NCBI GenBank assembly: GCA_002368155.1
Contig: AP018180.1
Location: 2,141,947-2,205,946, forward strand
DNA length: 64,000 nt
DNA from: Nostoc carneum NIES-2107
GTDB lineage: Bacteria; Cyanobacteriota; Cyanobacteriia; Cyanobacteriales; Nostocaceae
Direction: 5' to 3'
Below are positions 1 to 64,000 of the stretch, in pieces; position 1 is the stretch's first letter; each line of letters opens with the position of its first letter. The translations under genes and the position numbers were made by a program. Below the pieces are notes generated by a model that saw only the letters and a list, made by a program, of their open reading frames with translations, had not been told where the DNA came from and did not search any database.

Positions 1-2453
1 TTGGTAAACTGTGGTAAAAAGTCTGGTTTTTCTGCCTCCAAATGCTCAAACCCGCCAAATGGGTAAAGATGGAAAATTGTACAATCCTGTGTTGTCGCAA
101 CTGCGGTGTATTTAAGATAAAGCGATTGAATCGTCGGTGTGTAAGGCTGGTTGAGGGTAATTGGTGCTACCTCTCCTTTAGTAAATGTCACATCTGGTCG
201 CCATCGCTTTAGGCTTTTGTCTTTTAGTTCATAGACCGCTTCGTTAACATATTTCTCATCAGCAAAATCTTTAGCAGCAGCCAATGTCTGAATTGCATAT
301 TTCGTCACAAACTCTTCATGCAAAAAGTCTTGATTGAGGCTGAAGCGCAAGAAACCACCAGATGTTTGATTGTTAAAGGTGGTGAAATTATCAATCTCCT
401 CACCCTGTAGCGGCGTGGCGGAAGCGTTAACAAGAGTGCGATCGCCTGACGGGAAAAGTTTGTAAGGATTGTTCAAACCTGTTTCCGACCAAGTGCGTTT
501 GGTCAACCGCGCTAATTGTGCAGAAAAATTGTCAAAATCTGGTTGTGGAGTTTCGCCGTCAACATAGTAGCCGCGATAATGATCTTTCAGGGAGGTGGGT
601 AATTTTTCCCATGTAATATTGATTTGCAAATCCGAAAGATTTTTCCGGAAAATTTCTCGACTACCAACATAAAATTTTGAGCCTACTGCTGGTCTAGGGC
701 CAAAAGGTTGGAAAGGTTTGGTAGCATCTAATACACCCAAGTCATTTTGGACAACCAAATTGCGGACTTCTTTCACCCGCGTGCTGATGGTTACCTTATC
801 CAGCTTGACATTACGAAAATAATGATATGCTGGCAAATTATCCACTAGAAACTGAGTCTTTAATTCTATGCGCGCTACTGGTGTGGCTTGCTGGAGTGAG
901 AGAGGGAAATTAGGAACATCAGGGTTATAAGGAATCGGCTTCTCTGGGAGGTAAGGTAAAACGGGGTCAATCTCAGCAGCTAATACCACTACTAAAGAAA
1001 GTTCCGAATTATTCCAGCCGGTTTTTTCTGTACCACCTCCAGGTATAGGCGCACCTGATTTTAAAATCTCGGCTTTAATCCACTCTTTTTCACCACTGAG
1101 ATAAACTTCAAATACTTCATGCAGCTTATTTTCTGGAATTACTGTCCCCAAACCACTGAGGGAAAAGGTGAACTGAATCACCCGTTCACTTTCTTGCAAC
1201 AATAAAACATTAGATGCGATCGCTAAACCTAATTGTGTGGGTTGGCGTTTGTCATTCCCAAAGGGAAGCCAGGTTTTTATAGTTTGTTCCTTAGGAAAAT
1301 CTCCCCCCTGACCATCAAAAGAGTTCGCTACTGCGGAGGAGTACAAACCAGGATTTCGCGGAGGTTTTTCGCCAGGCTTGACTGCTTGTAAATCTAAAAA
1401 TAAACCTTTGAGGCTGGTAATTTGGGCTTTGTGAATAACGATATCTGCATCGAGGCTGTAGAATAAATCCTTGCCAGTAGCATCTTTACCAGCTTTAAAC
1501 TGAGTACCCGCAGGTAGTGCAAATTCAGTTTGAGACTTGATCAGTTCAAAAATCAGGTGGGCGTGGTCTGGTTGGGCTGGGCGATCGCGCAAACGCAGTA
1601 CTTGACGATAAAAGAAGTCGAGATGTCGCTGCGTCATCAAATTCATGTCATCTCTTGCAGGTTTCATCACCTCCAAAAAAGCCAAATAAAGGGCTAAATA
1701 TGGTTGATGATCCTGTCTAGCTTGCAGACTCTTTTCTAAATACTGCGGTGCTTGTTGAATAATTTGGTAATAGTTTTGAAATAGTATTTGAAATACAGCA
1801 TCTAATTCATCTCGCACTTGTACAGGATTTGCATTAAAAGGAGTGCGATCGGCTACTGGAGGAGTGAGATTTAATCCAAATTCTTCATTAAATTTCGTAT
1901 AAATATCTGCTGAGTCAAAGACTTTTTTAGTAGCAGCTACATAAGCTTGTTCAAAAGCCCAAATCCGCAATATAGGCTCACGAAGATTAGTTTTCACCAA
2001 TCCTCTGATGACAGATTGCAGAGGTGTATAAGATTCTAAACTTGTATACCATTTATATATTTGCTTAAGAATTTTAATCCACGTAGCTAATACACAAGCC
2101 AACTTCTCGAATTTCTGATTTGATTGCCCGCTTTCACTAGATAACTCAGAAAGGAACTCTCGCAAATGCTGGCTATATTGGTCTTTAATTTTTTGCGGGC
2201 GAGTTTTACTAATCAGCGCAATTTGTATCGGAGTATTGCCATTAAAGAATGCTTGCCAATTCCCATCTGCATCGTTTTTATCGTTGTAATAAATAACCTG
2301 CTCACTAAGGCGATAGGCAAATACCAGAAAATCGCCCAACTCATTTTCATCCACCTTCACAAACTCAGGTGATAAAGCCGGAACCTGGCGCTGACGCTGG
2401 CTCACCCCATCGCGAATTAGTGGATTTTTAAGTTTCTCGGGGCGGATTTTCAT
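1..2453 (-). CDS. eCIS baseplate protein, J/gp6-like (Afp11/Afp12 type), partial
   Basis: The reading frame stays open wherever I translated it, from an ATG at 2453 to the left edge, giving at least 817 codons; the C terminus is outside the window. The N terminus reads MKIRPEKLKNPLIRDG, and further in a segment reads DDMNLMTQRHLDFFYRQVL followed by FELIKSQTEFALPAGTQF. This build, a helical N-terminal part and then a 'must be stripped of default values, applied to a polyol-like beta domain' type of large baseplate wedge, is what I know from Afp12/Pvc12-like proteins of contractile injection systems. I assign it mainly from size and position after gp25. It is the last gene visible in the eCIS operon and is separated from gp25 by about 490 bases, so it may have its own promoter. 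An Afp11 (baseplate J) assignment cannot be excluded. Confidence 0.7.
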   Translation of the reverse strand, partial: MKIRPEKLKNPLIRDGVSQRQRQVPALSPEFVKVDENELGDFLVFAYRLSEQVIYYNDKNDADGNWQAFFNGNTPIQIALISKTRPQKIKDQYSQHLREFLSELSSESGQSNQKFEKLACVLATWIKILKQIYKWYTSLESYTPLQSVIRGLVKTNLREPILRIWAFEQAYVAATKKVFDSADIYTKFNEEFGLNLTPPVADRTPFNANPVQVRDELDAVFQILFQNYYQIIQQAPQYLEKSLQARQDHQPYLALYLAFLEVMKPARDDMNLMTQRHLDFFYRQVLRLRDRPAQPDHAHLIFELIKSQTEFALPAGTQFKAGKDATGKDLFYSLDADIVIHKAQITSLKGLFLDLQAVKPGEKPPRNPGLYSSAVANSFDGQGGDFPKEQTIKTWLPFGNDKRQPTQLGLAIASNVLLLQESERVIQFTFSLSGLGTVIPENKLHEVFEVYLSGEKEWIKAEILKSGAPIPGGGTEKTGWNNSELSLVVVLAAEIDPVLPYLPEKPIPYNPDVPNFPLSLQQATPVARIELKTQFLVDNLPAYHYFRNVKLDKVTISTRVKEVRNLVVQNDLGVLDATKPFQPFGPRPAVGSKFYVGSREIFRKNLSDLQINITWEKLPTSLKDHYRGYYVDGETPQPDFDNFSAQLARLTKRTWSETGLNNPYKLFPSGDRTLVNASATPLQGEEIDNFTTFNNQTSGGFLRFSLNQDFLHEEFVTKYAIQTLAAAKDFADEKYVNEAVYELKDKSLKRWRPDVTFTKGEVAPITLNQPYTPTIQSLYLKYTAVATTQDCTIFHLYPFGGFEHLEAEKPDFLPQFT

Positions 2454-2941
2454 GATAATTCGTAGTTGCTAATTCGTAGTTCGTAGTTCGTAATTAATTA
2501 TTTAGATTTTAGAAGTTGTTTAAAAAGTGATTGGCTGTATCTTTGCACTTATTTATCCTCCCAACTCCCTGGAAAAAGCTATGGTGTACACTCAAATCGC
2601 TTCATCAGCATTTTTAATGTATCAACTGACGTTGTTAATGTATCGACTGACATTGTTAATGTATCGACCTAAATCCCCTTTTTTAAGACCCTACAGTTCA
2701 ATTAAGAAAATTAATTGATAACAAAACCAAAAAACTAGTTACTCAATAAAAAACAGAACAATAATTTTGGAGGGGGTTTGGGGGACGCAACCGTCCCCCA
2801 ATCGGGGGTTTGGGGGAGAATCCCCCAATTGAGCTAACTGTTTCCACAAATGATAAATCAATCACTAATAATCTTATCTGACCTGTATTGCTTTTTAAGA
2901 CAGTTAAAATTTTTATATGATTTTCCTGTTACCTCCACCAA
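2454..2941. repeat. Intergenic repeats between gp25 and the large baseplate gene
   Basis: No gene is supported here. It holds three kinds of repeats. Heptamers of the ATTCGTA type lie at about 2459-2499. A 21-base unit (core TTAATGTATCGACTGAC) is repeated at 2613-2633, 2634-2654 and, partly, 2655-2669. A G-rich/C-rich segment at about 2769-2831, with blocks of TTTGGGGGA and TCCCCCAA, can fold on itself. A weak plus-strand frame across the 21-base repeats has no database-like features and I do not call it a gene. Confidence 0.6.
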
Positions 2942-3379
2942 TTAAGTAATTGCTAACGAACCAACACCTTCTTGCAAATAGAAAGGATAAACGAAATTAA
3001 AGCGAGAATTAGTAGTAATAACGGTGTAATCCACTGTGATATTAATGACTCCTTTCAACTGTTCATCAAGGTTAAGATCCAAGCGTTCCAAGCGGATGCG
3101 AGGCTCATGATAAACAATGGCAATCCTGACTAATTCTTTAATACTGCTAGCTACAGTTGGACTCAGAGGCTCAAACAGCAAATTTTCTAAGTTACAGCCA
3201 TAGGTAGGCTGCATCACCCGTTCACCCAAGCTAGTTGTCAGCAAAATTTTGAGACTTTCGTTAATATCCTCCTCAGCGCTGACCAGCCTGACACTGCGAG
3301 ACATTTTATTAAATTGTGGCGGAAACCCCCAACCTGTCCCCAGAAAAGCATTATCGTTTTCATCCATCTCAACCTCCAA
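2942..3379 (-). CDS. eCIS baseplate protein, gp25/GPW family (Afp9-like)
   Basis: 145 aa, the usual size for gp25-like baseplate wedge proteins of contractile injection systems. The hallmark segment is near residues 40-75: INESLKILLTTSLGERVM, then QPTYGCNLENLLFEPL, a typical gp25 core. The protein helps to join the inner tube and sheath to the baseplate. Its start overlaps the end of the PAAR gene; the second Met (MDENDNAFLG, at 3367) would instead begin right after that stop, so the true start is one of these two. The order spike, PAAR, gp25, large baseplate protein is the standard one. Confidence 0.88.
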   Translation of the reverse strand: MEVEMDENDNAFLGTGWGFPPQFNKMSRSVRLVSAEEDINESLKILLTTSLGERVMQPTYGCNLENLLFEPLSPTVASSIKELVRIAIVYHEPRIRLERLDLNLDEQLKGVINITVDYTVITTNSRFNFVYPFYLQEGVGSLAIT

Positions 3380-3671
3380 TCAATACAGTGAAATCTCCCA
3401 AAACAATCGAACCGCCATGTGCAGTTGTATCACCCAAACGCGCCGCAGGTTTCCCCCCAATCATCACAGTTGCTGAACCCATAACAATAGAGTCTGGTGG
3501 CCCAGTGCAGACACAGCTATCACCCAAAACAGCAGCAGGTAGTCCGCCGATTAAGACATTCGGTTGTCCAGGTCCAATTACAGGGCCACCGACATGAGGA
3601 ATCGGGGGTACTGCTGGAGTCTGCATCGGACAAACGTGCATATCATTAATTCGCGCAGCTGGTTTTCCCAT
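3369..3671 (-). CDS. PAAR-domain spike tip protein (Afp10-like)
   Basis: 100 aa, the length of stand-alone PAAR proteins. It starts MGKPAARINDMHVCP and contains repeated P-A-A-R/A-A-V turns (GGLPAAVLGD, GGKPAARLGD) with Cys and His (CVC, TTAHGG) that usually bind the zinc ion at the tip. PAAR proteins cap the VgrG-like trimer and sharpen the needle. No C-terminal toxin extension is present, so this copy is structural and not a PAAR-effector fusion. It lies 32 bases after the spike gene, in the same operon. Confidence 0.93.
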   Translation of the reverse strand: MGKPAARINDMHVCPMQTPAVPPIPHVGGPVIGPGQPNVLIGGLPAAVLGDSCVCTGPPDSIVMGSATVMIGGKPAARLGDTTAHGGSIVLGDFTVLIGG

Positions 3672-3703
3672 ATCTAGTTACTTTTAAAATCCAAAATTTA
3701 AAA

Positions 3704-5476
3704 TTAATTAATCTGAACTAAAGAACCCTTGAGAACTGCGATCGCACTTGTAGAAACTTCCGCACCAGCATTACCCTGAGCTTTAAACTGAGCATTGGCT
3801 TTAACATTGACGTTTAATCCCTCAATGTTGTTATCTTTGATAGCTTTGAGTGTTAAATTACCAGTGGCTTCGATGGTGATATCTTTGGGGCTTTTCATGA
3901 CGATACCGCTACCGTTCATAATCAGCGTATTATCGTTTTGGTCTTTCAACGCAATCCCTTTATCCTCATCAGAGATAGTAATTTTGTTACCACCAGGAGT
4001 TTCCAGTGTGATGAATTTCTTTTCATCGTCGAAGGTCACTTTAATTTGCGATCGCGTAAAAAATCCTTTCTGGTGATTGTTATCGGAAGCTTTTAAAGGC
4101 GCTGGTTTCGCATTGCTGTTAAGCATACCCAAGACAATTGCATCGCGTGGATCGTCGTTGAGAAAGCCTAGTACGACTTCGTCACCAATTTCCGGGCGAA
4201 AAAACGAACCGCGATTGTTACCAGCATCCAAAGTGGCGATGCGAGTCCAAATTCCCTGAGACTTAGAATCGAGGGTAGGCACTTTGACTAAAATCCGGTC
4301 TTCGTTATTCGGATCATCCTGTAACTGCACTACCACACCAATTTGTAAGCCGTTAACACCAGGGAGCATTCCCGATGCTGGTCTATCCACAATGTCAGCT
4401 TCTTGGTAAAACCACTGAGAACTCATACCAAGCTGTATATGAGTAAACCAGGCTCCACCGATAACTTCGTGACGAATACCAGACACATAGGCTATTCCGT
4501 TAAAACGCCTACCAATCCCTTTTAACTCAATCAGGGCATCAATTTGAGCATCAGGGTAGCCTTTGGTTTTCACCCGCCCCTGAATTTTCGCTAATCGGCT
4601 TTTGAGCAATTGAGCATCTGCCCATGCTTGGAGTTCTTGGGTTTGTAAGTGACCACTATGACTTAGTTGGAATGCTTCCAAAGCGATCGCATTACCTAAA
4701 TCTTTCCCTGAGAGGTTACCCTGTTTATTGACAATAGGCTCCCTCCCTTCCGCCTCAAGTAAAGCCTGATCGCCATAACTCCAAGCTTGCGCCTTTATCT
4801 CTGGATATTGCGATCGCGCGTCCATTTCGGCTTCAAACTCCAGTATATTGATGCCATAGGTCAGGGTAATAATTGGATTACCGCTAGTATTCGGCGGTTT
4901 CACCTTGAATTTATCTTTTTCCACCACAACAATCTGCCCGTTCATTTCAGCGCGAGACAGAATAAAGTCCCAATCAGTAGCGTAGTATTGGACGATTTCT
5001 GGATGCTGAAATTTGCTGTCGGTAATTTCTACTCCTCCTATACTGTAGTTACCGAGAATTTGTGCGATCGCATCACTATCTTTCATGTCCCTGAAATAGC
5101 GACTATGGCGACCAACGGTCAATTTTGTGGCAGCAGCTTTACAATCAAGGATGAGCATTGAGTCGCCATTAGCACCGACTTTCAGGGCTTGTTTGACAAT
5201 CAATCCTTTAAAAACCTGGCGATTGTTGCCATCGTAACCCAGGGAAATTTCCAGTTTGTTACCAGGAACTAGGTCAGGCCCTTCACTGCTAGCAAAAGTT
5301 TCCTCCGCAACAGCACCATCTCGCAGTACTAGCCGCGCTGTTGGTACTCGATTCACCACCAAGTTAATTGTTAGGGACAACACCGCATAAGTGTTTGTGA
5401 TGTCCTTACCATTGGCAAGCAACTCGTAACTAGTAACGTTATACAGCGCATTTTGAGGGACAATGATATCGCTCAT
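3704..5476 (-). CDS. eCIS spike protein, VgrG/gp27-gp5-like (Afp8-like)
   Basis: 590 aa. The N-terminal two thirds look like the gp27 (phage late control D) fold. Around residues 370-460 there is an OB-fold of gp5 type (LPGVNGLQIGVVVQLQDD, then VKVPTLDSKSQGIWTRIATLDAG and DEVVLGFLNDDPRDAIVLG). The last 120 residues are the repetitive beta-helix needle (KFITLETPGGNKITISDED and so on). It forms the trimeric central spike that carries the PAAR tip. Its ATG overlaps the LysM gene stop by four bases (ATGA), suggesting translational coupling. No extra effector domain is visible. Confidence 0.92.
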   Translation of the reverse strand: MSDIIVPQNALYNVTSYELLANGKDITNTYAVLSLTINLVVNRVPTARLVLRDGAVAEETFASSEGPDLVPGNKLEISLGYDGNNRQVFKGLIVKQALKVGANGDSMLILDCKAAATKLTVGRHSRYFRDMKDSDAIAQILGNYSIGGVEITDSKFQHPEIVQYYATDWDFILSRAEMNGQIVVVEKDKFKVKPPNTSGNPIITLTYGINILEFEAEMDARSQYPEIKAQAWSYGDQALLEAEGREPIVNKQGNLSGKDLGNAIALEAFQLSHSGHLQTQELQAWADAQLLKSRLAKIQGRVKTKGYPDAQIDALIELKGIGRRFNGIAYVSGIRHEVIGGAWFTHIQLGMSSQWFYQEADIVDRPASGMLPGVNGLQIGVVVQLQDDPNNEDRILVKVPTLDSKSQGIWTRIATLDAGNNRGSFFRPEIGDEVVLGFLNDDPRDAIVLGMLNSNAKPAPLKASDNNHQKGFFTRSQIKVTFDDEKKFITLETPGGNKITISDEDKGIALKDQNDNTLIMNGSGIVMKSPKDITIEATGNLTLKAIKDNNIEGLNVNVKANAQFKAQGNAGAEVSTSAIAVLKGSLVQIN

Positions 5477-6180
5477 GATTCGGTTTTCTCAAGGGGTGGA
5501 AATCTCAAATCAGTATTAGTAGCTAAACGCCGAAAATTAATCAGACCATTCACCTTGGCAATTTGCAGGTAATAAGTTGGATCGCCGTAAATGTCATAGG
5601 TCATTAAAGGTAAAGTATTGCCAGCCGTGACTTTGCGTTGATGGGTGACATCAGGTGATTTTTTCCCTTCTTCTCTTACCCGGCGTTCTTGCTCAATGTA
5701 ATTAACAAAGTTAGCACCAAGCCTAGCCCGCAATGGCTGTCCATCCGGTGAAAACAGCGTGTAGTTAATTTGTAAATCTTTGAGAATACAATCAAAGCCG
5801 TTTTTATTCCCAAAAGAAAAGTTACCCCACAACAGGCGCAGAAAGTTCGGTTTGTGGGTTCTACCATCCATTGTGTAAACCACATTCAGAAAATCCTGCA
5901 CTTGTTGCGCGACATTTTTATGAAACTGATTAGGTTTACCTTTGATTGGCACTACATTCGTACCATCAAAAGTAAAATCCAGCTTCATTTCTTCAGGACG
6001 CGTAAATTTAAATTGTGGATCGTTCCCTTGGGAACCTTGAGCCTGGGCTAAATCATATTCCACTTTAAAAGCTTGAGAAAACTGCTCCGGATTTATAGGG
6101 AGGTCAAATTCTCCGACTTTCTTCTCAAATCGCTTGTCCTTATAAGCTAGGATTTTAATTTTTGTGAGTTCACCTGTCAC
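5473..6180 (-). CDS. LysM-domain tube/spike adaptor (Afp7-like)
   Basis: About 235 aa. The C-terminal part (HQRKVTAGNTLPLMTYDI, then YGDPTYYLQIAKVNGL) is a LysM-type module as in Afp7/gp53-like proteins, which connect the tube to the spike hub. I choose the GTG at 6180, because GGAG lies nine bases upstream. A longer frame begins at a TTG at 6201, but that codon lies inside an AATTCAA heptamer repeat and so is doubtful. The gene overlaps the spike gene by four bases. Confidence 0.87.
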   Translation of the reverse strand: MTGELTKIKILAYKDKRFEKKVGEFDLPINPEQFSQAFKVEYDLAQAQGSQGNDPQFKFTRPEEMKLDFTFDGTNVVPIKGKPNQFHKNVAQQVQDFLNVVYTMDGRTHKPNFLRLLWGNFSFGNKNGFDCILKDLQINYTLFSPDGQPLRARLGANFVNYIEQERRVREEGKKSPDVTHQRKVTAGNTLPLMTYDIYGDPTYYLQIAKVNGLINFRRLATNTDLRFPPLEKTES

Positions 6181-6194
6181 GTCGCTTTGCTCCG

Positions 6195-6229
6195 AATTCA
6201 AAATTCAAAATTCAAAATTCAAAATTCAA
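6195..6229. repeat. AATTCAA heptamer tandem repeat (five copies)
   Basis: Five units of a 7-base motif stand directly upstream of the LysM gene. This is one of the short tandemly repeated repetitive (STRR) heptamer families known from heterocystous cyanobacteria. Confidence 0.85.
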
Positions 6230-6313
6230 GCGCTATGAATTCATATTGTTTCACTTTTTTACTCTTCATAAATTAATTTAGAGGCTTGTATCTTGGTTTC
6301 CTTCGGTCATAGA

Positions 6314-6478
6314 TTAACGCTCTGACTTTTCTTTGAGGATGGCTAGCACCTGTTCCACACAGGCTGCAATAATGGCATCTTGGTCATTAGCTTCACTGCT
6401 CCCTTGCCCTCCTGAACTGTTGGTTTGACCATCATTAATTGAGGTTTTAATCACAAGTTCTCTGATTTCTATTGGCAT
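6314..6478 (-). CDS. Small DUF5908-like eCIS protein
   Basis: A 54-codon frame reads MPIEIRELVIKTSINDG and ends AIIAACVEQVLAILKEKSER. The start MPIEIRELVIK is the signature I know from the small DUF5908 proteins found in eCIS clusters between tube and LysM genes, and it sits in exactly that place. The middle is Ser/Gly-rich, and the C terminus is an amphipathic helix. The function is not known; an assembly or tube-initiation role is only a guess. It is easily missed because of its length. Confidence 0.72.
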   Translation of the reverse strand: MPIEIRELVIKTSINDGQTNSSGGQGSSEANDQDAIIAACVEQVLAILKEKSER

Positions 6479-6635
6479 CAATTTATCCTCTAACTTTGTT
6501 GACTAGACTTCTTGCAAAAGCCCTGATTTTTGCCTTCTCTTTTGCGTTTCTAAGCCTCCGCATGAAACAAAAAATATTTATGCAAGAGACTCGATTAGCT
6601 GGGCTCACAAGAAACAATAAATAAAAATCAATCTT

Positions 6636-6674
6636 CCCATGCCCCATGCCCTATGCCCCATGCCCTAACTCAAT
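6636..6674. repeat. CCCATGC heptamer repeat overlapping the tube gene end
   Basis: About five units of CCCATGC/CCTATGC run into the last codons of the second tube gene, whose stop is at 6665. The repeat has therefore reached the very end of a coding sequence. Confidence 0.7.
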
Positions 6675-7144
6675 GTTTCAAAATAGCTATAGTTCAACTC
6701 CAAAGATTCAATTGCAATTGAGTTTTGCTCGGCGTTAAATTCGGAAATTGACCACTTTTTAGGCCAAGCATTAATAACTTTCCAAGTCATCAATGGTTCA
6801 ATACCTGCCGGAGGTTGGCTAGGATTAGAACGCTTTAGATGTAGTAACCGTACTAACAAATTCATCGGGCGGATTTCAAAGTTGAGAATAGCATCCATAC
6901 ACCACTTCACCATCTTTGAATCTTTAACTAAGCCCCGTTTGAGTACTAGGGGACTATATTTAGTACGCACTGGTAGGATATGCTCAAAGCGATTTTCACC
7001 GCCTTCTTTGAGAGTTTCAGTCTGCATATCTACACTCAGACCAGTAACACTCTGAAAGCGAGTTTCCACTGCGTCTTTATCCAGGTTTTCACCCAGAAAA
7101 ACTACATCAAAAAAGAAACCTACTGGGGGATAAGCAGACACCAT
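6665..7144 (-). CDS. eCIS inner tube protein 2 (Afp5/gp19-like)
   Basis: About 159 aa, tail-tube fold (gp19/Hcp-like). Key segments are FFFDVVFLG, SVTGLSVDMQTETLKEGG, LVLKRGLVKDSKMVKWC and, at the end, SIAIESLELNYSYFETLS. The ATG at 7144 (MVSAYPPVGFFF) is preferred; a TTG four codons earlier lies next to a heptamer repeat. Compared with tube 1 it is longer and less regular. In Afp/PVC the second tube protein forms the layer that contacts the baseplate, and I infer the same role here. Confidence 0.9.
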   Translation of the reverse strand: MVSAYPPVGFFFDVVFLGENLDKDAVETRFQSVTGLSVDMQTETLKEGGENRFEHILPVRTKYSPLVLKRGLVKDSKMVKWCMDAILNFEIRPMNLLVRLLHLKRSNPSQPPAGIEPLMTWKVINAWPKKWSISEFNAEQNSIAIESLELNYSYFETLS

Positions 7145-7153
7145 AACTGTTAC

Positions 7154-7191
7154 CAATTCGTAATTCGTAATTCGTAATTCGTAATTCGTAG
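7154..7191. repeat. ATTCGTA heptamer tandem repeat
   Basis: Five units of ATTCGTA lie just upstream of the second tube gene. The related unit is seen again near 2459 and 58561. A different tandem, GTCAACA/GTCAACC, follows at 7257-7284, before the tube 1 stop codon region. Confidence 0.85.
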
Positions 7192-7293
7192 TTACAGAAC
7201 TTTTACATCATCTGGGTTTAAGGATTTGTATTGGTTGCTGATATTTATTGCATAGGTTGTCAACAGTCAACAGTCAACCGTCAACACCATTAA

Positions 7294-7731
7294 TTATCCA
7301 TTTTGAATTGTTAAACCTTCGTGGGCAATTTCAATAGTTTCGATTGCCACTTCGTTACTATCACCTTTTAAGTCACTAGATTGAACTTTGGTAGGCCAAG
7401 CGTGTTTAACTTTCCAGATGACGACTGGCTCATGTTTTTCATTGAGCAAGCTGATAGTTAAATCGCGGCGTTCGATGGTGTTGAGAGCTACTGTATTCCA
7501 CCATTTATAGAAATCGTTATCGGCCTTGAAGGTGCCTCGCTTCAGGGTGATTTTGCTCAATTTCTGCATTCCGGGCATATTGAGTTTGTGATATTCGGGC
7601 ATATTACCTTCGCGGTATTCGATCATGTCCGTTTCTACGTTCAAGCCAGAAACTTCGGTGAATCCTAAGCGAGAGCCACCCCACTCTACTTGGAAATGAA
7701 ATTTGGGTAAAGGATAAGCATTATCAGTCAT
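7294..7731 (-). CDS. eCIS inner tube protein 1 (Afp1/gp19-like)
   Basis: 145 aa, the standard length of the main tube subunit. Signature segments are FHFQVEWGGSRLGFTEVSGL near residue 10, a YREGNMPEYHKLNMPG loop, ITLKRGTFKADNDFYKWW, and the end VAIETIEIAHEGL. It stacks as hexamers to form the needle inside the sheath. It stands 55 bases downstream of the sheath gene, the usual order. Assignment is very secure from the family pattern. Confidence 0.95.
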   Translation of the reverse strand: MTDNAYPLPKFHFQVEWGGSRLGFTEVSGLNVETDMIEYREGNMPEYHKLNMPGMQKLSKITLKRGTFKADNDFYKWWNTVALNTIERRDLTISLLNEKHEPVVIWKVKHAWPTKVQSSDLKGDSNEVAIETIEIAHEGLTIQNG

Positions 7732-7786
7732 AACTGTTGAGATTGATGGGTTAATTTGATGATTAAAAAATTAGCGATCGCAGATA

Positions 7787-9265
7787 TTAACTCTCTTGCA
7801 TCTTGTGGGAGAACTTCAAGATGATGAATTCCGCAGGACGTACTACTGCCATACCAATCTCAATAATCATCCGACCTTCTAGAATATCGAGTGCGGTCAT
7901 GGTTTCATTGAGTCCTACTTTTACAAAGAAAGCTTGTTCGGGTTTGGCTCCCGCTAGTGCGCCAGCGCGCCATTGTAGAATCAAAAAGTTTTCAATCATG
8001 GCCCGCACTTTCACCCAGGTGTTGGCATCGTTAGGCTCGAAGACAAATCCCTCGGTGGCTTTTTTAATCGATTCTTCAGCCATGTTAAAGAAGCGGCGTA
8101 CTGGCACATAACGCCATTCGTTATCATTCCCTGCTAGAGTCCTTGCACCCCAAATCAAGGTTCCTTTACCAGTAAAGGCACGAATCGCATTGATAGATTT
8201 ACCAGTCGGATGGACGTTGAGATTCTCTTGTTGAGCGCTGGTAATTTTGATGGTCGGTTTAATTACTGAACTGAGAGCCACATTAGCTGGAGCCTTGAAA
8301 ACACCACGAGTATTATCAACTGTGGCATATTGACCCGCCACAAGAGGACTAGGAGGAAGTACGAGGGGAATTGCTTCTACAGCAGCTTTGGCTAAGTTAA
8401 ACAAAATTGCATTGCCCACATTCTTGTCTGTTTGACTCGTTGCTAAATTAGACATCTTTTGACCATTAAAGCGGCCAGGAGTCTGAGTCCCATTAGGCGC
8501 TATCTGCTGATGGTTGATGCTAACAGACGCAGGGTCATACTCATAATTGAAAATAGTCTCAACATTGGGTGCATATACAGCCCCATACTTGAGGTTAGCC
8601 AAAGATAAACTCAGTTCCCGAAACTTATCGGCTGCTGCTTCGATAGTCTGTCCAGTGTCGGGTACTTGCAAATCCATAATTACAAATCGGTCTTGCAGTA
8701 AGCCACATTGATTGAGCGCATCACCAAAAACACCCACTCTATTGTCTAAAGCTGAAGTATAGAGGGCTTGTGATTCTGGGAAGACAAACAAAGTAACTTC
8801 GTCTTCTTTGGCTACCTCCGCAATACCTGCCTGTAAAGCCGTATCTGAAATTACGCCGCTAGCTGTCTTTACACTACCTACAGAGACGATATAGCAAGGC
8901 CCGCCACCATTTTTAAAGAATGCCTGGAGAGCATAGTACATATTATGCGGCGAAGGTTTATCGATGCTGCCGGTCACTGTGCGATCAGTTACATTGGGTG
9001 GAGTTTGGGTATCAACTTGTTCTACAATGGTGACCGTAATCCCGGTTTCTGGCTCTGTCTTACCAAAGTATTGTTCATACTCCAACAGCGAAGTAATGCG
9101 TTTTGGTTCAATCGCAGAGGCGGCGTGTAAATCGCGACCATCAATGATGGCTTGTTGAGTATATCCCACAAAAGCGGGAATCGCAGTTGCTACTTCAGCG
9201 ATGGAGGGTGGTAACTTCGAGATTTCCTCGATGTAAACCCCTGGAGTTTTGTAGGTGCTTGGCAT
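7787..9265 (-). CDS. eCIS contractile sheath protein
   Basis: 492 aa. The N terminus MPSTYKTPGVYIEEISKLPPS is diagnostic of sheath proteins of the phage/Afp type, as is the C-terminal domain with LILQWRAGALAGAKPEQAFFVKVG (quoted in part), the helix LDILEGRMIIEIGMAVVRPA and the end ILKFSHK. It forms the contractile outer cylinder that drives the tube. Only one sheath gene is present, whereas Afp and PVC carry three. It starts 11 bases after the preceding gene. Confidence 0.96.
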   Translation of the reverse strand: MPSTYKTPGVYIEEISKLPPSIAEVATAIPAFVGYTQQAIIDGRDLHAASAIEPKRITSLLEYEQYFGKTEPETGITVTIVEQVDTQTPPNVTDRTVTGSIDKPSPHNMYYALQAFFKNGGGPCYIVSVGSVKTASGVISDTALQAGIAEVAKEDEVTLFVFPESQALYTSALDNRVGVFGDALNQCGLLQDRFVIMDLQVPDTGQTIEAAADKFRELSLSLANLKYGAVYAPNVETIFNYEYDPASVSINHQQIAPNGTQTPGRFNGQKMSNLATSQTDKNVGNAILFNLAKAAVEAIPLVLPPSPLVAGQYATVDNTRGVFKAPANVALSSVIKPTIKITSAQQENLNVHPTGKSINAIRAFTGKGTLIWGARTLAGNDNEWRYVPVRRFFNMAEESIKKATEGFVFEPNDANTWVKVRAMIENFLILQWRAGALAGAKPEQAFFVKVGLNETMTALDILEGRMIIEIGMAVVRPAEFIILKFSHKMQES

Positions 9266-9276
9266 AGTTTTATACT

Positions 9277-10470
9277 CTACAAATGGATGTCAGAATAAAT
9301 GGTCATATCAGATGGTTGCTTAATTTCGGGTTTAATTAAAGCTACTCCTGGTGCTGGTAGTGGATTATCTTTACCGTCTGTAAGCAAGCTATCCGGTCGT
9401 AGGCGTAAGCCCAGTGGTTTTTTTGTCGCATAGGTTTTAGCATCTATTAATTCAAAATCAGGTAATTTGTCAGCAGTAAAGCCATGCGGCTTCTCGTAGC
9501 GATAGCGCCAGCGAGTTGAGCGATTTTTATAACGAATAACGTAGGTTTTGGTTTGAATTAGGGTTTTGTCTGCGTTGGGTTGTAAGAAGTTAAACGCTGT
9601 GGGTACGACATTAGAATTGACAGCAATTTCAACTAAGGCAAATGCATCCTTTCCAGCCAAGGGGTCAAAAAGTACAAAATCATCTACTTCTGCACCATTG
9701 AGTAATAGCCGATAGCGTCCGGGAATTTGCCCCACAAAATTTAAGTTAACGGCAAAGTCATTACCAGCAGTATGCTGATCTGGAATCGTGACTTCCCTAG
9801 CGTAAGTTTCCTGTTGATTCACATCTAACAAAGTTAAACGAAAGCGATCGCCTGGATTGGTGTTAGTAATGTTATATGTGCGATCAAGTCCCTGACGCGG
9901 TAGTAAGTCTAGTTCAGAAACATACTGGCTATTAGGTAAAGTATCCCAATCACTATCATTAGGGATAGCACTGGCAGAGGCTTTGTAGCGCAAGGCTTCC
10001 AGGGTTTTACCTGCGTAGCTAACTAATTGTCCTACACCGTATTCACTGTTAGCAGTGTAAGCCGATAAAGGTTGCGTCAGAAATAAAGCTTGTCCTTGAT
10101 TGCCGGAAGTGTTGGAGAAATAATAAATCTGCTTGCGAGTTGTAGTGAGAGGTAAATTTGTAAAATTGGCAAAATAGCGATCGCGCACTAATAACCAAAA
10201 TGTTAGCCGTAATGGTCGATCAATTTTCAGCACCGTCTTAAATACATTAGGCGAAACCTCCACTACCTGAGCAAAGATGCTTCCACCACGAGGCTGGGGA
10301 CGAAATAACCAACGCAGATTGCGAAGCGATCGCAAACACTCCACAGTCGGAACTAAAGCCAACGTACTAGAAATGTCATAATTGCTCGGTAGTGACTCAA
10401 GTGGATCGGGTTGACCTAAATAATAATCATGCCAGAGTTCTAAATTGAGGAGTCTTTTGTATAGATTCAT
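9277..10470 (-). CDS. Conserved eCIS subunit of unknown function
   Basis: 397 aa, no signal peptide and no membrane segment. The middle (about residues 190-260) looks like beta-sandwich repeats (DRTYNITNTNPGDRFRLTLLD, IPGRYRLLLNGAEVDDFVLF), and the N-terminal part is also beta-rich (FKTVLKIDRPLRLTFWLLV). I recall genes of this kind between cap and sheath in cyanobacterial and Bacteroidetes-type CIS, but I cannot give a function. It could decorate the sheath or help to anchor the cap. Spacing to the neighbours is only 11 and 14 bases, so it is certainly part of the structural operon. Confidence 0.72.
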   Translation of the reverse strand: MNLYKRLLNLELWHDYYLGQPDPLESLPSNYDISSTLALVPTVECLRSLRNLRWLFRPQPRGGSIFAQVVEVSPNVFKTVLKIDRPLRLTFWLLVRDRYFANFTNLPLTTTRKQIYYFSNTSGNQGQALFLTQPLSAYTANSEYGVGQLVSYAGKTLEALRYKASASAIPNDSDWDTLPNSQYVSELDLLPRQGLDRTYNITNTNPGDRFRLTLLDVNQQETYAREVTIPDQHTAGNDFAVNLNFVGQIPGRYRLLLNGAEVDDFVLFDPLAGKDAFALVEIAVNSNVVPTAFNFLQPNADKTLIQTKTYVIRYKNRSTRWRYRYEKPHGFTADKLPDFELIDAKTYATKKPLGLRLRPDSLLTDGKDNPLPAPGVALIKPEIKQPSDMTIYSDIHL

Positions 10471-10484
10471 CGCTACTTATCCCC

Positions 10485-11063
10485 TCACTCATTAATAGAG
10501 ATTCCAGAGATGACTTCGCTTTCCGCTTGGCGTTTTTGCGCTTCTACGGCTACTAAGCGGGCTCGATAGAGAACGAATGGCACTTGTTTGCCACCTAAAG
10601 ACCCCCACAGGTGGTTAAGTTGTTCAAAAGAGAGGGAATAAAGGTCTGGTACTATCCGGATATCGCGTGAAGTAATACCATTTCCAGGTGTAGCGTTAAA
10701 CGAGATTTCGGTTTGCGATTGAAAAAACTCTACCACCCGCGACAAGAGCCTGAGGGCTGTATCGTACTTATTATGTAGTGCAGAAAAAAGGATGAACAGA
10801 TTGAGGTGAATCGGTGGGTTTTGGTAAATTGTGCGATTGTTTTCCAACCGATAGTAAGGAGAATTTTTCAATGTAGTCTCCTCCTGAAGATTGACTAAAC
10901 TCATCACCACATGACCATTCAATTGATTGTTGGGGCCACCGAGTTCTTCAGCCATAGCAATATTATCTATGAGCACAATCGGCCCGGCTCCAAGTTCTGG
11001 CTCCATCTCCAAGATGTAGCGTTGCAAAGCAACCTGTATCAACCTCATTGCATCAAATATCAT
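10485..11063 (-). CDS. eCIS cap/tube terminator, Pvc16 N-terminal (DUF4255) family
   Basis: 192 aa. The pattern MIFDAMRLIQVALQRYIL, then IVLIDNIAMAEE, VMSLVNLQEETTLKN and IHLNLFILFSALHNKYD, is that of Pvc16_N/DUF4255 proteins, which cap the end of the tube-sheath distal from the baseplate and terminate assembly. It is the first gene of the eCIS operon. The 660 bases upstream must carry the operon promoter. Confidence 0.92.
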   Translation of the reverse strand: MIFDAMRLIQVALQRYILEMEPELGAGPIVLIDNIAMAEELGGPNNQLNGHVVMSLVNLQEETTLKNSPYYRLENNRTIYQNPPIHLNLFILFSALHNKYDTALRLLSRVVEFFQSQTEISFNATPGNGITSRDIRIVPDLYSLSFEQLNHLWGSLGGKQVPFVLYRARLVAVEAQKRQAESEVISGISINE

Positions 11064-11725
11064 AAGAAGTTGGTGAATGAATCAGCAGATACCTGGACGT
11101 TTTCATTGACATACAGCATTGTTCAATTGCACTAAGGTACAAATTGACTGCTTTTGAGGCAGGATGTCTGAGAAAAATTTTTATATTTAATTCTCTGGTT
11201 ATGTACCTCATTTGCTGGCAAACTACTGTAAGTACTAGTAGCTAGTGAAATCAGGGAATTTGTATAGAAAAATGCCCCTGATTTTTTAAGAAGTTTGTTA
11301 AAAAATTTATATATTGTTTACGCAAAACTCTAGAGTGACTAAAGTGCTGCTGGGCAGGTTTTTAGGTAGTTTTTTCAACCTGCAAGCTGATTTATAACCC
11401 TATTATTTAACCAATAAAGACAATATCTTTTTTTCGTCTTTTCTTCTGGCGAATGTAATATTTATTTTTATTCTATGTATTTTCACTCGCTTAGTTCTGT
11501 TATCAAAACCTACAGAGCTTAGCAAAATCCAGTTTTTGCGGAAAGTTAAGTTTTATGATCCTGGCTCGTGAGTGCTGAGTAAAAATCCCAGTCTCATTTA
11601 TATGCTTGGCAATAAAACTTATTCCACCCCCCTCATCTCCCTCACCTCCCAATGCTTCCTCTGCCGACAAAGCAAAGAGATAATTTTGGTAGTCCTAAGT
11701 GGAGTTAAAAGTGGAGTTAAGAGCT
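11064..11725. promoter_or_regulatory. Divergent intergenic region with the eCIS operon promoter
   Basis: No gene is supported. The region separates the minus-strand eCIS operon from the plus-strand DODA gene, so it must hold promoters for both. It is AT-rich, with no strong inverted repeat that I could confirm. The DODA gene has a clear ribosome binding site (GGAG at about 11712). Confidence 0.5.
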
Positions 11726-12085
11726 ATGACAGAAAATAATGTCGCTATTACAGGGTTTCACGCTCATGTTTACTTTGATAATGCTACTCGTGAGGCGGCT
11801 TCTCGTGTACGGGAAGGGTTAGGCGCTAATTTTGATGTCCAACTGGGACGTTGGCATGAAAAGCCTATCGGCCCACATCCTCAATCAATGTATCAAGTTG
11901 CATTCGCTCCAGATCAGTTTGCTAAGGTTATTCCTTGGTTAATGCTGCATCGTGAAGGGTTAGATATTTTGGTTCACCCTTTAACTGGTGATGATTTCGC
12001 AGATCATACAGACCATTCTTTATGGTTAGGAAATAGGCTGGATCTGAACATTCATGTTCTGAAGCAGATTAGTACAAAATCATAA
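11726..12085 (+). CDS. DOPA 4,5-dioxygenase family protein
   Basis: 119 aa from the ATG at 11726, which has GGAG about nine bases upstream; a GTG at 11699 gives a longer but less likely form. The pattern ITGFHAHVYFDNATREAA, then GPHPQSMYQVAFAP, LMLHREGLDILVHPLTGDD and DHTDHSLWLG, with conserved His residues, matches the small DODA-type (PF08883) ring-cleaving dioxygenases. They cleave catechol-like rings in fungi and betalain relatives. The cyanobacterial substrate is not settled. It is a single gene, followed by MITE-like repeats. Confidence 0.85.
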   Translation: MTENNVAITGFHAHVYFDNATREAASRVREGLGANFDVQLGRWHEKPIGPHPQSMYQVAFAPDQFAKVIPWLMLHREGLDILVHPLTGDDFADHTDHSLWLGNRLDLNIHVLKQISTKS

Positions 12086-12101
12086 TTTGTAATTGGTAAT
12101 G

Positions 12102-12185
12102 GTAATACCATGCCTCTAAATTTTGTTTATAGATAGTATTTCCTTGCTCCCTATATGTAACTTAATTTTAGAGAATTGGTATTAC
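12102..12185. mobile_element. MITE-like element, 84 bp
   Basis: Terminal inverted repeats of about 20 bases: the left end begins GTAATACCATGCCTCTAAAT and the right end reads, on the other strand, GTAATACCAATTCTCTAAAA. No coding capacity. A miniature inverted-repeat element fits best. Confidence 0.6.
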
Positions 12186-12240
12186 TTAAGCTGCTGCTAA
12201 CATATATATCGGCATTCAATTTACTTTTTTAAAAAATATT

Positions 12241-12341
12241 ATACCAATTTTAAAAAAGAACGCGACAAATTGTAGGGGCAAGGCACTGCCTTGACCTCTA
12301 GAATATATTGATGTGTCGCCAACATTATTTGAACTTGGTAT
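12241..12341. mobile_element. MITE-like element, 101 bp, second copy (half) at 41372
   Basis: The ends are inverted repeats (left ATACCAATTTTAAA, right TTTGAACTTGGTAT). The inner part holds TTGTAGGGGCAAGGCA, which is found again, with the left terminal repeat, at 41372-41432. Recurrence with inverted ends supports a small non-autonomous mobile element. Confidence 0.65.
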
Positions 12342-13087
12342 TAGATATGAGTATGTGCGTTAGCTACAGTGTAATGCACCTTACTCAAATGACACAGATA
12401 TTAAATTTAATGGCTTTACCGTCTCCAGAATCACAAGACTGATTATCAATAATTTTTATTTATCCTTTTAAAAATAAAGAGTATTTGATTAATCTATCTG
12501 GCAAGTTTTATCTTGTAAATATAACCAATAAAAAACAGTCTGAAACATTTAGGGATAGAAGGTCATCAGCTAAATCACCCAACCAAAGTATGAAAACCTC
12601 TATTCTCTAGTCCTAGAGCCTAGCCTCTAACCCTTAATTAAAAATAGAATTTATGTGAAATGTGCCTATGAATTATATCATCCATACTGGATTAAAACAT
12701 CTTGACTAGGATTACATCCTAATCTTTTGAAAGCTATCAAAACGCTCCAAATCACATAGGATTATGGGTGTTGATGAGGCTGAAAAAATATTTAGTTATT
12801 GATGTATTTTACTTGTAAAAATCTCAATAATTAAGCCAGAATATATTTGCCATGTTCCGAAAATTAGGCTGAGGAAGCTGAAGTCTTCCATAGGATGAGA
12901 AACCGCCAGATATATGACGCTGGCATAGTTTCTTCGTCTACTTACTTATGGTAAACCACCAAAACTGACATCAGCTTATAGTCATAACTTGGCTATAACT
13001 TGAGGATGGTTTTGCAATTGGTTTGCTAATTTTAGAGCCTAATTTAACTATCCATCCGTATCCATCCGTATCCATCCCGTAACTGCC
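12342..13087. other. Gene-free leader region of the DUF2808 gene, with a hairpin
   Basis: No gene is supported. A hairpin lies at about 12898-12932, with outer arms GAAAC/GTTTC and inner arms GCCAG/CTGGC. A triple direct repeat of ATCCATCCGT type lies at 13050-13079, immediately before the DUF2808 start. The hairpin could be part of a long 5' untranslated region or a small RNA. Confidence 0.4.
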
Positions 13088-13618
13088 ATGAAGAATATTT
13101 CTAGATTATCTAAAGCTGTTTTAGCTCTCAGTTTTGGACTCTGTTTGCTGCCGATTTCCAAAAGCTATGCTGCTAATACCGATGTTTCAGTACCTCTGAG
13201 TGCTAGAACTACGTACAATCAAACCAATGTCTCGACAGCAACATATTATTTCACTGTCGCTGTACCCGCTTCTGCAACCAAACCCTTACAACAGGTAACA
13301 CTGACACAGATTCAAGGTGGCGAAAATATTGAGTTTGATGCTCAACAAAGTAGCGCCTTTGTGGGGACAAGCGATCGCATTGGAGAAAATCTGCCAGTTG
13401 CGATCGCCAGTAACCCCAATCAAGATAATACTGTGACAATCCAATTTGCACAGCCTTTACCACCTGGTCAAACCGTAACTATTGCTCTCAAACCATATCG
13501 TAATCCTGCTTACGAAGGATTTTACTTGTTTAATGTCAAAGCTGCTCCCACAGATCAAAGTACAGAAGGTCAATCTCTGGGTGTAGCAAGGTTACAGTTT
13601 TACCAAAACGACTTCTAA
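13088..13618 (+). CDS. DUF2808 domain secreted protein
   Basis: 176 aa with a clear signal peptide (MKNISRLSKAVLALSFGLC, cut near SYAANTD). The mature part matches the cyanobacterial DUF2808 family, with TYYFTVAVPASATKPLQQVT, DRIGENLPVAIASN and PGQTVTIALKPYRNPAYEG. The function is unknown; members are exported, beta-rich and mostly of cyanobacterial origin. The mature region has no Met and no Cys, but at this length this is not remarkable by itself. Confidence 0.88.
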   Translation: MKNISRLSKAVLALSFGLCLLPISKSYAANTDVSVPLSARTTYNQTNVSTATYYFTVAVPASATKPLQQVTLTQIQGGENIEFDAQQSSAFVGTSDRIGENLPVAIASNPNQDNTVTIQFAQPLPPGQTVTIALKPYRNPAYEGFYLFNVKAAPTDQSTEGQSLGVARLQFYQNDF

Positions 13619-13679
13619 CTGCATAACTTGCATAGCTAAGTCTGGTAATTAGATTGGCAATTTTTTCCAAACCACTATC

Positions 13680-13703
13680 AGGGACGTACTGCTGTGCGTC
13701 CCT
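13680..13703. terminator. Shared hairpin between convergent genes
   Basis: The stem AGGGACG/CGTCCCT with a short loop sits between the DUF2808 stop and the convergent dehydrogenase stop. It is a candidate bidirectional terminator, although the T-run is weak. Confidence 0.45.
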
Positions 13704-13711
13704 ATTTCCTT

Positions 13712-14662
13712 TTAATAGCCAGCATTTTTATCCACGACATTACGCAAGGGTTGTCCGTTGTAATAGCGTGTAAAATTTTCCAAAAAAAGTGCGATCGCCC
13801 GCTCTCTAGTTTTGCGAGAATGGCCAGAACAGTGGGGTGTCAAAAATAGATTTGGTTGCGTCCATAACTGACTTTCTGGTGGTAGCGGTTCTGTAAAGAC
13901 TGTATCTAAAGCTGCACCAGCAATTTGACCAGTTTGCAAAGCTTTAATCAGTGCAGATTCATCAACAATTGCACCACGGGCAATATTAATTAAATAAGCA
14001 TCGGGACGCATGAGGCTAAATACTTCCTCATCAATCATCCCCTTGGTTTCTTTAGTTAAAGGTGTGGCAATAACTACGTAATGGGCTTCACTTAATAGTG
14101 GTTTCCATTCATTTGCACCCACTATTTTATCGAAGTTTGGTAATGGTTGCGGATTACGGCGACTACCATAAATATTTAAACCAAAAGCTTGAGCGCGTTT
14201 AGCAATTTCTTGCCCAATTCCACCTGCACCGATAATTAATAATGTTTTATCGAGCAGTTCTTCATTTCTAAAGCCTCTTTGCCAACTTTTTTGTGCTTGT
14301 AGTTCACGCAATTTAGTAAAATTCTTCGCGTAAGACAAAATATAAGCAATCACAAATTCCGCCATAGGAATAGCATGAAGTCCTGCACCATTCGTCAGCA
14401 AAATTTCTCGTTCTAAATATTGGGGTGTGAGAATATTATTTACACCTGCATTTGTTGCTTGATGCCAACGCAATCTAGGTGCTGCATCCAGAACTTTCTG
14501 TAAAGTAGTTGGTTTTATATAATAAAGCCAACTAAAATAAACCTCAGCATCTGTAGCATCACCATCAATATTGCCATCCACATCAGCCCGCACAAATGTT
14601 ATATCGCTAGGTAGATGCGGTTTAATCTCATCAGCAACTTCTATGGGAAGAATGAGCTTCAT
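13712..14662 (-). CDS. D-isomer-specific 2-hydroxyacid dehydrogenase
   Basis: 316 aa, the normal length. The NAD(P)-binding motif GAGGIG lies at residues 145-150. The catalytic triad is complete: Arg229 (NIARGAIVDE), Glu258 (VFTEPLPPE) and His277 (LTPHCSGHS). It interconverts a 2-keto acid and a D-2-hydroxy acid; the exact substrate (glyoxylate/hydroxypyruvate-like or other) cannot be read from sequence. It is divergently arranged with the NIF3-like gene. Confidence 0.9.
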   Translation of the reverse strand: MKLILPIEVADEIKPHLPSDITFVRADVDGNIDGDATDAEVYFSWLYYIKPTTLQKVLDAAPRLRWHQATNAGVNNILTPQYLEREILLTNGAGLHAIPMAEFVIAYILSYAKNFTKLRELQAQKSWQRGFRNEELLDKTLLIIGAGGIGQEIAKRAQAFGLNIYGSRRNPQPLPNFDKIVGANEWKPLLSEAHYVVIATPLTKETKGMIDEEVFSLMRPDAYLINIARGAIVDESALIKALQTGQIAGAALDTVFTEPLPPESQLWTQPNLFLTPHCSGHSRKTRERAIALFLENFTRYYNGQPLRNVVDKNAGY

Positions 14663-14751
14663 TGTCGCTTACTCCATTTATATTTGATTCAAATCTACTT
14701 ATAAATTTTGATTTTTTATTGCAGTTATTATTAATTATAGTTTCTTAAAAT

Positions 14752-15483
14752 ATGTTTAAATATCATTCAATTTATCTAACAGATATAGTAGACTTTCTAA
14801 ATAACTTCTTCAATGTTGAGCAATTTACTACTAGCGAGAGAGGCGGTATATATTTACCATCATCAAATCCTGTAAAACGTTTAGGGTTAGCACTGGAAGC
14901 TGAAACAAGATTATATGAATGGGTCAGCGATAAACATTTAGATGCATTATTTTTACATCGTCCTTGGAACTTAGAATTACAGAAGCTTCCGCCGGAATTG
15001 GGAATAATTTCCTATCATCTTCCATTCGATGAGTGCTTAACAATAGGTTTCAATCCTCGTTTAGCTCAAATTTTGCAAATGTCTAATTTACAAGTATTAG
15101 GCGAAAAAGAAAATAGAGCAATTGGCATGATTGGCAACATTCACACTCAATCTTTTGCCCAATTATGCAGTTATATAACGCAAATATTTGGCAAAACCGA
15201 ACAAATATTACCAGCAGTTAACTCTAATATTAAACGCATTGCTGTTGTTGGTGCAATGACAGATTTATTAATACGCGAAGCAGCAAAACTTGGTGTTGAT
15301 GTTTATATTACAGGACAATTTCGCCAACCAGCGAAAGCTGCAATACAAGAAACTCAAATAGGCGTTATTACAGTTGGTCATCGTCGTAGCGAATTATGGG
15401 GTTTACGTTCATTATTAGAAGTACTACAAGAACGCTGGTCTAGTTTAGAAGTATTTATCTATGATGACTCTAAATCTGCTTAG
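14752..15483 (+). CDS. NIF3-like / dinuclear-metal-centre protein
   Basis: 243 aa. The pattern ALFLHRPWNLE, then IAVVGAMTDLLIREAAKLG, VDVYITGQFRQPAK and VITVGHRRSELWGLRSL fits the Nif3/YbgI family, whose usual HH, GH and E residues bind two metal ions. This copy is diverged and short in the middle. It is called GTP cyclohydrolase I type 2-like in databases, but the true activity of this family is uncertain. A palindrome follows the gene. Confidence 0.72.
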   Translation: MFKYHSIYLTDIVDFLNNFFNVEQFTTSERGGIYLPSSNPVKRLGLALEAETRLYEWVSDKHLDALFLHRPWNLELQKLPPELGIISYHLPFDECLTIGFNPRLAQILQMSNLQVLGEKENRAIGMIGNIHTQSFAQLCSYITQIFGKTEQILPAVNSNIKRIAVVGAMTDLLIREAAKLGVDVYITGQFRQPAKAAIQETQIGVITVGHRRSELWGLRSLLEVLQERWSSLEVFIYDDSKSA

Positions 15484-15511
15484 ATTTATTATCTCGCAGT
15501 AGTTCGCGTAG

Positions 15512-15538
15512 GATGCGTTAGCGATAGCGTAACGCATC
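15512..15538. repeat. Perfect palindrome after the NIF3-like gene
   Basis: Arms GATGCGTTA and TAACGCATC (nine bases) enclose a 9-base loop. There is no T-run, so it is more likely a dispersed palindromic repeat than a plain terminator. Confidence 0.6.
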
Positions 15539-15625
15539 AGCACCAAAGCTTTTCATGCGTTACTAAAATTTTTTCAGAAATCAAATCAGATTCATATATG
15601 ATGATACTTAATCTACTTAAACTCA

Positions 15626-15937
15626 TCATCTAGCAGGAGTATGTAACCAGGTTTGTGTAGCATTATCCCAATAGGTATCAACCCAAAGCTTTTGTGTTTC
15701 ATCCCAGTAGGATAATGTCGCTAGATCTACCATTGCAATTTGAATCTCAATCTCTGCTTCTGAGGCTAGCGGCCCGGAATCTGCAAAACTAAGTTTGTCA
15801 TCAAGAATGTCCATTATCCATCCTTGATATTCTTGCCCATTGGTCAATTTAAAATATTGCTTTGTGCCAAACTCCCTAAATTCTTCTAGGATAACTTTTG
15901 CATTTTTCATCAAATTTATTTTCTTATCAATCACCAC
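15626..15937 (-). CDS. Small hypothetical protein
   Basis: 103 aa from a GTG at 15937, or 94 aa from the ATG at 15910 (MKNAKVILEEFREF). I do not recognise the family. The first half looks like a small beta barrel (YFKLTNGQEYQGWIMDI), and the C terminus carries a Trp-rich tail with two related units (LSYWDETQKLWVDTYWD, ATQTWLHTP). No signal peptide or membrane segment. It follows the binding-protein gene in the same direction, across the poorly spaced 28-base gap. Confidence 0.6.
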   Translation of the reverse strand: MVIDKKINLMKNAKVILEEFREFGTKQYFKLTNGQEYQGWIMDILDDKLSFADSGPLASEAEIEIQIAMVDLATLSYWDETQKLWVDTYWDNATQTWLHTPAR

Positions 15938-15965
15938 CTTTTGCTAAATTGATATTTTAAAACTT

Positions 15966-16967
15966 TTATTGCTTCGCTATCCAATCATCTAATTTAAAAT
16001 CAGACTGGGCTAATTTTTGCGAAACTAAAAATTTCTTTGTCCCTTCTAAAAGTTGTACACCTTGATTAGGTAAAGGTTCTACTGGGAATTGTGTGATGGG
16101 AAAAGAAGCTTTCACCACATCAAGAGGATATCCTGATACATCAGCATGAAACTTATAGTAAGCCTCTGGATTGGCTTGAATATCTTTCACAGATGCTTGT
16201 TTAATCTGATTCCACTTTTGCGGTAAATCTGGATGTTTAGCCAAAAAATCTTCTGTAGCTACCGTAACACTAGTTCCGCGTAAGTCTGGATGTTGAATTG
16301 CTTCATCAATCACGGGATAGCCTTTTGCTTTTAACAATGGCCCAGTTCCCGTTGATGCTGCGATCGCAGCCACATCTCCCCGTTCTAGTGCGGCTTGGGC
16401 TTCACTTGGTAGCATATGGATAACTTTGACGCGATCGCTAATTCCGGCCTTTTGCAATAATCCAATTAAATAGCGATGCATATAGGAACCTTTAGAAGTA
16501 GCTACCTTCTGTCCTGTGAGTTCCGCTACAGAACTTGGGCCATTTTTCTTCGCTAATAACCAAGCATTTGTTCCTACTTGTTCTTGACCAATCAAGCGCG
16601 TGGGTAAACCTTTGGCTTTACCAACCAATGCAGGTGTATCACCATAAATTCCTACATCCACTTCCCCAGCTACTAAGGCTTCATTCAAGTTCGGCCCGTT
16701 AGGAAAATTCAGCGTTTTGATTTCTGTAATCCCTAATTTTTGCAATTCTGGTAAAAGTTTACCTTGATGCATTGCCCAGCCTGTCGGGCCAGTTGGTGTT
16801 TTCACTTTACCGTTAGTAATAAAACCTAAGCGCAATGTGGAAGTTTTTACTTCCGCCTGAGTTGTAGTTGTGGGATTGGGTACCGCTTGAGAAACAGTTT
16901 GATTAGAACTGCAAGCAGTAGTAAGAAATAACAAACTCGATACAGCTAGAGTTGGTAGTTTAAGCAT
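15966..16967 (-). CDS. Sulfonate-type ABC transporter substrate-binding lipoprotein (AsfC/SsuA-like)
   Basis: 333 aa lipoprotein: signal MLKLPTLAVSSLLFLTTAC with a lipobox Cys at 19. The fold is the NMT1/SsuA-like periplasmic binding type: LRLGFITNGKVKTPTGPTG, then LNEALVAGEVDVGIYGDTPAL, ELTGQKVATSKGSYMHRYL and SEAQAALERGDVAAIAAS. Such proteins bind sulfonates, sulfate esters or related anions outside the inner membrane. It is the third gene of the set flavoprotein-ferredoxin-binding protein, the same order as asfABC in Pseudomonas putida. No permease or ATPase stands next to it, so it may feed the ssuBC products at 35.5-41.3 kb. Confidence 0.85.
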   Translation of the reverse strand: MLKLPTLAVSSLLFLTTACSSNQTVSQAVPNPTTTTQAEVKTSTLRLGFITNGKVKTPTGPTGWAMHQGKLLPELQKLGITEIKTLNFPNGPNLNEALVAGEVDVGIYGDTPALVGKAKGLPTRLIGQEQVGTNAWLLAKKNGPSSVAELTGQKVATSKGSYMHRYLIGLLQKAGISDRVKVIHMLPSEAQAALERGDVAAIAASTGTGPLLKAKGYPVIDEAIQHPDLRGTSVTVATEDFLAKHPDLPQKWNQIKQASVKDIQANPEAYYKFHADVSGYPLDVVKASFPITQFPVEPLPNQGVQLLEGTKKFLVSQKLAQSDFKLDDWIAKQ

Positions 16968-17109
16968 GAAAAACGAACCGCAGAGGACACAGAGAACGCA
17001 GAGGAAAGAACAAAATTAAGTTAGTTGATCTATACGACAATCAAGAAGCCCGAGTCTATATAAATTTTTGACTCTTGACTCTTGACTTTGGACTCATTTT
17101 GCAGATTTA

Positions 17110-17439
17110 CTATTTCATCTGCTTGAGAATTTGGTGCGTAGAATCTTCTTGGGCAGAGGAAATGCGATCGCGTCCCCAACCAACATTTCTTCGATAGCTT
17201 CCCAAAAGTTCAGCCTCTTTCAGTAATGTTTCATTGACAGAATCCAGAGGATCAACTTGTGGTGCTACATATAAAGCATCCACCGGACAGTACAATTCAC
17301 ACATGAAACAGGTTTGACAATCACTTTGTCTAGCAATTGTAGGTGGTGCATCAGGCACTCTATCAAAAACATTTGTCGGGCAAACATTCACGCAAATATT
17401 ACATTGAATACACCGCGACGCACTAACTAACTCAATCAT
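17110..17439 (-). CDS. 2[4Fe-4S] ferredoxin (AsfB-like)
   Basis: About 109 aa from MIELVSASRC. Two complete cluster motifs are visible: CIQCNICVNVCP and CQTCFMCELYCP. The C-terminal 45 residues form an extension. A 12-residue longer frame exists from a TTG, but those codons are encoded by a dispersed repeat (17440-17525), so I reject it. It lies just after the flavoprotein gene and probably passes electrons to or from it. In P. putida the pair AsfAB is a sulfur-regulated reductase/ferredoxin needed for aryl desulfonation. Confidence 0.9.
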   Translation of the reverse strand: MIELVSASRCIQCNICVNVCPTNVFDRVPDAPPTIARQSDCQTCFMCELYCPVDALYVAPQVDPLDSVNETLLKEAELLGSYRRNVGWGRDRISSAQEDSTHQILKQMK

Positions 17440-17525
17440 ACGATTTTGGATTTTAGATTTTGCGGAAAGTTGCAAGGAGGGTTTCCCTCCGTAGCAAACT
17501 TTTCAAGACAGATTTTGGATTGAGA
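17440..17525. repeat. Dispersed repeat, family also at 55.8 and 57.5 kb
   Basis: Holds AGATTTTGCGGAAAGTTGC, a G/C palindromic middle (GGAGGGTTTCCCTCC) and CAAACTTTTCAAGACAGATT. The same parts recur at 55793-55940 (same reading) and 57522-57597 (inverted). Confidence 0.75.
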
Positions 17526-17597
17526 ATGAGGCGCATTGTTAAATACATTTAGCCTTTCTCTCTGCGCCTCTGCGTCTCTGCGTGAGAAAAAAGATAA

Positions 17598-19232
17598 CTA
17601 AGAAGACACGCCCACCAATTCTTTCTCACTCCCCAATCCCTCACTTCTCACCCAAACTTTGTCCAACCCACCACTAACTAAATAGTGTTGCTGATGAACA
17701 TCCATCTCTGGAAAATCTAGATGCTTGTGCATACCGCGAGTTTCTTTCCGTTCTAAAGCGCTGTTATACATCCATCGCGCTGTAGCTACCATTGCCGCAG
17801 CTTCCCGCATCTGAATAATATTTTGTTGATTTCCAGCTTGACTACTACGAATTTCTTGCCAGAGATGATCTAATCTCTGCAATGATCCAGTTAAAGTTTG
17901 TTCTGTACGGAAAAGATTGCGATCGTAGGGGAAAACCTCAGCTTGGGTGGCTTGGATCACCTCTTCAGCCTTAATTTGATGTTGGCTACCACTGATCAAT
18001 CCAGCCTCGCCAACAGCTTCTACAGGGCGCTGAGTTACCCCCTCTCCCAAACTGTGAGCGTATTCAGCCGCAGATTTACCAGCCCAGTAACCAGAAGAGA
18101 TTGCCCAAGCTGCATTATGACTACCACCACCAGTAAAGCCACCACAAATTAATTCTCTAGTAGCAGCATCACCAGCAGCGTAAAGTCCTGGGACGGATGC
18201 AGCACAACTAGAATCAACAATCCGAATCCCACCTGTACCGCGTACTGTTCCTTCTAAACGCAAAGTAACGGGGAAACGTTGATTAAAGGGATCAATACCC
18301 GCACGATCAAAAGGTAAGAAGAAATTAGGCTGTGCTTTTCGCATATTTGCCTGCATCTCTTCATTTGCTTTATCCAAGATGGCATAGACAGGTTGCGTCA
18401 ACAGCGTTTGGGCAATTACTGAACGCCCTCTTTGTGAACCTGCACCAGGTATAGGCGTGCCATCTTCGTATGTGAAAGTTGCCCAATTGTAAAACAGGGT
18501 TTTAGTAACCGAAGAAAAGGCGGGAGAGATGCCATATGCGTTAGAAAACTCCATCCCTGACATCTCTGCACCCGCTTCTGCTGCCATGAGGTATCCATCC
18601 CCAGTCAGGACATTGCAACCTAAAGCTTTACTCAAGAAAGCACAACCACCTGTTGCAATGATTACTCCACCTGCACGCACAACCCATTGCTTACCAGTCT
18701 GACGGTTAATTCCAGTTGCTCCAGCAACAGCACCTTTTGCGTCTACTAATAATTGCAAGGCAGGGCTATTGTCTAAAATTGTTACACCCACCCGCTTAAT
18801 TTGCTTCCGCATCAGGCGCATATATTCTGGACCTTGGAGACTGCGCCGATAGGGTTTACCCTCTTCATCAACTGGGAAAGGATAACCCCACTCTGCTAAT
18901 AGGTTGACGTTGGTATATGTCTGATCCAGTACCCGATCCATCCAGGTACGATTGGCTAAAAATCCCCCCAAGGCTTCGCGACTGGCTTTTGCAGCTTCTC
19001 TAGCTTCTGCATCAGGAGGTACATACCATACACCATTACCCGATGCTGCTGCACAACCACTCGTACCGCAGTAACCCTTATCGACTAAAACCACCTTGGC
19101 ACCAGCAGATGCAGCACTCCAAGCAGCCCACGTACCAGCTGGGCCACCGCCAATTACTAGAACATCTGTCTGTAAGTTATGGTCAACATCAATGGTAGAT
19201 GAATTCTGCGATCGCCAATGGGGACTACTCAT
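17598..19232 (-). CDS. FAD-dependent oxidoreductase, AprA/AsfA-like
   Basis: 544 aa of the succinate dehydrogenase/adenylylsulfate reductase flavoprotein family. The dinucleotide motif GGGPAGTWAAWSAASAG is near residue 28, followed by DKGYCGTSGCAAASGNG; the second FAD segment is GLYAAGDAATRELICGG near residue 350, followed by FTGGGSHNAAWAISSGYWAG. The pairing with a 2[4Fe-4S] ferredoxin and a sulfonate-binding lipoprotein matches the sulfur-controlled asf desulfonation genes of P. putida. A role in splitting C-S bonds of aromatic sulfonates is therefore likely but inferred. A shared promoter element lies upstream at 19377-19407. Confidence 0.85.
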   Translation of the reverse strand: MSSPHWRSQNSSTIDVDHNLQTDVLVIGGGPAGTWAAWSAASAGAKVVLVDKGYCGTSGCAAASGNGVWYVPPDAEAREAAKASREALGGFLANRTWMDRVLDQTYTNVNLLAEWGYPFPVDEEGKPYRRSLQGPEYMRLMRKQIKRVGVTILDNSPALQLLVDAKGAVAGATGINRQTGKQWVVRAGGVIIATGGCAFLSKALGCNVLTGDGYLMAAEAGAEMSGMEFSNAYGISPAFSSVTKTLFYNWATFTYEDGTPIPGAGSQRGRSVIAQTLLTQPVYAILDKANEEMQANMRKAQPNFFLPFDRAGIDPFNQRFPVTLRLEGTVRGTGGIRIVDSSCAASVPGLYAAGDAATRELICGGFTGGGSHNAAWAISSGYWAGKSAAEYAHSLGEGVTQRPVEAVGEAGLISGSQHQIKAEEVIQATQAEVFPYDRNLFRTEQTLTGSLQRLDHLWQEIRSSQAGNQQNIIQMREAAAMVATARWMYNSALERKETRGMHKHLDFPEMDVHQQHYLVSGGLDKVWVRSEGLGSEKELVGVSS

Positions 19233-19376
19233 TGAATTCCTCGCCTCAATATTTAGCTTATGAACTAAAAAAACTTAGATAATCATGCAATAAATATGCC
19301 AGTTACTAACTGCAATGATGTTCATTAGAACAGTTAATCAATGCATATTGTTGTAGCACTGGCATTTACAATACCA

Positions 19377-19407
19377 TAAATTACGGTTAGTCGGTCAAGT
19401 TACAGTA
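19377..19407 (-). promoter_or_regulatory. Candidate sulfur-response element upstream of the asf-like operon
   Basis: Read on the minus strand it goes TACTGTAACTTGACCGA, CTAACCGTAATTTA. It aligns without gaps with 21369-21399 and 35181-35211. The TTGACC part looks like a -35 box, and TATTGT follows at a fitting distance. It lies about 145 bases before the flavoprotein start. Confidence 0.6.
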
Positions 19408-19634
19408 TTTATTTTCAATAAAAGCCTTGCATAATTTTTTATAAAAATCAAGAGGTGTTTTGATCAAACTTCAAATCCTCAATAAAAGCAGAGTTTTTTA
19501 AGAACAATCCCATAAAATTACTGCTTAAAATCGCAGATTTGTCCTAAAATCTGCCTATTATCGGTTTTTTACGAGTTTGCGTAAAAAATTAAATATAAGC
19601 CTAAAATTATAAAATTTTATAAAAAGTTTATTGT

Positions 19635-19691
19635 GTAGAAGGCGCTTTAGTGCTTACCTTAATAGGTTCTAAGTACTAAAGCGCTTACTAC
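19635..19691. repeat. Inverted repeat with AGCGCTTTAGTGCT-type arms
   Basis: Arms GTAGAAGGCGCTTTAGTGCT and, on the other strand, GTAGTAAGCGCTTTAGTACT. A related hairpin cluster is at 30998-31039. Apart from this repeat and the element at 19377, the 590-base gap 19233-19820 shows nothing. Confidence 0.65.
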
Positions 19692-19820
19692 AGGTTTGTA
19701 GATAATCCTAAAAATTAAATTATCTAATCAGTGAAAGCAAAGACGATAATCAGATTTTCCTCCTCTGCTTCCTCTGCTTCCTCCGCACAGCGAAGAGATA
19801 ATTTATTTTTTAGTCCCCAA

Positions 19821-20861
19821 TTATGGCGCTGGATTGGGATAACTTGTATGAACTGCGTCTAACTCTGCTAAAATCTCTGGGTTAAGAACTACATTTACAC
19901 TTTCAATGTTTTCTTGTAGTTGTTGTAGGGTTGTAGCACCAATAATTGTACTACTCACAAACCAGCGACTCCGCACAAAAGCTAAAGCTAATTGAGCAGG
20001 TGTTAAATTATGTTTTTTGGCAATTTCCGCATAAGCTGCTACAGCTTCATTGACATTTTGTTTGAGATAACGTTGTCCAAAACCTGGAAATAAAGTTATG
20101 CGAGTATTTCCTGGGTTGCTATTTTCTATATACTTGCCTGTTAACAAACCAAATCCTAGCGGACTGTAGGCGAGTAAACCCACATTTGTGTAATGCGAAA
20201 CTTCTGCTAAAGCGGAATCAAATACGCGATTTAGTAAGTTATAAGCATTTTGAATGGAGACTACTTTAGGTAATCCCAACTTTTTCGCAGCATGAACAAA
20301 TTTAGTTACGCCCCAAGGAGTTTCATTACTCAAACCTATATAGCGGACTTTACCTGCTTTGATAACTTCTGCAAAGGCTGCTAATTGCTCAGAAATTTTC
20401 ACAGTTTCCCGTTCTAACTCTGGTTTATACTCTGTCTGACCAAAAGTTGGAACATAGCGATCGGGCCAATGAATCTGGTACAAATCGATATAATCTGTTT
20501 GCAAGCGCCTCAAACTATCATCTACCGCTTGCTGAATATTCTTACTATCAATTTTGATATTCCCGTCCCGCAGCCATTTAAATGGACGACCAGGCCCAGC
20601 AATTTTAGTAGCAACAATTAGTTGATCCCGTTGCTGTTTTCTCAACCATTCGCCAATATAAGCTTCTGTTTTCCCTTGAGTTTCGCCACGAGGTGGTACT
20701 GGGTACATTTCCGCAGTATCAATAAAGTTCACCCCGTGGGCAATAGCATAATCTAATTGCTGATGGGCTTCTTCAATAGTATTTTGATGCCCATAAGTCA
20801 TAGTTCCCAAACAAATTTCGGAAACTTTTAAATCACTTTCGCCGAGTTGGTTGTATTTCAT
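19821..20861 (-). CDS. Aldo/keto reductase, Tas-like
   Basis: 346 aa, the length of Tas/YghZ-type enzymes. The catalytic tetrad is complete: Asp48, Tyr53, Lys86, His131 (DTAEMYPVP, ATKIAG, QIHWPD). The NADPH-binding C-terminal part has STIIGATTLQQLQENI. It reduces aldehydes/ketones with NADPH; the substrate is unknown. It has only three Met and one Cys. Whether it belongs to the sulfur island or only sits inside it is open. Confidence 0.88.
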   Translation of the reverse strand: MKYNQLGESDLKVSEICLGTMTYGHQNTIEEAHQQLDYAIAHGVNFIDTAEMYPVPPRGETQGKTEAYIGEWLRKQQRDQLIVATKIAGPGRPFKWLRDGNIKIDSKNIQQAVDDSLRRLQTDYIDLYQIHWPDRYVPTFGQTEYKPELERETVKISEQLAAFAEVIKAGKVRYIGLSNETPWGVTKFVHAAKKLGLPKVVSIQNAYNLLNRVFDSALAEVSHYTNVGLLAYSPLGFGLLTGKYIENSNPGNTRITLFPGFGQRYLKQNVNEAVAAYAEIAKKHNLTPAQLALAFVRSRWFVSSTIIGATTLQQLQENIESVNVVLNPEILAELDAVHTSYPNPAP

Positions 20862-21368
20862 AATTTCTGCATCAATTCTCTTAATTACTTTTACAGCAGA
20901 TTACAAGTAGATGAGGTAAAACAATTAAATTTATATCAGCTAAAACACATCTAAGATTTGCAGATTAAATTTTATCAATTTCTGATGGGGTGGGCATCTT
21001 GCCTGCCCAAATCATGTAACTTAAATGCCAATTAGCTTATCAATCTTGTGGTGTGGGTATCTTAACCGCTACAGGTTTACCTTGTAAGAGAGAAAATCTA
21101 CTGGATTTCACCAAAAGTCAAACTATTAAATAATTTGGGATTTTAGATTTGGCATTTCTGGCTTATCCCATACATAAGATTTGGGAAAAATCTTAAAATA
21201 CTATTAGTTTACTGATTTACCGGAGTTAATACTAAAAAAGTATACTACCAGACATTACTCACAGAAACAAGTTTATTTTGGGAATTTTAAAAATCTAGAG
21301 AGTATGTAACTAAAAATACTCATTCTCTACAGTTTTTCTGAAATACTGGTATCCTGTAATATTAAATC
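20862..21368. other. Gene-free upstream region of the porin gene
   Basis: No gene is supported. At 20983-21010 it holds a piece (GGGGTGGGCATCTTGCC) of the dispersed palindrome seen complete at 33643-33702. The rest is AT-rich and unremarkable up to the regulatory element at 21369. Confidence 0.4.
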
Positions 21369-21418
21369 TACTAAAATTCGACCAAATTACCGTACTTTAA
21401 TCGCGGCAGGTAATTTGG
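21369..21418 (+). promoter_or_regulatory. Candidate sulfur-response element with inverted repeat upstream of the porin
   Basis: The element reads TACTAAAATTCGACCAAATT, ACCGTACTTTA (21369-21399). A perfect 10-base inverted repeat is built on it: CCAAATTACC at 21382-21391 and GGTAATTTGG at 21409-21418. This arrangement suits binding of a dimeric regulator. The porin start is 223 bases downstream, so a long untranslated leader is expected. Confidence 0.62.
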
Positions 21419-21641
21419 TAGTAGCTACAAAGTGATTTTCTCTCTCTGAATTTTGTACTTAGAAGAGAAAAATTGTGACGGAGATTTGTAACTCACTCTC
21501 CAGATCAAAGCTGGAGTCTGAAAGATAATGACACTGCCAACTTCAAGCATAAAATTTCCAAGAAATTTAACTAAGTTATTTGCTTGATGTCTTTGGCAGT
21601 ACAGAGGATTTGTCCTAGATCGAATTGTTTGTTCAATCAAA

Positions 21642-23474
21642 ATGAAAAAAATTTTTGGGAATTTATTGCTGACCTTACCAACGTTTGTAGTGCTGCTTTT
21701 ATTAGCAACTAGCGCGAAAACTCTTGCTCAAGAAGTTCCTGCTCAACAAGAAGCAGAAACTCCAATAACTAAATTACCAGTTGTAAATAAAACTGTGCTT
21801 GAGGCTAATTTAACAGCCTCAGCAACTACAGAGGCTCAGACAGAATCAAAACCATCTGTCATCGAAACAGCACCTTTGAGTCCCATTGCACAAGTTCCAG
21901 TTATACAGCCTACAACCTCAACACCAAATAGCGATTTAGGACAAGTCACTTCTGTCTCGCAACTATCTGATGTTCAGCCTACCGATTGGGCATTTCAGGC
22001 GCTACAGTCTTTAGTTGAGCGCTATGGGGTAATTGCTGGCTATCCCGATGGTACATTTAAAGGGAACCGCGCCCTCACAAGATATGAATTTGCGGCTGGT
22101 TTAAATGCAGCGCTTGACCGCCTCAACGAATTGATTGCAACTAGCACTGCTGATTTAGTGAGGCGAGAAGACTTAAATACCCTGCAAAAGTTGCAAGAAC
22201 AATTTTCTGCCGAACTCGCCACTTTACGAGGACGAGTAGACTCTCTCGAAGCGCGTTCTGCTAAGTTAGAAGCCACTCAATTTTCTACAACTACCAAACT
22301 GCAAGGTTTAGCACAATTCTTTATTGCTGATAGTTTTGGTAATCGTGTCGGTACAAACAGAGATAATACCAATACTTTTTTAGGCTATCGTGCAACCCTC
22401 GCTCTACAAACTAGCTTTACTGGCAGAGACCAGCTGACAACTAGCTTAACGGCATCCAACTTTGTGGCTTTAGGAGGCGCGACTGCTGTTGGTGGTACAC
22501 CGCTAACCGGAACCAACCAAACCCGGTTTAACACAGAACGCAGCACTGGTTATGCGGCAGACAGTAATCTTTATCTTGATAGATTGTTCTATCGCTTCCC
22601 ATTCGGGAAAAACACTACCGTCTGGGTAGGTGCAAGGGCACTGCAACCTGTAACTTTTGCCCCTACTCTTAATCCTTTAGTTGGTAACGCCCAAACTGGA
22701 ACCCTCTCCCGATTTGGACTCTTCAACCCTGTAATTTACCGACCAGGTTTTGACGGCGCTGGTTTAGCTTTCGCCCATAAATTTAGCAATCAACTCCAAT
22801 TCAACGCAGGTTATATCGTAGATGATGCTTTAGGTAGTAATCCTGGAGGAAACGCCACTAATGCAGGCGGATTGTTTGGTAATGCTTATGAAGCACTAGC
22901 ACAGTTAACTTTTACCCCTAGTGGCAGTCTAGATATAAGTTTCGCCTACGCCCGTAAATATTTCCCCACTCCGGTTTCTCCCGGCCCCAACGGTACAGTG
23001 GTTGTAGCGCCTGGGTCTGGTTACAACATTACTGGTGGTACAGGTACTGCTAACGCTGCTCGTCCATTTGGTTTAGCACCCACATCCTCAGATAACTTTG
23101 GGGTGCAAGTTAACTGGAAAGCTAGTCGTGCTTTTCATATAGGTGGCTGGTTTGGTTATACACAAGCCCATCAAGAAGGCACTAGTAATGATGCAAGCAT
23201 CATTAATGCGGCACTAACTCTGGCGCTTCCAGATTTGGGTAAGAAAGGTAATTTGGCTGGGTTTGTCTTTGGTATCCCACCCAAAGTTACGAGTAATGAC
23301 GTAGCTGCGCGCAGAGATAACGATACCTCTTTTCATATAGAGGGTTTTTATACATATAGATTCAATGACAACATTAGTGTGACACCAACTTTGTTTGTCA
23401 TTACTAATCCAGAAGCTAATGCTAACAACGATCCAATTTGGGTAGGTGCTTTGCGTACTACTTTCACTTTCTAA
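21642..23474 (+). CDS. SLH-domain OprB-type porin without Met or Cys
   Basis: 610 aa outer-membrane protein. Signal peptide (MKKIFGNLLLTLPTFVVLLL), a Pro/Thr-rich linker, one SLH domain at about residues 109-165 (DVQPTDWAFQALQSLVERYG, IAGYPDGTFKGNRALTRYEF), a coiled coil at about 170-212, then an OprB/iron-uptake-porin beta barrel. SLH binds peptidoglycan-linked polymer and the barrel admits small solutes. Apart from the initiator there is no Met, and there is no Cys at all, which is exceptional at this length. Together with the upstream element this points to a porin made during sulfur starvation, perhaps for sulfonates or sulfate esters. The start has no strong ribosome binding site. Confidence 0.92.
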   Translation: MKKIFGNLLLTLPTFVVLLLLATSAKTLAQEVPAQQEAETPITKLPVVNKTVLEANLTASATTEAQTESKPSVIETAPLSPIAQVPVIQPTTSTPNSDLGQVTSVSQLSDVQPTDWAFQALQSLVERYGVIAGYPDGTFKGNRALTRYEFAAGLNAALDRLNELIATSTADLVRREDLNTLQKLQEQFSAELATLRGRVDSLEARSAKLEATQFSTTTKLQGLAQFFIADSFGNRVGTNRDNTNTFLGYRATLALQTSFTGRDQLTTSLTASNFVALGGATAVGGTPLTGTNQTRFNTERSTGYAADSNLYLDRLFYRFPFGKNTTVWVGARALQPVTFAPTLNPLVGNAQTGTLSRFGLFNPVIYRPGFDGAGLAFAHKFSNQLQFNAGYIVDDALGSNPGGNATNAGGLFGNAYEALAQLTFTPSGSLDISFAYARKYFPTPVSPGPNGTVVVAPGSGYNITGGTGTANAARPFGLAPTSSDNFGVQVNWKASRAFHIGGWFGYTQAHQEGTSNDASIINAALTLALPDLGKKGNLAGFVFGIPPKVTSNDVAARRDNDTSFHIEGFYTYRFNDNISVTPTLFVITNPEANANNDPIWVGALRTTFTF

Positions 23475-23564
23475 GCAAAATCACCCAATTTTGGATTGAC
23501 AGTTTTAACTAAATATTCATCTCGAATAATCTTACCTATTCAATGTGCGATCGCAGTTTTATCT

Positions 23565-23602
23565 CAATAAACTACGGTAACTTGATTAACTTAATGTATA
23601 AT
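23565..23602. promoter_or_regulatory. Candidate sulfur-response element (inverted) and -10 box
   Basis: On the minus strand 23565-23586 reads ATCAAGTTACCGTAGTTTAT, which matches the core of the element at 35181 at 19 of 22 positions by hand alignment. A TATAAT lies at 23597-23602 on the plus strand, and an 8-base inverted repeat (CTTGATTA/TAATCAAG) spans 23581-23606. The binding-protein gene starts 27 bases later. Confidence 0.5.
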
Positions 23603-23628
23603 CAAGGATCTCAGATAGGTAAATTCTG

Positions 23629-24726
23629 ATGATGAGTTCGATTTTTCAGCGTTTGTTCGCCGGATTGAATATATTCCGATCCACTCAATTTGCGCGTCAA
23701 AATAGTATCTTTTCCCTTGTGCGTCTTCCGGTGGCTGGGGCTTTTGTTGCTAGCTTATGTCTCAGCCTTTTATTTTCATCTTGCACAGCTAATAATGGCA
23801 GCAATAATACTACTTCTGCTAATAATTCTAATCAACCTAAAACATCTGTAGTCAAGTTTGGCTATCAAAAATCAGCAATTCTTCTCAAAAGTAAAGGCGT
23901 TTTAGAAAAGCGGTTACAACCTCAAGGTGTTTCTGTACAGTGGATAGAATTTCCTGCTGGGCCACAGCTTTTAGAAGCAATGAATGTTGGTAGTATTGAT
24001 TTTGGTCATACCGGAGAATCACCACCAATCTTTGCCCAAGCTGCGGGTGCATCATTAACATACATTGCGGGAATTGCGCCTAGCCCTGCGGGTCAAGCTA
24101 TTCTGGTTCCGCCAGATTCTCCGATTAAAACTGTCACTGACTTGAAGGGCAAAAAAATCGCTTTTCAAAAAGGTTCCAGCGCCCATTATATGTTGTTGCA
24201 AGTGTTAGAAAAATTTGGCTTGAAATACAGTGATATTCAACCAATATATCTACCACCTGCTGATGCAAGAGCAGCATTAGTAAAAGGAAGTTTAGACGCT
24301 TGGGTAATTTGGGATCCATTTTATGCTGCAGCACAAAAAGCAATTAATGCTCGTGTTTTGATTGATGGGACAGAAGTGAACAAGCAAGGAGGATATTACC
24401 TAGCTAGTCGCAAATTTGCTACAGAAAATCCCGAAATAATTAAGTCAATGTTAGAGGAAATTAAAACCCTTGAAGATTGGTCAGATAAACATCGAGATGA
24501 AGTAGCCGCCACGCTCTCACCTGTGTTAGGCATTGATTTAGAAACAATGCAAAAAGCTACACAGCGCAAGAAATTTGGTATTGTGCCCATTGATAGCAAT
24601 TTAATTGCTATACAGCAGAAAGTTGCAGATAAATTCTATGAATTGAAATTGATTCCTAAACAAATTGATGTGAAGGAAGCAATGCTGTCACCAGAACAAT
24701 ATGCAGCTTTTTCACCAAAGATATAG
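23629..24726 (+). CDS. Aliphatic-sulfonate-type substrate-binding lipoprotein (SsuA-like)
   Basis: 365 aa with a long N terminus before a lipobox-like SLLFSSC near residue 53. The mature part is SsuA-like: VVKFGYQKSAILLKSKG, IEFPAGPQLLEAMNVGSIDF, then HTGESPPIFAQAAGA, DLKGKKIAFQKGSSAHYML and GSLDAWVIWDPFYAAA. It binds alkanesulfonates or similar sulfur compounds in the periplasm. It is clearly a paralogue of the protein at 37203 (shared GESPP/AESPP, FAQAAG and LPP blocks). Unlike that one, it has seven Met and two Cys. No permease lies beside it. Confidence 0.9.
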   Translation: MMSSIFQRLFAGLNIFRSTQFARQNSIFSLVRLPVAGAFVASLCLSLLFSSCTANNGSNNTTSANNSNQPKTSVVKFGYQKSAILLKSKGVLEKRLQPQGVSVQWIEFPAGPQLLEAMNVGSIDFGHTGESPPIFAQAAGASLTYIAGIAPSPAGQAILVPPDSPIKTVTDLKGKKIAFQKGSSAHYMLLQVLEKFGLKYSDIQPIYLPPADARAALVKGSLDAWVIWDPFYAAAQKAINARVLIDGTEVNKQGGYYLASRKFATENPEIIKSMLEEIKTLEDWSDKHRDEVAATLSPVLGIDLETMQKATQRKKFGIVPIDSNLIAIQQKVADKFYELKLIPKQIDVKEAMLSPEQYAAFSPKI

Positions 24727-24778
24727 GTGTGGCTAATATATAGTAACCCTATTTAATTGGTGACATTTTGTGCTACTC

Positions 24779-24816
24779 AGATCCCCGACTTTTATAAAAA
24801 GTCGGGGATCTAAATT
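24779..24816 (+). terminator. Strong hairpin terminator
   Basis: A 15-base stem (AGATCCCCGACTTTT/AAAAGTCGGGGATCT) with a 3-base loop is followed by AAATTTTTA. It ends the binding-protein gene. Very similar hairpins are at 34006-34035 and 47220-47252. The rest of the gap up to 25206 has no gene; a dispersed-repeat fragment (GCCGCAGGCATCG) is at about 25024-25036. Confidence 0.75.
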
Positions 24817-25206
24817 TTTATATTTAATCTAATAAATTGACGTGTAAAATACTTGATTTCTGCCGTTGTTTATGAGAAAGTCTGAATTAAGATTAAATAC
24901 GATAAATCGATAGAGTTTAAGTAAATAATGCTTATTTGGAAAAGCCTACTAGCTGTAGGTCTAGATTCTAAACTATGCATTAGTCCTAACAACATACTAT
25001 AGACAGTCATGCGTTCCGTTAGGTTGCCGCAGGCATCGCACTTTTCACAGCATCACTAAGTGCCTACATGATGGTTGAAAAAAACTAGGGGATTGTTATA
25101 GAAATCCGTTGAGTCACAAAAATTCTGACAAGCTTGGACTCTCAAAAGTTTTTCAATTACGAATTAGTAATTATCTCGACGATTTTTTTATCAGTGGAGA
25201 CATATT

Positions 25207-27030
25207 ATGCCAGTAGATCCCTATTCTCACGACAGTTCTGAACAGGATGCTTTAATTCCTAGTGAAACACCAAAAGTGAAGCGAACCCGACGCTTTTTGC
25301 TTGGTGGTGCTAGTAGACGTTCTTTTCTTGGTCGCGTCGGCTTGTTTACAACTTCTAGTTTAGTGGCTGGAGTTTTAGGTTCATCTATTACATCTAAAAA
25401 AGGAGAAAATACGGTTCAGGCTGCGGAACCTAAAGCAAAATCTGACCATAGTAACTTACGAGAGAAAGCTTTTCAAGTTCGGACAACAGCAGCAAAGAAT
25501 AATCGAGAAATTCCTATTCCTCCCCATCCGACGAATGGAGATGAGGCAAAATACGCCAACAAAATTGCCACAGATACACGTGGATTACCCCATAATCAGT
25601 TGGGCGAAGTGGATTTGAAGGCCTATCAATCTTTTATTAATGCCTTAAACTCTGGCGACCCTAACGAGTATGAAAAAATCGTTTTGGGTGGTAAACGCAA
25701 GCTGGTACAACCACTCACACCATTAGCAATTAGCTTGAGTGGGGCCAATACTTGCCAATTAGCCATTCCCATACCGCCTACCCTTGACAGTGCAGAACAA
25801 GCGGCGGAATTCATCGAATTAGCTTGGCAACATCTTTTACAAGATGTACCTTTTAGCGAGTATCGTAACGATACAAATAACCCGTTGATTTTGGCAGCTT
25901 TGCAAGAGTTAAATCAGTTGTCAGGATTTAAAGGGCCCAAAAAGAATGGCAAGGTAACACCAGAACTGCTATTTAGAGGTACAGCAATTTATGCTGATGC
26001 TGCTGGTAAAGCGATTTCCTACACATTACCAGGGGTAGAAGTCGGCCCTTATGTTTCACAGTTTTTGCTGCGTCCTGTACCTGCGGGAACCCTTAATTAT
26101 GCTCAACTTAACCGCGTTCCGCTAGCTATTCCCGAAAACACTTTTCAAACTACTTATGACGAATGGTTGGTAGTGCAAAATGGTGGTGAGTCTGGGAGAA
26201 CGATTAAGTTTGACTCAACCCGTCGCTACTTTATCAATGGACGCGACCAAGCAGAGATTGCTCACACACCACCACCCGTATATGGAAATGCAGCTTTAAT
26301 TCTCGTTGCCAAGCCAGTTAAGGATAATCTTCTAGGTGGCGGTATAGGCGCACCCTACAATCCCAGTAATCCTTATAACAAGTCGAAAACCCAAGTCGGG
26401 GGTTCAGGGACATTTGGCCCTGGATATTCGCAATCTATATGTAGTTGGGTAGGGCCACATGCAATTAGAGCCGCTTACTGGCAGAAATACTACGTTCACC
26501 GTCGTCTGAGGGCAGAGGCTTATGGTGGGTTGGTTCATAATAATCAAGTGAAGAAAACCAACTATCCAATTCACCAAGAAGTATTCAAATCAGAAGCCCT
26601 CGATCGCATCTACAGCAAATATAAATCTTATTTGTTACCGCAAGCTTATCCTGAAGGCTCACCTCTCCACTCTTCTTATCCAGGAGGTGCTTCAGTGTCT
26701 GCTGGTGCTAGCGTAACGATTTTGAAGGCGCTATTTGATGAAAATTATGTGATTCCCAACCCGGTGATACCCGATCCACAAGATCCTACTAAGTTGATTC
26801 CCTATGAAGGGCCACCGTTGACTGTGGGCGGAGAATTGAACAAACTGGCGGCGAATATTGGACTAGGCCGCAATGCTGGTGGTATTCACTGGCGTACGGA
26901 TGCAGCAGCATCATTAGCACTTGGGGAAGCGATCGCAATTAGTATTCTCAGAGATGAGAAATTAACTTTCCGCGAAACATTTGAAGGTTTCACATTTACC
27001 AAATTTGATGGTACAAAAGTAACCATTTAA
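25207..27030 (+). CDS. Tat-exported vanadium-haloperoxidase/PAP2-like protein, altered active site, nearly sulfur-free
   Basis: 607 aa. A twin-arginine signal (ASRRSFLGRVGLFTTSSLVA) near residue 36 sends it to the periplasm. The three vanadate-site segments of bacterial haloperoxidases can be placed: KYYVHRRLRAEAYGG (Lys427, Arg435), SSYPGGASVSAGA (residues 489-501) and GRNAGGIHWRTDAA (Arg555, His561). The vanadate-binding Arg555 and His561 are kept. But the usual S-G-H of the second motif is G-G-A (493-495), so the acid-base His is gone, and the usual R-P of motif one is R-A. Only the initiator Met and two Cys occur. Its place among sulfur-scavenging genes suggests a role in sulfur-starved cells; the reaction may not be halide oxidation. 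GTGGAGA precedes the start. Confidence 0.87.
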   Translation: MPVDPYSHDSSEQDALIPSETPKVKRTRRFLLGGASRRSFLGRVGLFTTSSLVAGVLGSSITSKKGENTVQAAEPKAKSDHSNLREKAFQVRTTAAKNNREIPIPPHPTNGDEAKYANKIATDTRGLPHNQLGEVDLKAYQSFINALNSGDPNEYEKIVLGGKRKLVQPLTPLAISLSGANTCQLAIPIPPTLDSAEQAAEFIELAWQHLLQDVPFSEYRNDTNNPLILAALQELNQLSGFKGPKKNGKVTPELLFRGTAIYADAAGKAISYTLPGVEVGPYVSQFLLRPVPAGTLNYAQLNRVPLAIPENTFQTTYDEWLVVQNGGESGRTIKFDSTRRYFINGRDQAEIAHTPPPVYGNAALILVAKPVKDNLLGGGIGAPYNPSNPYNKSKTQVGGSGTFGPGYSQSICSWVGPHAIRAAYWQKYYVHRRLRAEAYGGLVHNNQVKKTNYPIHQEVFKSEALDRIYSKYKSYLLPQAYPEGSPLHSSYPGGASVSAGASVTILKALFDENYVIPNPVIPDPQDPTKLIPYEGPPLTVGGELNKLAANIGLGRNAGGIHWRTDAAASLALGEAIAISILRDEKLTFRETFEGFTFTKFDGTKVTI

Positions 27031-27162
27031 ATTTTCTCCACTTCTAGTTCATCAAGGGAATTTAGTGGGGGTAAAGGTTAAGGGTTAAGGGGAAAAGGTT
27101 TTTGATTCCTTACCCTTCCCCAGCCTTTACCTCACATTTTTGGTTTAGCAGACTTTTAACAC

Positions 27163-27190
27163 TCCCACGGCTTAAAACCGTGGGATTTTT
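27163..27190 (+). terminator. Rho-independent terminator of the haloperoxidase-like gene
   Basis: Stem TCCCACGG/CCGTGGGA with a 7-base loop, followed directly by TTTTT. Well-formed. Confidence 0.88.
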
Positions 27191-27333
27191 GCTTTATAAG
27201 CTCAAAGCGATCCTATATGCACATAATTGCTCAAGGCTTAATACTCTCCACCGCCGCTGATTTAAGCCTCTTAGGCAAATTGCGGTGGCAGAAGACTAAG
27301 CTAATGCGCGTCTAAATTGCATAACTACTAATA

Positions 27334-27379
27334 AGGGCTGTTGACTGTTAACTGTTAACGGTCAACTGTCAACAGCCCT
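27334..27379. repeat. Long imperfect palindrome of GTCAACA/TGTTGAC heptamers
   Basis: AGGGCTGTTGACTGTTAAC and GGTCAACTGTCAACAGCCCT face each other. It is made of the same heptamer as the tandem at 7257-7284, so it looks like two opposed heptamer arrays. It stands after the 3' end of the convergent hydrolase gene. Confidence 0.65.
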
Positions 27380-27439
27380 CACGATGGATTGTGCAACTTA
27401 AAGCAGAATAGCTTATTAACTAAGGTGCGTGGTTCGCGT

Positions 27440-28264
27440 CTATAACTTAATGAATTCTAGAAGGTCAGCATTGATTTGATCCGCGTTCGTCGTCGGCATA
27501 CCATGTGGGAAACCTTCGTAGGTTTTCAATACTGCACCTTTCACCAACTTGGCGCTAAGCGGGCCGGAGTTGGCATAGGGGACGATCTGGTCATCATCGC
27601 CATGCATTACCAAAGTTGGCACTGAGATTTTCTTCAGATCCTCCGTGAAGTCGGTTTGGGAGAATGCCACAATGCCATCATAGTGCGCCTTACTCCCACC
27701 CATCATGCCCTGTCGCCACCAATTCTGAATTACACCTTGGGATGCTTTTGCACCTGGGCGATTGTAACCGTAAAAGGGCCCGGCTGGCACATCCCAATAA
27801 AATTGCGTCCTATTGGTGGCTACCTGTGCTTGGAAGTTGTCGAATACTTCTTTAGGTAGACCGCCCGGATTTGCAGGGGTCTTCACCATCAATGGCGGCA
27901 CTGCACTAATAAGGACAGCCTTAGCCACACGACTATCACCGTGGCGTGCGATGTAACGTGTGACCTCCCCGCCGCCGGTTGAATGACCAATATGGATAGC
28001 ATCCTTTAAATCAAGATGTGCGGTGAGCGCAGCAAGGTCATCGGCGTAATGATCCATATCATGTCCATCGCTCGTTTGGCTTGAGCGTCCGTGACCTCGC
28101 CGATCGTGGGCAATGACGCGATAGCCGCGATTTAAAAAGAACATCATCTGAATGTCCCAATCATCAGCCGACAGAGGCCAGCCATGCGAAAAGACGATGG
28201 GCTGTCCTTTGCCCCAGTCCTTGTAGTAAATCTCTGTCCCGTCATTGACTTTGATTGTGCTCAT
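27440..28264 (-). CDS. Alpha/beta hydrolase, non-haem chloroperoxidase type
   Basis: 274 aa, typical length. The catalytic triad is visible: nucleophile Ser95 in GHSTGGGE, an Asp in [11 protein letters not shown] and His254 in FPHGMP; the oxyanion segment is [13 protein letters not shown]. These enzymes are esterases/perhydrolases; the 'chloroperoxidase' name refers to peracid chemistry. The base composition is visibly richer in G and C than the neighbours and I saw no HIP1 octamer in it, so recent transfer from a proteobacterium is plausible. It is convergent with the haloperoxidase-like gene and may not belong to the sulfur island. Confidence 0.9.
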
Positions 28265-29316
28265 CTATTTTTCTCCAGTATGTTGCCTACAAAGTGGTGA
28301 ATAGTTCCGTTGATAGGCAAAATTGTAAAAATGCTGATCGCGTGATGGACTCAAGAAGCTGCTGTCAGAGCACTTTCAGTCAAGGAGTTGCGCGGAAATT
28401 CGCTCCCTGAAGGATCGCAGTCCTCATACGTCTAAAGTTTGCGCTCACCGGACATAGATAACATTTGCAACCAATTGGTAAAGTTTGAACCTAACTATTC
28501 TGATAGGGTAACTGTCACAAGTGGCATAAAGTTCTATCCCCTTACTTGCATGGAAAACTTTACCACACTTGCTTCTAGAAACAATCAATCTATCGGAATA
28601 GCTTTATTCTCTAATTGCTTTACTCTCAGCTTTCTAATACCAGTTCATTGATAATGTCACGCAAATAAGCAGGGGGAACTGGGGAGGCTGGGAATGTAAA
28701 CACCCATTGCTAGGAGGGCTTTATAGTCTTTAATTCTCCCCTTCTCAAGGGGGAATTCTAATGTAAACTAATAATCCACCAACCTAGTTTCAATAACATA
28801 CTGCTTTTTTATTACAGTTTGTAAAGTTTTTCAGAAAAAATGTGATTGTAATTTCTTTTTTTATCCTATTTTTGTGTTTACTAACACGTTTTTGATGAGA
28901 GAAGATTATTGTTAAGCCAAAGAATGAACTGTTGATAATATTTTTGAATTGAAACAATAAGTCAAATTTATTTAGGGCTGGTACTGTTCTAATAATAGCG
29001 TCAATCTTGTAAAACCTTTTATGGCAATACTTTGCACTGGCATTGCCAGTAAAAAACTATTTACTAATTTAATATAATTAAATATTAAAACTTGATTATT
29101 TGGACATAAAAAAAGTTCATTATACTTATTAGAATAATCATGAAATATTTCTTAATAAAAAATGTCTGCGAAGCATTATAAAAATAATTTGTAAGGGTTG
29201 AGAGGGCAAACCAAGTAAATGAAGACTCTAATTTTTTAGGTCTAAATGCTTGGCTTAAAAAACTGAAAATCTTTCTGTAAAACATGAAAGTATGTTCAGC
29301 CTGTACACTAAAATCT
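28265..29316. other. Gene-free region upstream of the phycocyanin operon
   Basis: About 1050 AT-rich bases without a supported gene. Short frames on both strands have no ribosome binding sites or recognisable sequence. The promoter of the cpc operon must lie in its right part or in the following leader. Confidence 0.4.
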
Positions 29317-29394
29317 ATGTTTCAATCAAAACAAATTTGCCTTTTTTTGAAACATGATGAAGCGTTAATAAAACAACAGAAGCTGAATGTTTCA
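29317..29394 (+). promoter_or_regulatory. Triple ATGTTTCA/TGAAACAT repeat in the cpcB leader
   Basis: ATGTTTCA occurs at 29317-29324 and 29387-29394, and its reverse complement TGAAACAT at 29348-29355. Two copies can pair in RNA, or all three may bind a regulator. The cpcB start is 63 bases further. Confidence 0.45.
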
Positions 29395-29456
29395 TTTTTC
29401 ACTTAACCCCTCATCAATTAATTACTCAATTAATCAAAATTTAGGAGAATCACACT

Positions 29457-29978
29457 ATGGTGCAAGATGCATTTTCCAAGGTTGTTTCCCAAGCTGACGC
29501 AAGAGGCGAATATCTAAGTGATGGTCAGTTAGATGCTCTCATCAACTTAGTTAAAGAAGGTAACAAGCGCGTTGACGTTGTTAACCGGATTTCTAGCAAT
29601 GCATCTTCCATTGTTGCTAACGCAGCTCGTTCATTGTTCGCTGAACAACCTCAACTAATTGCGCCTGGTGGAAATGCTTATACTAACCGTCGTGCAGCAG
29701 CTTGTATCCGCGACTTGGAAATCATCCTTCGCTACGTTACCTATGCGATTTTTGCTGGCGATGCAAGCGTTCTAGACGATCGCGCGCTGAATGGCTTGCG
29801 GGAAACCTATTTGGCATTGGGTACTCCTGGTGCTTCTGTTGCGGTTGGTATTCAAAAGCTCAAAGAATCTTCAATTGCTATCGCTAACGATCCCAATGGT
29901 ATTACCCGTGGTGATTGCAGCAATCTGATTGCAGAAGTTTCCGGTTATTTCGATCGCGCAGCAGCAGCAGTTGCCTAA
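29457..29978 (+). CDS. cpcB: Phycocyanin beta chain, sulfur-sparing (Cpc3-type)
   Basis: 173 aa. It carries the hallmarks of C-phycocyanin beta: [40 protein letters not shown] and [10 protein letters not shown]. The two chromophore-binding Cys (83 and 154) are kept, as is Asn73, the residue methylated in other CpcB. The third Cys of ordinary CpcB (in DRCLNG) is Ala110, and the Met of the usual MAACLRDME and KMKE segments are replaced, leaving only the initiator. This is the pattern described for the cpc3 phycocyanin of Calothrix PCC 7601, made under sulfur limitation to save sulfur. A clear AGGAG precedes the ATG. It is the first gene of the rod operon. Confidence 0.96.
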
Positions 29979-30098
29979 ACATCAAAACACTTTCTATTAG
30001 GCCTCTTGCATAAAGGCAAAATTGATTTGAAACAGCAATTTTTGCAAGAAGTCTATTCAACAAATTTTTTGTAAAAGCAATTAGGAGAAGTTCTTCCA

Positions 30099-30590
30099 AT
30101 GACTAAAACACCATTAACTGAAGCAGTTGTAGCTGCTGATTCCCAAGGCCGTTTCTTAAGCAGCACCGAACTCCAAGTTGCATTTGGTCGTTTTCGCCAA
30201 GCAGGTTCTAGCTTAGAAGCAGCAAAAGCACTATCCAAAAAAGCTTCTAGCCTTGCAGAAGCTGCTGCTAATGCTGTGTACCAAAAATTCCCCTACACCA
30301 CCACCACATCTGGCCCTAACTACGCTTCTAGTCAAACAGGTAAAGATAAGTGCGTGCGTGATATCGGCTATTACCTGCGGATTGTTACTTACGGTTTAGT
30401 TGTTGGTGGTACAGGCCCAATCGATGATTATTTGATTGGTGGTTTGGCTGAAATCAACCGTACCTTTGAATTATCTCCTAGCTGGTACATTGAAGCTCTC
30501 AAATATATCAAAGCTAATCATGGTTTAAGCGGCGACCCTGCTGTTGAAGCTAACTCCTACATTGATTACATCATCAATGCTCTGAGCTAA
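30099..30590 (+). CDS. cpcA: Phycocyanin alpha chain, sulfur-sparing (Cpc3-type)
   Basis: 163 aa, standard CpcA length. It contains [39 protein letters not shown] and the ending of the family ([20 protein letters not shown]). Only Cys85, which binds the bilin, and the initiator Met remain; positions that are usually Met or Cys (R-M-V-T-Y-C, G-P-M-D) read Ile, Gly and Ile here. It forms the alpha-beta monomer with the preceding gene, 120 bases upstream, and has its own ribosome binding site (TTAGGAGAAG). Confidence 0.96.
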
Positions 30591-31120
30591 GTTAGCTCAA
30601 TTTAAGTACAGCAGCAAATGGTCGGTTGATAAATCAGATCAATTCGCAGCTATGGGTTCTAAAAAGCTTTTCAGTTTTGTGTAACACGGTTATGAAAATC
30701 CTTTGGTAATTATGCAATACAAATGAATAGTTTTACCAAATGATTTTTGGCAGTCATTAATCTTGTTTCACATCAACTGAATATCAAGTTTGCAACCGTA
30801 AAAAGTTGCAAATTGCAAAAGCGTCAAGCATTTGTGTAGTAAGCTGAGAAATTTATAAACACTGGCTTCACTATGTATTAGCAGTCAAATACAGCTGACT
30901 CAAATACTGGTGTTGTCTGGGTAGATAAATTCTCATCTTATTACGCAAGGCTTTTTCTTAATTGTGAAAAAAAATTTATTAACAAATTTTGTAAATGAGG
31001 ACTTTAGTCCTTTACTTTAAAGCACTAAAGTGCTAATTACGAAGTTGACCATTTTTTAGCTGTAACTTAAAAAATTTTTACCGAGTTTAACGGGTTAGAA
31101 AATAAGGAACAGATAAGATT
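30591..31120 (+). other. Long intra-operon gap with hairpins
   Basis: 530 bases without a gene between cpcA and the first linker. At 30998-31039 two hairpins follow each other (AGGACT/AGTCCT and AGCACT/AGTGCT arms), a dispersed Nostoc-type repeat. In phycocyanin operons such a site commonly separates an abundant cpcBA transcript from a rarer full-length one; that is inference here. Confidence 0.5.
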
Positions 31121-31936
31121 ATGGCACCGTTAACAGAAGCAAGCAGATTGGGAATTCGTCCGTTTGCAGATAGTGACAAAGTGGAATTGCGGTTTGTCAA
31201 AACCGCAGAAGAAGTACGGTCAGTTATTTGGTCTGCATATCGCCAAGTTTTAGGTAATGAGCATCTGTTTCAAAGTGAACGGCTATCTAGTGCAGAATCA
31301 CTTTTGCAACAGGCGCAAATTTCTGTGCGGGATTTTGTGAGAGCGATCGCACAATCCGAACTGTATCGCCAGAAATTCTTCTATTCCAACTCGCAAGTGC
31401 GCTTCATTGAACTGAATTATAAGCATTTGCTGGGTCGTGCGCCTTACGATGAATCAGAAATTGCCTACCACGTTGATATCTATACTTCTCAAGGTTACGA
31501 AGCCGAGATTAACTCCTACATTGATTCTGTAGAGTATCAACAAAACTTTGGTGATGCTATAGTGCCGTACTATCGGGGTTATCAAACTACAGTAGGACAA
31601 AAAACTGCTGGCTTTCCTCGATTCTTTCAGTTGTATCGAGGCTATGCAAATAGCGATCGCGCCCAAAACAAAACCAAAGGGCAATTAACCTGGGATTTAG
31701 CAAAAAATTTAGTATCCCCCATTTATCCTGCTGATGCTGGCTCCTTAACTGGCGTATCAACAGGAAATCGTGGTGGTAATACTTATCGGATTCGTACCAC
31801 ACAAGCTGCTTCTCCCAACTCACCACGCATTCGCCAAAGCATTACCGAAGTAGTTGTCCCATTCGATCAGTTATCGAATCGTTTACAACAACTCAATCGC
31901 CAAGGGCGCAAGGTAATTAGCATAGCTCTTTCTTAG
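31121..31936 (+). CDS. Phycocyanin rod linker, sulfur-free (first)
   Basis: 271 aa, typical for 30-kDa rod linkers. The N-terminal linker domain (residues 1-180) has [16 protein letters not shown], the core [17 protein letters not shown] and [20 protein letters not shown]. The C-terminal CpcD-like domain (about 215-271) ends [20 protein letters not shown]. It joins phycocyanin hexamers in the phycobilisome rod. There is no Cys, and only the initiator Met. It is of the CpcC/CpcH/CpcI kind; I do not decide between H and I. Confidence 0.94.
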
Positions 31937-32222
31937 TTCTGAGTGCTGAGTGCTGAGTTCTGAGTGCGTAGAGGGTTTAGCAATGCTAAACCCCTACAAA
32001 AAATCTCTTTGTGTCAGAATTTTAGTGAATCAACTAATGAGTTATGAGCAAGATTTCAAACTTGGAAATGTTTTTCTTTTAGTAGGCGTTATTTTAACTC
32101 ACTTACTAATAATTAAGAAACCATATCCAAAGTCTGAAAATCTTTATTTTTCAACTCAGAACTCAGCACTCAGAACTCAGCACTATTTTCAACTCAAAAC
32201 CCTTCTTTAAGGAGACTTTTAG
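31937..32222. repeat. Opposed heptamer arrays between the two linker genes
   Basis: GAGTGCT/GAGTTCT units at 31940-31968 and the complementary ACTCAGC/ACTCAGA units at 32153-32184 face each other and can form a long hairpin around a central 180 bases. No gene is supported inside. It may lower read-through to the second linker. Confidence 0.6.
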
Positions 32223-33089
32223 ATGCCAATTACAACAGCTGCATCCAGACTTGGAACTTCTGCATTTAGTAACGCTGCTCCTATTGAATTACGTTCCAAC
32301 GCCAACAAAGCAGAAATTGCACAGGTGATTGCGGCTATTTATCGTCAGGTTTTAGGTAACGATTATGTGTTGCAATCTGAACGTTTGAAGGGTTTGGAAT
32401 CGCTCCTGACTAACGGGAATATTACAGTTCAAGAATTTGTTAGGCAGTTAGCTAAATCAAATCTATACAAATCCAAGTTTTTTTCTAACAACTTTCATAG
32501 CCGTGTGACAGAGCTAAATTTCAAACATTTGCTTGGTCGCGCTCCCTATGATGAATCTGAGATTATCTATCATCTAGATTTATATCAAACCAAAGGCTAT
32601 GAAGCTGACATTGATTCTTACATCGATTCAGCAGAGTACCAGACAAATTTTGGCGAAAATATTGTGCCTTATTATCGGGGATTTAACAATCAACTAGGGC
32701 AAAAAACAGTAGGCTTTACCCGAATTTTTCAACTATATCGCGGTTATGCAACAAGCGATCGCTCTCAAATCCCTGGAGCATCAGCTCGTTTAGCTAGCGA
32801 ATTAGCCAGAAATAGCGCATCAACGGTTATTGCTCCTGCTGGTAGTAACAATGGTTTTGCTTATCGTGCTTCTGTCAAAGGACAAACCCCCAGCACAGCA
32901 TTTCAAGGTTCGCAAGCCTTTGGTTCAGGAAGGCTGTATCGCGTTGAAGTGGCAGCTATTTCTCAACCTGGTTATCCCAAAGTTCGCCGCATCAACAAAG
33001 CCGTAGTTATCCCCTACGAAGAACTATCCAATTATTTCCAACAAGTTCAACGTCGCAATGGCAAAATTGCCAGCGTGACACCGCTTTAG
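32223..33089 (+). CDS. Phycocyanin rod linker, sulfur-free (second)
   Basis: 288 aa. Same architecture as the preceding gene: linker domain ([40 protein letters not shown]) and CpcD-like C-terminal domain ([36 protein letters not shown]). No Cys and no Met but the initiator. Two different linkers mean that rods with at least two Cpc3 hexamers can be built. AAGGAG precedes the ATG. Confidence 0.94.
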
Positions 33090-33091
33090 GG

Positions 33092-33228
33092 GTTGGGGAC
33101 TGGGGACTGGGTATTAGGGACTGGGACTGTGAAAAGGCAGGGGGGCAGGGAGCAGGGGGAAAAATAACAAACACCAATTACCAATTACCCATTACCAATG
33201 CCCCATGCCCTATGCCCTATGCCCTTTG
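33092..33228. repeat. Paired heptamer arrays GGGGACT and ATTACCA/CCTATGC
   Basis: G-rich units (GGGGACT type) at 33092-33128 are followed by ATTACCA/ATTACCC units at about 33175-33200 and CCCATGC/CCTATGC units to 33228. The same G-rich then ATTACC pairing recurs at 38340-38484 and 51275-51444. Confidence 0.8.
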
Positions 33229-33258
33229 AATATTGTTCTTGATTGTTAGGATGTCAAC

Positions 33259-33471
33259 ATGGTTTATCAAAGTCGGAGTTTTCAAGTAGAAGTTTCGGGA
33301 TTGCATCAAAATGAGGTGACAAATCAAAACAATTACCCGATTCGTGCTAGCGGTAGTGTGTTTATTACCGTACCTTTTAGCAGGTTTAATGAAGAACTTC
33401 AGCGGATTAATCGCTTGGGTGGCAAAATTGTCAATATTCAACCTTTAAATCTGCAAATAGAAGAAAATTAA
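33259..33471 (+). CDS. cpcD: Phycobilisome rod-capping linker CpcD, sulfur-free
   Basis: 70 aa, a normal length for the small rod cap. It shows the CpcD fold: SRSFQVEVSGLHQNE, SGSVFITVPFSRFNEELQRI and GGKIVNIQPL. It ends the rod at its outer tip. There is no Cys and only the initiator Met. It is the last gene of the operon and is followed by a strong terminator. Confidence 0.92.
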   Translation: MVYQSRSFQVEVSGLHQNEVTNQNNYPIRASGSVFITVPFSRFNEELQRINRLGGKIVNIQPLNLQIEEN

Positions 33472-33512
33472 GATTCGGTTGCATTAATTTCTAATTTCTC
33501 TTAAGTCACTAT

Positions 33513-33557
33513 TTAGCCCACACTTTATATTGAAAAATTGAGTGTGGGCTAATTTTT
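33513..33557 (+). terminator. Terminator of the sulfur-sparing cpc operon
   Basis: Twelve-base stem TTAGCCCACACT/AGTGTGGGCTAA with a 16-base loop, followed by TTTTT. Confidence 0.88.
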
Positions 33558-33642
33558 GATGTTTATTTACTTCCTTCGCAAGAAAACATTATTTAATTCT
33601 GGATTAAGGGACTTCCAAATAAAAAAATATCCCAGTATTTAT

Positions 33643-33702
33643 TGTGGGGTGGACATCTTGTCCGCCCAGTTTATGTGGCGGGCAAGATGCCCGCTCCACA
33701 AG
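33643..33702. repeat. Dispersed palindrome with GGGCATCTTGCCCGCC arms
   Basis: The left arm (GTGGGGTGGACATCTTGTCC) and the right arm (GGGCAAGATGCCCGCTCCAC) are complementary with few mismatches. A fragment of the same repeat is at 20983. No gene is found between 33558 and 34133. Confidence 0.7.
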
Positions 33703-34005
33703 ATGGAATAATTTATTTCTTGGAAATACCTAAAATAGATAATATTGTTTGAGAGTTTTATACCCGCCTGATGGTAAGGGTTGTTAATCTAAAATTTAAA
33801 ACCTAAAATAGTAGAAGCTATGCTAAAATGGTATTGCATAGTTAGTTCACATAAGATGTCTACCCTACAAATTTATAGACATTTTAGATATGCAGATTTA
33901 ATGGAGTTTAGCTGAGAATAAAGTCAAATTATACTCACAAATGATTGAATTTCATACTATTTGTTTGGGTTGAATAGCACTTACTTAAGCAAAAGTTGCT
34001 GCTCC

Positions 34006-34035
34006 GCTCCCCGACTTTTCAAAAAGTCGGGGAGC
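34006..34035. terminator. Hairpin of the CCCCGACTTTT family
   Basis: GCTCCCCGACTTTT/AAAAGTCGGGGAGC with almost no loop, 98 bases before the nitroreductase gene. Same family as at 24779 and 47220. It has no following T-run, so a repeat or attenuator is as likely as a terminator. Confidence 0.55.
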
Positions 34036-34133
34036 TAAAATCTCGCTAAATTAAAGGTAAAAGGTTCTGACTTTCCTCGTTTCACTTTTTCCCTTAACCG
34101 ACAAGTATTGTAATAACAGCAAAATCGCACATT

Positions 34134-34955
34134 ATGCCTAATTTTACCGAGTTGCTTCATCATCGTTATGGTGGTAGCCCAGTTAATGCAGAGCTACCTG
34201 TAAATGACTTCATAAGTTCTCTGTTATCTCACCGTTCAATTCGGGCTTACTTACCGGATGCTTTACCCTCAGGAACCTTAGAAACCTTAGTAGCAGCGGC
34301 GCAGTCAGCAGCTACATCCTCAAATCTCCAAACATGGAGTGTGGTAGCGGTGGAAGATCCCAGCCGTAAAGAAAAGCTATCTCAACTAGCTAATAATCAA
34401 GCCCATATTCGCCAAGCTCCTTTATTTCTGGTATGGTTAGCAGATTTAGCGAGGCTGGCGCATATCGCAGAAAGTCGGGGATTACCTCATGAAGGTTTAG
34501 ATTATCTCGAACTATTTTTGATGGCGGCGATTGATGCAGCATTAGCAGCGCAAAATGCTGTAGTAGCGGCGGAGTCGTTAGGATTAGGAACAGTGTATAT
34601 TGGTGCGTTGCGTAACAAGCCCGAAGAAGTGGCGCAGGTTTTAGAATTACCAAAACAAGTATTTGCTGTTTTTGGTTTGTGTGTGGGTTATAGCGATCGC
34701 ACTGTGGAAACAGCGATTAAACCACGCTTACCCCAAACAACTGTGTTGCATCGCGAAACTTACAAACTAGCAGACAAAGAAGAAGATATCGCTTCTTATA
34801 ACCAAGCGATGGAAGCTTTTTATCAGTCTCAGAAGATGAGTGTCCCTGGTGATTGGACAGAACATTCCGCTAAACGCGTGGCTTTTGCTCAGTCCTTATC
34901 GGGGCGCGATCGCTTGCGGGAAGTTTTGAATAATTTGGGTTTTGAACTACGATAA
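34134..34955 (+). CDS. NfsA-like NADPH-dependent nitroreductase / flavin reductase
   Basis: 273 aa. Nitroreductase fold of the NfsA/Frp type: the FMN-contacting HRSIRAYLPDALPSGTLETL, AAQSAATSSNLQTWSVVAVE, ESLGLGTVYIGALRNKPEEV and FGLCVGYSD. Such FMN enzymes reduce quinones, nitro groups or free flavin with NADPH. Between the cpc operon and ssuB it could supply reduced flavin or handle an aromatic left after desulfonation; that is inference. Its own terminator follows. Confidence 0.87.
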   Translation: MPNFTELLHHRYGGSPVNAELPVNDFISSLLSHRSIRAYLPDALPSGTLETLVAAAQSAATSSNLQTWSVVAVEDPSRKEKLSQLANNQAHIRQAPLFLVWLADLARLAHIAESRGLPHEGLDYLELFLMAAIDAALAAQNAVVAAESLGLGTVYIGALRNKPEEVAQVLELPKQVFAVFGLCVGYSDRTVETAIKPRLPQTTVLHRETYKLADKEEDIASYNQAMEAFYQSQKMSVPGDWTEHSAKRVAFAQSLSGRDRLREVLNNLGFELR

Positions 34956-34990
34956 TCTTTCCAGCTTGATTTGCTCAATCTATTTTGAGA

Positions 34991-35033
34991 ATTAACCCTA
35001 CTTTCAACAGTTAGAAAGTGGGGTTAAATTTTT
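34991..35033 (+). terminator. Rho-independent terminator after the nitroreductase
   Basis: Stem ATTAACCCTACTTTC pairs with GAAAGTGGGGTTAAAT with one mismatch; TTTTT follows. Confidence 0.85.
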
Positions 35034-35180
35034 AAGTTTCCTCCTCTGCATCCTCTGCAAAGGGATAATTTATTTGTTGATATTTCCCCAATTATGTAGC
35101 TATTAACACATTTTGTAAGTTTTTTTATTACAAGCTACTTGCCTTTTTGCCCCACCTATGTGAGACTACTAGAAATATAC

Positions 35181-35219
35181 TACTAAAGTTCGACCAATTT
35201 ACCGTAGTTTACTGATAAT
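35181..35219 (+). promoter_or_regulatory. Candidate sulfur-response element and promoter upstream of ssuB
   Basis: TACTAAAGTTCGACCAATTT, ACCGTAGTTTA at 35181-35211 agrees with 21369-21399 at 28 of 31 positions by hand count. GATAAT follows at 35214-35219, so TTCGACC could overlap the -35 region. The remaining bases up to ssuB (35530) have no gene. Confidence 0.62.
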
Positions 35220-35529
35220 CAGTTATCAACAATCAGGCAAATTACTAGTGTAAATGTCTTCTAGGAAAGTTTTGAGATTACCGAAGCTTAAGGGAGGAAA
35301 AGCAATGTCACTCAAAATATGTTGTTGCAGCGCTAGTTAATGACATTCTTTTCAGATGTTTGCTTAGGTAATAGGTCTTCATACCGCATCAATCAGATGA
35401 CAAATAGAGTTACAGAAGACCATATAAGTGTATTTTGCAGGTATTTTTTCTGACTAATAAACTTCTCTAGCCATCTAGAGAAAGTTAATAAGTTGACTGA
35501 CATAAGAAGAAAAAAAGGAGATTTGTGGA

Positions 35530-36333
35530 ATGACATATCCAGTACGAGGGATGCATTTAAAACTACAAGGGCTAAGCAAGTCTTTTGGAACAAAGACTGT
35601 TTTGCAGGATATTGATTTGGATATTCAGCCCGGGGAATTTGTCGCCATAGTTGGGCGCAGTGGTTGCGGTAAAAGTACAATGTTACGGCTAATTGCTGGG
35701 TTAGATGCAGCTACTGGCGGCGGTGTGTTTTTAAATGATCAGCATTCCCATCATCGGATTAATCCAGATATTCGGATGATGTTTCAGGATGCGCGATTAT
35801 TACCTTGGCAACGCGTACTCACAAATGTGGAGTTAGGCTTGTTAGGTGCTAACTCCAAAGTTTATGCCAAGCAAACAGCTTTGCAAGTTTTGCGCGCTGT
35901 GGGATTAGAAGATAGGGCTAACGAATGGCCTGCTGTCCTTTCTGGAGGACAGCGCCAACGGGTAGCATTAGCTAGAGCCTTAGCCAGTAGCCCAGCTTTA
36001 TTGCTGCTAGATGAGCCTCTAGGTGCATTGGATGCGCTTACACGTATTGAAATGCAGCAATTAATAGAGCAGTTATGGCAAGAGCAAGGATTTACTGCAT
36101 TATTAATTACTCACGATGTGGAAGAAGCTGTTGTAGTAGCAGACAGAGTCTTACTCATTGAAAACGGTCAGATTGGTTTAGATTTAGAGATTGATTTGCC
36201 ACGTCCACGAGTTAGAGGAGATATTGCACTAGCTCAGACAGTGGAGAAGATTTTACAACGAGTGATGGGTCAGCCAGAGCGCGAATCAGAATTACCAGCA
36301 GATTCATTTATCTTCTCATCTACAACAGTATAA
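35530..36333 (+). CDS. ssuB: Sulfonate ABC transporter ATP-binding protein
   Basis: 267 aa. Walker [10 protein letters not shown] (residues 42-50), Q-loop near [11 protein letters not shown], signature [15 protein letters not shown] near 137, Walker [13 protein letters not shown], and the switch His in [10 protein letters not shown]. The RLLPW after the Q-loop is typical of SsuB/TauB. It energises uptake of sulfonates with SsuC at 40403. AGGAG precedes the ATG. It contains normal amounts of Met (seven). Confidence 0.94.
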
Positions 36334-36600
36334 GAGATTTCCACTTCATCTCATATCCGGCTAATCAGTTATGAATTTCATATGTTTTGTAAAAATAGGA
36401 AAACTCTTTCTCCCCCAACTTCTACCTACTTACAGCCTTAATGATAAGTCTGTAACCCAACGAGACATCATTGCCATCCATATTCTGAGACTTTCTTTAG
36501 TTCTTGGGTGGGATGAGGATTTTTGATTGCTTTCAAGAAAATGTACCTGATGCTTTCCGTGGTAATTGGTTCAATGAAATTCACTACCCACTGTTTCGGT

Positions 36601-36770
36601 ATGGAGCGGACTACGTACAGTGATATTTCTAATGATCAGTACAACCACATTGAACCAAGCTTATTAAATATTTTGCCTCCGCCAGGGAAGTGTTGTGTAA
36701 ATCTCTATTCTTCGCGAGCATAACACAGCACTTCTCTTCCCTAAAATCAGCCTTGAAATTGGTAATTAAT
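36601..36770 (+). pseudogene. Remnant of an IS5-type transposase N terminus
   Basis: A short frame reads TTYSDISNDQYNHIEP, then LLNILPPPGK, which recalls the start of IS5-family (DUF4096) transposases (L-T-D-E-Q-W-x-x-I-E-P). It breaks off after 30 codons, into a hairpin with GAAGTGTTGTGT/ACACAGCACTTC arms at about 36688-36737. I see nothing else in the 870-base gap between ssuB and the following gene. Confidence 0.4.
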
Positions 36771-37202
36771 AATTGATTGGTTTTTGCCAGTTTTATAAAT
36801 TATTGTAATAGCTAATTTATGCACCTTAGCTTATTAGCGCTATCTTCACATAATGAGGCTAGATAGTTTTTTAAAGGAACAAATTCAATTAGCAACAGAT
36901 TTTAATCAACTATCTATTTCCACAATACAAGTTTCCATCACAGTAACCCTCTCGTAAATCTATCTTAAGGTGGGTAACTCCACCTTAATTCCTCAATTAA
37001 AAGATTACGAATAAACCTTAATTACATTTTCATTTAGATATTTATAGATTTATTACACCGCACCCACGCTTAACAACATCCCATGACATCCCCACTCAAG
37101 AGCGAAAACATTATATATAACCGAAGTCCTTAAGCTAGTAGGTTATGAATTTAGCAGATTGATAAATTTTTCACGATTTTTAAGGCGGAGGAAAGACGAT
37201 TA

Positions 37203-38330
37203 ATGCAAGGTCTGAAACATAAATTTGAATCCTGGAAACGCGGAAATATTACTCGTCGTTCAGCGTTATTTGCTCTTGGTTATAGCTTAGCTTTATCTAC
37301 AACGCTATTTAGTTGCAGCAGCACACCAGATAAAACTTCTCAAAAACAAGGTGATTCAGCTTCATCTAATACAGCTACTACGGCTAATACCACAAATACA
37401 GCTAGTAACTCTAGCAGCCAGAAAGTTATTAGAATTGTCCGTTCTAAACAACTAACTGCGCTAGCTGTTGTTGAAAAACAAGGTAAGCTCGAAAAAAGAT
37501 TAGCAGACTTGGGATACAAGTTAGAATGGCCTGAATTTGCAGCAGGCCCACAACAATTAGAAGCATTAAATGCCAATGGTTTAGATATTGCTTCCACAGC
37601 AGAATCACCCCCAGTTTTTGCCCAAGCGGCGGGAACACCTTTAGTTTATTTAGCTGCAAACTCCTCTGATGGTCAAGCAATTTCACTTTTAGTTCCTAGC
37701 AAATCTAACATTAAAAGCGTTAAAGATTTAAAAGGAAAAAAAGTCGGTTTCCAGAAAGCATCTATTGGTCATTACTTGTTAGTTAGAGCTTTAGAAAAAG
37801 AAGGACTAAAGCTATCTGATGTCCAGTCTGTTTTTCTGCCACCTCCAGATGCTAATGTGGCATTTAACCAAGGTAAGATAGATGCTTGGTTTATTTGGGA
37901 ACCATTTGTTACAAGAAACGTGCAAAACAAAGTCGGTCGCGTACTCATAGATGGCGGTAACGGTTTGCGTGATACCAACAATTTTTACTCCACAACCCGC
38001 AAATTTTATCAAGAAAATCCAGAAGTAATCAAAGCCTTTTTGGATGAACTACAAAAAGCTCAAATTTGGTCTAAACAAAATCAAAAAGAAATTGCAGAAT
38101 TGCTTGCACCAGTGACACAACTGGATGTACCAACATTAGAAGCAATGCATAGTAAATATGATTTCTCGTTAGTCCCAATCACCGATAAAATCATTACTAA
38201 GCAACAAGAAGTGGCTGACAAATGGTACTCTCTAGGACTTATACCGAAAAAGGTGAATGTCAAAGATGGGTTTTTAACACCTGAAGAGTACGCCAAAATT
38301 ACGCCTCAAGATGTTTTGGCGAAGCAGTAG
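37203..38330 (+). CDS. ssuA: Sulfonate-type substrate-binding lipoprotein, low in sulfur
   Basis: 375 aa. N terminus with NITRRSALFALGYSLAL and lipobox LFSC (Cys39), then a Ser/Thr/Asn-rich linker of about 35 residues. The binding domain is SsuA-like: FAAGPQQLEALNANGLDI, TAESPPVFAQAAGTPL, DLKGKKVGFQKASIGHYLLV and GKIDAWFIWEPF. It delivers sulfonates to SsuBC. It has just two Met and one Cys (the lipidated one), against seven Met in the paralogue at 23629. ssuB lies upstream, tauD downstream. Confidence 0.93.
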   Translation: MQGLKHKFESWKRGNITRRSALFALGYSLALSTTLFSCSSTPDKTSQKQGDSASSNTATTANTTNTASNSSSQKVIRIVRSKQLTALAVVEKQGKLEKRLADLGYKLEWPEFAAGPQQLEALNANGLDIASTAESPPVFAQAAGTPLVYLAANSSDGQAISLLVPSKSNIKSVKDLKGKKVGFQKASIGHYLLVRALEKEGLKLSDVQSVFLPPPDANVAFNQGKIDAWFIWEPFVTRNVQNKVGRVLIDGGNGLRDTNNFYSTTRKFYQENPEVIKAFLDELQKAQIWSKQNQKEIAELLAPVTQLDVPTLEAMHSKYDFSLVPITDKIITKQQEVADKWYSLGLIPKKVNVKDGFLTPEEYAKITPQDVLAKQ

Positions 38331-38339
38331 GGAGATAAG

Positions 38340-38484
38340 GGGGCTGGGGATTAGGGACTGGGGACTGGGGAGATGAGAGGACAAGGTGAGAAGTTCTGAT
38401 TACCCATTACCCATTACCCATTACCCATTACCCATTACCCATTACCCATTACCAATTACCAATTACCAATTACCAATTACCAAT
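38340..38484. repeat. Paired heptamer arrays GGGGACT and ATTACCC/ATTACCA
   Basis: About four G-rich units at 38340-38372, then twelve ATTACCC/ATTACCA units at 38399-38482. The array ends 20 bases before the tauD start codon and replaces a normal ribosome binding site region. Confidence 0.88.
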
Positions 38485-38504
38485 TTTCAAAATTCAAGAA
38501 TACT

Positions 38505-39368
38505 ATGCCCACGCTAACGTTAACAGAAGTTCAAATTACGCCCTTAGATGCGCCTTTGGGTGCTGTGGTTACAGGATTAGATACTAGTCAAGCTGTTGCG
38601 CCGGAAATTATTTTACAACTAAAGCAAGCATTGCGCGATCGCCATATTCTCATCTTTAAGAATCAACAGCTAACTGATGAGCAGTTTTTGAATTTTGCAT
38701 TCTACTTTGGCTCTCTATTTGTACCACCCCAGGATATTCCTGTGTTGGCTTCGGAAACAGGCGCTACACCAGTGATTATTCCTGTTTCTAATGTCGATGG
38801 TGGTTATACAGGTACAGGTGAATTGGCTTTTCATGCAGATCACCATTGGACTCCCTACCCCTCTAGCGGTTCTCTACTCTATGCATTGGAAGTTCCTTCC
38901 CAAGGCGGTGAGACTTCTTGGCTGAATTTGAATTCGGCCTATGAGACTTTAGATGAAGCTACCAAGCGTCAGATAGCAGACTTACAGTTGATTACTTACA
39001 ATCCATTTTTGCGAGACAGGAATGCACCTCGTTCCGATTATCGCCTTGATAAAAGTATTCCATTAATTAGTCCTGTCTATCTCCATCCTTTGGTACGCAC
39101 ACATCCAGAAAGTGGCAAAAAAATTCTATACCTCGATTACGCCACAGAAGTAGAGGTAGTTGGCTTAGAACCTCAAGAGGGAGCAGAATTAATTGCTCAA
39201 TTGCGTCAACATCTCAATCAGCCACAGTTTTATTATCAACATAAATGGTCTGTAGGCGACATTGTTTACTGGGATAATCAAGCTACTTTGCACCACAGAA
39301 CACCATTTGACCCTAATGAAAGACGGATATTAAAGCGTGTAAGTTTAGCTGGAAGCCGTCCGTTTTAG
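38505..39368 (+). CDS. tauD: TauD/TfdA-family dioxygenase without internal Met or Cys
   Basis: 287 aa, the standard length. The Fe(II) facial triad is visible: His110 and Asp112 (FHADHHW) and a distal His at 263/264 (ATLHHRTPF); the 2-oxoglutarate-binding Arg is in NERRILKR. Such enzymes oxidise taurine or other alkanesulfonates and release sulfite. The protein has no Cys and only the initiator Met, which I would expect only by selection. It sits in the ssu gene set, so a sulfonate is the likely substrate; a sulfate ester (AtsK-like) is the alternative. Confidence 0.92.
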   Translation: MPTLTLTEVQITPLDAPLGAVVTGLDTSQAVAPEIILQLKQALRDRHILIFKNQQLTDEQFLNFAFYFGSLFVPPQDIPVLASETGATPVIIPVSNVDGGYTGTGELAFHADHHWTPYPSSGSLLYALEVPSQGGETSWLNLNSAYETLDEATKRQIADLQLITYNPFLRDRNAPRSDYRLDKSIPLISPVYLHPLVRTHPESGKKILYLDYATEVEVVGLEPQEGAELIAQLRQHLNQPQFYYQHKWSVGDIVYWDNQATLHHRTPFDPNERRILKRVSLAGSRPF

Positions 39369-39503
39369 TCATTGAGATTGTGAGTGGATAACTGCAATAT
39401 TTTTGATTGAATTAATATCATTTTTAGAATTATTGCAGTTAATCACTCACCTGAAAAGTATATTCTTTAACTTAAATTTTGACATTAATCTGACATTAAA
39501 TCT

Positions 39504-40322
39504 ATGACAACAATTCCTGCTTATGACCCAACTTTATTTGAAGGTGCAGCTTGGTACTATGCTCGTTATCGGCCACAGTATCCACCTGTGTTATTTGATT
39601 TGCTCACCGAGAAATTTCAATTAGATGGACAAGGAAGATTACTAGATTTAGGTTGTGGCGCAGGCTTAATTGCTATTCCTTTACGGGATAAATTCAAAGA
39701 AGTTATCGGTTTAGACCCCGATGCAGATATGCTTTTAGAAGCGCAACGCCAAGCTGCAGAAGTCGGCGCAACAAATATAAGCTGGGTAAATGATAGAGCA
39801 GAAAATATTTCTCTAGCTGTCGGTAAATTCCAACTAGTGACAATTGGTAGAGCTTTTCACTGGATGCAACGAGAATTAGTTATAGAACATATCTACAATT
39901 TACTTTCTAATAATGGTGCTTTGGCGATTATCAAAACTTATGAAGACCCCTGGAATAGCGAACATCCGTGGAAACAAACTGCCATTTCAGTTGTACAGCG
40001 TTGGTTAGGTGAAAAACGCCGCACGGGTCAAGGTGGTCAAGGAGAATGGCAACCTTTAGCAGTCCCTCACGAAGAAATTATAGAGAAATCATCATTTAGT
40101 CGCCAAGCCAACTATGAAGTTAAATATGAGAAATCTTGGACAATTGGCTCATATATTGGCTATCTATATTCCACAGCTTTTTGTTTACCATCTTTCTTTG
40201 GAAATGCGGAAAATAGAAAAAAATTTGAAGCTGACCTTAGAGAATCTCTGCTAAAAGTAGAACCCTCTGGAAAATTTACAGAAGAACTTCCTATTACTGT
40301 CATAGCTGCTTGGAAAAATTAA
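39504..40322 (+). CDS. Class I SAM-dependent methyltransferase
   Basis: 272 aa. SAM-binding motif LLDLGCGAGLIAIPL near residue 46, acidic VIGLDPDADML, and the post-motif GRAFHWMQRE. It is of the UbiE/small-molecule kind (methyltransferase 11/25). The substrate is unknown. It lies between tauD and ssuC with gaps of 135 and 80 bases, so it is likely co-transcribed. Why a methyltransferase belongs to a sulfonate operon is not clear. Confidence 0.88.
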   Translation: MTTIPAYDPTLFEGAAWYYARYRPQYPPVLFDLLTEKFQLDGQGRLLDLGCGAGLIAIPLRDKFKEVIGLDPDADMLLEAQRQAAEVGATNISWVNDRAENISLAVGKFQLVTIGRAFHWMQRELVIEHIYNLLSNNGALAIIKTYEDPWNSEHPWKQTAISVVQRWLGEKRRTGQGGQGEWQPLAVPHEEIIEKSSFSRQANYEVKYEKSWTIGSYIGYLYSTAFCLPSFFGNAENRKKFEADLRESLLKVEPSGKFTEELPITVIAAWKN

Positions 40323-40402
40323 TCAATTTTGTCATTTGTTATTTGTCATCAGTCCTTTGTCTAATGTCCACATACGCTGCTATCAAGCAATAGAACATTT
40401 TC

Positions 40403-41251
40403 ATGAAAACCATCTCATCTTCTCCTAATAGCTTTCCATCAAGGCAAACAATGAAAAAGCAAAAATTAAAATATCAATTTCTCAAAAATCCCCAAATTCA
40501 ATCTTTCATCCCTTGGTTAGTACCCATATCCATTATTATTGTCTGGCAATTACTATCTTCTATTGGTGTAATTCCTACAAGAATTTTGCCTGCGCCTTTA
40601 AGTGTGCTGGGTGCTGCTATTCATTTAGCCCAAACTGGTGAACTATTTAAAAATATTGGTATTAGTGCTGCTAGAGCAATTTCTGGCTTTTTAGTAGGTG
40701 GCAGTATTGGCTTTATTTTAGGTTTAGTAAATGGTATTTCTCCGATTGCTGAGAAATTACTAGACACCTCTATTCAAATGTTACGTAATATTCCCAACTT
40801 AGCATTAATCCCCTTGGTAATTTTATGGTTTGGGATTGGGGATGAAGCTAGATTATTTCTTGTATCTTTAGGTGTAATGTTCCCGATTTATTTAAATACC
40901 TTTCATGGTATCCGGAGTGTAGATTCTGGATTAATTGAAATGGGAAAAGTTTATGGTTTAAATACTTGGGGTTTATTCTGGAGAATTATTCTCCCTGGCG
41001 CATTATCTTCTATTTTGGTAGGTGTGCGTTTTTCTTTAGGTATCATGTGGTTGACACTGATTGTTGCTGAAACTATCGCTGCTGATTCGGGGATTGGTTA
41101 TATGGCAATGAACGCCAGAGAATTTATGCAAACAGATGTTGTAGTCTTAAGCATTTTGCTATACGCCTTATTTGGGAAATTAGCAGACGTAATCGCCAGA
41201 TCCTTAGAAAGTTATTGGTTGCAATGGAATCCCAGTTATTTGAAGGGGTAA
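40403..41251 (+). CDS. ssuC: Sulfonate ABC transporter permease
   Basis: 282 aa (266 from the second Met, MKKQKLKYQFLKN). Six hydrophobic segments, the first at about residues 38-55 (WLVPISIIIVWQLLSSIG). The EAA-like loop is GKVYGLNTWGLFWRIILPGA near residue 185, as in SsuC/TauC. It forms the membrane channel for SsuB. It is the only permease of this type in the window, so it may serve all three binding proteins. Confidence 0.93.
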   Translation: MKTISSSPNSFPSRQTMKKQKLKYQFLKNPQIQSFIPWLVPISIIIVWQLLSSIGVIPTRILPAPLSVLGAAIHLAQTGELFKNIGISAARAISGFLVGGSIGFILGLVNGISPIAEKLLDTSIQMLRNIPNLALIPLVILWFGIGDEARLFLVSLGVMFPIYLNTFHGIRSVDSGLIEMGKVYGLNTWGLFWRIILPGALSSILVGVRFSLGIMWLTLIVAETIAADSGIGYMAMNAREFMQTDVVVLSILLYALFGKLADVIARSLESYWLQWNPSYLKG

Positions 41252-41946
41252 TGGGGAGCCTGACAGATGTAGGTTTTTTACAAGGGTGTGAGTATTCAGT
41301 CTCTTGGGTCAGAAAATAAAATTAGAAATCCAAGTGTGGATGAGACTCAAACGCTAAAAGATGAGTATCTCATACCAATTTGAAAAAAGAATGCAACAGA
41401 TTGTAGGGGCAAGGCAGTGCCCATTGGTGTCAACTTAACGTGAAACCCGCTTGGTTGGAAGGTTTCGCCCTCACCCCCAGCCCCTCTCCTGGTGGGCTAT
41501 CCATTAGTCACATCTTTCTTAATATTGCTGTAAGTCAGACTCTGAGGGAAGTCCCGAAGTAAACAATGAGAGCATGATTGACTTGAGAGACAGAAAATGC
41601 ACTAAACCTGAGTGCGTAGGCGTAGCCCGCCGCAGGCATCGTTAACTACTTTGATGTCTTAGGAGAATCAGGATGGAGAAGTTTCCAAGTGGCGGCGATA
41701 TCGTGTAATCGCCGCAGCCCACGCCAAATGGTTTTTACCCCAGAGGAAAGGACGTTAATAAGTAGTCTGACAGAATTAATTACACAAAGTCATTGCGAAT
41801 GGAGCGAAGCGGAATGAAGCAATCGCAAGGGCTGGGATTGCTTCGCTTCGCTCGCAATGACTGTAAATATTTTTGTCCAAGTACTTACATGAAATTACCC
41901 TCGTAAATTGGCAAAGGTATTGGTTTAACTACTTATTTGAATGGTG
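41252..41946. repeat. Repeat-rich gap: MITE half, dispersed repeat and long palindrome
   Basis: No gene. 41372-41432 is the left half of the MITE-like element seen at 12241. 41613-41641 is a small dispersed repeat (GCGTAGGCGTAGCCCGCC core) that recurs inside xylB at 63450. 41788-41862 is a long palindrome with arms AGTCATTGCGA.../...TCGCAATGACT and inner GAGCGAAGC/GCTTCGCTC. Confidence 0.75.
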
Positions 41947-42144
41947 CTATGCAGATGCCAAGATGATTGATAATTCTTTGTCTATTTTTTCTGCTAGTTT
42001 GTAAGCCATTAACGGCGGATTGCGGTAGTTACTGGCAGTTTTTCTGAATCCCCATCGTCTGGCTTCAGCTTCGGAAACTCCAAACTCTGCGGCTAATTGA
42101 TGGTAAGACCAGCCATACTTTCTCATGAGATCAATTGGATGCAT
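41947..42144 (-). CDS. Small HTH protein of unknown function
   Basis: 65 aa. A good ribosome binding site (CAGGAG) stands about seven bases before the ATG, so it is likely a real gene. A helix-turn-helix can be seen at residues 10-32 (YGWSYHQLAAEFGVSEAEAR). The rest is a helical tail. It has no double-glycine leader, so it does not look like a substrate of the neighbouring exporter. It may be a small regulator. Between it and the HlyD gene (42145-42391) I see nothing. Confidence 0.62.
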   Translation of the reverse strand: MHPIDLMRKYGWSYHQLAAEFGVSEAEARRWGFRKTASNYRNPPLMAYKLAEKIDKELSIILASA

Positions 42145-42391
42145 GATTTTGCTCCTGTGGAATTGGTAGATGAGAATTGGAATGTTTCTAAAAGAAACAA
42201 CGATCGCGTTTCATAGATAAAGTGGCCACAGGATACAACTGAAAACAGAAGCGTCATCTAGAAAGCAGGGAACATCAGCATCACAGCATGGCTGGGGTAG
42301 CCACAATATGATCAAAAAACGGCCACTCTATGCTTGAAACTATATGGAATTTGTCTTATTAGGGTGCATTGCGGGCTTGTTCTGACAAAGG

Positions 42392-43939
42392 CTACATATC
42401 TAAACCGCCTTTTTGGAGTTTCTTAAAGGGATCTAAGACAAAATCAATTACCCGACGTTGGCGAATAATCACTTCTGCGTTGGCTGACTGTCCGGCGGTT
42501 AAAGGAATATGTTTGTCGCCGTTTTGAATGTATTGCTTATCTAAGCTGATTTCTAATTCATAGCTTTCAATATTGCCTTGGGGTGTTTGCTGTACCTTGG
42601 AGTCAGGAGATACCCAAGTAACTTTTCCTTGAGTAATGCCATATTCTTGGAAAGGATAAGCATCAAATTTGATTTTGACTGGCATTCCCACCTTTAAAAA
42701 GCCACTATCCTGACTTGGCATATTGGCTTTGAGGACAACACCAACATTTTTAGGTGCAATTTGGGCAATTCTTTGTCCAGGCTGTACCACTTCTCCCGGC
42801 TTGCTGACGGGAAACTCAAAAATAGTGCCATCTACAGGCGATCGCACTATTCTCTGCTGTAACTGGATCTTTAAGGCTGTGACTTCGCTACGGGCTTGGA
42901 AAATTTGCGATCGCAATGCTGCAATTTGTGTTTCTATATCCTTGAGTTGTTGCTGATTTTTTAAAACTGCTAATTTACCAGTTTGCAGTAAGCTTTGATA
43001 GCTATTTTCTTCTTCTTGTAGTCGCAGCTTTGCTTGCTCAATATCAGCCTGTAACTGGTTCATGGTTGTCTGATAACGGCTGTGTTCTTCAGTTAAACGC
43101 AATTTTGCTTGCTGAACGTCAGATTTTGCCTTGTCGTAAAGCCTTTTACTTTCTTGTTGTTCTTTGATCAGTTGGTCAATTTGGGTTGCAGAAACAGCAC
43201 CATCTGTCAACAATTTACTAAAGCGCTCAACTTGTCTAGAATCGATTTTTAACCGATTTTCAGCCGCTTTTTGGTCATTTTCCGAGGTGCTAATTTGTTG
43301 CTGTGCCTGATTGACTAATGCTTGTTTTTCTAAATTTTGTAAATTATATGTACTCTGTTTTGCATCCAGGTTTTGTTTAGCCTGGTTAAGTTGGGCAAGT
43401 TTTTCTAAAGCTTGGGATTGGTTTTGTTGTTGTTGAGTGCTCAGAGTTAACTGTAATTGATGTTTGAGTACATCCAACTGCGTCCTTTGATTTAACAATC
43501 CAGTTAGTTTAGCCTCAGCTTGCTGAAGTTGTGTTTGTAACACATCAGACTCTAGTTCTAGTAAAACCTGCCCAGCTTTGACAGTATCGCCTTCTTTTAC
43601 CTTCACAACCTTGACACTCCCACCAGCTTGGGAGTCCAATTTTTGAGTTGCACCTTGAGGTTCTATCCGTCCTCTAGCGCTTCCTGTCTCATCAACTTTT
43701 GCCAGTGTGGCCCAGGGTAAAGCGAGAATAGCAAAGGCTAATAAGACAGAAAATACACCATGAGTCCAAACCCGAGGTAAGGCATCTAAAAGTTCTTCAG
43801 TGCTGTAGTGCAAATCGTTACTATTATCTGTGGTCGTTGCAGCAACCTCGGTAGATTCCTCATGGTTGTTGTAATCTGTGTAATCATTATCTTCCTCTTT
43901 AGCCAGTGCGGATGAGGAATTAACAAATGGATGTGGCAT
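42392..43939 (-). CDS. HlyD-family periplasmic adaptor of an exporter
   Basis: About 515 aa from MPHPFVNSSSAL; a TTG five codons earlier is less likely. One membrane segment at about residues 70-90 (WTHGVFSVLLAFAILALPW), a lipoyl-like domain with GSVKVVKVKEGDTVKAGQVL, a long coiled coil (about 130-350, with many Gln/Leu repeats), the second lipoyl half (QQRIVRSPVDGTIFEFPVSK) and a beta-barrel domain. It bridges the ABC exporter to an outer-membrane channel (TolC-like). The ABC partner lies directly upstream. Confidence 0.92.
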   Translation of the reverse strand: MPHPFVNSSSALAKEEDNDYTDYNNHEESTEVAATTTDNSNDLHYSTEELLDALPRVWTHGVFSVLLAFAILALPWATLAKVDETGSARGRIEPQGATQKLDSQAGGSVKVVKVKEGDTVKAGQVLLELESDVLQTQLQQAEAKLTGLLNQRTQLDVLKHQLQLTLSTQQQQNQSQALEKLAQLNQAKQNLDAKQSTYNLQNLEKQALVNQAQQQISTSENDQKAAENRLKIDSRQVERFSKLLTDGAVSATQIDQLIKEQQESKRLYDKAKSDVQQAKLRLTEEHSRYQTTMNQLQADIEQAKLRLQEEENSYQSLLQTGKLAVLKNQQQLKDIETQIAALRSQIFQARSEVTALKIQLQQRIVRSPVDGTIFEFPVSKPGEVVQPGQRIAQIAPKNVGVVLKANMPSQDSGFLKVGMPVKIKFDAYPFQEYGITQGKVTWVSPDSKVQQTPQGNIESYELEISLDKQYIQNGDKHIPLTAGQSANAEVIIRQRRVIDFVLDPFKKLQKGGLDM

Positions 43940-44108
43940 GGTTATATTTCCCAAAATGGTAGTGTCATTTGTCCCTGGTCATTCGTCCTTAGTCATTTGT
44001 TAAAGCCTGTTTACGCTTCAGAAATTAGTTCGATTTATTTCAGCAATTTAAGTATTTTCACTAGCGACAGTCATCAGTCATCAGTCATCACTCAACAGTT
44101 CTTCAAAT

Positions 44109-47100
44109 TCAACTGACTTGCGCTAGTTGCTGTTGATTTAGATAGTAGTAATGACCTTGTTTAGCGATTAGTTCGTCATGAGTACCGCTTTCTAATAAAA
44201 CACCACGATCCAAAACTAAAATTAAGTCAGCGTTGCGGACGGTGGAAAGGCGATGGGCAATAATGATACTGCTGCGCCCTTTGAGAATAGTTTTGAGGTT
44301 GTTCTGAATAATCCGTTCTGATTCTGTGTCTAGGTGGCTGGTAGCTTCGTCAAACAGTAATAACCGGGGATTACCTAACAAAGCACGAGCGATCGCTAAA
44401 CGTTGGCGTTGTCCACCAGAAAGCATTCCCCCACCTTCACCGATTTGGGTTTGATAACCTAGTGGTAGTTGCTGAATAAATTCATCTGCGCCGGCTAATT
44501 TTGCGGCTTGAATAATTTCGTCGAGGGTGGCTTCTGGGTGTGCTATGGCAATGTTTTCGCGGATGGTACTACCAAACAAAAAGGTGTCTTGGTCTACTAC
44601 ACCAACTTGAGAACGCAGCGATCGCAAGGAAATACCAGTGACATCGTGACCATCAATTAGCACTGTGCCATCTGTGGCTGGATATAAGCCCAAAATTAAT
44701 TTGCTGAGGGTAGTTTTCCCCGAACCACTACGTCCGACGATCGCTACCATTTGCTCTGGCTGAATTTCAAAACTGACATTTTCGAGGACGTTATTCTTAC
44801 TTTCGGGGTGATAGCGGAAGGTGACACGATCAAAGCGAATGTGACCGCGCAGTCTACCCAAGGTTTTGCGGGGTTTATTGTGCAAGTCTTCTTCGGGTTC
44901 TGCTTCTAAAACATCATTAATGCGTTCGCTGGAAATAATGATTTCTTGAAATTCATTCCACAGTTGCGAAAACCTTTGAAAAGGCCCCAACACGTTACCC
45001 ACCAACATATTAAAAGCCACTAATTGCCCAACGGTGAGTTCCCCTTGAATTACCTGCCATGCACCAAACCACAGCAAGGCGGTACTGGTAAAGGTATTGA
45101 TGGCACCACTCAGCATAGAGAGGCGAATACCAATCACTTGAGCATTAAAGGCTTTTTTCACCAAACTATTGAGTAATTCTTCCCAATGCCAACGCACAGT
45201 CTGTTCAATAGCTAAGGAACGGACTGTGCGAATCCCTGTGAGGGACTCGATAATATAGCTGTTTTCTTTTGCGCCAGCATTAAAAATATCTCTGGAAATG
45301 CGGCGTAAAATCCCTGTGCTAGCTAGGGCCAAGATGAAAAATGGTGGTACGATCAGCAGCACAAATAATGCCATTTTCCAGCTATACCAAAACATCAGGG
45401 CTAAATAGATGACTAATGTCAATAAATCCAGCACGATGGATAGGGTTTGACCAGTCAAAAAACTTTGAATTTTCTGGTTTTCTTGGATGCGGGAGACAAT
45501 ATCCCCAACATAGCGAGATTCAAAATAAGCCAGTGGTAGGCGGAAGGTATGTTTGATAAAACCTACCAATAAAGACACACTAATGCGGTTAGCGGTATGA
45601 CTGAGTAAATATGTCCGCACTCCGTTCATAGCAATGCTAAACAACCCAAAAACGATCATGCCGATCCCCACGGCGTTGAGGGTGGCAATGCTGCGTTGTA
45701 CGAGTACGCGGTCAAGTAATAACTGAGTAAAGATTGGGGTGACTAGACCAAATATTTGAATTAGTACCGAAGCAACAAAGACTTCGATCAGGACTTTATA
45801 GTGGGGTTTGATTAAAGCAAAAAACTTCCACAAACCGATATCCTGATTTTGAGCATCTTTGAGTAAAGATGTTGGTTGTAGTAATAATGCAAACCCAGTC
45901 CAACCTGCTTTAAATTCCTTGAGGCTAAGTTTGCGTTGACCAAGGGCGGGATCGCCGACAATTACCTGTTTTTTGGTAATTTCATAAACAACGATAAAGT
46001 GATTGCCTTCCCAATGAGCGATCGCAGGTAAAGATTGTTCAGCAAATTTATCTAGGGTGGCTTTGACTGGACGGGTGGTAAAACCCAAACTTTCTGCTGC
46101 TGTGGCGATCGCTTGCAAAGATGCACCACTCCGGCCGACGTTGGTCATATCCCGCAGCCGATTGACACTAAAGTGCTTACCCCAATAACGACCAATCATC
46201 ACTAAGCAAGCTGCACCACAGTCAGAGGCACTATGTTGAGCATAGAAGGGATATTGATGGGTGAGATGTCCCCACCAATGACCTATTTGCACCTTAGGAC
46301 TGGGAAAATAGGCACGTTGTTTAGGTTCGGTTTTTTTCGGTTGCTTCTGGGCAGGAAAGGCAATCACGTTACTGCGATTGCGAGACAAGACGGCTGGGGG
46401 TTTTTGTGCAGTAGGCTGGGGTGCTGGCGAATCAATTAATTCTGCCAATTCTCCCCAATGTTGCAGCGCTGTTTGCCAATCACTATGCTTAAGAATGTAA
46501 GCGATCGTGGGTTGTGTAGCTTGCCAACTCCCCGGTTTTATAGCAGAGATGTCGCCTGGTGTTAATTTACTCCCGTCAGCATGGCGTAATTCTCCCCGAT
46601 GCACCACCCATAACTGAGTTTGTGCGGTGAGTTGGCTGGGTACTGCACCAATTTCTAGCTGCTGGCGCGAGAAATAAGCTAAGGCTTGCAGCATATCTTC
46701 AACGGATGCACTGCCTTTTTTTGGGGATTTCTGGCGACACAACATCAATAAATCCCACAATTCTGCACGCGCAAATAGGCGATCGCGGATGCTGGGATAT
46801 TTCTCTATCAAAGTTTGCAATGTCGCTTGTTGAAGATAACCCAGCTTTAAGTTTAATGAAGACCTGGCTGAGTATGGTTGCAAACTTGCTTTAGGGAACA
46901 AAGTTAGTTCACCAAATGATTTACCTGGGGAGAGAGTAGTAATTAAGTTCTCTGCATTATCCAGCAACCGAACTTTTCCCGCTAAAACTAGATAAATTCC
47001 CGCCTTCGCCTCTGTTGCTTGCCAAAACTCTGTGGCGATCGGCGGTTCAACAATTTCCATCGCCGCCAAACAGCTTTGCAGTTCTTGATCTGCTAACTTC

Positions 47101-47159
47101 TCACCTAAAATAGTGGCGAGATGTTCGCTCATCTCTGCTTGTGAAGATATTAATTGCAT
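44109..47159 (-). CDS. Peptidase-containing ABC exporter (cNMP-like, C39, ABC), HetC-like architecture
   Basis: 1016 aa. Residues 1-140 resemble a cyclic-nucleotide-binding fold (GIYLVLAGKVRLLDNAEN, SPGKSFGELTLFP), with a weaker second copy up to about 230. A C39 peptidase follows near 300-440 with the catalytic Cys in AQHSASDCGAACLVM, His in GNHFIVVYE and Asp in VGDPALGQ. The membrane domain (about 465-750) and ATPase follow, with [24 protein letters not shown] and LLLFDEATSHLD. It should cut a double-glycine leader while exporting a peptide. Proteins of this build include HetC, which acts in heterocyst development. GGAGATGAG precedes the ATG. Confidence 0.92.
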   Translation of the reverse strand: MQLISSQAEMSEHLATILGEKLADQELQSCLAAMEIVEPPIATEFWQATEAKAGIYLVLAGKVRLLDNAENLITTLSPGKSFGELTLFPKASLQPYSARSSLNLKLGYLQQATLQTLIEKYPSIRDRLFARAELWDLLMLCRQKSPKKGSASVEDMLQALAYFSRQQLEIGAVPSQLTAQTQLWVVHRGELRHADGSKLTPGDISAIKPGSWQATQPTIAYILKHSDWQTALQHWGELAELIDSPAPQPTAQKPPAVLSRNRSNVIAFPAQKQPKKTEPKQRAYFPSPKVQIGHWWGHLTHQYPFYAQHSASDCGAACLVMIGRYWGKHFSVNRLRDMTNVGRSGASLQAIATAAESLGFTTRPVKATLDKFAEQSLPAIAHWEGNHFIVVYEITKKQVIVGDPALGQRKLSLKEFKAGWTGFALLLQPTSLLKDAQNQDIGLWKFFALIKPHYKVLIEVFVASVLIQIFGLVTPIFTQLLLDRVLVQRSIATLNAVGIGMIVFGLFSIAMNGVRTYLLSHTANRISVSLLVGFIKHTFRLPLAYFESRYVGDIVSRIQENQKIQSFLTGQTLSIVLDLLTLVIYLALMFWYSWKMALFVLLIVPPFFILALASTGILRRISRDIFNAGAKENSYIIESLTGIRTVRSLAIEQTVRWHWEELLNSLVKKAFNAQVIGIRLSMLSGAINTFTSTALLWFGAWQVIQGELTVGQLVAFNMLVGNVLGPFQRFSQLWNEFQEIIISSERINDVLEAEPEEDLHNKPRKTLGRLRGHIRFDRVTFRYHPESKNNVLENVSFEIQPEQMVAIVGRSGSGKTTLSKLILGLYPATDGTVLIDGHDVTGISLRSLRSQVGVVDQDTFLFGSTIRENIAIAHPEATLDEIIQAAKLAGADEFIQQLPLGYQTQIGEGGGMLSGGQRQRLAIARALLGNPRLLLFDEATSHLDTESERIIQNNLKTILKGRSSIIIAHRLSTVRNADLILVLDRGVLLESGTHDELIAKQGHYYYLNQQQLAQVS

Positions 47160-47219
47160 TTTCTCATCTCCAAGACTGAATGATTAATTGCCAAAATTTA
47201 TGAAAATTGGCGAGGTTCT

Positions 47220-47252
47220 AGATACCCGACTTCTTCAAGAAGTCGGGTATCT
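47220..47252. terminator. Hairpin between HTH gene and exporter
   Basis: AGATACCCGACTTCTT pairs with AAGAAGTCGGGTATCT over a short loop. It lies inside the operon and has no T-run, so it may attenuate or stabilise rather than stop transcription. Third member of the CCCGACTT hairpin family. Confidence 0.55.
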
Positions 47253-47269
47253 GGTTGCATATAACATCC

Positions 47270-47788
47270 TTAAAGAGATTCAGTTGCTTGTGGTGATGAA
47301 GATTTTGGCTTAGTAGATAACCCCATTTGTTTGAGGAGGCGATTAATATGGCGATCGCTAATTTTAATTCCCAATTCCTGATTCAGATGTTTGCTCAAAA
47401 ATTTAGCTGTCCAGCTAGCAAATGCGTAACCGTAATTACGGGGACTCCCACTCACCAATTCTTGCAATCTCTGAAGATATTGATGATTAACAGTCTTTGG
47501 TCTCCCAATTGGTCGTTTATTCAATTTATGCGCTATACCTGCTTCTGCTAGAGCCATCCCGTATCCTACCTTCTCTTGAGAACAATTAAATATCTCGCAG
47601 AGATGATGTTGAGATTTATTCTTATCTGTTAGCAACATCATTTCACTGGGATGGCGATATTCTGACTGTAAATCTGTTAGCAAATTCTGAGGTAATACCT
47701 GTTGTGGCAAAGGTTTCAAGAATTTATTTGCTTGCGTAGCATCACTATCGCAAATCTTGTTTTGGCTCGAATAATGTGACATAATCAT
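47270..47788 (-). CDS. Transposase-like helix-turn-helix protein upstream of the exporter
   Basis: 172 aa. The N-terminal half has a simple HTH (HHLCEIFNCSQEKVGYGMAL), a linker with IGRPKTV and then a winged-helix like that of IS630 transposases (YGYAFASWTAKFLSKHLNQE, GIKISDRHINRLLKQMGLS). No catalytic DDE domain follows. It looks like a DNA-binding part of a transposase taken over as a regulator, and it opens the exporter operon. Ribosome binding is not obvious before the ATG. Confidence 0.7.
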   Translation of the reverse strand: MIMSHYSSQNKICDSDATQANKFLKPLPQQVLPQNLLTDLQSEYRHPSEMMLLTDKNKSQHHLCEIFNCSQEKVGYGMALAEAGIAHKLNKRPIGRPKTVNHQYLQRLQELVSGSPRNYGYAFASWTAKFLSKHLNQELGIKISDRHINRLLKQMGLSTKPKSSSPQATESL

Positions 47789-47879
47789 TGTCCAGTTGCA
47801 TTCAACTGTTAAAAATGTGGGCTAAATCCTCAGCAGCAATTGTGATTGAATCGCGACATCCAAGGTTTCACAATTGCGT

Positions 47880-48000
47880 AGTTAATTAGTCCGGCAAGAC
47901 TAATTAATTACTTAACTTTGGTCTGCAACTCAGCCGGGACTTTCTTCCCTAGATTTGTAAACATCTAGGGTATGATCCCCGGTTGGGGTTTGCACGTGAG
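47880..48000 (-). promoter_or_regulatory. Structured leader upstream of the exporter operon
   Basis: Several perfect hairpins follow each other: TTAATTAGT/ACTAATTAA at about 47882-47908, CCTAGAT/ATCTAGG at about 47952-47972, and CCGGGACT/ATCCCCGG-like pairing around them. It resembles an untranslated RNA with ordered structure. It is not one of the riboswitch classes that I can recognise by eye. Confidence 0.4.
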
Positions 48001-49989
48001 GGTGAATGAAGTTAGTACAATCAGGCAAAATTCAAAATCAAGAATACATATATTGCTAGCCTTTGAGCTATTTCTGGTGGTATCCTGATTTCCACTGCTT
48101 GATACTAGTACAGCACGGCATATAAGCTTTGGGATATGAAGTTGCTAACTGTACTAGGCAATGAGAAATCAGCCAGATCATGACATCCAACTATTTATCC
48201 TGATTGCAAATATGATCAATATCTCGTAAATCAGTTAAAGGGATTTTTGAGTTACATATCTTCATTAACAGTAAAAAAATCTTGACAGAATCTCTGTAAA
48301 ACATAGTAATGATTTCCCTGATAAAAAACAGTAATCTCTAGATGCAAGTAAGTTGGACTATAAAACCAAACTATGTAGCAATAAGTCAATACGTAAAATG
48401 CATATAGGCGCTAGTTTAAGATTTTTACTGCCAACTCACAAAAAATAGAAAGCGATGCTAAAGGCTAGTATATTGCCCTTAGTATCGCTGCTTGGTCAGA
48501 CTCTATGGGAAAGTGATTGTGTCTACCCTCCATTAAAATGAGTTCTGAAATCTGAAAAAATTTATTCAAAAAAAATGTAGGATTTGTTCTATAAAAATTC
48601 ATGTATCTGATGAATTTTATAGTGAAAGCAAAAATATTTTTTATCATCAAGCCATTCATACCATAACCCTATTACTAAACTTGCTTGAGCCAAAACTAGC
48701 AGATTTGAGTCAAACAAAAGCGAAGTTTTTGGATAATAATTTTCATGAAAAATCCATACTTCTAGCAAGTGATTTCATAGCAACTATTAAAAAAATACCT
48801 ATACTTTGAGGTGTGTAACTTCGATGGATTGGTGTTAGGCTGCATCTCTAGCAACCCTTTCTATAGCAATTCTAAATCCTTCGTGACAGAGAAAAACTTA
48901 AAAAGCGGATAAATACTTAATTTACTATGTATTCTTCACTTTTCAATTTGGTTTGCTATTGATGAAGTTTGAATTTCGCGCAGTTTCACTAGTGAATAAA
49001 AGGTAAATCTTCCAGATATTTTAAGAATCTGTAGATGAACTATGACACTAGTATTTTTTTAATTAGTCGTAGAGACCGGACACCGGATCGGGGAAACACG
49101 AAAGAAGAGAAGCCAAGATGTAAGTAGGTGATTGATAAGGTTGATCGGTATATTGTTAAGTCTTCAAGCCAGCAATCACAAGAATTTTGTGTAGTTCATC
49201 GTTGCATAGATTAAGTCACTCTATGCATATCTAATTCTGTATTTAGCAGAAATCAAACTATATTCATATGTACAGAAAATTATACATACAAAGCTTAGTT
49301 GTTGGATTTCGATACAGAGGTGACATTATCAAGATAATGTACTACTTACTCTTTTTAATTAATTATATTTCTCTGACTTAGTCAAGCACTTTTCAAAGAA
49401 AGTTAATATTTTAACAAGAGCTTTATAGTAACTTGATTAAATCTTTACTGTTAGAGGATTACTTTTTATGATATGGGTAAGCGAAGCTTAAAATTAATTA
49501 TCCTTAAATATATCTGCTGCCTTTAGATAATTGCTCAGTCAACCCACAGATATATAAGACTTTTTACCTTTTTATAAATAGGCTGTGGGGTTTACTGGCT
49601 ACATATTTCACAGTATTAGACAATAGATTTTTTACGCTGAATTTACTATTACTATATCAATAATCTATAATACTGACTTTCTATGACTTTGGGTAGATGA
49701 AACGAAAAATTACAACATTTATTATTAGAAACTTATTATTGAATTCTAAAAAAAGTTTTTAGATTTTTGCATAGATGCTGACATCCTTACTAATTAGCTG
49801 GACATGATATCAAGTAGTTTGTCATTGCTAAGAGTTTCTAGCCTGGTTACTTTTCGTAATATTGGTTAATTTCCCCAAACTGACCATGAAAATGGTACAA
49901 AAGCCGAAATAAGCTGTTACGCATTTAAATTGTATATTTCGCGCTCAGGAGGTCAAAAAGTCAAGAGTCCAGGGTCAAAGGCTAGCTTG
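48001..49989. other. Gene-free stretch of about 2 kb
   Basis: AT-rich, with no frame that has both a ribosome binding site and a recognisable sequence; a 64-codon minus-strand frame at 48465-48659 is not convincing. At 48105-48125 it holds ACTAGTACAGCACGGC, which recurs at 50016. A short GC-rich patch (GACCGGACACCGGATCGGGG) is at about 49075-49094. Confidence 0.4.
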
Positions 49990-50171
49990 GACTTTTGACT
50001 TACTCAGCAGCGGAACTAGTACAGCACGGCGTAAATAAAGCTAGCATTTCAAGCACTCACAAGCCTTGATTTGTAAAACTTTTGACTTTTGACTTTTGAC
50101 TTTTGACTTTTGACTTTTGACTTTTGACTTTTGACTTTTGACTTTTGACTTACTCAGCAGCGGAACTAGTC
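49990..50171. repeat. CTTTTGA heptamer array inside a 31-base direct repeat
   Basis: Ten or so units of CTTTTGA lie at 50080-50148. A 31-base segment (GACTTTTGACTTACTCAGCA, GCGGAACTAGT) occurs at 49990-50020 and again at about 50141-50171, right up to the pyrB stop codon. It looks like a tandem duplication joined by heptamer expansion. Confidence 0.8.
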
Positions 50172-51180
50172 AAACTTTGCCGCTACCGAGTAAATACAGC
50201 AATGCCATCCGCACTGCCACACCACTGGTAACTTGAGTTTGAATCAAGCTAAATTCTGGATCATCCATTAAGTCAGAACTAATTTCTACACCACGATTCA
50301 CTGGGCCTGGATGTAATACTTTGACATTTGGCTTGCAAAGTTGTAGTTTTTCGCGTGTTATACCAAATAACTGGTGATATTCTCGTAAACTGGGCAATAA
50401 ATGAGCAGTCATACGTTCCTTTTGCAGACGCAATGTCATCACAAAATCAGCATCACGTAAAGCGGGTTCTAGCTGCCAATGTAAAAATAATTGCCGATTA
50501 GATATTGATTCCTGTGTTGTTTCTTCAGTGAAATACTCAGCAAATAACTTTGGTAACAGAGTAGGTGGTGCGGCTAAATGCACCTCGGCTCCACTGGCGG
50601 TTAAACTGCTAATATTCGATCGCGCCACACGCGAATGCAAAATATCGCCAACGATCGCAATTTTTTTACCTTTTAATAGCTCTATCCGGGGATTAGTGGG
50701 GTCAATTAAAGTACAAATAGTAAATAAGTCTAACAGTGCTTGGGAAGGATGCTCATGTTGACCATCGCCAGCATTGAGTACACTAACTTTTACACCTAAA
50801 CGATCCATTTCCTGCGCGATCGCATTTGGTACACCTGCTTCCCGATGGCGAATCACCATAATATCAGTACCCATCGCCAAATAAGTCTTCGCGGTATCGA
50901 GAATTGTTTCTCCCTTCGTCATGGAAGAAGTTGCAGCTGCAAAGTTCAGCGTATCCGCACTCAGGCGTTTAGCTGCAATTTCAAAACTACTGCGAGTGCG
51001 GGTAGAGGGTTCAAAAAATAAATTTGCCACCACTTGTCCCTGCAATGTTGGTACTTTCTTCGTCCGTCTTGATAGCACTTCTTGGAAACTAGCAGCAGTT
51101 TGCAAAACAGCGTCGTATTCCGCGGGAGAAAAGTCTGTTAGGGAAAGAATGTGATGACGGTTCCAAGTGGTACTAGGCAT
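50170..51180 (-). CDS. pyrB: Aspartate carbamoyltransferase catalytic subunit
   Basis: 336 aa. Carbamoyl-phosphate site [13 protein letters not shown] near residues 55-67, the Lys loop [18 protein letters not shown], and the aspartate-side segment with LRLQKER and [13 protein letters not shown]. It condenses carbamoyl phosphate with aspartate in the second step of pyrimidine synthesis. It is slightly longer than the E. coli chain, as in other cyanobacteria. It stands alone, followed by heptamer repeats. Confidence 0.97.
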
Positions 51181-51274
51181 AAATATTTATCTATTTTTAA
51201 TGTAGAGACACAATATTAGTAATTCTCTACAGCTTTTAATTTACAGATGCAGTGGTAATGATACCAGCTGTCTT

Positions 51275-51444
51275 TGGGGATTGGGGACTGGGGACTGGGG
51301 ACTGGGGACTGGGGACTGGGGACTGGGGACTGGGGACTGGGGACTGGGGACTGGGGATTGGGGACTGGGGATGAGGAAACAAGGGGAAATTACCAATTAC
51401 CAATTACCAATTACCAATTACCAATTACCAATTACCAATTACCA
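51275..51444. repeat. Large paired heptamer arrays GGGGACT and ATTACCA
   Basis: About 13 to 14 GGGGACT units (51275-51370) are followed, after a short spacer, by eight ATTACCA units (51388-51444). Open frames here (for example with GLGTGDW repeats) are artefacts of the repeat. This is the largest array in the window, and lies between pyrB and the mgtE 3' end. Confidence 0.92.
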
Positions 51445-51488
51445 AAGCCAAAAAAGAGGGGTTGTTCAACCCCCAAAATTGCTTTGAT

Positions 51489-52841
51489 TTAACTCGGTAA
51501 GTGTAAGACGTTCAATGCTACAGAAATTAGCGAGAGGAAGGTTAAGAAGCCAATTGTATCTAACATTGTGGTAACTAATGGCCCGCTGACGAGGGCTGGA
51601 TCTAGTTTTAAGCGCTTTAAACCCATAGGGAGTAAAGTGCCTAATGTCACAGCTACCATCGTATTGCTTGCCATTACTATCCCTGCAACTAAAGCTACCC
51701 ATCTTTCTTGAGGACGCGCCCAAATTAACGACAGCAGAATCATCGTCAAACATAAAGCTAATGCTGTACCTAATCCAGCAATCAGTTCTTTACGGAGGAT
51801 TTTTAGAGTATCTTTAGGTGTGACTTCGCCTACACCTAAGCCTCGGATGGTGACAGTTAAGGCTTGAATACCGACAGTCCCACCAGTATTAGAAAAAATT
51901 GGCATAATTACCGCTAGCACGGGTACTGCAGCAATTACAGATTGGAAAGGCGCGATCGCACTAGCTGCACCAATATACAGGGCCATAATTCCTAATAGCC
52001 AAGGTAGGCGGTTGCGGATGGTAAGTAGAGGAGAAGACAAAGCTGCTTCATCACCACTGACACCAGCGAGTTTTTGAATGTCTTCTGTAGCTTCTTCCTC
52101 TAAAATATCAACCACATCATCAATAGTGATAATACCGACTAATCTGTCTTCCCTGTCAACTACCGGGATGGCGATTAAGTCGTATCGCTTCATGATTTGG
52201 GCGACTTCTTCTTGGGGGGTTTCGGTTCTGACTTTGATGACGCGATCGCTGGCGATATCCCGAATCAAAACATCAGGAAAAGTAAACAACAATTGTCGCA
52301 GTGAAACTACTCTCACTAATGTCCGATTATCATCTGTCACGTAAGCGTAGTAAATTGTCTCTTTATCTTCGTCCTGACGACGGATTTTACTGAGGGCTTC
52401 ACCGACAGTTAATCCTTCCCGCAACCGCACATATTCTGTTGTCATCACACGCCCAGCTGTACCTTCGGGATAGCCAAGAATTGTAGCTGTGGCTTGTCTT
52501 TGTTCTGGACTTAATTCTTGTAATAAACGCTTAATTACTCCTGCTGGTAATTCATCAAATAATTCTGCCCGTTCATCGGGACTCATCGCCTCTACAATTT
52601 GGACAACTTGTACATCATGAAGAGAATTAATTAATTCTTCTTGTACCTCTGTGGGTAGATATTCAAATACATCAATTGCTTGCGCTTTATTGAGCAGACG
52701 AAATGCGATCGCTCTTTGATTTGTTGGTAATTTAGAAATGTATTCGCCAACGTCTACTGGTTGTAAATGGTTTAAATCCCATTTGAGTTGGTTTAAGTCA
52801 GCGACATCAATCATTGAATCGCGCATCTCTTTTGTCAGCAT
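51489..52841 (-). CDS. mgtE: Magnesium transporter MgtE
   Basis: 450 aa, complete. The superhelical N domain (residues 20-135, with AEAMSPDERAELFDELP-like repeats), two CBS domains (about 140-260: GYPEGTAGRVMTTEYVRLRE, IPVVDREDRLVGIITIDDVV) and five membrane helices from about 285, with the pore segment SNTGGTVGIQALTVTIRGL. It imports Mg2+ and is gated by Mg2+ bound to the CBS/N domains. A strong ribosome binding site (GGTAGGAGGA) lies six bases before the ATG, next to a hairpin. Confidence 0.96.
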   Translation of the reverse strand: MLTKEMRDSMIDVADLNQLKWDLNHLQPVDVGEYISKLPTNQRAIAFRLLNKAQAIDVFEYLPTEVQEELINSLHDVQVVQIVEAMSPDERAELFDELPAGVIKRLLQELSPEQRQATATILGYPEGTAGRVMTTEYVRLREGLTVGEALSKIRRQDEDKETIYYAYVTDDNRTLVRVVSLRQLLFTFPDVLIRDIASDRVIKVRTETPQEEVAQIMKRYDLIAIPVVDREDRLVGIITIDDVVDILEEEATEDIQKLAGVSGDEAALSSPLLTIRNRLPWLLGIMALYIGAASAIAPFQSVIAAVPVLAVIMPIFSNTGGTVGIQALTVTIRGLGVGEVTPKDTLKILRKELIAGLGTALALCLTMILLSLIWARPQERWVALVAGIVMASNTMVAVTLGTLLPMGLKRLKLDPALVSGPLVTTMLDTIGFLTFLSLISVALNVLHLPS

Positions 52842-52845
52842 AGAT

Positions 52846-52905
52846 TCCTCCTACCTCATAGTCTCCTCCGCGCTAGGAGACTATGTCGCCAGCTCAGAGG
52901 AGGTT
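52846..52905 (-). promoter_or_regulatory. Hairpin and anti-SD candidate in the mgtE leader
   Basis: A perfect 11-base stem (CATAGTCTCCT/AGGAGACTATG, loop of seven) at 52857-52885 ends just before the SD (AGGAGG, in 52846-52855). A CCTCCTCTG further upstream (52895-52903) could pair with the SD instead. This permits a switch of translation. It does not look like the known M-box. Confidence 0.5.
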
Positions 52906-53601
52906 GATACTACCGTCTTGTGGACTCTGGTCCATAACTTTCAACAATTCACTCTCGATATCCAATCAGGCATCGCTAAGTCATAATACTAACCCTGGAC
53001 ACTGTTATCCGAAATAGATGCAGAAGTTCAGTATGCGGAATTTATAGCATCCACATAAGTACGTAACTCTTTGCCCTGATTTTTCTTTTGATAAGAGTAG
53101 ATTCTACTACTGTTACAACCTGTGTCAAGCGCTTAAGAGAAATTACTAGCTAAATTCACACAGTTAAAATATTTACTACTTTTGTAGTAGTGTAGATTAT
53201 GGATGCAAAACCATATCTTGTGTAATTGTACTGAAGATTGACACCCTTATGTAGCTGAGTATTTCCTGATATTGCCAGTAATACCACTTCTGTGCAAAAT
53301 TTCACTTCTGCCCCAGGAAGCAACTATCAAGCTATTAATACAATTAAAGCGTAAATTGCAGAATATATCTGCTAAAAAATTAGCAGTTTCTCAATACACC
53401 TATCTGAGGAACTTCAAAATAAAAAGAATAATCAATCGCTTTGGCAAGCAGCGGGAGCAGAGGAAGCAGAGGAGGAAGAATACAATTATGGTCTTTGCTC
53501 AAAAAAATGGATAATTTAATTTCTGGCAGTACCTGAAGTATGAGGGAAACGCATCTTATTTCCTAATAAAAACTCAGAGAGATTTCAAAATTACAGAACC
53601 G
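52906..53601. other. Gene-free region upstream of mgtE
   Basis: AT-rich and without a recognisable gene. A plus-strand frame at 53272-53514 is rich in Lys/Arg and has no ribosome binding site; I reject it. Confidence 0.4.
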
Positions 53602-53826
53602 TATGTTCCGTTTACCAATAATTAAACTGAACGTGACTTGCAAAGATGAAATGTAAGCAGAAAATATAAGAGTGGTTTTCGCTCGTTCCTCAGTGCAGTT
53701 TCATTCGCCAATATCTCTTCTTTTCTAGCAACTGCTTCTCAGCATGGTCTTAATCTCTTGCAAGTGATCACTAACGCATTACAAGGTAATGTCTCTGTTG
53801 TCCTTTATTCAATTCCTACTAGCTAG
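53602..53826 (+). pseudogene. Decayed IS66-type transposase, C-terminal part
   Basis: In one frame the sequence reads YVPFTNN-stop-TERDLQ, stop, then SRKYKSGFRSF and further NISSFLATASQHGLNLLQVI, TNALQGN. This is the C terminus of IS66 transposases (P-F-D-N-N-Q-A-E-R-D-L-R, then S-G-G-F-R-S). Two in-frame stops, one of them at the former Gln codon (CAA to TAA), show it is dead. No inverted ends are visible. Confidence 0.72.
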
Positions 53827-53913
53827 GCAGTTACCAAATTTTCTGTTCAGAAATATGTTGATAATGCATAGCACTAGGGGTAGAGCTTAAACCAAAATCC
53901 AAAATTAGTACGG

Positions 53914-54870
53914 TCAACTGCTAAGAATAGCTTGAGCAGCGGCTTCATCGGTAATCAATCCTGTAATTAATTGACCACGTAAAGCAGCGAGAATTGCTTC
54001 TGTCTTTTTCATACCGCCTGCTACACCAATAATTAGCCGACAAGCTGGTTGTTCTAGTGGTACGCTAGCAACCCGGTTGTTCGTTCCTTGTTGTAGTAAC
54101 ACTCCATCACGATCGTAAGCCCAACCTGCTATTTCTCCTACTGCTCCTAATTCAATTAATTCCGCTACCTCATCATCATTGATAAAGCCGTTTTCATGTA
54201 AGGGAGCATTCCAAGCTATTTGGCTGATGCCAACAAATGTTGCTTTGGCTTGCTCTGCCAAAGTTTTAACGGCAATAAAAGAGCGCTGAGTCTGCAATAA
54301 TTCCCGTTCTTCTACACTATTGGCGACAACCGGAGTAGGGACTGGGTAGGCTTGGGAACCGACGCGATCAGATAAATGCATCACTACTTCATGGCGACCT
54401 GCACGCCCAAAGTGAGACATATTTCCAATAATGGAAACAATTTTATGTTGGGGTTGGTTCATGGAAGGAATTTGCTCTACCATTGCTCGCAAGGTGCGAC
54501 CGGAGGATAAAGCCAGAATGGTTGGAGTTTTTGCAATCAGATAGTTTTCTAGGTGGGAGGCAGCACAGACACCAATGCCATTGAGCGTATCGTCGCCTGC
54601 GTCAGTTGGAACCACTTCACACAGCGACAGCCTAAATTTGTCGCGTAACGCTTCAGCTAGCGCAATGCATTCACTTAAGGGATGATCGAGGCGGAATTTA
54701 ATCAGTTTTTCACTAACTGCCAGTGCTACCAAGCGTTGTGCCGCTTGTCGAGATACATTCAACTTGGCGGCAATCTCCTCTTGTGTATTGCCAGAGATGT
54801 AATACAGCCAAGCAGCATGAGCAGCTAGATCTAATTTGCGATCGCGTCGATCCCAAGAAGCTTCTCCCAT
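53914..54870 (-). CDS. SorC-family sugar/polyol-responsive regulator
   Basis: 318 aa. N-terminal HTH at about residues 20-60 (AAHAAWLYYISGNTQEEIAA, KLNVSRQAAQRLVALAVSE), then the SorC sugar-phosphate-binding domain with ALSSGRTLRAMVEQIP, FVGISQIAWNAPLHENGFI and IIGVAGGMKKTEAILAALRG. Such proteins bind a phosphorylated or free sugar and release DNA. SmoC of Rhodobacter is a member. It lies 97 bases downstream of the SDR gene and probably controls the divergent transporter operon. Confidence 0.92.
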   Translation of the reverse strand: MGEASWDRRDRKLDLAAHAAWLYYISGNTQEEIAAKLNVSRQAAQRLVALAVSEKLIKFRLDHPLSECIALAEALRDKFRLSLCEVVPTDAGDDTLNGIGVCAASHLENYLIAKTPTILALSSGRTLRAMVEQIPSMNQPQHKIVSIIGNMSHFGRAGRHEVVMHLSDRVGSQAYPVPTPVVANSVEERELLQTQRSFIAVKTLAEQAKATFVGISQIAWNAPLHENGFINDDEVAELIELGAVGEIAGWAYDRDGVLLQQGTNNRVASVPLEQPACRLIIGVAGGMKKTEAILAALRGQLITGLITDEAAAQAILSS

Positions 54871-54967
54871 ATCCCACCTTGAAAAACTATGTACCTATCA
54901 AAAGAATGATTGCTTAATTTTGAGTATATGCCCAAAGTAATAATTTTTGCTCAGCAACTGGAAATAT

Positions 54968-55771
54968 CTATTGACCACCAGTAACCTCCAAGTTAAACCC
55001 AGTAATGTAACTGGCCTCTTCACTCATGAGAAAAGCTACCCCATTCGCTACTTCTGCTAAACTTCCTAAGCGGCGCATAGGTACTGAATTAATCATCTGT
55101 TGCTCAACTACTTTGGGGTCAGAATCAAAGTATTGTGACCCTACTGCGGCTTGTAATTCTGTTTGCCGAGTCCACATAAAACCAGGGCCAATCAGCGCAG
55201 GCGAAAGCGCATTCACTCGGATATGGTAAGGTGCTAAATCTTTTGCTGCTGTTTGAGTCATGCCAATTACCGCAAACTTAGAAGCACCATAAGCCAGCAT
55301 ATTTGGCGGCCCAACAACCCCTGCATAACTTGCCATATTCACGATCGCACCTCCACCCGCATGGCGTAAATACTGGGCAGCAGCCTTGAGAATGTGGAAA
55401 ACACCGACAACGTTAATATTAATCACCTTTTGGAAGTCTTCTTCTGGATATTCATCTGTTTTGGCAAATTCTCCTTGATAACCAGCGTTATTAAATATAT
55501 AGTCAATGCGCCCAAGCTGCTGCACTGCATTAGTAAAAGCTTTGGCAACATCATCAGCAGAAGTAACATCACAGCGAAAGCTAGCAACAGGAACTTTGTA
55601 ATCTTTTAGTTCCTCAGCCACATCGGCCATTTTTGCTTCATTCAAATCCAACAAGGCCACACCTGCGCCATTAGAGGCAAAACGGTGTGCAGTTGCCTTG
55701 CCAATATCGCCTGCACCGCCTGTAATTAGGATGGTTTTCCCTGCAAATTGATAGGTTGCTGTTGCAGTCAT
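54968..55771 (-). CDS. Short-chain dehydrogenase, polyol (sorbitol) dehydrogenase-like
   Basis: 267 aa classical SDR. NAD(P)-binding ITGGAGDIGKATAH near residue 17, NNAGYQG, catalytic Ser in NMASYAG and YGASK with Tyr and Lys. The acidic DLNEAK after strand two (LLDLNEAKM) suggests NAD+. In the smo operon of R. sphaeroides, SmoS is an SDR that oxidises sorbitol to fructose; the position here suggests the same. AAGGAGG precedes the ATG. Confidence 0.88.
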   Translation of the reverse strand: MTATATYQFAGKTILITGGAGDIGKATAHRFASNGAGVALLDLNEAKMADVAEELKDYKVPVASFRCDVTSADDVAKAFTNAVQQLGRIDYIFNNAGYQGEFAKTDEYPEEDFQKVININVVGVFHILKAAAQYLRHAGGGAIVNMASYAGVVGPPNMLAYGASKFAVIGMTQTAAKDLAPYHIRVNALSPALIGPGFMWTRQTELQAAVGSQYFDSDPKVVEQQMINSVPMRRLGSLAEVANGVAFLMSEEASYITGFNLEVTGGQ

Positions 55772-55792
55772 AATTTCAACCTCCTTAGAGAA

Positions 55793-55940
55793 TTTTGGAT
55801 TTTGCGGAAAGTTGCGTGCGGGGGTTCCCCCCGTTGAGGAGGCAGTGCGCCCTTGTGGGTTAAGAGACTTGTAGCAACTGCCGTCAAACTTTCCTTGGCG
55901 TAGCCTCTCCCTTTGGGAGAAGACAGATTTTGGATTGTGA
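55793..55940. repeat. Dispersed repeat, left copy beside smoE
   Basis: Carries GATTTTGCGGAAAGTTGC and GGGGGTTCCCCCC and, after an extra piece (including GGCGTAGCCTCTCCC), AGACAGATTTTGGATT. It is in inverted orientation to the copy at 57522-57597, so the two flank the binding-protein gene. The remaining divergent spacer (55941-56113) must carry the transporter promoter. Confidence 0.75.
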
Positions 55941-56113
55941 TTTCTATATCGGGGCTGTAATCATTTTCAAATTCAGATTAATTGAAGAATTGTTGCAAAT
56001 GCACCTCATTGAAGTGTGGTTGGTATGATTCTATTATTGAGCTTTTACCCAAAACTAGAGCATAAAATCAAAAATTTTCTCCGTTCGATATTTTACATCA
56101 AAGGAGTAATGCG

Positions 56114-57460
56114 ATGCGTATCCCCCGCTTCGCTAAAGTAATTGCGGCATTTCTCGTAGGAGTGATGCTGACGCAACTGTTACACGCTTGTGCACCGCGC
56201 TCTCAAGCTGCTGAGAAAACTACGCTGACAATCGCCACTGTAAATAATGGCGACATGGTAGTTATGCAGGGGCTTTCTCGCAAATTTGAGGAAGCTAATC
56301 GTGATATTCAACTGCGGTGGGTGGTGCTAGAAGAGAATGTTTTGCGCCAACGCACAACTACAGATGTTGCTAGCCAAGGCGGTCAATTTGATGTTCTGAC
56401 AATTGGTTCTTATGAAACACCAATCTGGGCTAGGCGGGATTGGTTAAGACCGTTGGATTTAGGCGCAAACTACGACGTAAATGATTTGCTCAAACCTATA
56501 CGTGAAGGACTTTCTCAGAACGGCAAACTTTATGCTGTGCCGTTCTACGGCGAAAGTTCCATGCTGTATTACCGCAAAGACTTGTTTGATCAAGCCGGGA
56601 TTACAGTTCCCGAACAGCCAACCTATCCCCAAATGCGAGAATGGGCCAGCAAAATTCACGATCCGAAGCGTGGAGTTTATGGGGTTTGCCTGCGTGGGAA
56701 ACCTGGTTGGGGTGAAAACATGGCATTTGTTTCCACATTGGTTAATACCTATGGTGGACGGTGGTTTGATATGAAGTGGCAACCAACGATTAATACTCCA
56801 GCTTGGAAAGAAGCGATCGCTTTTTATGTTGATTTGCTGCAAAAATATGGGCCGCCAGGAGCTAGTTCCAACGGATTTAATGAGAATCTAGCGTTATTCT
56901 CCACAGGTAAATGCGGGATGTGGGTAGATGCAACCGTTGCTGCGGGGCTGTTATCTAATCCCAAAGAATCCCAGGTTTACGATAAAGTTGGCTTTGCCCG
57001 TGCGCCAATTGAAAAATATCCCAATGGTTCAAATTGGCTTTGGGCTTGGGCGTTAGCAGTTCCCAAAACTTCAAAATCACCAGAAGCCGCGCAAAGGTTT
57101 GTGGCTTGGGCAACCTCCAAAGAATATATCCAACTAGTTGCAAAAGAAAATAGCTGGGTTGCTGTCCCTCCAGGAACTCGGACTTCCACATATCAAAATC
57201 CCAACTATCAAAAAGCTGCTCCTTTTGCCCCAATTGTGCTGAAAGCGATTCAATCTGCTGATATTACCCACCCAGCCGCAGAACCAACTCCTTATAAGGG
57301 TGTGCAATATGTGGATATTCCCGAATTTCAGGCGATTGGGACTTCGGTAGGGCAGACTTTGGCAGCAGCATTAACTAATCGGACTTCGGTAGACCAGGCG
57401 TTGCAGCGATCGCAGAATTCGACTGAACGCTTCATGAGGCATACGGGTTATATCGAGTGA
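56114..57460 (+). CDS. Polyol ABC transporter substrate-binding lipoprotein (SmoE-like)
   Basis: 448 aa. Signal with lipobox QLLHAC (Cys26). Family 1 solute-binding protein: LTIATVNNGDMVVMQGLSRK, FDVLTIGSYETPIWARRDWL, LYAVPFYGESSMLYYRKDLF and NGSNWLWAWALAVPKTSKSP. It resembles mannitol/sorbitol-binding proteins (SmoE/MtlE). It delivers the polyol to the two permeases downstream. AAGGAG precedes the ATG. Confidence 0.93.
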   Translation: MRIPRFAKVIAAFLVGVMLTQLLHACAPRSQAAEKTTLTIATVNNGDMVVMQGLSRKFEEANRDIQLRWVVLEENVLRQRTTTDVASQGGQFDVLTIGSYETPIWARRDWLRPLDLGANYDVNDLLKPIREGLSQNGKLYAVPFYGESSMLYYRKDLFDQAGITVPEQPTYPQMREWASKIHDPKRGVYGVCLRGKPGWGENMAFVSTLVNTYGGRWFDMKWQPTINTPAWKEAIAFYVDLLQKYGPPGASSNGFNENLALFSTGKCGMWVDATVAAGLLSNPKESQVYDKVGFARAPIEKYPNGSNWLWAWALAVPKTSKSPEAAQRFVAWATSKEYIQLVAKENSWVAVPPGTRTSTYQNPNYQKAAPFAPIVLKAIQSADITHPAAEPTPYKGVQYVDIPEFQAIGTSVGQTLAAALTNRTSVDQALQRSQNSTERFMRHTGYIE

Positions 57461-57521
57461 GGGCATGGGGCATAGGGCATTGAGCATGGGAAGAGACGAT
57501 ACTCAACCAAAAAAAATTTAA

Positions 57522-57597
57522 AATCCGTCTTGAAAAGTTTGCTCAACGGGGGGAACCCCCGCACGCAACTTTTCGCAAAATCCAAAATCTAAAATTC
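57522..57597. repeat. Dispersed repeat, right copy beside smoE
   Basis: Inverted relative to 55793: AATCCGTCTTGAAAAGTTTG, then GGGGGGAACCCCC and GCAACTTTTCGCAAAATCC. It ends four bases before the permease ATG, so that gene has no ordinary ribosome binding site. Confidence 0.78.
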
Positions 57598-57601
57598 GGT
57601 T

Positions 57602-58525
57602 ATGTCTTCTTCATTAGCGGTAAAACCGCAACGCGAAACGCCACCACCAGCTAGGCCACGAACTAAGCGACAAGCGTCAACTTTACCTCTGGTTGCGCCT
57701 TCGGTCGTTGTCTTGTTGCTGTGGATGATTGTGCCTCTGGTAATGACTTTATGGTTTTCTTTTCAGCGTTATAACTTGCTGAATCCAGATGCACGCAAAT
57801 TCATTGGGATTGAAAATTTTACGTTCATCCTGACTGACTCAGCTTTATGGACTTCAATCGCCATTACCATTATTCTGGTTGTCTCGGTTTTAGTAATCAC
57901 AATTGGGCTGGGCACATTACTTGCAGTGCTATTTGACCAAGATTTTTATGGGCGTGGTGTGGCGCGGGTGCTGGCAATTTCGCCGTTTTTTGTGATGCCT
58001 ACAGTTAGCGCCCTCATCTGGAAAAATATGCTGATGCATCCGGTGAATGGGCTGTTTGCACAAATCACCAGGGGTTTGGGTTTAGGGGCGATTGATTGGT
58101 TTGCTAGCGTTCCGCTGCTGGCAATCATTATTATTGTTTCTTGGGAATGGCTGCCTTTTGCTTTGCTGATTTTATTGACAGCTATTCAATCACTCGATCG
58201 CGATCAGTTAGAAGCAGCGCGAATGGATGGGGCAAATGCGATCGCTCTTTTTCGTTTCGTTATGCTACCGCATCTGAGCCGCGCCATTTCTGTAGTCGCC
58301 ATGATTGAGACGATTTTCTTCCTCACCATCTTTGCAGAAATTTTCGTCACCACAGGCGGCGGGCCGGGACTTGCAACCACAAACCTTGCCTATTACATCT
58401 TCCTCAAAGCCTTGCTGGAATTTGATGTTGGCGGTGCATCTGCTGGGGGATTAATCGCCGTTATCCTTGCCAACATTGTGGCAGTCTTCTTAATGCGTAG
58501 TGTTGCTCGTAATTTGGATACTTAA
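57602..58525 (+). CDS. Polyol ABC transporter permease (SmoF-like)
   Basis: 307 aa. Cytoplasmic N terminus, then six membrane helices beginning TLPLVAPSVVVLLLWMIVPL. The EAA loop is LEAARMDGANAIALFRFVML near residue 205. MalF-type sugar permease; the partner of the following gene. Only a dispersed repeat lies in the gap to the binding-protein gene. Confidence 0.94.
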   Translation: MSSSLAVKPQRETPPPARPRTKRQASTLPLVAPSVVVLLLWMIVPLVMTLWFSFQRYNLLNPDARKFIGIENFTFILTDSALWTSIAITIILVVSVLVITIGLGTLLAVLFDQDFYGRGVARVLAISPFFVMPTVSALIWKNMLMHPVNGLFAQITRGLGLGAIDWFASVPLLAIIIIVSWEWLPFALLILLTAIQSLDRDQLEAARMDGANAIALFRFVMLPHLSRAISVVAMIETIFFLTIFAEIFVTTGGGPGLATTNLAYYIFLKALLEFDVGGASAGGLIAVILANIVAVFLMRSVARNLDT

Positions 58526-58599
58526 AACCAAGTTCCCAAAATTCAGATCCCAACACAACCTAATTACGAATTACGAATTACAAATTACGAATTACCATC

Positions 58600-59421
58600 A
58601 TGGCACGTAAAAATTCAAAGCGCTGGCTATGGACATTACTCGGTTGGCTGGCTGCTTGTCTGTTATTTTTCCCCATTTTCTGGATGTTTATCACCAGTTT
58701 CAAAACCGAAGTTGCAGCAGTTTCCACTCCTCCGCAATTATTTTTCCGCCCAACATTAGAAAATTATGTTGCCATCCAAGACCGGGCAAATTACTGGAAT
58801 TATGCATTTAATAGCGTAGCCATTTCTCTTGGTTCAACAATAATCGCGCTATTACTTGCCATACCTGCCGCTTACGCGATGGCATTCTTCCCCACCAAAC
58901 GCACCAAGGGAACTCTGCTGTGGATGTTGTCTACCAAAATGCTGCCACCCGTGGGCGTATTAGTTCCCATCTACATTTTGTGCCGCAACGCCGGGTTACT
59001 AGATACCCGCATCGGTTTAATTATCATCTATACCTTAATTAATTTGCCGATTGTCGTCTGGATGATTTACAGCTTCTTTAAAGAAGTCCCTAAAGATATC
59101 CTCGAAGCCGATCGCATGGATGGCGCAACCACCCAGCAAGAACTGCTTCACGTCTTACTCCCATTAGCATTACCCGGAATTGCCTCCACTGCCTTACTCT
59201 CAATTATCTTGTCTTGGAACGAAGCATTTTGGAGCCTTAACTTAACAACAGCAGACGCAGCACCACTTACAGCCTTTATTGCTTCATTTTCCAGCCCCCA
59301 AGGATTATTTTGGGCAAAACTTTCCGCAGCATCAACACTAGCGATCGCACCCATCCTCATCTTTGGTTGGCTAAGTCAACGGCAATTAGTGCGAGGTCTG
59401 ACCTTTGGTGCAGTGAAGTAG
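58600..59421 (+). CDS. Polyol ABC transporter permease (SmoG-like)
   Basis: 273 aa, six membrane helices, MalG-type. The EAA loop is LEADRMDGATTQQELLHVLL near residue 168, and the first helix is WLWTLLGWLAACLLFFPIFW. It forms the channel with the preceding permease. A short ATTACGA heptamer array (58561-58595) precedes the ATG. Confidence 0.94.
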   Translation: MARKNSKRWLWTLLGWLAACLLFFPIFWMFITSFKTEVAAVSTPPQLFFRPTLENYVAIQDRANYWNYAFNSVAISLGSTIIALLLAIPAAYAMAFFPTKRTKGTLLWMLSTKMLPPVGVLVPIYILCRNAGLLDTRIGLIIIYTLINLPIVVWMIYSFFKEVPKDILEADRMDGATTQQELLHVLLPLALPGIASTALLSIILSWNEAFWSLNLTTADAAPLTAFIASFSSPQGLFWAKLSAASTLAIAPILIFGWLSQRQLVRGLTFGAVK

Positions 59422-59487
59422 GTTTATTCTTTGCGCCTTTGCGCCTCTGCGTGAGAAAAAATTCAACCCCCTTAATACAAAAATCTT

Positions 59488-60636
59488 ATGTCAACAGTTG
59501 CTTTAAGAGATATCCATAAAACCTACGCCGACACAGAGATTATCAAAGGCATAGATCTCGACATTGGCGATCGCGAATTTGTTGTCTTTGTCGGCCCCTC
59601 CGGTTGCGGTAAATCCACCTTACTCCGCATGATTGCTGGATTAGAAGAAATTTCCGCCGGCGATTTGCTCATCGATGGGCAGAAAGTCAATGATGTACCT
59701 CCAGATAAACGCGGTTTGGCGATGGTGTTTCAAACCTACGCCTTATATCCCCACATGACAGTGGCAGAGAATATGGCCTTTAGCCTCCGCCTGGCGGGAA
59801 TGCCCAAAGCCCAACGCCTTGCAAGGGCGCGTGAAGTCGCCCGCATCCTGCAACTAGAACCACTTTTAAACCGCAAACCCAAAGAACTCTCCGGAGGACA
59901 ACGCCAACGGGTAGCGATTGGTCGTGCTTTGGTGCGGAATCCCAAAGTATTTTTGTTTGATGAGCCGTTATCTAACCTAGATGCTGCTTTACGGGTGCAG
60001 ATGCGGATTGAGCTGGCTAGTTTACACGACAGCTTGCAAGCGACGATGATTTATGTCACCCACGACCAAGTTGAGGCCATGACCCTTGCTGATAAAATTG
60101 TCGTATTGCAAGGCGGCATTATCGAACAAGTGGGTTCTCCCCTGGAACTGTACCACCATCCCCGCAATATCTTCGTCGCCGGATTTATTGGTTCACCGAA
60201 AATGAACTTTATCCCGGTAACAGTGTCAGCCGTTAATGACTCTGGAACCACTGTGAGATTACCTGGTGACACAACTGTAATGATTCCCGTGCAGCCAAGA
60301 ACTTTATCAGTTGGTGATCGCGCCACCTTAGGAATTCGTCCCGAACATCTGCGGCTTGATCGCAATAACCCCAGTATCAATGGCGAAGTACTAGTTGTAG
60401 AAAGACTGGGTGGAGAAACCTATCTCTACGTCAAAATTGCAGGTGGTGAGACCATCGTTGTGCAAACAGATGGAGACGAGCCTGCCCAATTACACGATTT
60501 TGTTCCGATTTACATTAACGGTGAACTTTGCCATTTGTTCGATCAAAGCGGTGAAGCCATACCTAAAGCTCGCCGTCACCACTTAACCATAAATCAAACC
60601 AATGAACAGCAATATCAGCACAAGCTCAGCAATTAA
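59488..60636 (+). CDS. Polyol ABC transporter ATPase (SmoK/MalK-type)
   Basis: 382 aa. Walker A GPSGCGKST near residue 36, signature [18 protein letters not shown], Walker B VFLFDEPLSNLD, switch YVTHDQVEAMT, then a C-terminal TOBE/regulatory domain from about 240 (FIGSPKMNFIPVTVSAV, GIRPEHLRL). It powers the polyol importer. The end overlaps the start of the dehydrogenase gene by 35 bases. Confidence 0.95.
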   Translation: MSTVALRDIHKTYADTEIIKGIDLDIGDREFVVFVGPSGCGKSTLLRMIAGLEEISAGDLLIDGQKVNDVPPDKRGLAMVFQTYALYPHMTVAENMAFSLRLAGMPKAQRLARAREVARILQLEPLLNRKPKELSGGQRQRVAIGRALVRNPKVFLFDEPLSNLDAALRVQMRIELASLHDSLQATMIYVTHDQVEAMTLADKIVVLQGGIIEQVGSPLELYHHPRNIFVAGFIGSPKMNFIPVTVSAVNDSGTTVRLPGDTTVMIPVQPRTLSVGDRATLGIRPEHLRLDRNNPSINGEVLVVERLGGETYLYVKIAGGETIVVQTDGDEPAQLHDFVPIYINGELCHLFDQSGEAIPKARRHHLTINQTNEQQYQHKLSN

Positions 60637-62089
60637 GCTGAATGAAGCATCTTTATCTCGGTTAGCAAGTAATGTACGCGTACCCCAATATGATCGCCAC
60701 CAAATCGTGAACGGCATTGTCCACATCGGTGTAGGTGGGTTCCATCGGGCACACCAGGCATTATATCTTGATAACTACTTTCATCAGCATCCTGGCAGTG
60801 ATTGGGGAATTTGCGGGGTTGGGCTACTGGAATTCGACCAACGAATGCGGGATGCACTGAATTCTCAAGATTGTTTGTATACCTTAGTGGAAAGGTCACC
60901 AGCAGGTGACAAAGCCCGCGTCATTGGTGCAATTACAAAATATCTCTTTGCCCCAGATAATTGCCAAGCAGTAATTGACACCTTAGCAGATCCCCAATGC
61001 CGCATCGTTACCCTAACTATTACCGAAGGTGGCTACTACTATATAGAAGGTAGCGGAGAATTCGATGCCAATCACCCAACAATTCAGTACGATTTACAGC
61101 ATCCCGACGAGCCAATTGGCGTATATGGCTTTTTAACAGCAGCTCTGGAACGTCGCCGCCAACAGGGACTAGCACCGTTTACCGTATTATCCTGCGACAA
61201 CTTGCAAGGTAATGGCAACATTGCCCGCAAAATGTTAATTGCATTTGCAGAAATGCGCGATTCAGAGTTGCGACGCTGGATTGCTGACTATGTAACTTTC
61301 CCCAACTGTATGGTCGATCGCATTACCCCCGCCACCACTCCAGCCGATATCAAAATGGTGGCAGAACAGTTTAATATTGATGATGCTTTTCCAGCTGTTG
61401 CCGAACCGTTTCTGCAGTGGGTAGTTGAAGACAATTTCTGTGCAGGTAGGCCAGATTGGGAATCAGTTGGCGTGCAGATGACTCAGGATGTTCATCCCTA
61501 TGAAATGATGAAAATCCGATTGCTCAACGCCAGCCACTTGTTAATTGGCTATCTCGGCTCCTTGGCAGGTTACACCTACGTCCACGAAGTCATGGCAGAT
61601 CCCTTGATTCGCCAAGCTGTCGATAATTTAATGGCAGAAGTTACGCCCACACTCCAACCTTTACCAGGAATTGATTTAGATAATTACAAACAGACCTTAA
61701 TTGAACGCTTTGCCAATCCCAAAATTCGCGATCAACTGCCGCGTCTTTGCCTCAATAGCTCCGCCAAAATGCCAAAATTTGTTCTCGGTTCAGTCCGCGA
61801 CGCACTAAACCAAGGCGGTGCTATTAACTACATGAGTCTCACGGTTGCAGCTTGGTTTCGTTACCTCAACGGCAAGGATGACCAAGGTAACCCCATTCCC
61901 ATAGATGACCCAATAGCTGATACACTAACTCAACTAGCTACTTCCAGTGGTTCTAATGCCAAACCATTGCTCAACCTCACTGAGATTTTTGGCGATTTAT
62001 CGCAGTCAAAACTTTTTGTTGAGACCGTTACGAACCATTTACGCAGATTATATGAGTTTGGCGCTAAAGAAACCTTAGCCCGATTCTGA
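60602..62089 (+). CDS. Mannitol dehydrogenase family protein (MtlK-like)
   Basis: 495 aa, as for mannitol 2-dehydrogenases. N-terminal NAD site HIGVGGFHRAHQALYLDNYF, and the catalytic segment MMKIRLLNASHLLIGYLG with the Lys, Asn and His used by the family. It oxidises mannitol to fructose and often arabitol to xylulose, which would explain the xylulokinase downstream. Start at 60602 inside the ATPase gene end; translational coupling is likely. Confidence 0.94.
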   Translation: MNSNISTSSAIKLNEASLSRLASNVRVPQYDRHQIVNGIVHIGVGGFHRAHQALYLDNYFHQHPGSDWGICGVGLLEFDQRMRDALNSQDCLYTLVERSPAGDKARVIGAITKYLFAPDNCQAVIDTLADPQCRIVTLTITEGGYYYIEGSGEFDANHPTIQYDLQHPDEPIGVYGFLTAALERRRQQGLAPFTVLSCDNLQGNGNIARKMLIAFAEMRDSELRRWIADYVTFPNCMVDRITPATTPADIKMVAEQFNIDDAFPAVAEPFLQWVVEDNFCAGRPDWESVGVQMTQDVHPYEMMKIRLLNASHLLIGYLGSLAGYTYVHEVMADPLIRQAVDNLMAEVTPTLQPLPGIDLDNYKQTLIERFANPKIRDQLPRLCLNSSAKMPKFVLGSVRDALNQGGAINYMSLTVAAWFRYLNGKDDQGNPIPIDDPIADTLTQLATSSGSNAKPLLNLTEIFGDLSQSKLFVETVTNHLRRLYEFGAKETLARF

Positions 62090-62129
62090 GAGAAAACCGA
62101 TTTTCCATGATAGTGGAGTCCATACCGAA

Positions 62130-62612
62130 ATGCGAATTGAACCATACGAAGATAGTTACCTTGATGGCATCAAGAGTCTTTCGATTCGGGCATGGGCTCC
62201 GGTTTTTGATTCGCTTGAGAAAGCAATGGATCTTGACGTGTATCGCTCATTCTATCCCGATGATTGGCGTGTCAGCCAGCTTCATGCTGTCCAAGAAGTC
62301 TGTGCGGCTGCAGATACAAAGGTGTGGGTGGCGATTGAATCTGGTGCAATCATGGGCTTTGTAGCTGTGAAACTCCACTCCGAGAGCCGCATGGGAGAAA
62401 TCTATATGATTGCTGTCCATCCAGACTATCAACGTCGAGGTATTGGCTCCGCTTTAATAGAATTTGCTCTCGATTGGATGAAAGTTGCTGGGATGTCTGT
62501 TGTTATGGTGGAAACCGGAGGCGATCCAGGCCATGCTCCGGCACGTTTTACCTATGAACAACTGGGTTTTAGGCTGTTCCCAGTCGCCAGGTACTTCAAG
62601 AAATTGGGTTAG
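62130..62612 (+). CDS. GNAT-family acetyltransferase
   Basis: 160 aa. Acetyl-CoA site IAVHPDYQRRGIGSALIEFA near residues 95-115, preceded by VAIESGAIMGFVAVK and followed by VMVETGGDPGHAPARFTYEQ, LGFRLF. The substrate is unknown. It is inserted between two sugar genes (40 and 27 bases), so it is in the operon, perhaps by chance of transfer. Confidence 0.92.
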   Translation: MRIEPYEDSYLDGIKSLSIRAWAPVFDSLEKAMDLDVYRSFYPDDWRVSQLHAVQEVCAAADTKVWVAIESGAIMGFVAVKLHSESRMGEIYMIAVHPDYQRRGIGSALIEFALDWMKVAGMSVVMVETGGDPGHAPARFTYEQLGFRLFPVARYFKKLG

Positions 62613-62639
62613 TTCACGATTAAGGATTTGGAGGGGCAA

Positions 62640-64000
62640 TTGGCTGAAATCGTAATTGGCTTAGACTTGGGTACAGGTGGAGTAAGAGCGATCGCAGTTG
62701 ACCTAAAAGGGCAAATGATCGCGCAAGCAACGAAAAGCTATCCTTTATTAACTCCACAACATGGTTGGACGGAACAAAATTCATCAGATTGGGTGGAAGC
62801 AAGTTTGGCTGCTCTCTCTGATGTTACTCAACAGCTAAATGGATACCAAGTCATTGCCCTGGGTTTGTCTGGACAAATGCATGGTATGGTTCCTGTTGAT
62901 AGAGAAGGTCAAGCAATTAGACCAGCAATTTTGTGGAACGATCAGCGCACTGGTGAAGCTGTAGCTGAAATTGAAGCCGCTATTCCCCGTCAGGAGTTAA
63001 TTCAGCGCACTGGAAATCCTGCAATTACTGGGTTTCAACTACCAAAGCTTTTATGGTTACGATCTGAAGAACCACAAGCCTATACTCGGTTGTGGCAAAT
63101 TCTCTTGCCCAAAGATTATCTGGGATATGTGCTAACTGGCGAACTTGCGACAGAACCATCTGATGCGTCTGGTGTCGGGTGTTTGAATTTAGCCAATCGC
63201 CAATGGGATACAGATATTCTTGATGCTCTGGATATTAACCCAGCATTATTTCCCCCAGTCATCGAATCTACTGCGAGCGCTGGACGGCTCAAACCAGAAA
63301 TAGCCAACCGCGTAGGACTTCCAGCCGGATTACCTGTAGTTGCTGGCGGCGGTGACAATGCAGCTGCAGCAATTGGTTTGGGTATTTCATCCAGCAACCT
63401 TAACTTGGGTAGTTTGAGTATTGGCACATCGGGAGTTATCTTTGCACCATGCGTAGGCGTAGCCCGTCGTAGACATCGCCCAATTCCCGATCCTCAAGGT
63501 AGAGTACATTTGTTCTGTCATGTCGATGGCGGCTATCATCTACTAGGAGTAACGCTAGCGGCTGGTGGTTCTTTGCGTTGGTATCGAGATACATTTGCAC
63601 CGCAGATATCTTACACCGAGTTGATGGAAATGGCAGAGCGATCGCTACCTGGATCGCGTGGTGTGTTATTTCTCCCTCATCTTTCAGGAGAACGCAGTCC
63701 CCACCTCGACCCTAAGACAAGGGGTGCTTTGGTGAATTTGTCATTAGCGCATACCCAAGCAGATATCATTCGCGCAGTTTTAGAGGGGGTGGCTTTTAGC
63801 TTGCGGGAAGCCTTGGAAGTAATTAGTGCGATCGCCTTTGGCGCTGCGCCCCGCGCAATCGCTCCGGTTCATCAACTCTTAGCTACAGGTGGAGGCGCAC
63901 GCTCTCAAACTTGGCTTAAAATTCTCGCAGATGTTTTGCAAACAGAACTGATTGCGCCTAAAGCTGAAGAAGGAGCCGCTTACGGAGCAGCTATTCTAGC
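62640..64000 (+). CDS. xylB: Xylulokinase, partial at right edge, with two in-frame repeat insertions
   Basis: At least 453 codons from a TTG at 62640, which has GGAGGGG five bases upstream. FGGY kinase pattern: [59 protein letters not shown] and [20 protein letters not shown]. It phosphorylates xylulose to xylulose 5-phosphate for the pentose phosphate pathway. Two segments that fit no xylulokinase ([10 protein letters not shown] and FGAAPRAIA) are encoded by small dispersed repeats, at 63450-63479 and 63828-63862, both in frame. The C terminus lies outside the window. Confidence 0.93.
63450..63479 (+). repeat. Small dispersed repeat inserted in xylB (first)
   Basis: TGCGTAGGCGTAGCCCGTCG and the end AGACATCGC match the intergenic copy at 41613-41641 with a few changes. 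In frame it adds about ten residues to a surface-like segment before [10 protein letters not shown]. Confidence 0.75.
63828..63862 (+). repeat. Small dispersed repeat inserted in xylB (second)
   Basis: GCGATCGCCTTTGGCGCTGC, then GCCCCGCGCAATCGC. The HIP1-like ends (GCGATCGC and GCAATCGC) look like a duplicated target. It adds FGAAPRAIA between ISAIA and [10 protein letters not shown]. Confidence 0.65.

Follow-up and report, generated by a model that had tools for sequence, protein, structure and literature searches.

Sulfur scavenging and Met/Cys-free proteins in an island of Nostoc carneum: one locus of a probable genome-wide sulfur-starvation regulon

Enzymes of sulfur assimilation are reportedly low in sulfur themselves (the Baudouin-Cornu principle), and sulfur sparing has already been described for an antenna operon and for some enzymes. 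In Calothrix/Fremyella/Tolypothrix PCC 7601, low sulfate brings antenna proteins poor in sulfur amino acids, according to the relevant passages of PMC4424289 (which cites Mazel & Marliere 1989 and Gutu 2011); the sections of PMC8557817 on sulfur sparing in Rhodococcus IGTS8 report assimilatory proteins low in Cys and Met, and a MetY without Cys. Synechococcus elongatus, in the accounts that treat its response, meets sulfur starvation with CysR and clustered, plasmid-borne srp genes. Organic-sulfur genes are overrepresented in symbiotic Nostoc, and an alkanesulfonate monooxygenase figures in moss colonisation (relevant passages of PMC7784912). An initial literature query on asfA with sulfate starvation gave no match.

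The locus considered here, in a 64-kb window of Nostoc carneum NIES-2107 (all positions are those of the window), shares sulfur-depleted antenna proteins with what is described of PCC 7601; it differs in that the third phycocyanin operon (cpc3) lies inside a scavenging island, depletion reaches a porin, a protein resembling vanadium haloperoxidases (VHPO-like), a TauD and dozens of other proteins, and a common operator is described. Set against low-sulfur assimilation enzymes, the content here is zero, not just low; non-assimilatory proteins (porin, VHPO-like) are included; and there is one operator. Both the proposed regulator and the gene set are other than those described for CysR and srp. 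The gene set is similar to asfABC and to the organic-sulfur genes of symbiotic Nostoc, for which the same passages of PMC7784912 mention neither sulfur-free composition nor a common operator; the findings may bear on Nostoc-moss symbioses. What is added is a control site together with a candidate regulator and a target list, which lets the notion that a nutrient rewrites the proteome be tested one gene at a time, in cyanobacteria whose relatives are named and sequenced. Here and in many of those relatives, genes that seem to serve sulfur scavenging in times of shortage have one control site in common, and many of their products are almost sulfur-free.

An earlier note on this DNA had placed a phycocyanin operon within positions 15,966-41,251, along with an asfABC-like set, genes for three binding proteins of the sulfonate type, and ssuB, ssuC and tauD; all are there. 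By profile matches, a sulfonate-type substrate-binding lipoprotein (AsfC-like, 15966..16967; PF09084, TIGR01728 below cut-off; 1 Cys, 3 Met), a 4Fe-4S ferredoxin (AsfB-like, 17110..17475; PF00037 and others; 8 Cys, 3 Met) and an FAD-dependent oxidoreductase (AsfA-like, 17598..19232; PF00890; 6 Cys, 13 Met) are adjacent on the minus strand; the latter two are not sulfur-poor. The asfABC genes serve arylsulfonate desulfonation. The profile matches for these genes included no curated Asf model, and we take the FAD protein to be the counterpart of Pseudomonas AsfA. A sulfur-poor aldo/keto reductase follows, also on the minus strand (19821..20861; PF00248; 1 Cys and 2 Met in 345 residues).

The remaining genes are on the plus strand. 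First come an SLH-OprB porin ('iron uptake porin', por_somb family; 21642..23474; PF04966, PF00395 and NF033921 over cut-off), an aliphatic-sulfonate binding protein, SsuA (23629..24726; TIGR01728 and NF008588 over cut-off), and the VHPO-like protein (25207..27030), in which an RR signal motif was spotted by eye. The phycocyanin operon comprises CpcB (29457..29978) and CpcA (30099..30590), both PF00502, with two rod linkers (31121..31936 and 32223..33089; PF00427, PF01383). Beyond it lie an NfsA-like nitroreductase (34134..34955; PF00881; NF008033 at 209 of 223 bits), an SsuB-type ATPase (35530..36333; NF008420 at 356 bits, below the cut-off of 395), a sulfur-poor sulfonate-type binding protein (37203..38330; PF13379, PF09084; 1 Cys and 1 Met in 374 residues), a TauD-family dioxygenase (38505..39368), a class I methyltransferase (39504..40322; PF13649) and an SsuC-type permease (40403..41251; PF00528 alone; 0 Cys, 8 Met). 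The dioxygenase scores 188.4 bits with PF02668 (cut-off 27) and 149.7 of 313 with the taurine dioxygenase equivalog NF007104, short of the cut-off; assignment of that substrate is not supported.

Counted beyond the start codon, Met+Cys is 0 of 609 in the porin, 0 of 286 in TauD and 0 in both rod linkers; the 606 residues of the VHPO-like protein include 2 Cys and no Met, those of CpcB 2 Cys and no Met, and those of CpcA 1 Cys and no Met. The poverty in Met and Cys claimed earlier for the porin, TauD, haloperoxidase-like protein and phycocyanin operon is thus borne out, and the comparison with homologues of the same genome that the note proposed points the same way: 11 other OprB porins have 4-10 Met+Cys (0.66-1.83%), the VHPO paralogue has 17, and the other two cpc operons have 8-9 in CpcB, 3-4 in CpcA, and 4 and 2 in the linkers. 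CpcA and CpcB with few Cys and no Met, alongside normal cpc operons, are what is expected of a sulfur-sparing cpc3. Composition was surveyed in 20 regular samples of 20 kb from the same genome (400 kb), which serve as background, and in targeted regions. None of 155 ORFs of at least 250 aa in the background samples had zero Met+Cys; among ORFs of at least 150 aa, 6 of 17 in the island fell below 0.6%, against 7 of 232 in the background (Fisher p=5e-5). In-frame ATG/TGY occurs at 0.16-0.24 per 100 codons against 2.41, about 10-fold low, and the remaining frames are normal; therefore, depletion acts at the level of amino acids. It is conserved: 30 VHPO-like orthologues have 0-4 Met+Cys, and 30 TauD proteins 0-2.

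The operator, discovered de novo, is a 36-bp palindrome with consensus TAAAATACGGTAAATCGATCAAnTTACnGTAnTTTA. Six copies are found in the island by weight matrix: 5' of the asfA-like gene (19377..19412; 31.3 bits; R1 E=3.7e-7 in the window), between the aldo/keto reductase and the porin (21194..21229), and 5' of the porin (21364..21399), of ssuA (23568..23603), of the VHPO-like gene (24893..24928) and of ssuB (35176..35211; 31.5 bits). The tauD gene comes after the site upstream of ssuB, and no site stands directly before it. A first regular expression for the box was too strict, matching 1 of 18 island upstreams, and the matrix replaced it. No match above 15 bits was found in the 400 kb sampled elsewhere in the genome; among island upstreams, 17 of 117 contain the dyad ATAC-N15-TTAC, compared with 0 of 228. 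Enrichment is confined to the long palindrome; the half-site TACNGTA by itself shows none (11 in the window, 9.5 expected). As the motif set contained the window's own upstreams, the independent evidence comes from Rrf2 loci, other genomes and held-out sites in this genome. In a genome scan that scored 150 of 7145 candidates, 7 of 17 held-out sites with E<=0.05 stand at sulfur genes: cysE/rrf2/cysK, ssuD, an SsuA-like binding protein, an OAH sulfhydrylase, two TauE/SafE genes and 2-phosphosulfolactate phosphatase. The other 10 adjoin no evident sulfur gene, most of these neighbours having no assigned identity, and count as misses. Two sulfate-binding protein genes have weaker sites (E 0.6-2).

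A much larger region of the same genome, about 157 kb long, likewise concerns sulfur scavenging. It contains 17 Met/Cys-free ORFs and the operator in 27 places; 28 of its 119 ORFs of at least 200 aa have at most one Met+Cys, against 1 of 191 (p=5e-12). Two of the seven held-out sites at sulfur genes fall just outside it. This points to a genome-wide sulfur regulon as the unit, with the island as one part. The earlier proposal of one regulon holds insofar as a common operator stands at the sulfur-free porin, the VHPO-like gene and the uptake genes; it needs widening from the island to the genome.

CymR is the Rrf2-family cysteine regulator of Firmicutes, which acts on cysteine genes together with CysK, and a CymR-like protein is the candidate here. 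Its gene adjoins cysE and cysK, sites stand at sulfur genes, and it has a single Cys, which leaves no three-Cys Fe-S site. It passes the superfamily model TIGR00738 (110.6 over 73.3) and scores 92.1 bits with the CymR model NF047409, under the cut-off of 195; further differences from CymR are the 36-bp palindrome, the cyanobacterial setting and proposed targets that include a porin and sulfur-free enzymes. All 30 of the best-matching Rrf2 loci (this genome included) have the operator at most 110 bp upstream, with cysE in 29 of the flanks covered and cysK in 25. Among 148 order-wide genomes, a strong site occurs in 27, all with an Rrf2 match, against 94 of 148 with a match overall (p=9e-7); 67 have a match without a strong site. 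Six genomes outside the family carry a site at most 120 bp upstream of an Rrf2 match; the site-adjoining Rrf2 proteins of other families show 46-52% identity and are not always the best match of their genome. As the genomes are related, p-values for co-occurrence are inflated. Of 59 genomes, 58 have the VHPO-like gene together with the Rrf2 orthologue; this comparison sets aside 12 of 71 genomes whose VHPO-like matches fall below 54% identity, along with a partial Rrf2 match with stops (G205), and uses the 104 of 170 genomes with an Rrf2 match at 64% or more. What is directly observed is the operator and how it is conserved, the gene order, and the pairing of site and Rrf2 gene; that this protein, with the operator in its own promoter, is the regulator is the most likely reading of these.

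A different regulator could own the operator, with the Rrf2 gene merely a target. A 196-aa Crp/Fnr-family gene adjoins the held-out site at C1:3154527, and CysR, a Crp-family protein, is described as a sulfate regulator in Synechococcus elongatus. This seems unlikely: the Crp-family link is seen at one site, a Crp site of 36 bp would be a long one, and site and Rrf2 gene remain neighbours in other families and where the Rrf2 copy is divergent, as in G236, where such a copy likewise sits between cysE and operator sites.

With the Rrf2 protein as the most likely regulator, the island is probably one among the loci of a sulfur-starvation regulon that spans the genome and is governed by the operator. 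The Rrf2 protein would bind the 36-bp site, and a shortage of cysteine or sulfate would open the regulon. The scavenging arm would comprise the outer-membrane porin, sulfonate-binding proteins, SsuBC, TauD, Asf, monooxygenases and a sulfatase; genes of Cys and Met synthesis, and probably of sulfate uptake, would open with it. Products needed in quantity (the porin, the exported VHPO-like protein, several soluble enzymes and a part of the binding proteins), presumably abundant in starved cells, would have been selected for near-zero Met and Cys; the same economy may have brought cpc3 into the island in this genus, under control by other means. The wider claim is put forward with somewhat less assurance, though we favour it: an Rrf2/CymR-type regulon would extend through the family, with traces in other cyanobacterial families, and membership would predict elemental composition: Met and Cys would have been purged from a porin, from light-harvesting proteins (which the operator precedes in Fischerella), from scavenging enzymes by the dozen and from a new, His-less family of exported VHPO-like proteins. 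These cyanobacteria would gain a candidate sulfur-response regulator and, in the porin, a candidate channel by which organosulfur crosses the outer membrane.

For individual genes, regulation and depletion do not always go together. AsfA-like (19 Met+Cys), AsfB-like (11), SsuB (7) and SsuC (8) are encoded in operator-bearing units and are not depleted, nor is cysK; the porin at locus L240 lies beside operator sites, yet has 11. SsuA (8) and an alpha/beta hydrolase (8) are also normal. Across 52 unique porins (duplicates merged), those with a site have a median of 0.51% Met+Cys (n=32) against 1.12% without (n=20; p=4e-5).

It could also be supposed that these genes are mere neighbours: sulfonate scavenging regulated as already known, protein families low in Met+Cys by ancestry, and cpc3 a passenger. 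The phycocyanin operon lends itself to this reading. It lies on the opposite side of asf in G229, and the shared promoter element of the earlier note, given there without a sequence and present at the porin, VHPO-like and uptake genes, is absent within 1.2 kb upstream, so that a shared operator for cpc3 was dropped for this genus; sulfur-poor cpc operons in five other genomes (L235-L239) likewise have no operator sites and no labelled sulfur genes nearby. Depletion, moreover, is family-wide. The earlier note had tied it to physical linkage with such islands, a dependence that had to be given up; homologues equally low in Met+Cys outside them, which the note had named as a refutation, do occur. 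Of 55 cyanobacterial VHPO-like loci, 15 show no asf/ssu/tauD-like ORF by BLAST in the flank covered (at least two, L153 and L154, are next to a sulfatase-like gene), yet their products have 0-3 Met+Cys. The operator, however, is present at 14 of these 15; depletion thus follows the operator, not linkage to asf/ssu/tauD. Gene order and sites are preserved in the genus relatives compared, and in Fischerella muscicola a sulfur-poor cpcB has a site 113 bp upstream, which makes mere neighbourhood improbable.

A third supposition, that oxidation-prone Met and Cys were lost in exported or oxidising settings (peroxidase, oxygenase, light harvesting) and sulfur sparing is incidental, draws on the exported look of the VHPO-like protein and porin, the use of O2 by TauD-type enzymes and the location of phycocyanin near photosystems. 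It is very improbable: oxidisable Trp, Tyr and His are not depleted (ratios 1.03, 1.04 and 1.17), proteins encoded next to sulfur genes (SDR, GST, ADH, amidase) are likewise almost or fully Met/Cys-free, the paralogue keeping the acid-base His has 17 Met+Cys, and 16 VHPO-like members from Bradyrhizobium/Microvirga, with no asf/ssu/tauD-like ORF in their vicinity, have 5-12. A general economy, unspecific to sulfur, in proteins that are abundant or secreted is hardly credible, for although porins are fairly low in Met+Cys everywhere, C and N per residue and Trp/Phe/Tyr content in the depleted set are near background, other costly residues are not low, and neither the sampled ORFs of at least 250 aa nor the paralogues reach zero.

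The VHPO-like family deserves separate consideration. The window protein matches the Corallina vanadium bromoperoxidase 1qhb by phmmer (E=5.7e-63), and its model (mean pLDDT 71) by Foldseek (TM about 0.72, E about 1e-29 to 1e-30, 30-32% identity). Vanadium haloperoxidases use a vanadate-ligand His, oxyanion Lys and Arg, and an acid-base His in an (S/A)GHA motif. Of 80 loci, three lack a long ORF (L193, L200, L218); K427, R435, R555, H561 and H488 are present in the window protein and all 77 aligned relatives. The acid-base His, retained in 1qhb and the paralogue (L022), is replaced by Ala495 in the window protein and by Ala in all 77. The label haloperoxidase-like therefore stands for the fold and the oxyanion residues and not for the acid-base His, and haloperoxidase identity was not assigned. 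We infer an exported protein handling oxyanions or organosulfur. Six other non-cyanobacterial members differ in Met+Cys from the 16 above (p=2e-4, the sequences being related); a Sorangium member, with no asf/ssu/tauD-like ORFs nearby, has 1. The His-less family is sulfur-poor beside asfA in two Acidovorax and one Moraxellaceae MAG, where the adjoining proteins match the AsfA-like protein at 60-64%; this suggests an unrecognised component of sulfonate use, the likely place of the family.

The window spans 2,141,947-2,205,946 of contig C1, in a cyanobacterial genome of 9.36 Mb, and the same sulfur island is present in relatives of the same genus, including Calothrix membranacea FACHB-236, Nostoc linckia FACHB-104 and C. 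brevissima NIES-22 (G262, G273, G248). All of the island genes listed in the earlier note (window 15,966-41,251) were recovered and assigned to families. Past the start codon, the porin (609 residues), the TauD (286) and both phycocyanin linkers contain neither Met nor Cys; the haloperoxidase-like (VHPO-like) protein, at window 25207-27030 (+), has no Met and two Cys in 606 residues. As ORF starts were taken as the first possible ones, such counts may be slightly high. As background, 400 kb of this genome was sampled at even intervals; its ORFs of at least 150 aa average 2.64% Met+Cys, and none of the 155 of at least 250 aa has zero; values below 0.6% occur in 6 of 17 island ORFs versus 7 of 232 background ORFs (p = 5 × 10−5). 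Homologues within the genome bear out the contrast: 11 OprB porin paralogues carry 4-10 Met+Cys each, the other two phycocyanin operons 8-9 in CpcB, 3-4 in CpcA and 4 and 2 in the linkers, and the VHPO paralogue 17. TauD-family sequences lie at 12 places. Five, in the island and in a far larger sulfur-scavenging region of about 157 kb (C1:7,781,000-7,938,600; L303, L295-L301), have 0, 0, 0, 0 and 2 Met+Cys, versus 7-12 in five free-standing proteins outside both regions; two further places, inside long frames, were left out of this separate count.

One way to account for such proteins would be avoidance of oxidation, but Trp, Tyr and His are not reduced in the sulfur-poor genes; another would be general saving of cost, but neither carbon nor nitrogen is reduced. 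In-frame ATG, TGT and TGC fall to 0.16-0.24 per 100 codons versus 2.41, and in the other two frames these triplets are normal (5.2-6.9 versus 5.6-5.8); as the set was picked for low Met+Cys, the real test lies in the other residues and frames alone. Normal frames and unreduced residues, carbon and nitrogen therefore speak for selection on the sulfur in protein and disfavor the two alternatives.

Depletion of this kind extends well beyond the island, whose reality stands but whose breadth the earlier note understated. Among the same-family genomes fetched, it is a family trait. In aligned parts, Met+Cys is 0-4 across 30 VHPO-like orthologues of 55-100% identity and 0-2 across 30 TauD orthologues; porins have 0-2 at 67% identity or more (n = 9) and 0-7 below (n = 21). 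Near VHPO-like genes of other genomes, further sulfur-free or sulfur-poor proteins include LLM monooxygenases, DszC/SfnC-like acyl-CoA dehydrogenases, FMN reductase, arylsulfotransferase, sulfatase, GST, SDR and amidase. Of the 125 ORFs of at least 150 aa in the large region, 17 are Met/Cys-free; its 3' flank has none among 26. BLAST against annotated relatives identifies numerous genes of SsuA-like, TauD, Asf-like and LLM type in the region, along with a sulfatase. Some 2 Mb from the island, at C1:4,238,787-4,240,542 (L329), ssuD and a nearly sulfur-free FMN-reductase-like protein (187 aa, one Met) carry an operator; in four relatives (L226, L229, L243, L244) a 386-aa ORF and a Met/Cys-free 187-aa ORF, sizes as at L329, follow ssuC within the island.

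That putative operator was found de novo by setting 117 upstreams of both sulfur regions against 228 from the background: 17 of the former and none of the latter contain the dyad ATAC-N15-TTAC. A weight matrix gives 34 of the 117 scores of 19.9-38.5 bits, with a site between divergent genes entering once for each gene, versus a background maximum of 9.2. Alignment of 29 sites of 36 bp gives a palindrome. Above 15 bits there are 27 sites in the large region, none in the sampled 400 kb and six in the window, all of them within the island; elsewhere in the window one at 42,960 reaches 14.9 bits. A genome scan with a sequence model (150 of 7145 candidates scored) returned 17 positions with E ≤ 0.05 that were absent from model building. 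For seven the neighbors are evident sulfur genes: cysE/rrf2/cysK, ssuD, an SsuA-like binding protein (assigned by BLAST alone), OAH sulfhydrylase, two TauE/SafE and 2-phosphosulfolactate phosphatase; two of these sites (7,774,924 and 7,777,258) are just beyond the large region. Neighbors of the other 10 include a Met/Cys-free GST, a sulfur-poor unknown, a NIL-domain gene and a Crp/Fnr-family gene. A pair of sulfate-binding proteins, both sulfur-poor, stands at weaker sites. At C1:3,152,629 and 3,154,527 (L330), two operators surround a NIL-domain protein and a Crp/Fnr-family regulator, possibly a second tier of control.

The earlier note tied depletion to physical linkage with the uptake genes, which overstates that linkage: of 55 VHPO-like loci in cyanobacteria, 40 have a site no more than 700 bp upstream, and where the examined flank contains no asf/ssu/tauD-like ORF (15 loci) the site is there in 14. 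At least one such ORF is near 14 of the 15 loci lacking a site; the VHPO-like gene may therefore sit inside an operon there. Porins with a site (n = 32) have lower Met+Cys than those without (n = 20); three sulfur-poor porins scored as lacking one (L230, L233, L234) have sites in the neighboring gap, as does the L240 porin, with 11 Met+Cys.

A candidate regulator is the Rrf2-family gene between cysE and cysK, flanked by sites in this genome. Loci were fetched for the 30 best of the 170 genomes that have a match, this one among them, and every one of the 30 has a site within 110 bp upstream of rrf2; these short loci contain cysE in 29 cases and cysK in 25. In G236, a divergent rrf2 likewise lies between cysE and sites. 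TauD/SsuA-type genes adjoin the cysE/rrf2 cluster in three genomes (G308, G276, G311) and rrf2 in two (G254, G297). Of 148 genomes across the order, 94 have an Rrf2 match, and these include every one of the 27 whose site is strong (E ≤ 1e-4); outside the family, six (G020, G069 and G087, of one genus, and G055, G115, G121) have a site within 120 bp upstream of a match of 46-52% identity, that of G115 with one internal stop. Among 172 same-family genomes, close Rrf2 (at least 64%) occurs in 58 of 59 with a VHPO-like gene (at least 54%) versus 104 overall (p = 8 × 10−16, without correction for descent). The protein falls below the CymR model cut-off. It has one Cys, so that, given the biology of Rrf2 proteins, it more likely acts with CysK in the manner of CymR than senses through an Fe-S cluster.

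Phycocyanin fits less well: the shared promoter element proposed earlier holds for six sites in the island but not for its phycocyanin operon, whose role was overstated. In this genus that operon, cpc3, has no operator in the 1.2-kb upstream region (best 1.5 bits); the window's copy, if sulfur-responsive, must therefore be controlled otherwise. In G229 cpc3 is found at the opposite side of asf, and G198 and G281, among eight genus members, yield no close linker match. Sulfur-poor cpc operons of five further genomes (G181, G077, G268, G203, G158) are located elsewhere, with no sites. Fischerella muscicola PCC 7414 has a sulfur-poor cpcBA close to the VHPO-like gene, and a site precedes its cpcB by 113 bp, so phycocyanin was drawn into the proposed regulon or its neighborhood at least twice.

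The VHPO-like protein is a homologue of Corallina bromoperoxidase, and the fold agrees (model of mean pLDDT 71). Its oxyanion residues are kept, as in all 77 aligned relatives; the acid-base His of the Corallina enzyme is Ala in it and in all of them, and we avoid the label haloperoxidase for it. A twin-arginine-type signal was read by eye. Members with 1-3 Met+Cys occur outside cyanobacteria, in Polaromonas, Sorangium, Acidovorax (two), a Moraxellaceae MAG and Rhizobacter. In both Acidovorax and the MAG (L219, L222, L223) the His-less, sulfur-poor gene directly precedes an asfA-like gene, which suggests a common role in sulfonate use; an SsuC-like ORF flanks the Polaromonas and Rhizobacter loci, and the Sorangium locus has no asf/ssu/tauD-like ORF in its flank. 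Sixteen Bradyrhizobium/Microvirga members have 5-12 Met+Cys and no asf/ssu/tauD-like ORFs nearby. We infer exported handling of organosulfur or oxyanions.

Published accounts already describe sulfur sparing in antennae, CysR, SrpI and the use of sulfonates by Nostoc. A search of the open-access literature yielded no Rrf2 sulfur operator, sulfur-free porin or sulfur-free VHPO-like protein for cyanobacteria.

Elsewhere in the window, a contractile injection system cluster at 3704-11063 (-) encodes a baseplate OB-domain protein, a CIS tube protein, two gp19 tube proteins, a sheath and a Pvc16-like protein; its 397-aa protein at 9277-10470 (one Cys, one Met) had no match in a Pfam search. Adjoining the island, window 42392-47159 (-) encodes an HlyD-type adaptor (no Cys and five Met in 519 residues) and a C39-peptidase ABC exporter with a cNMP domain.
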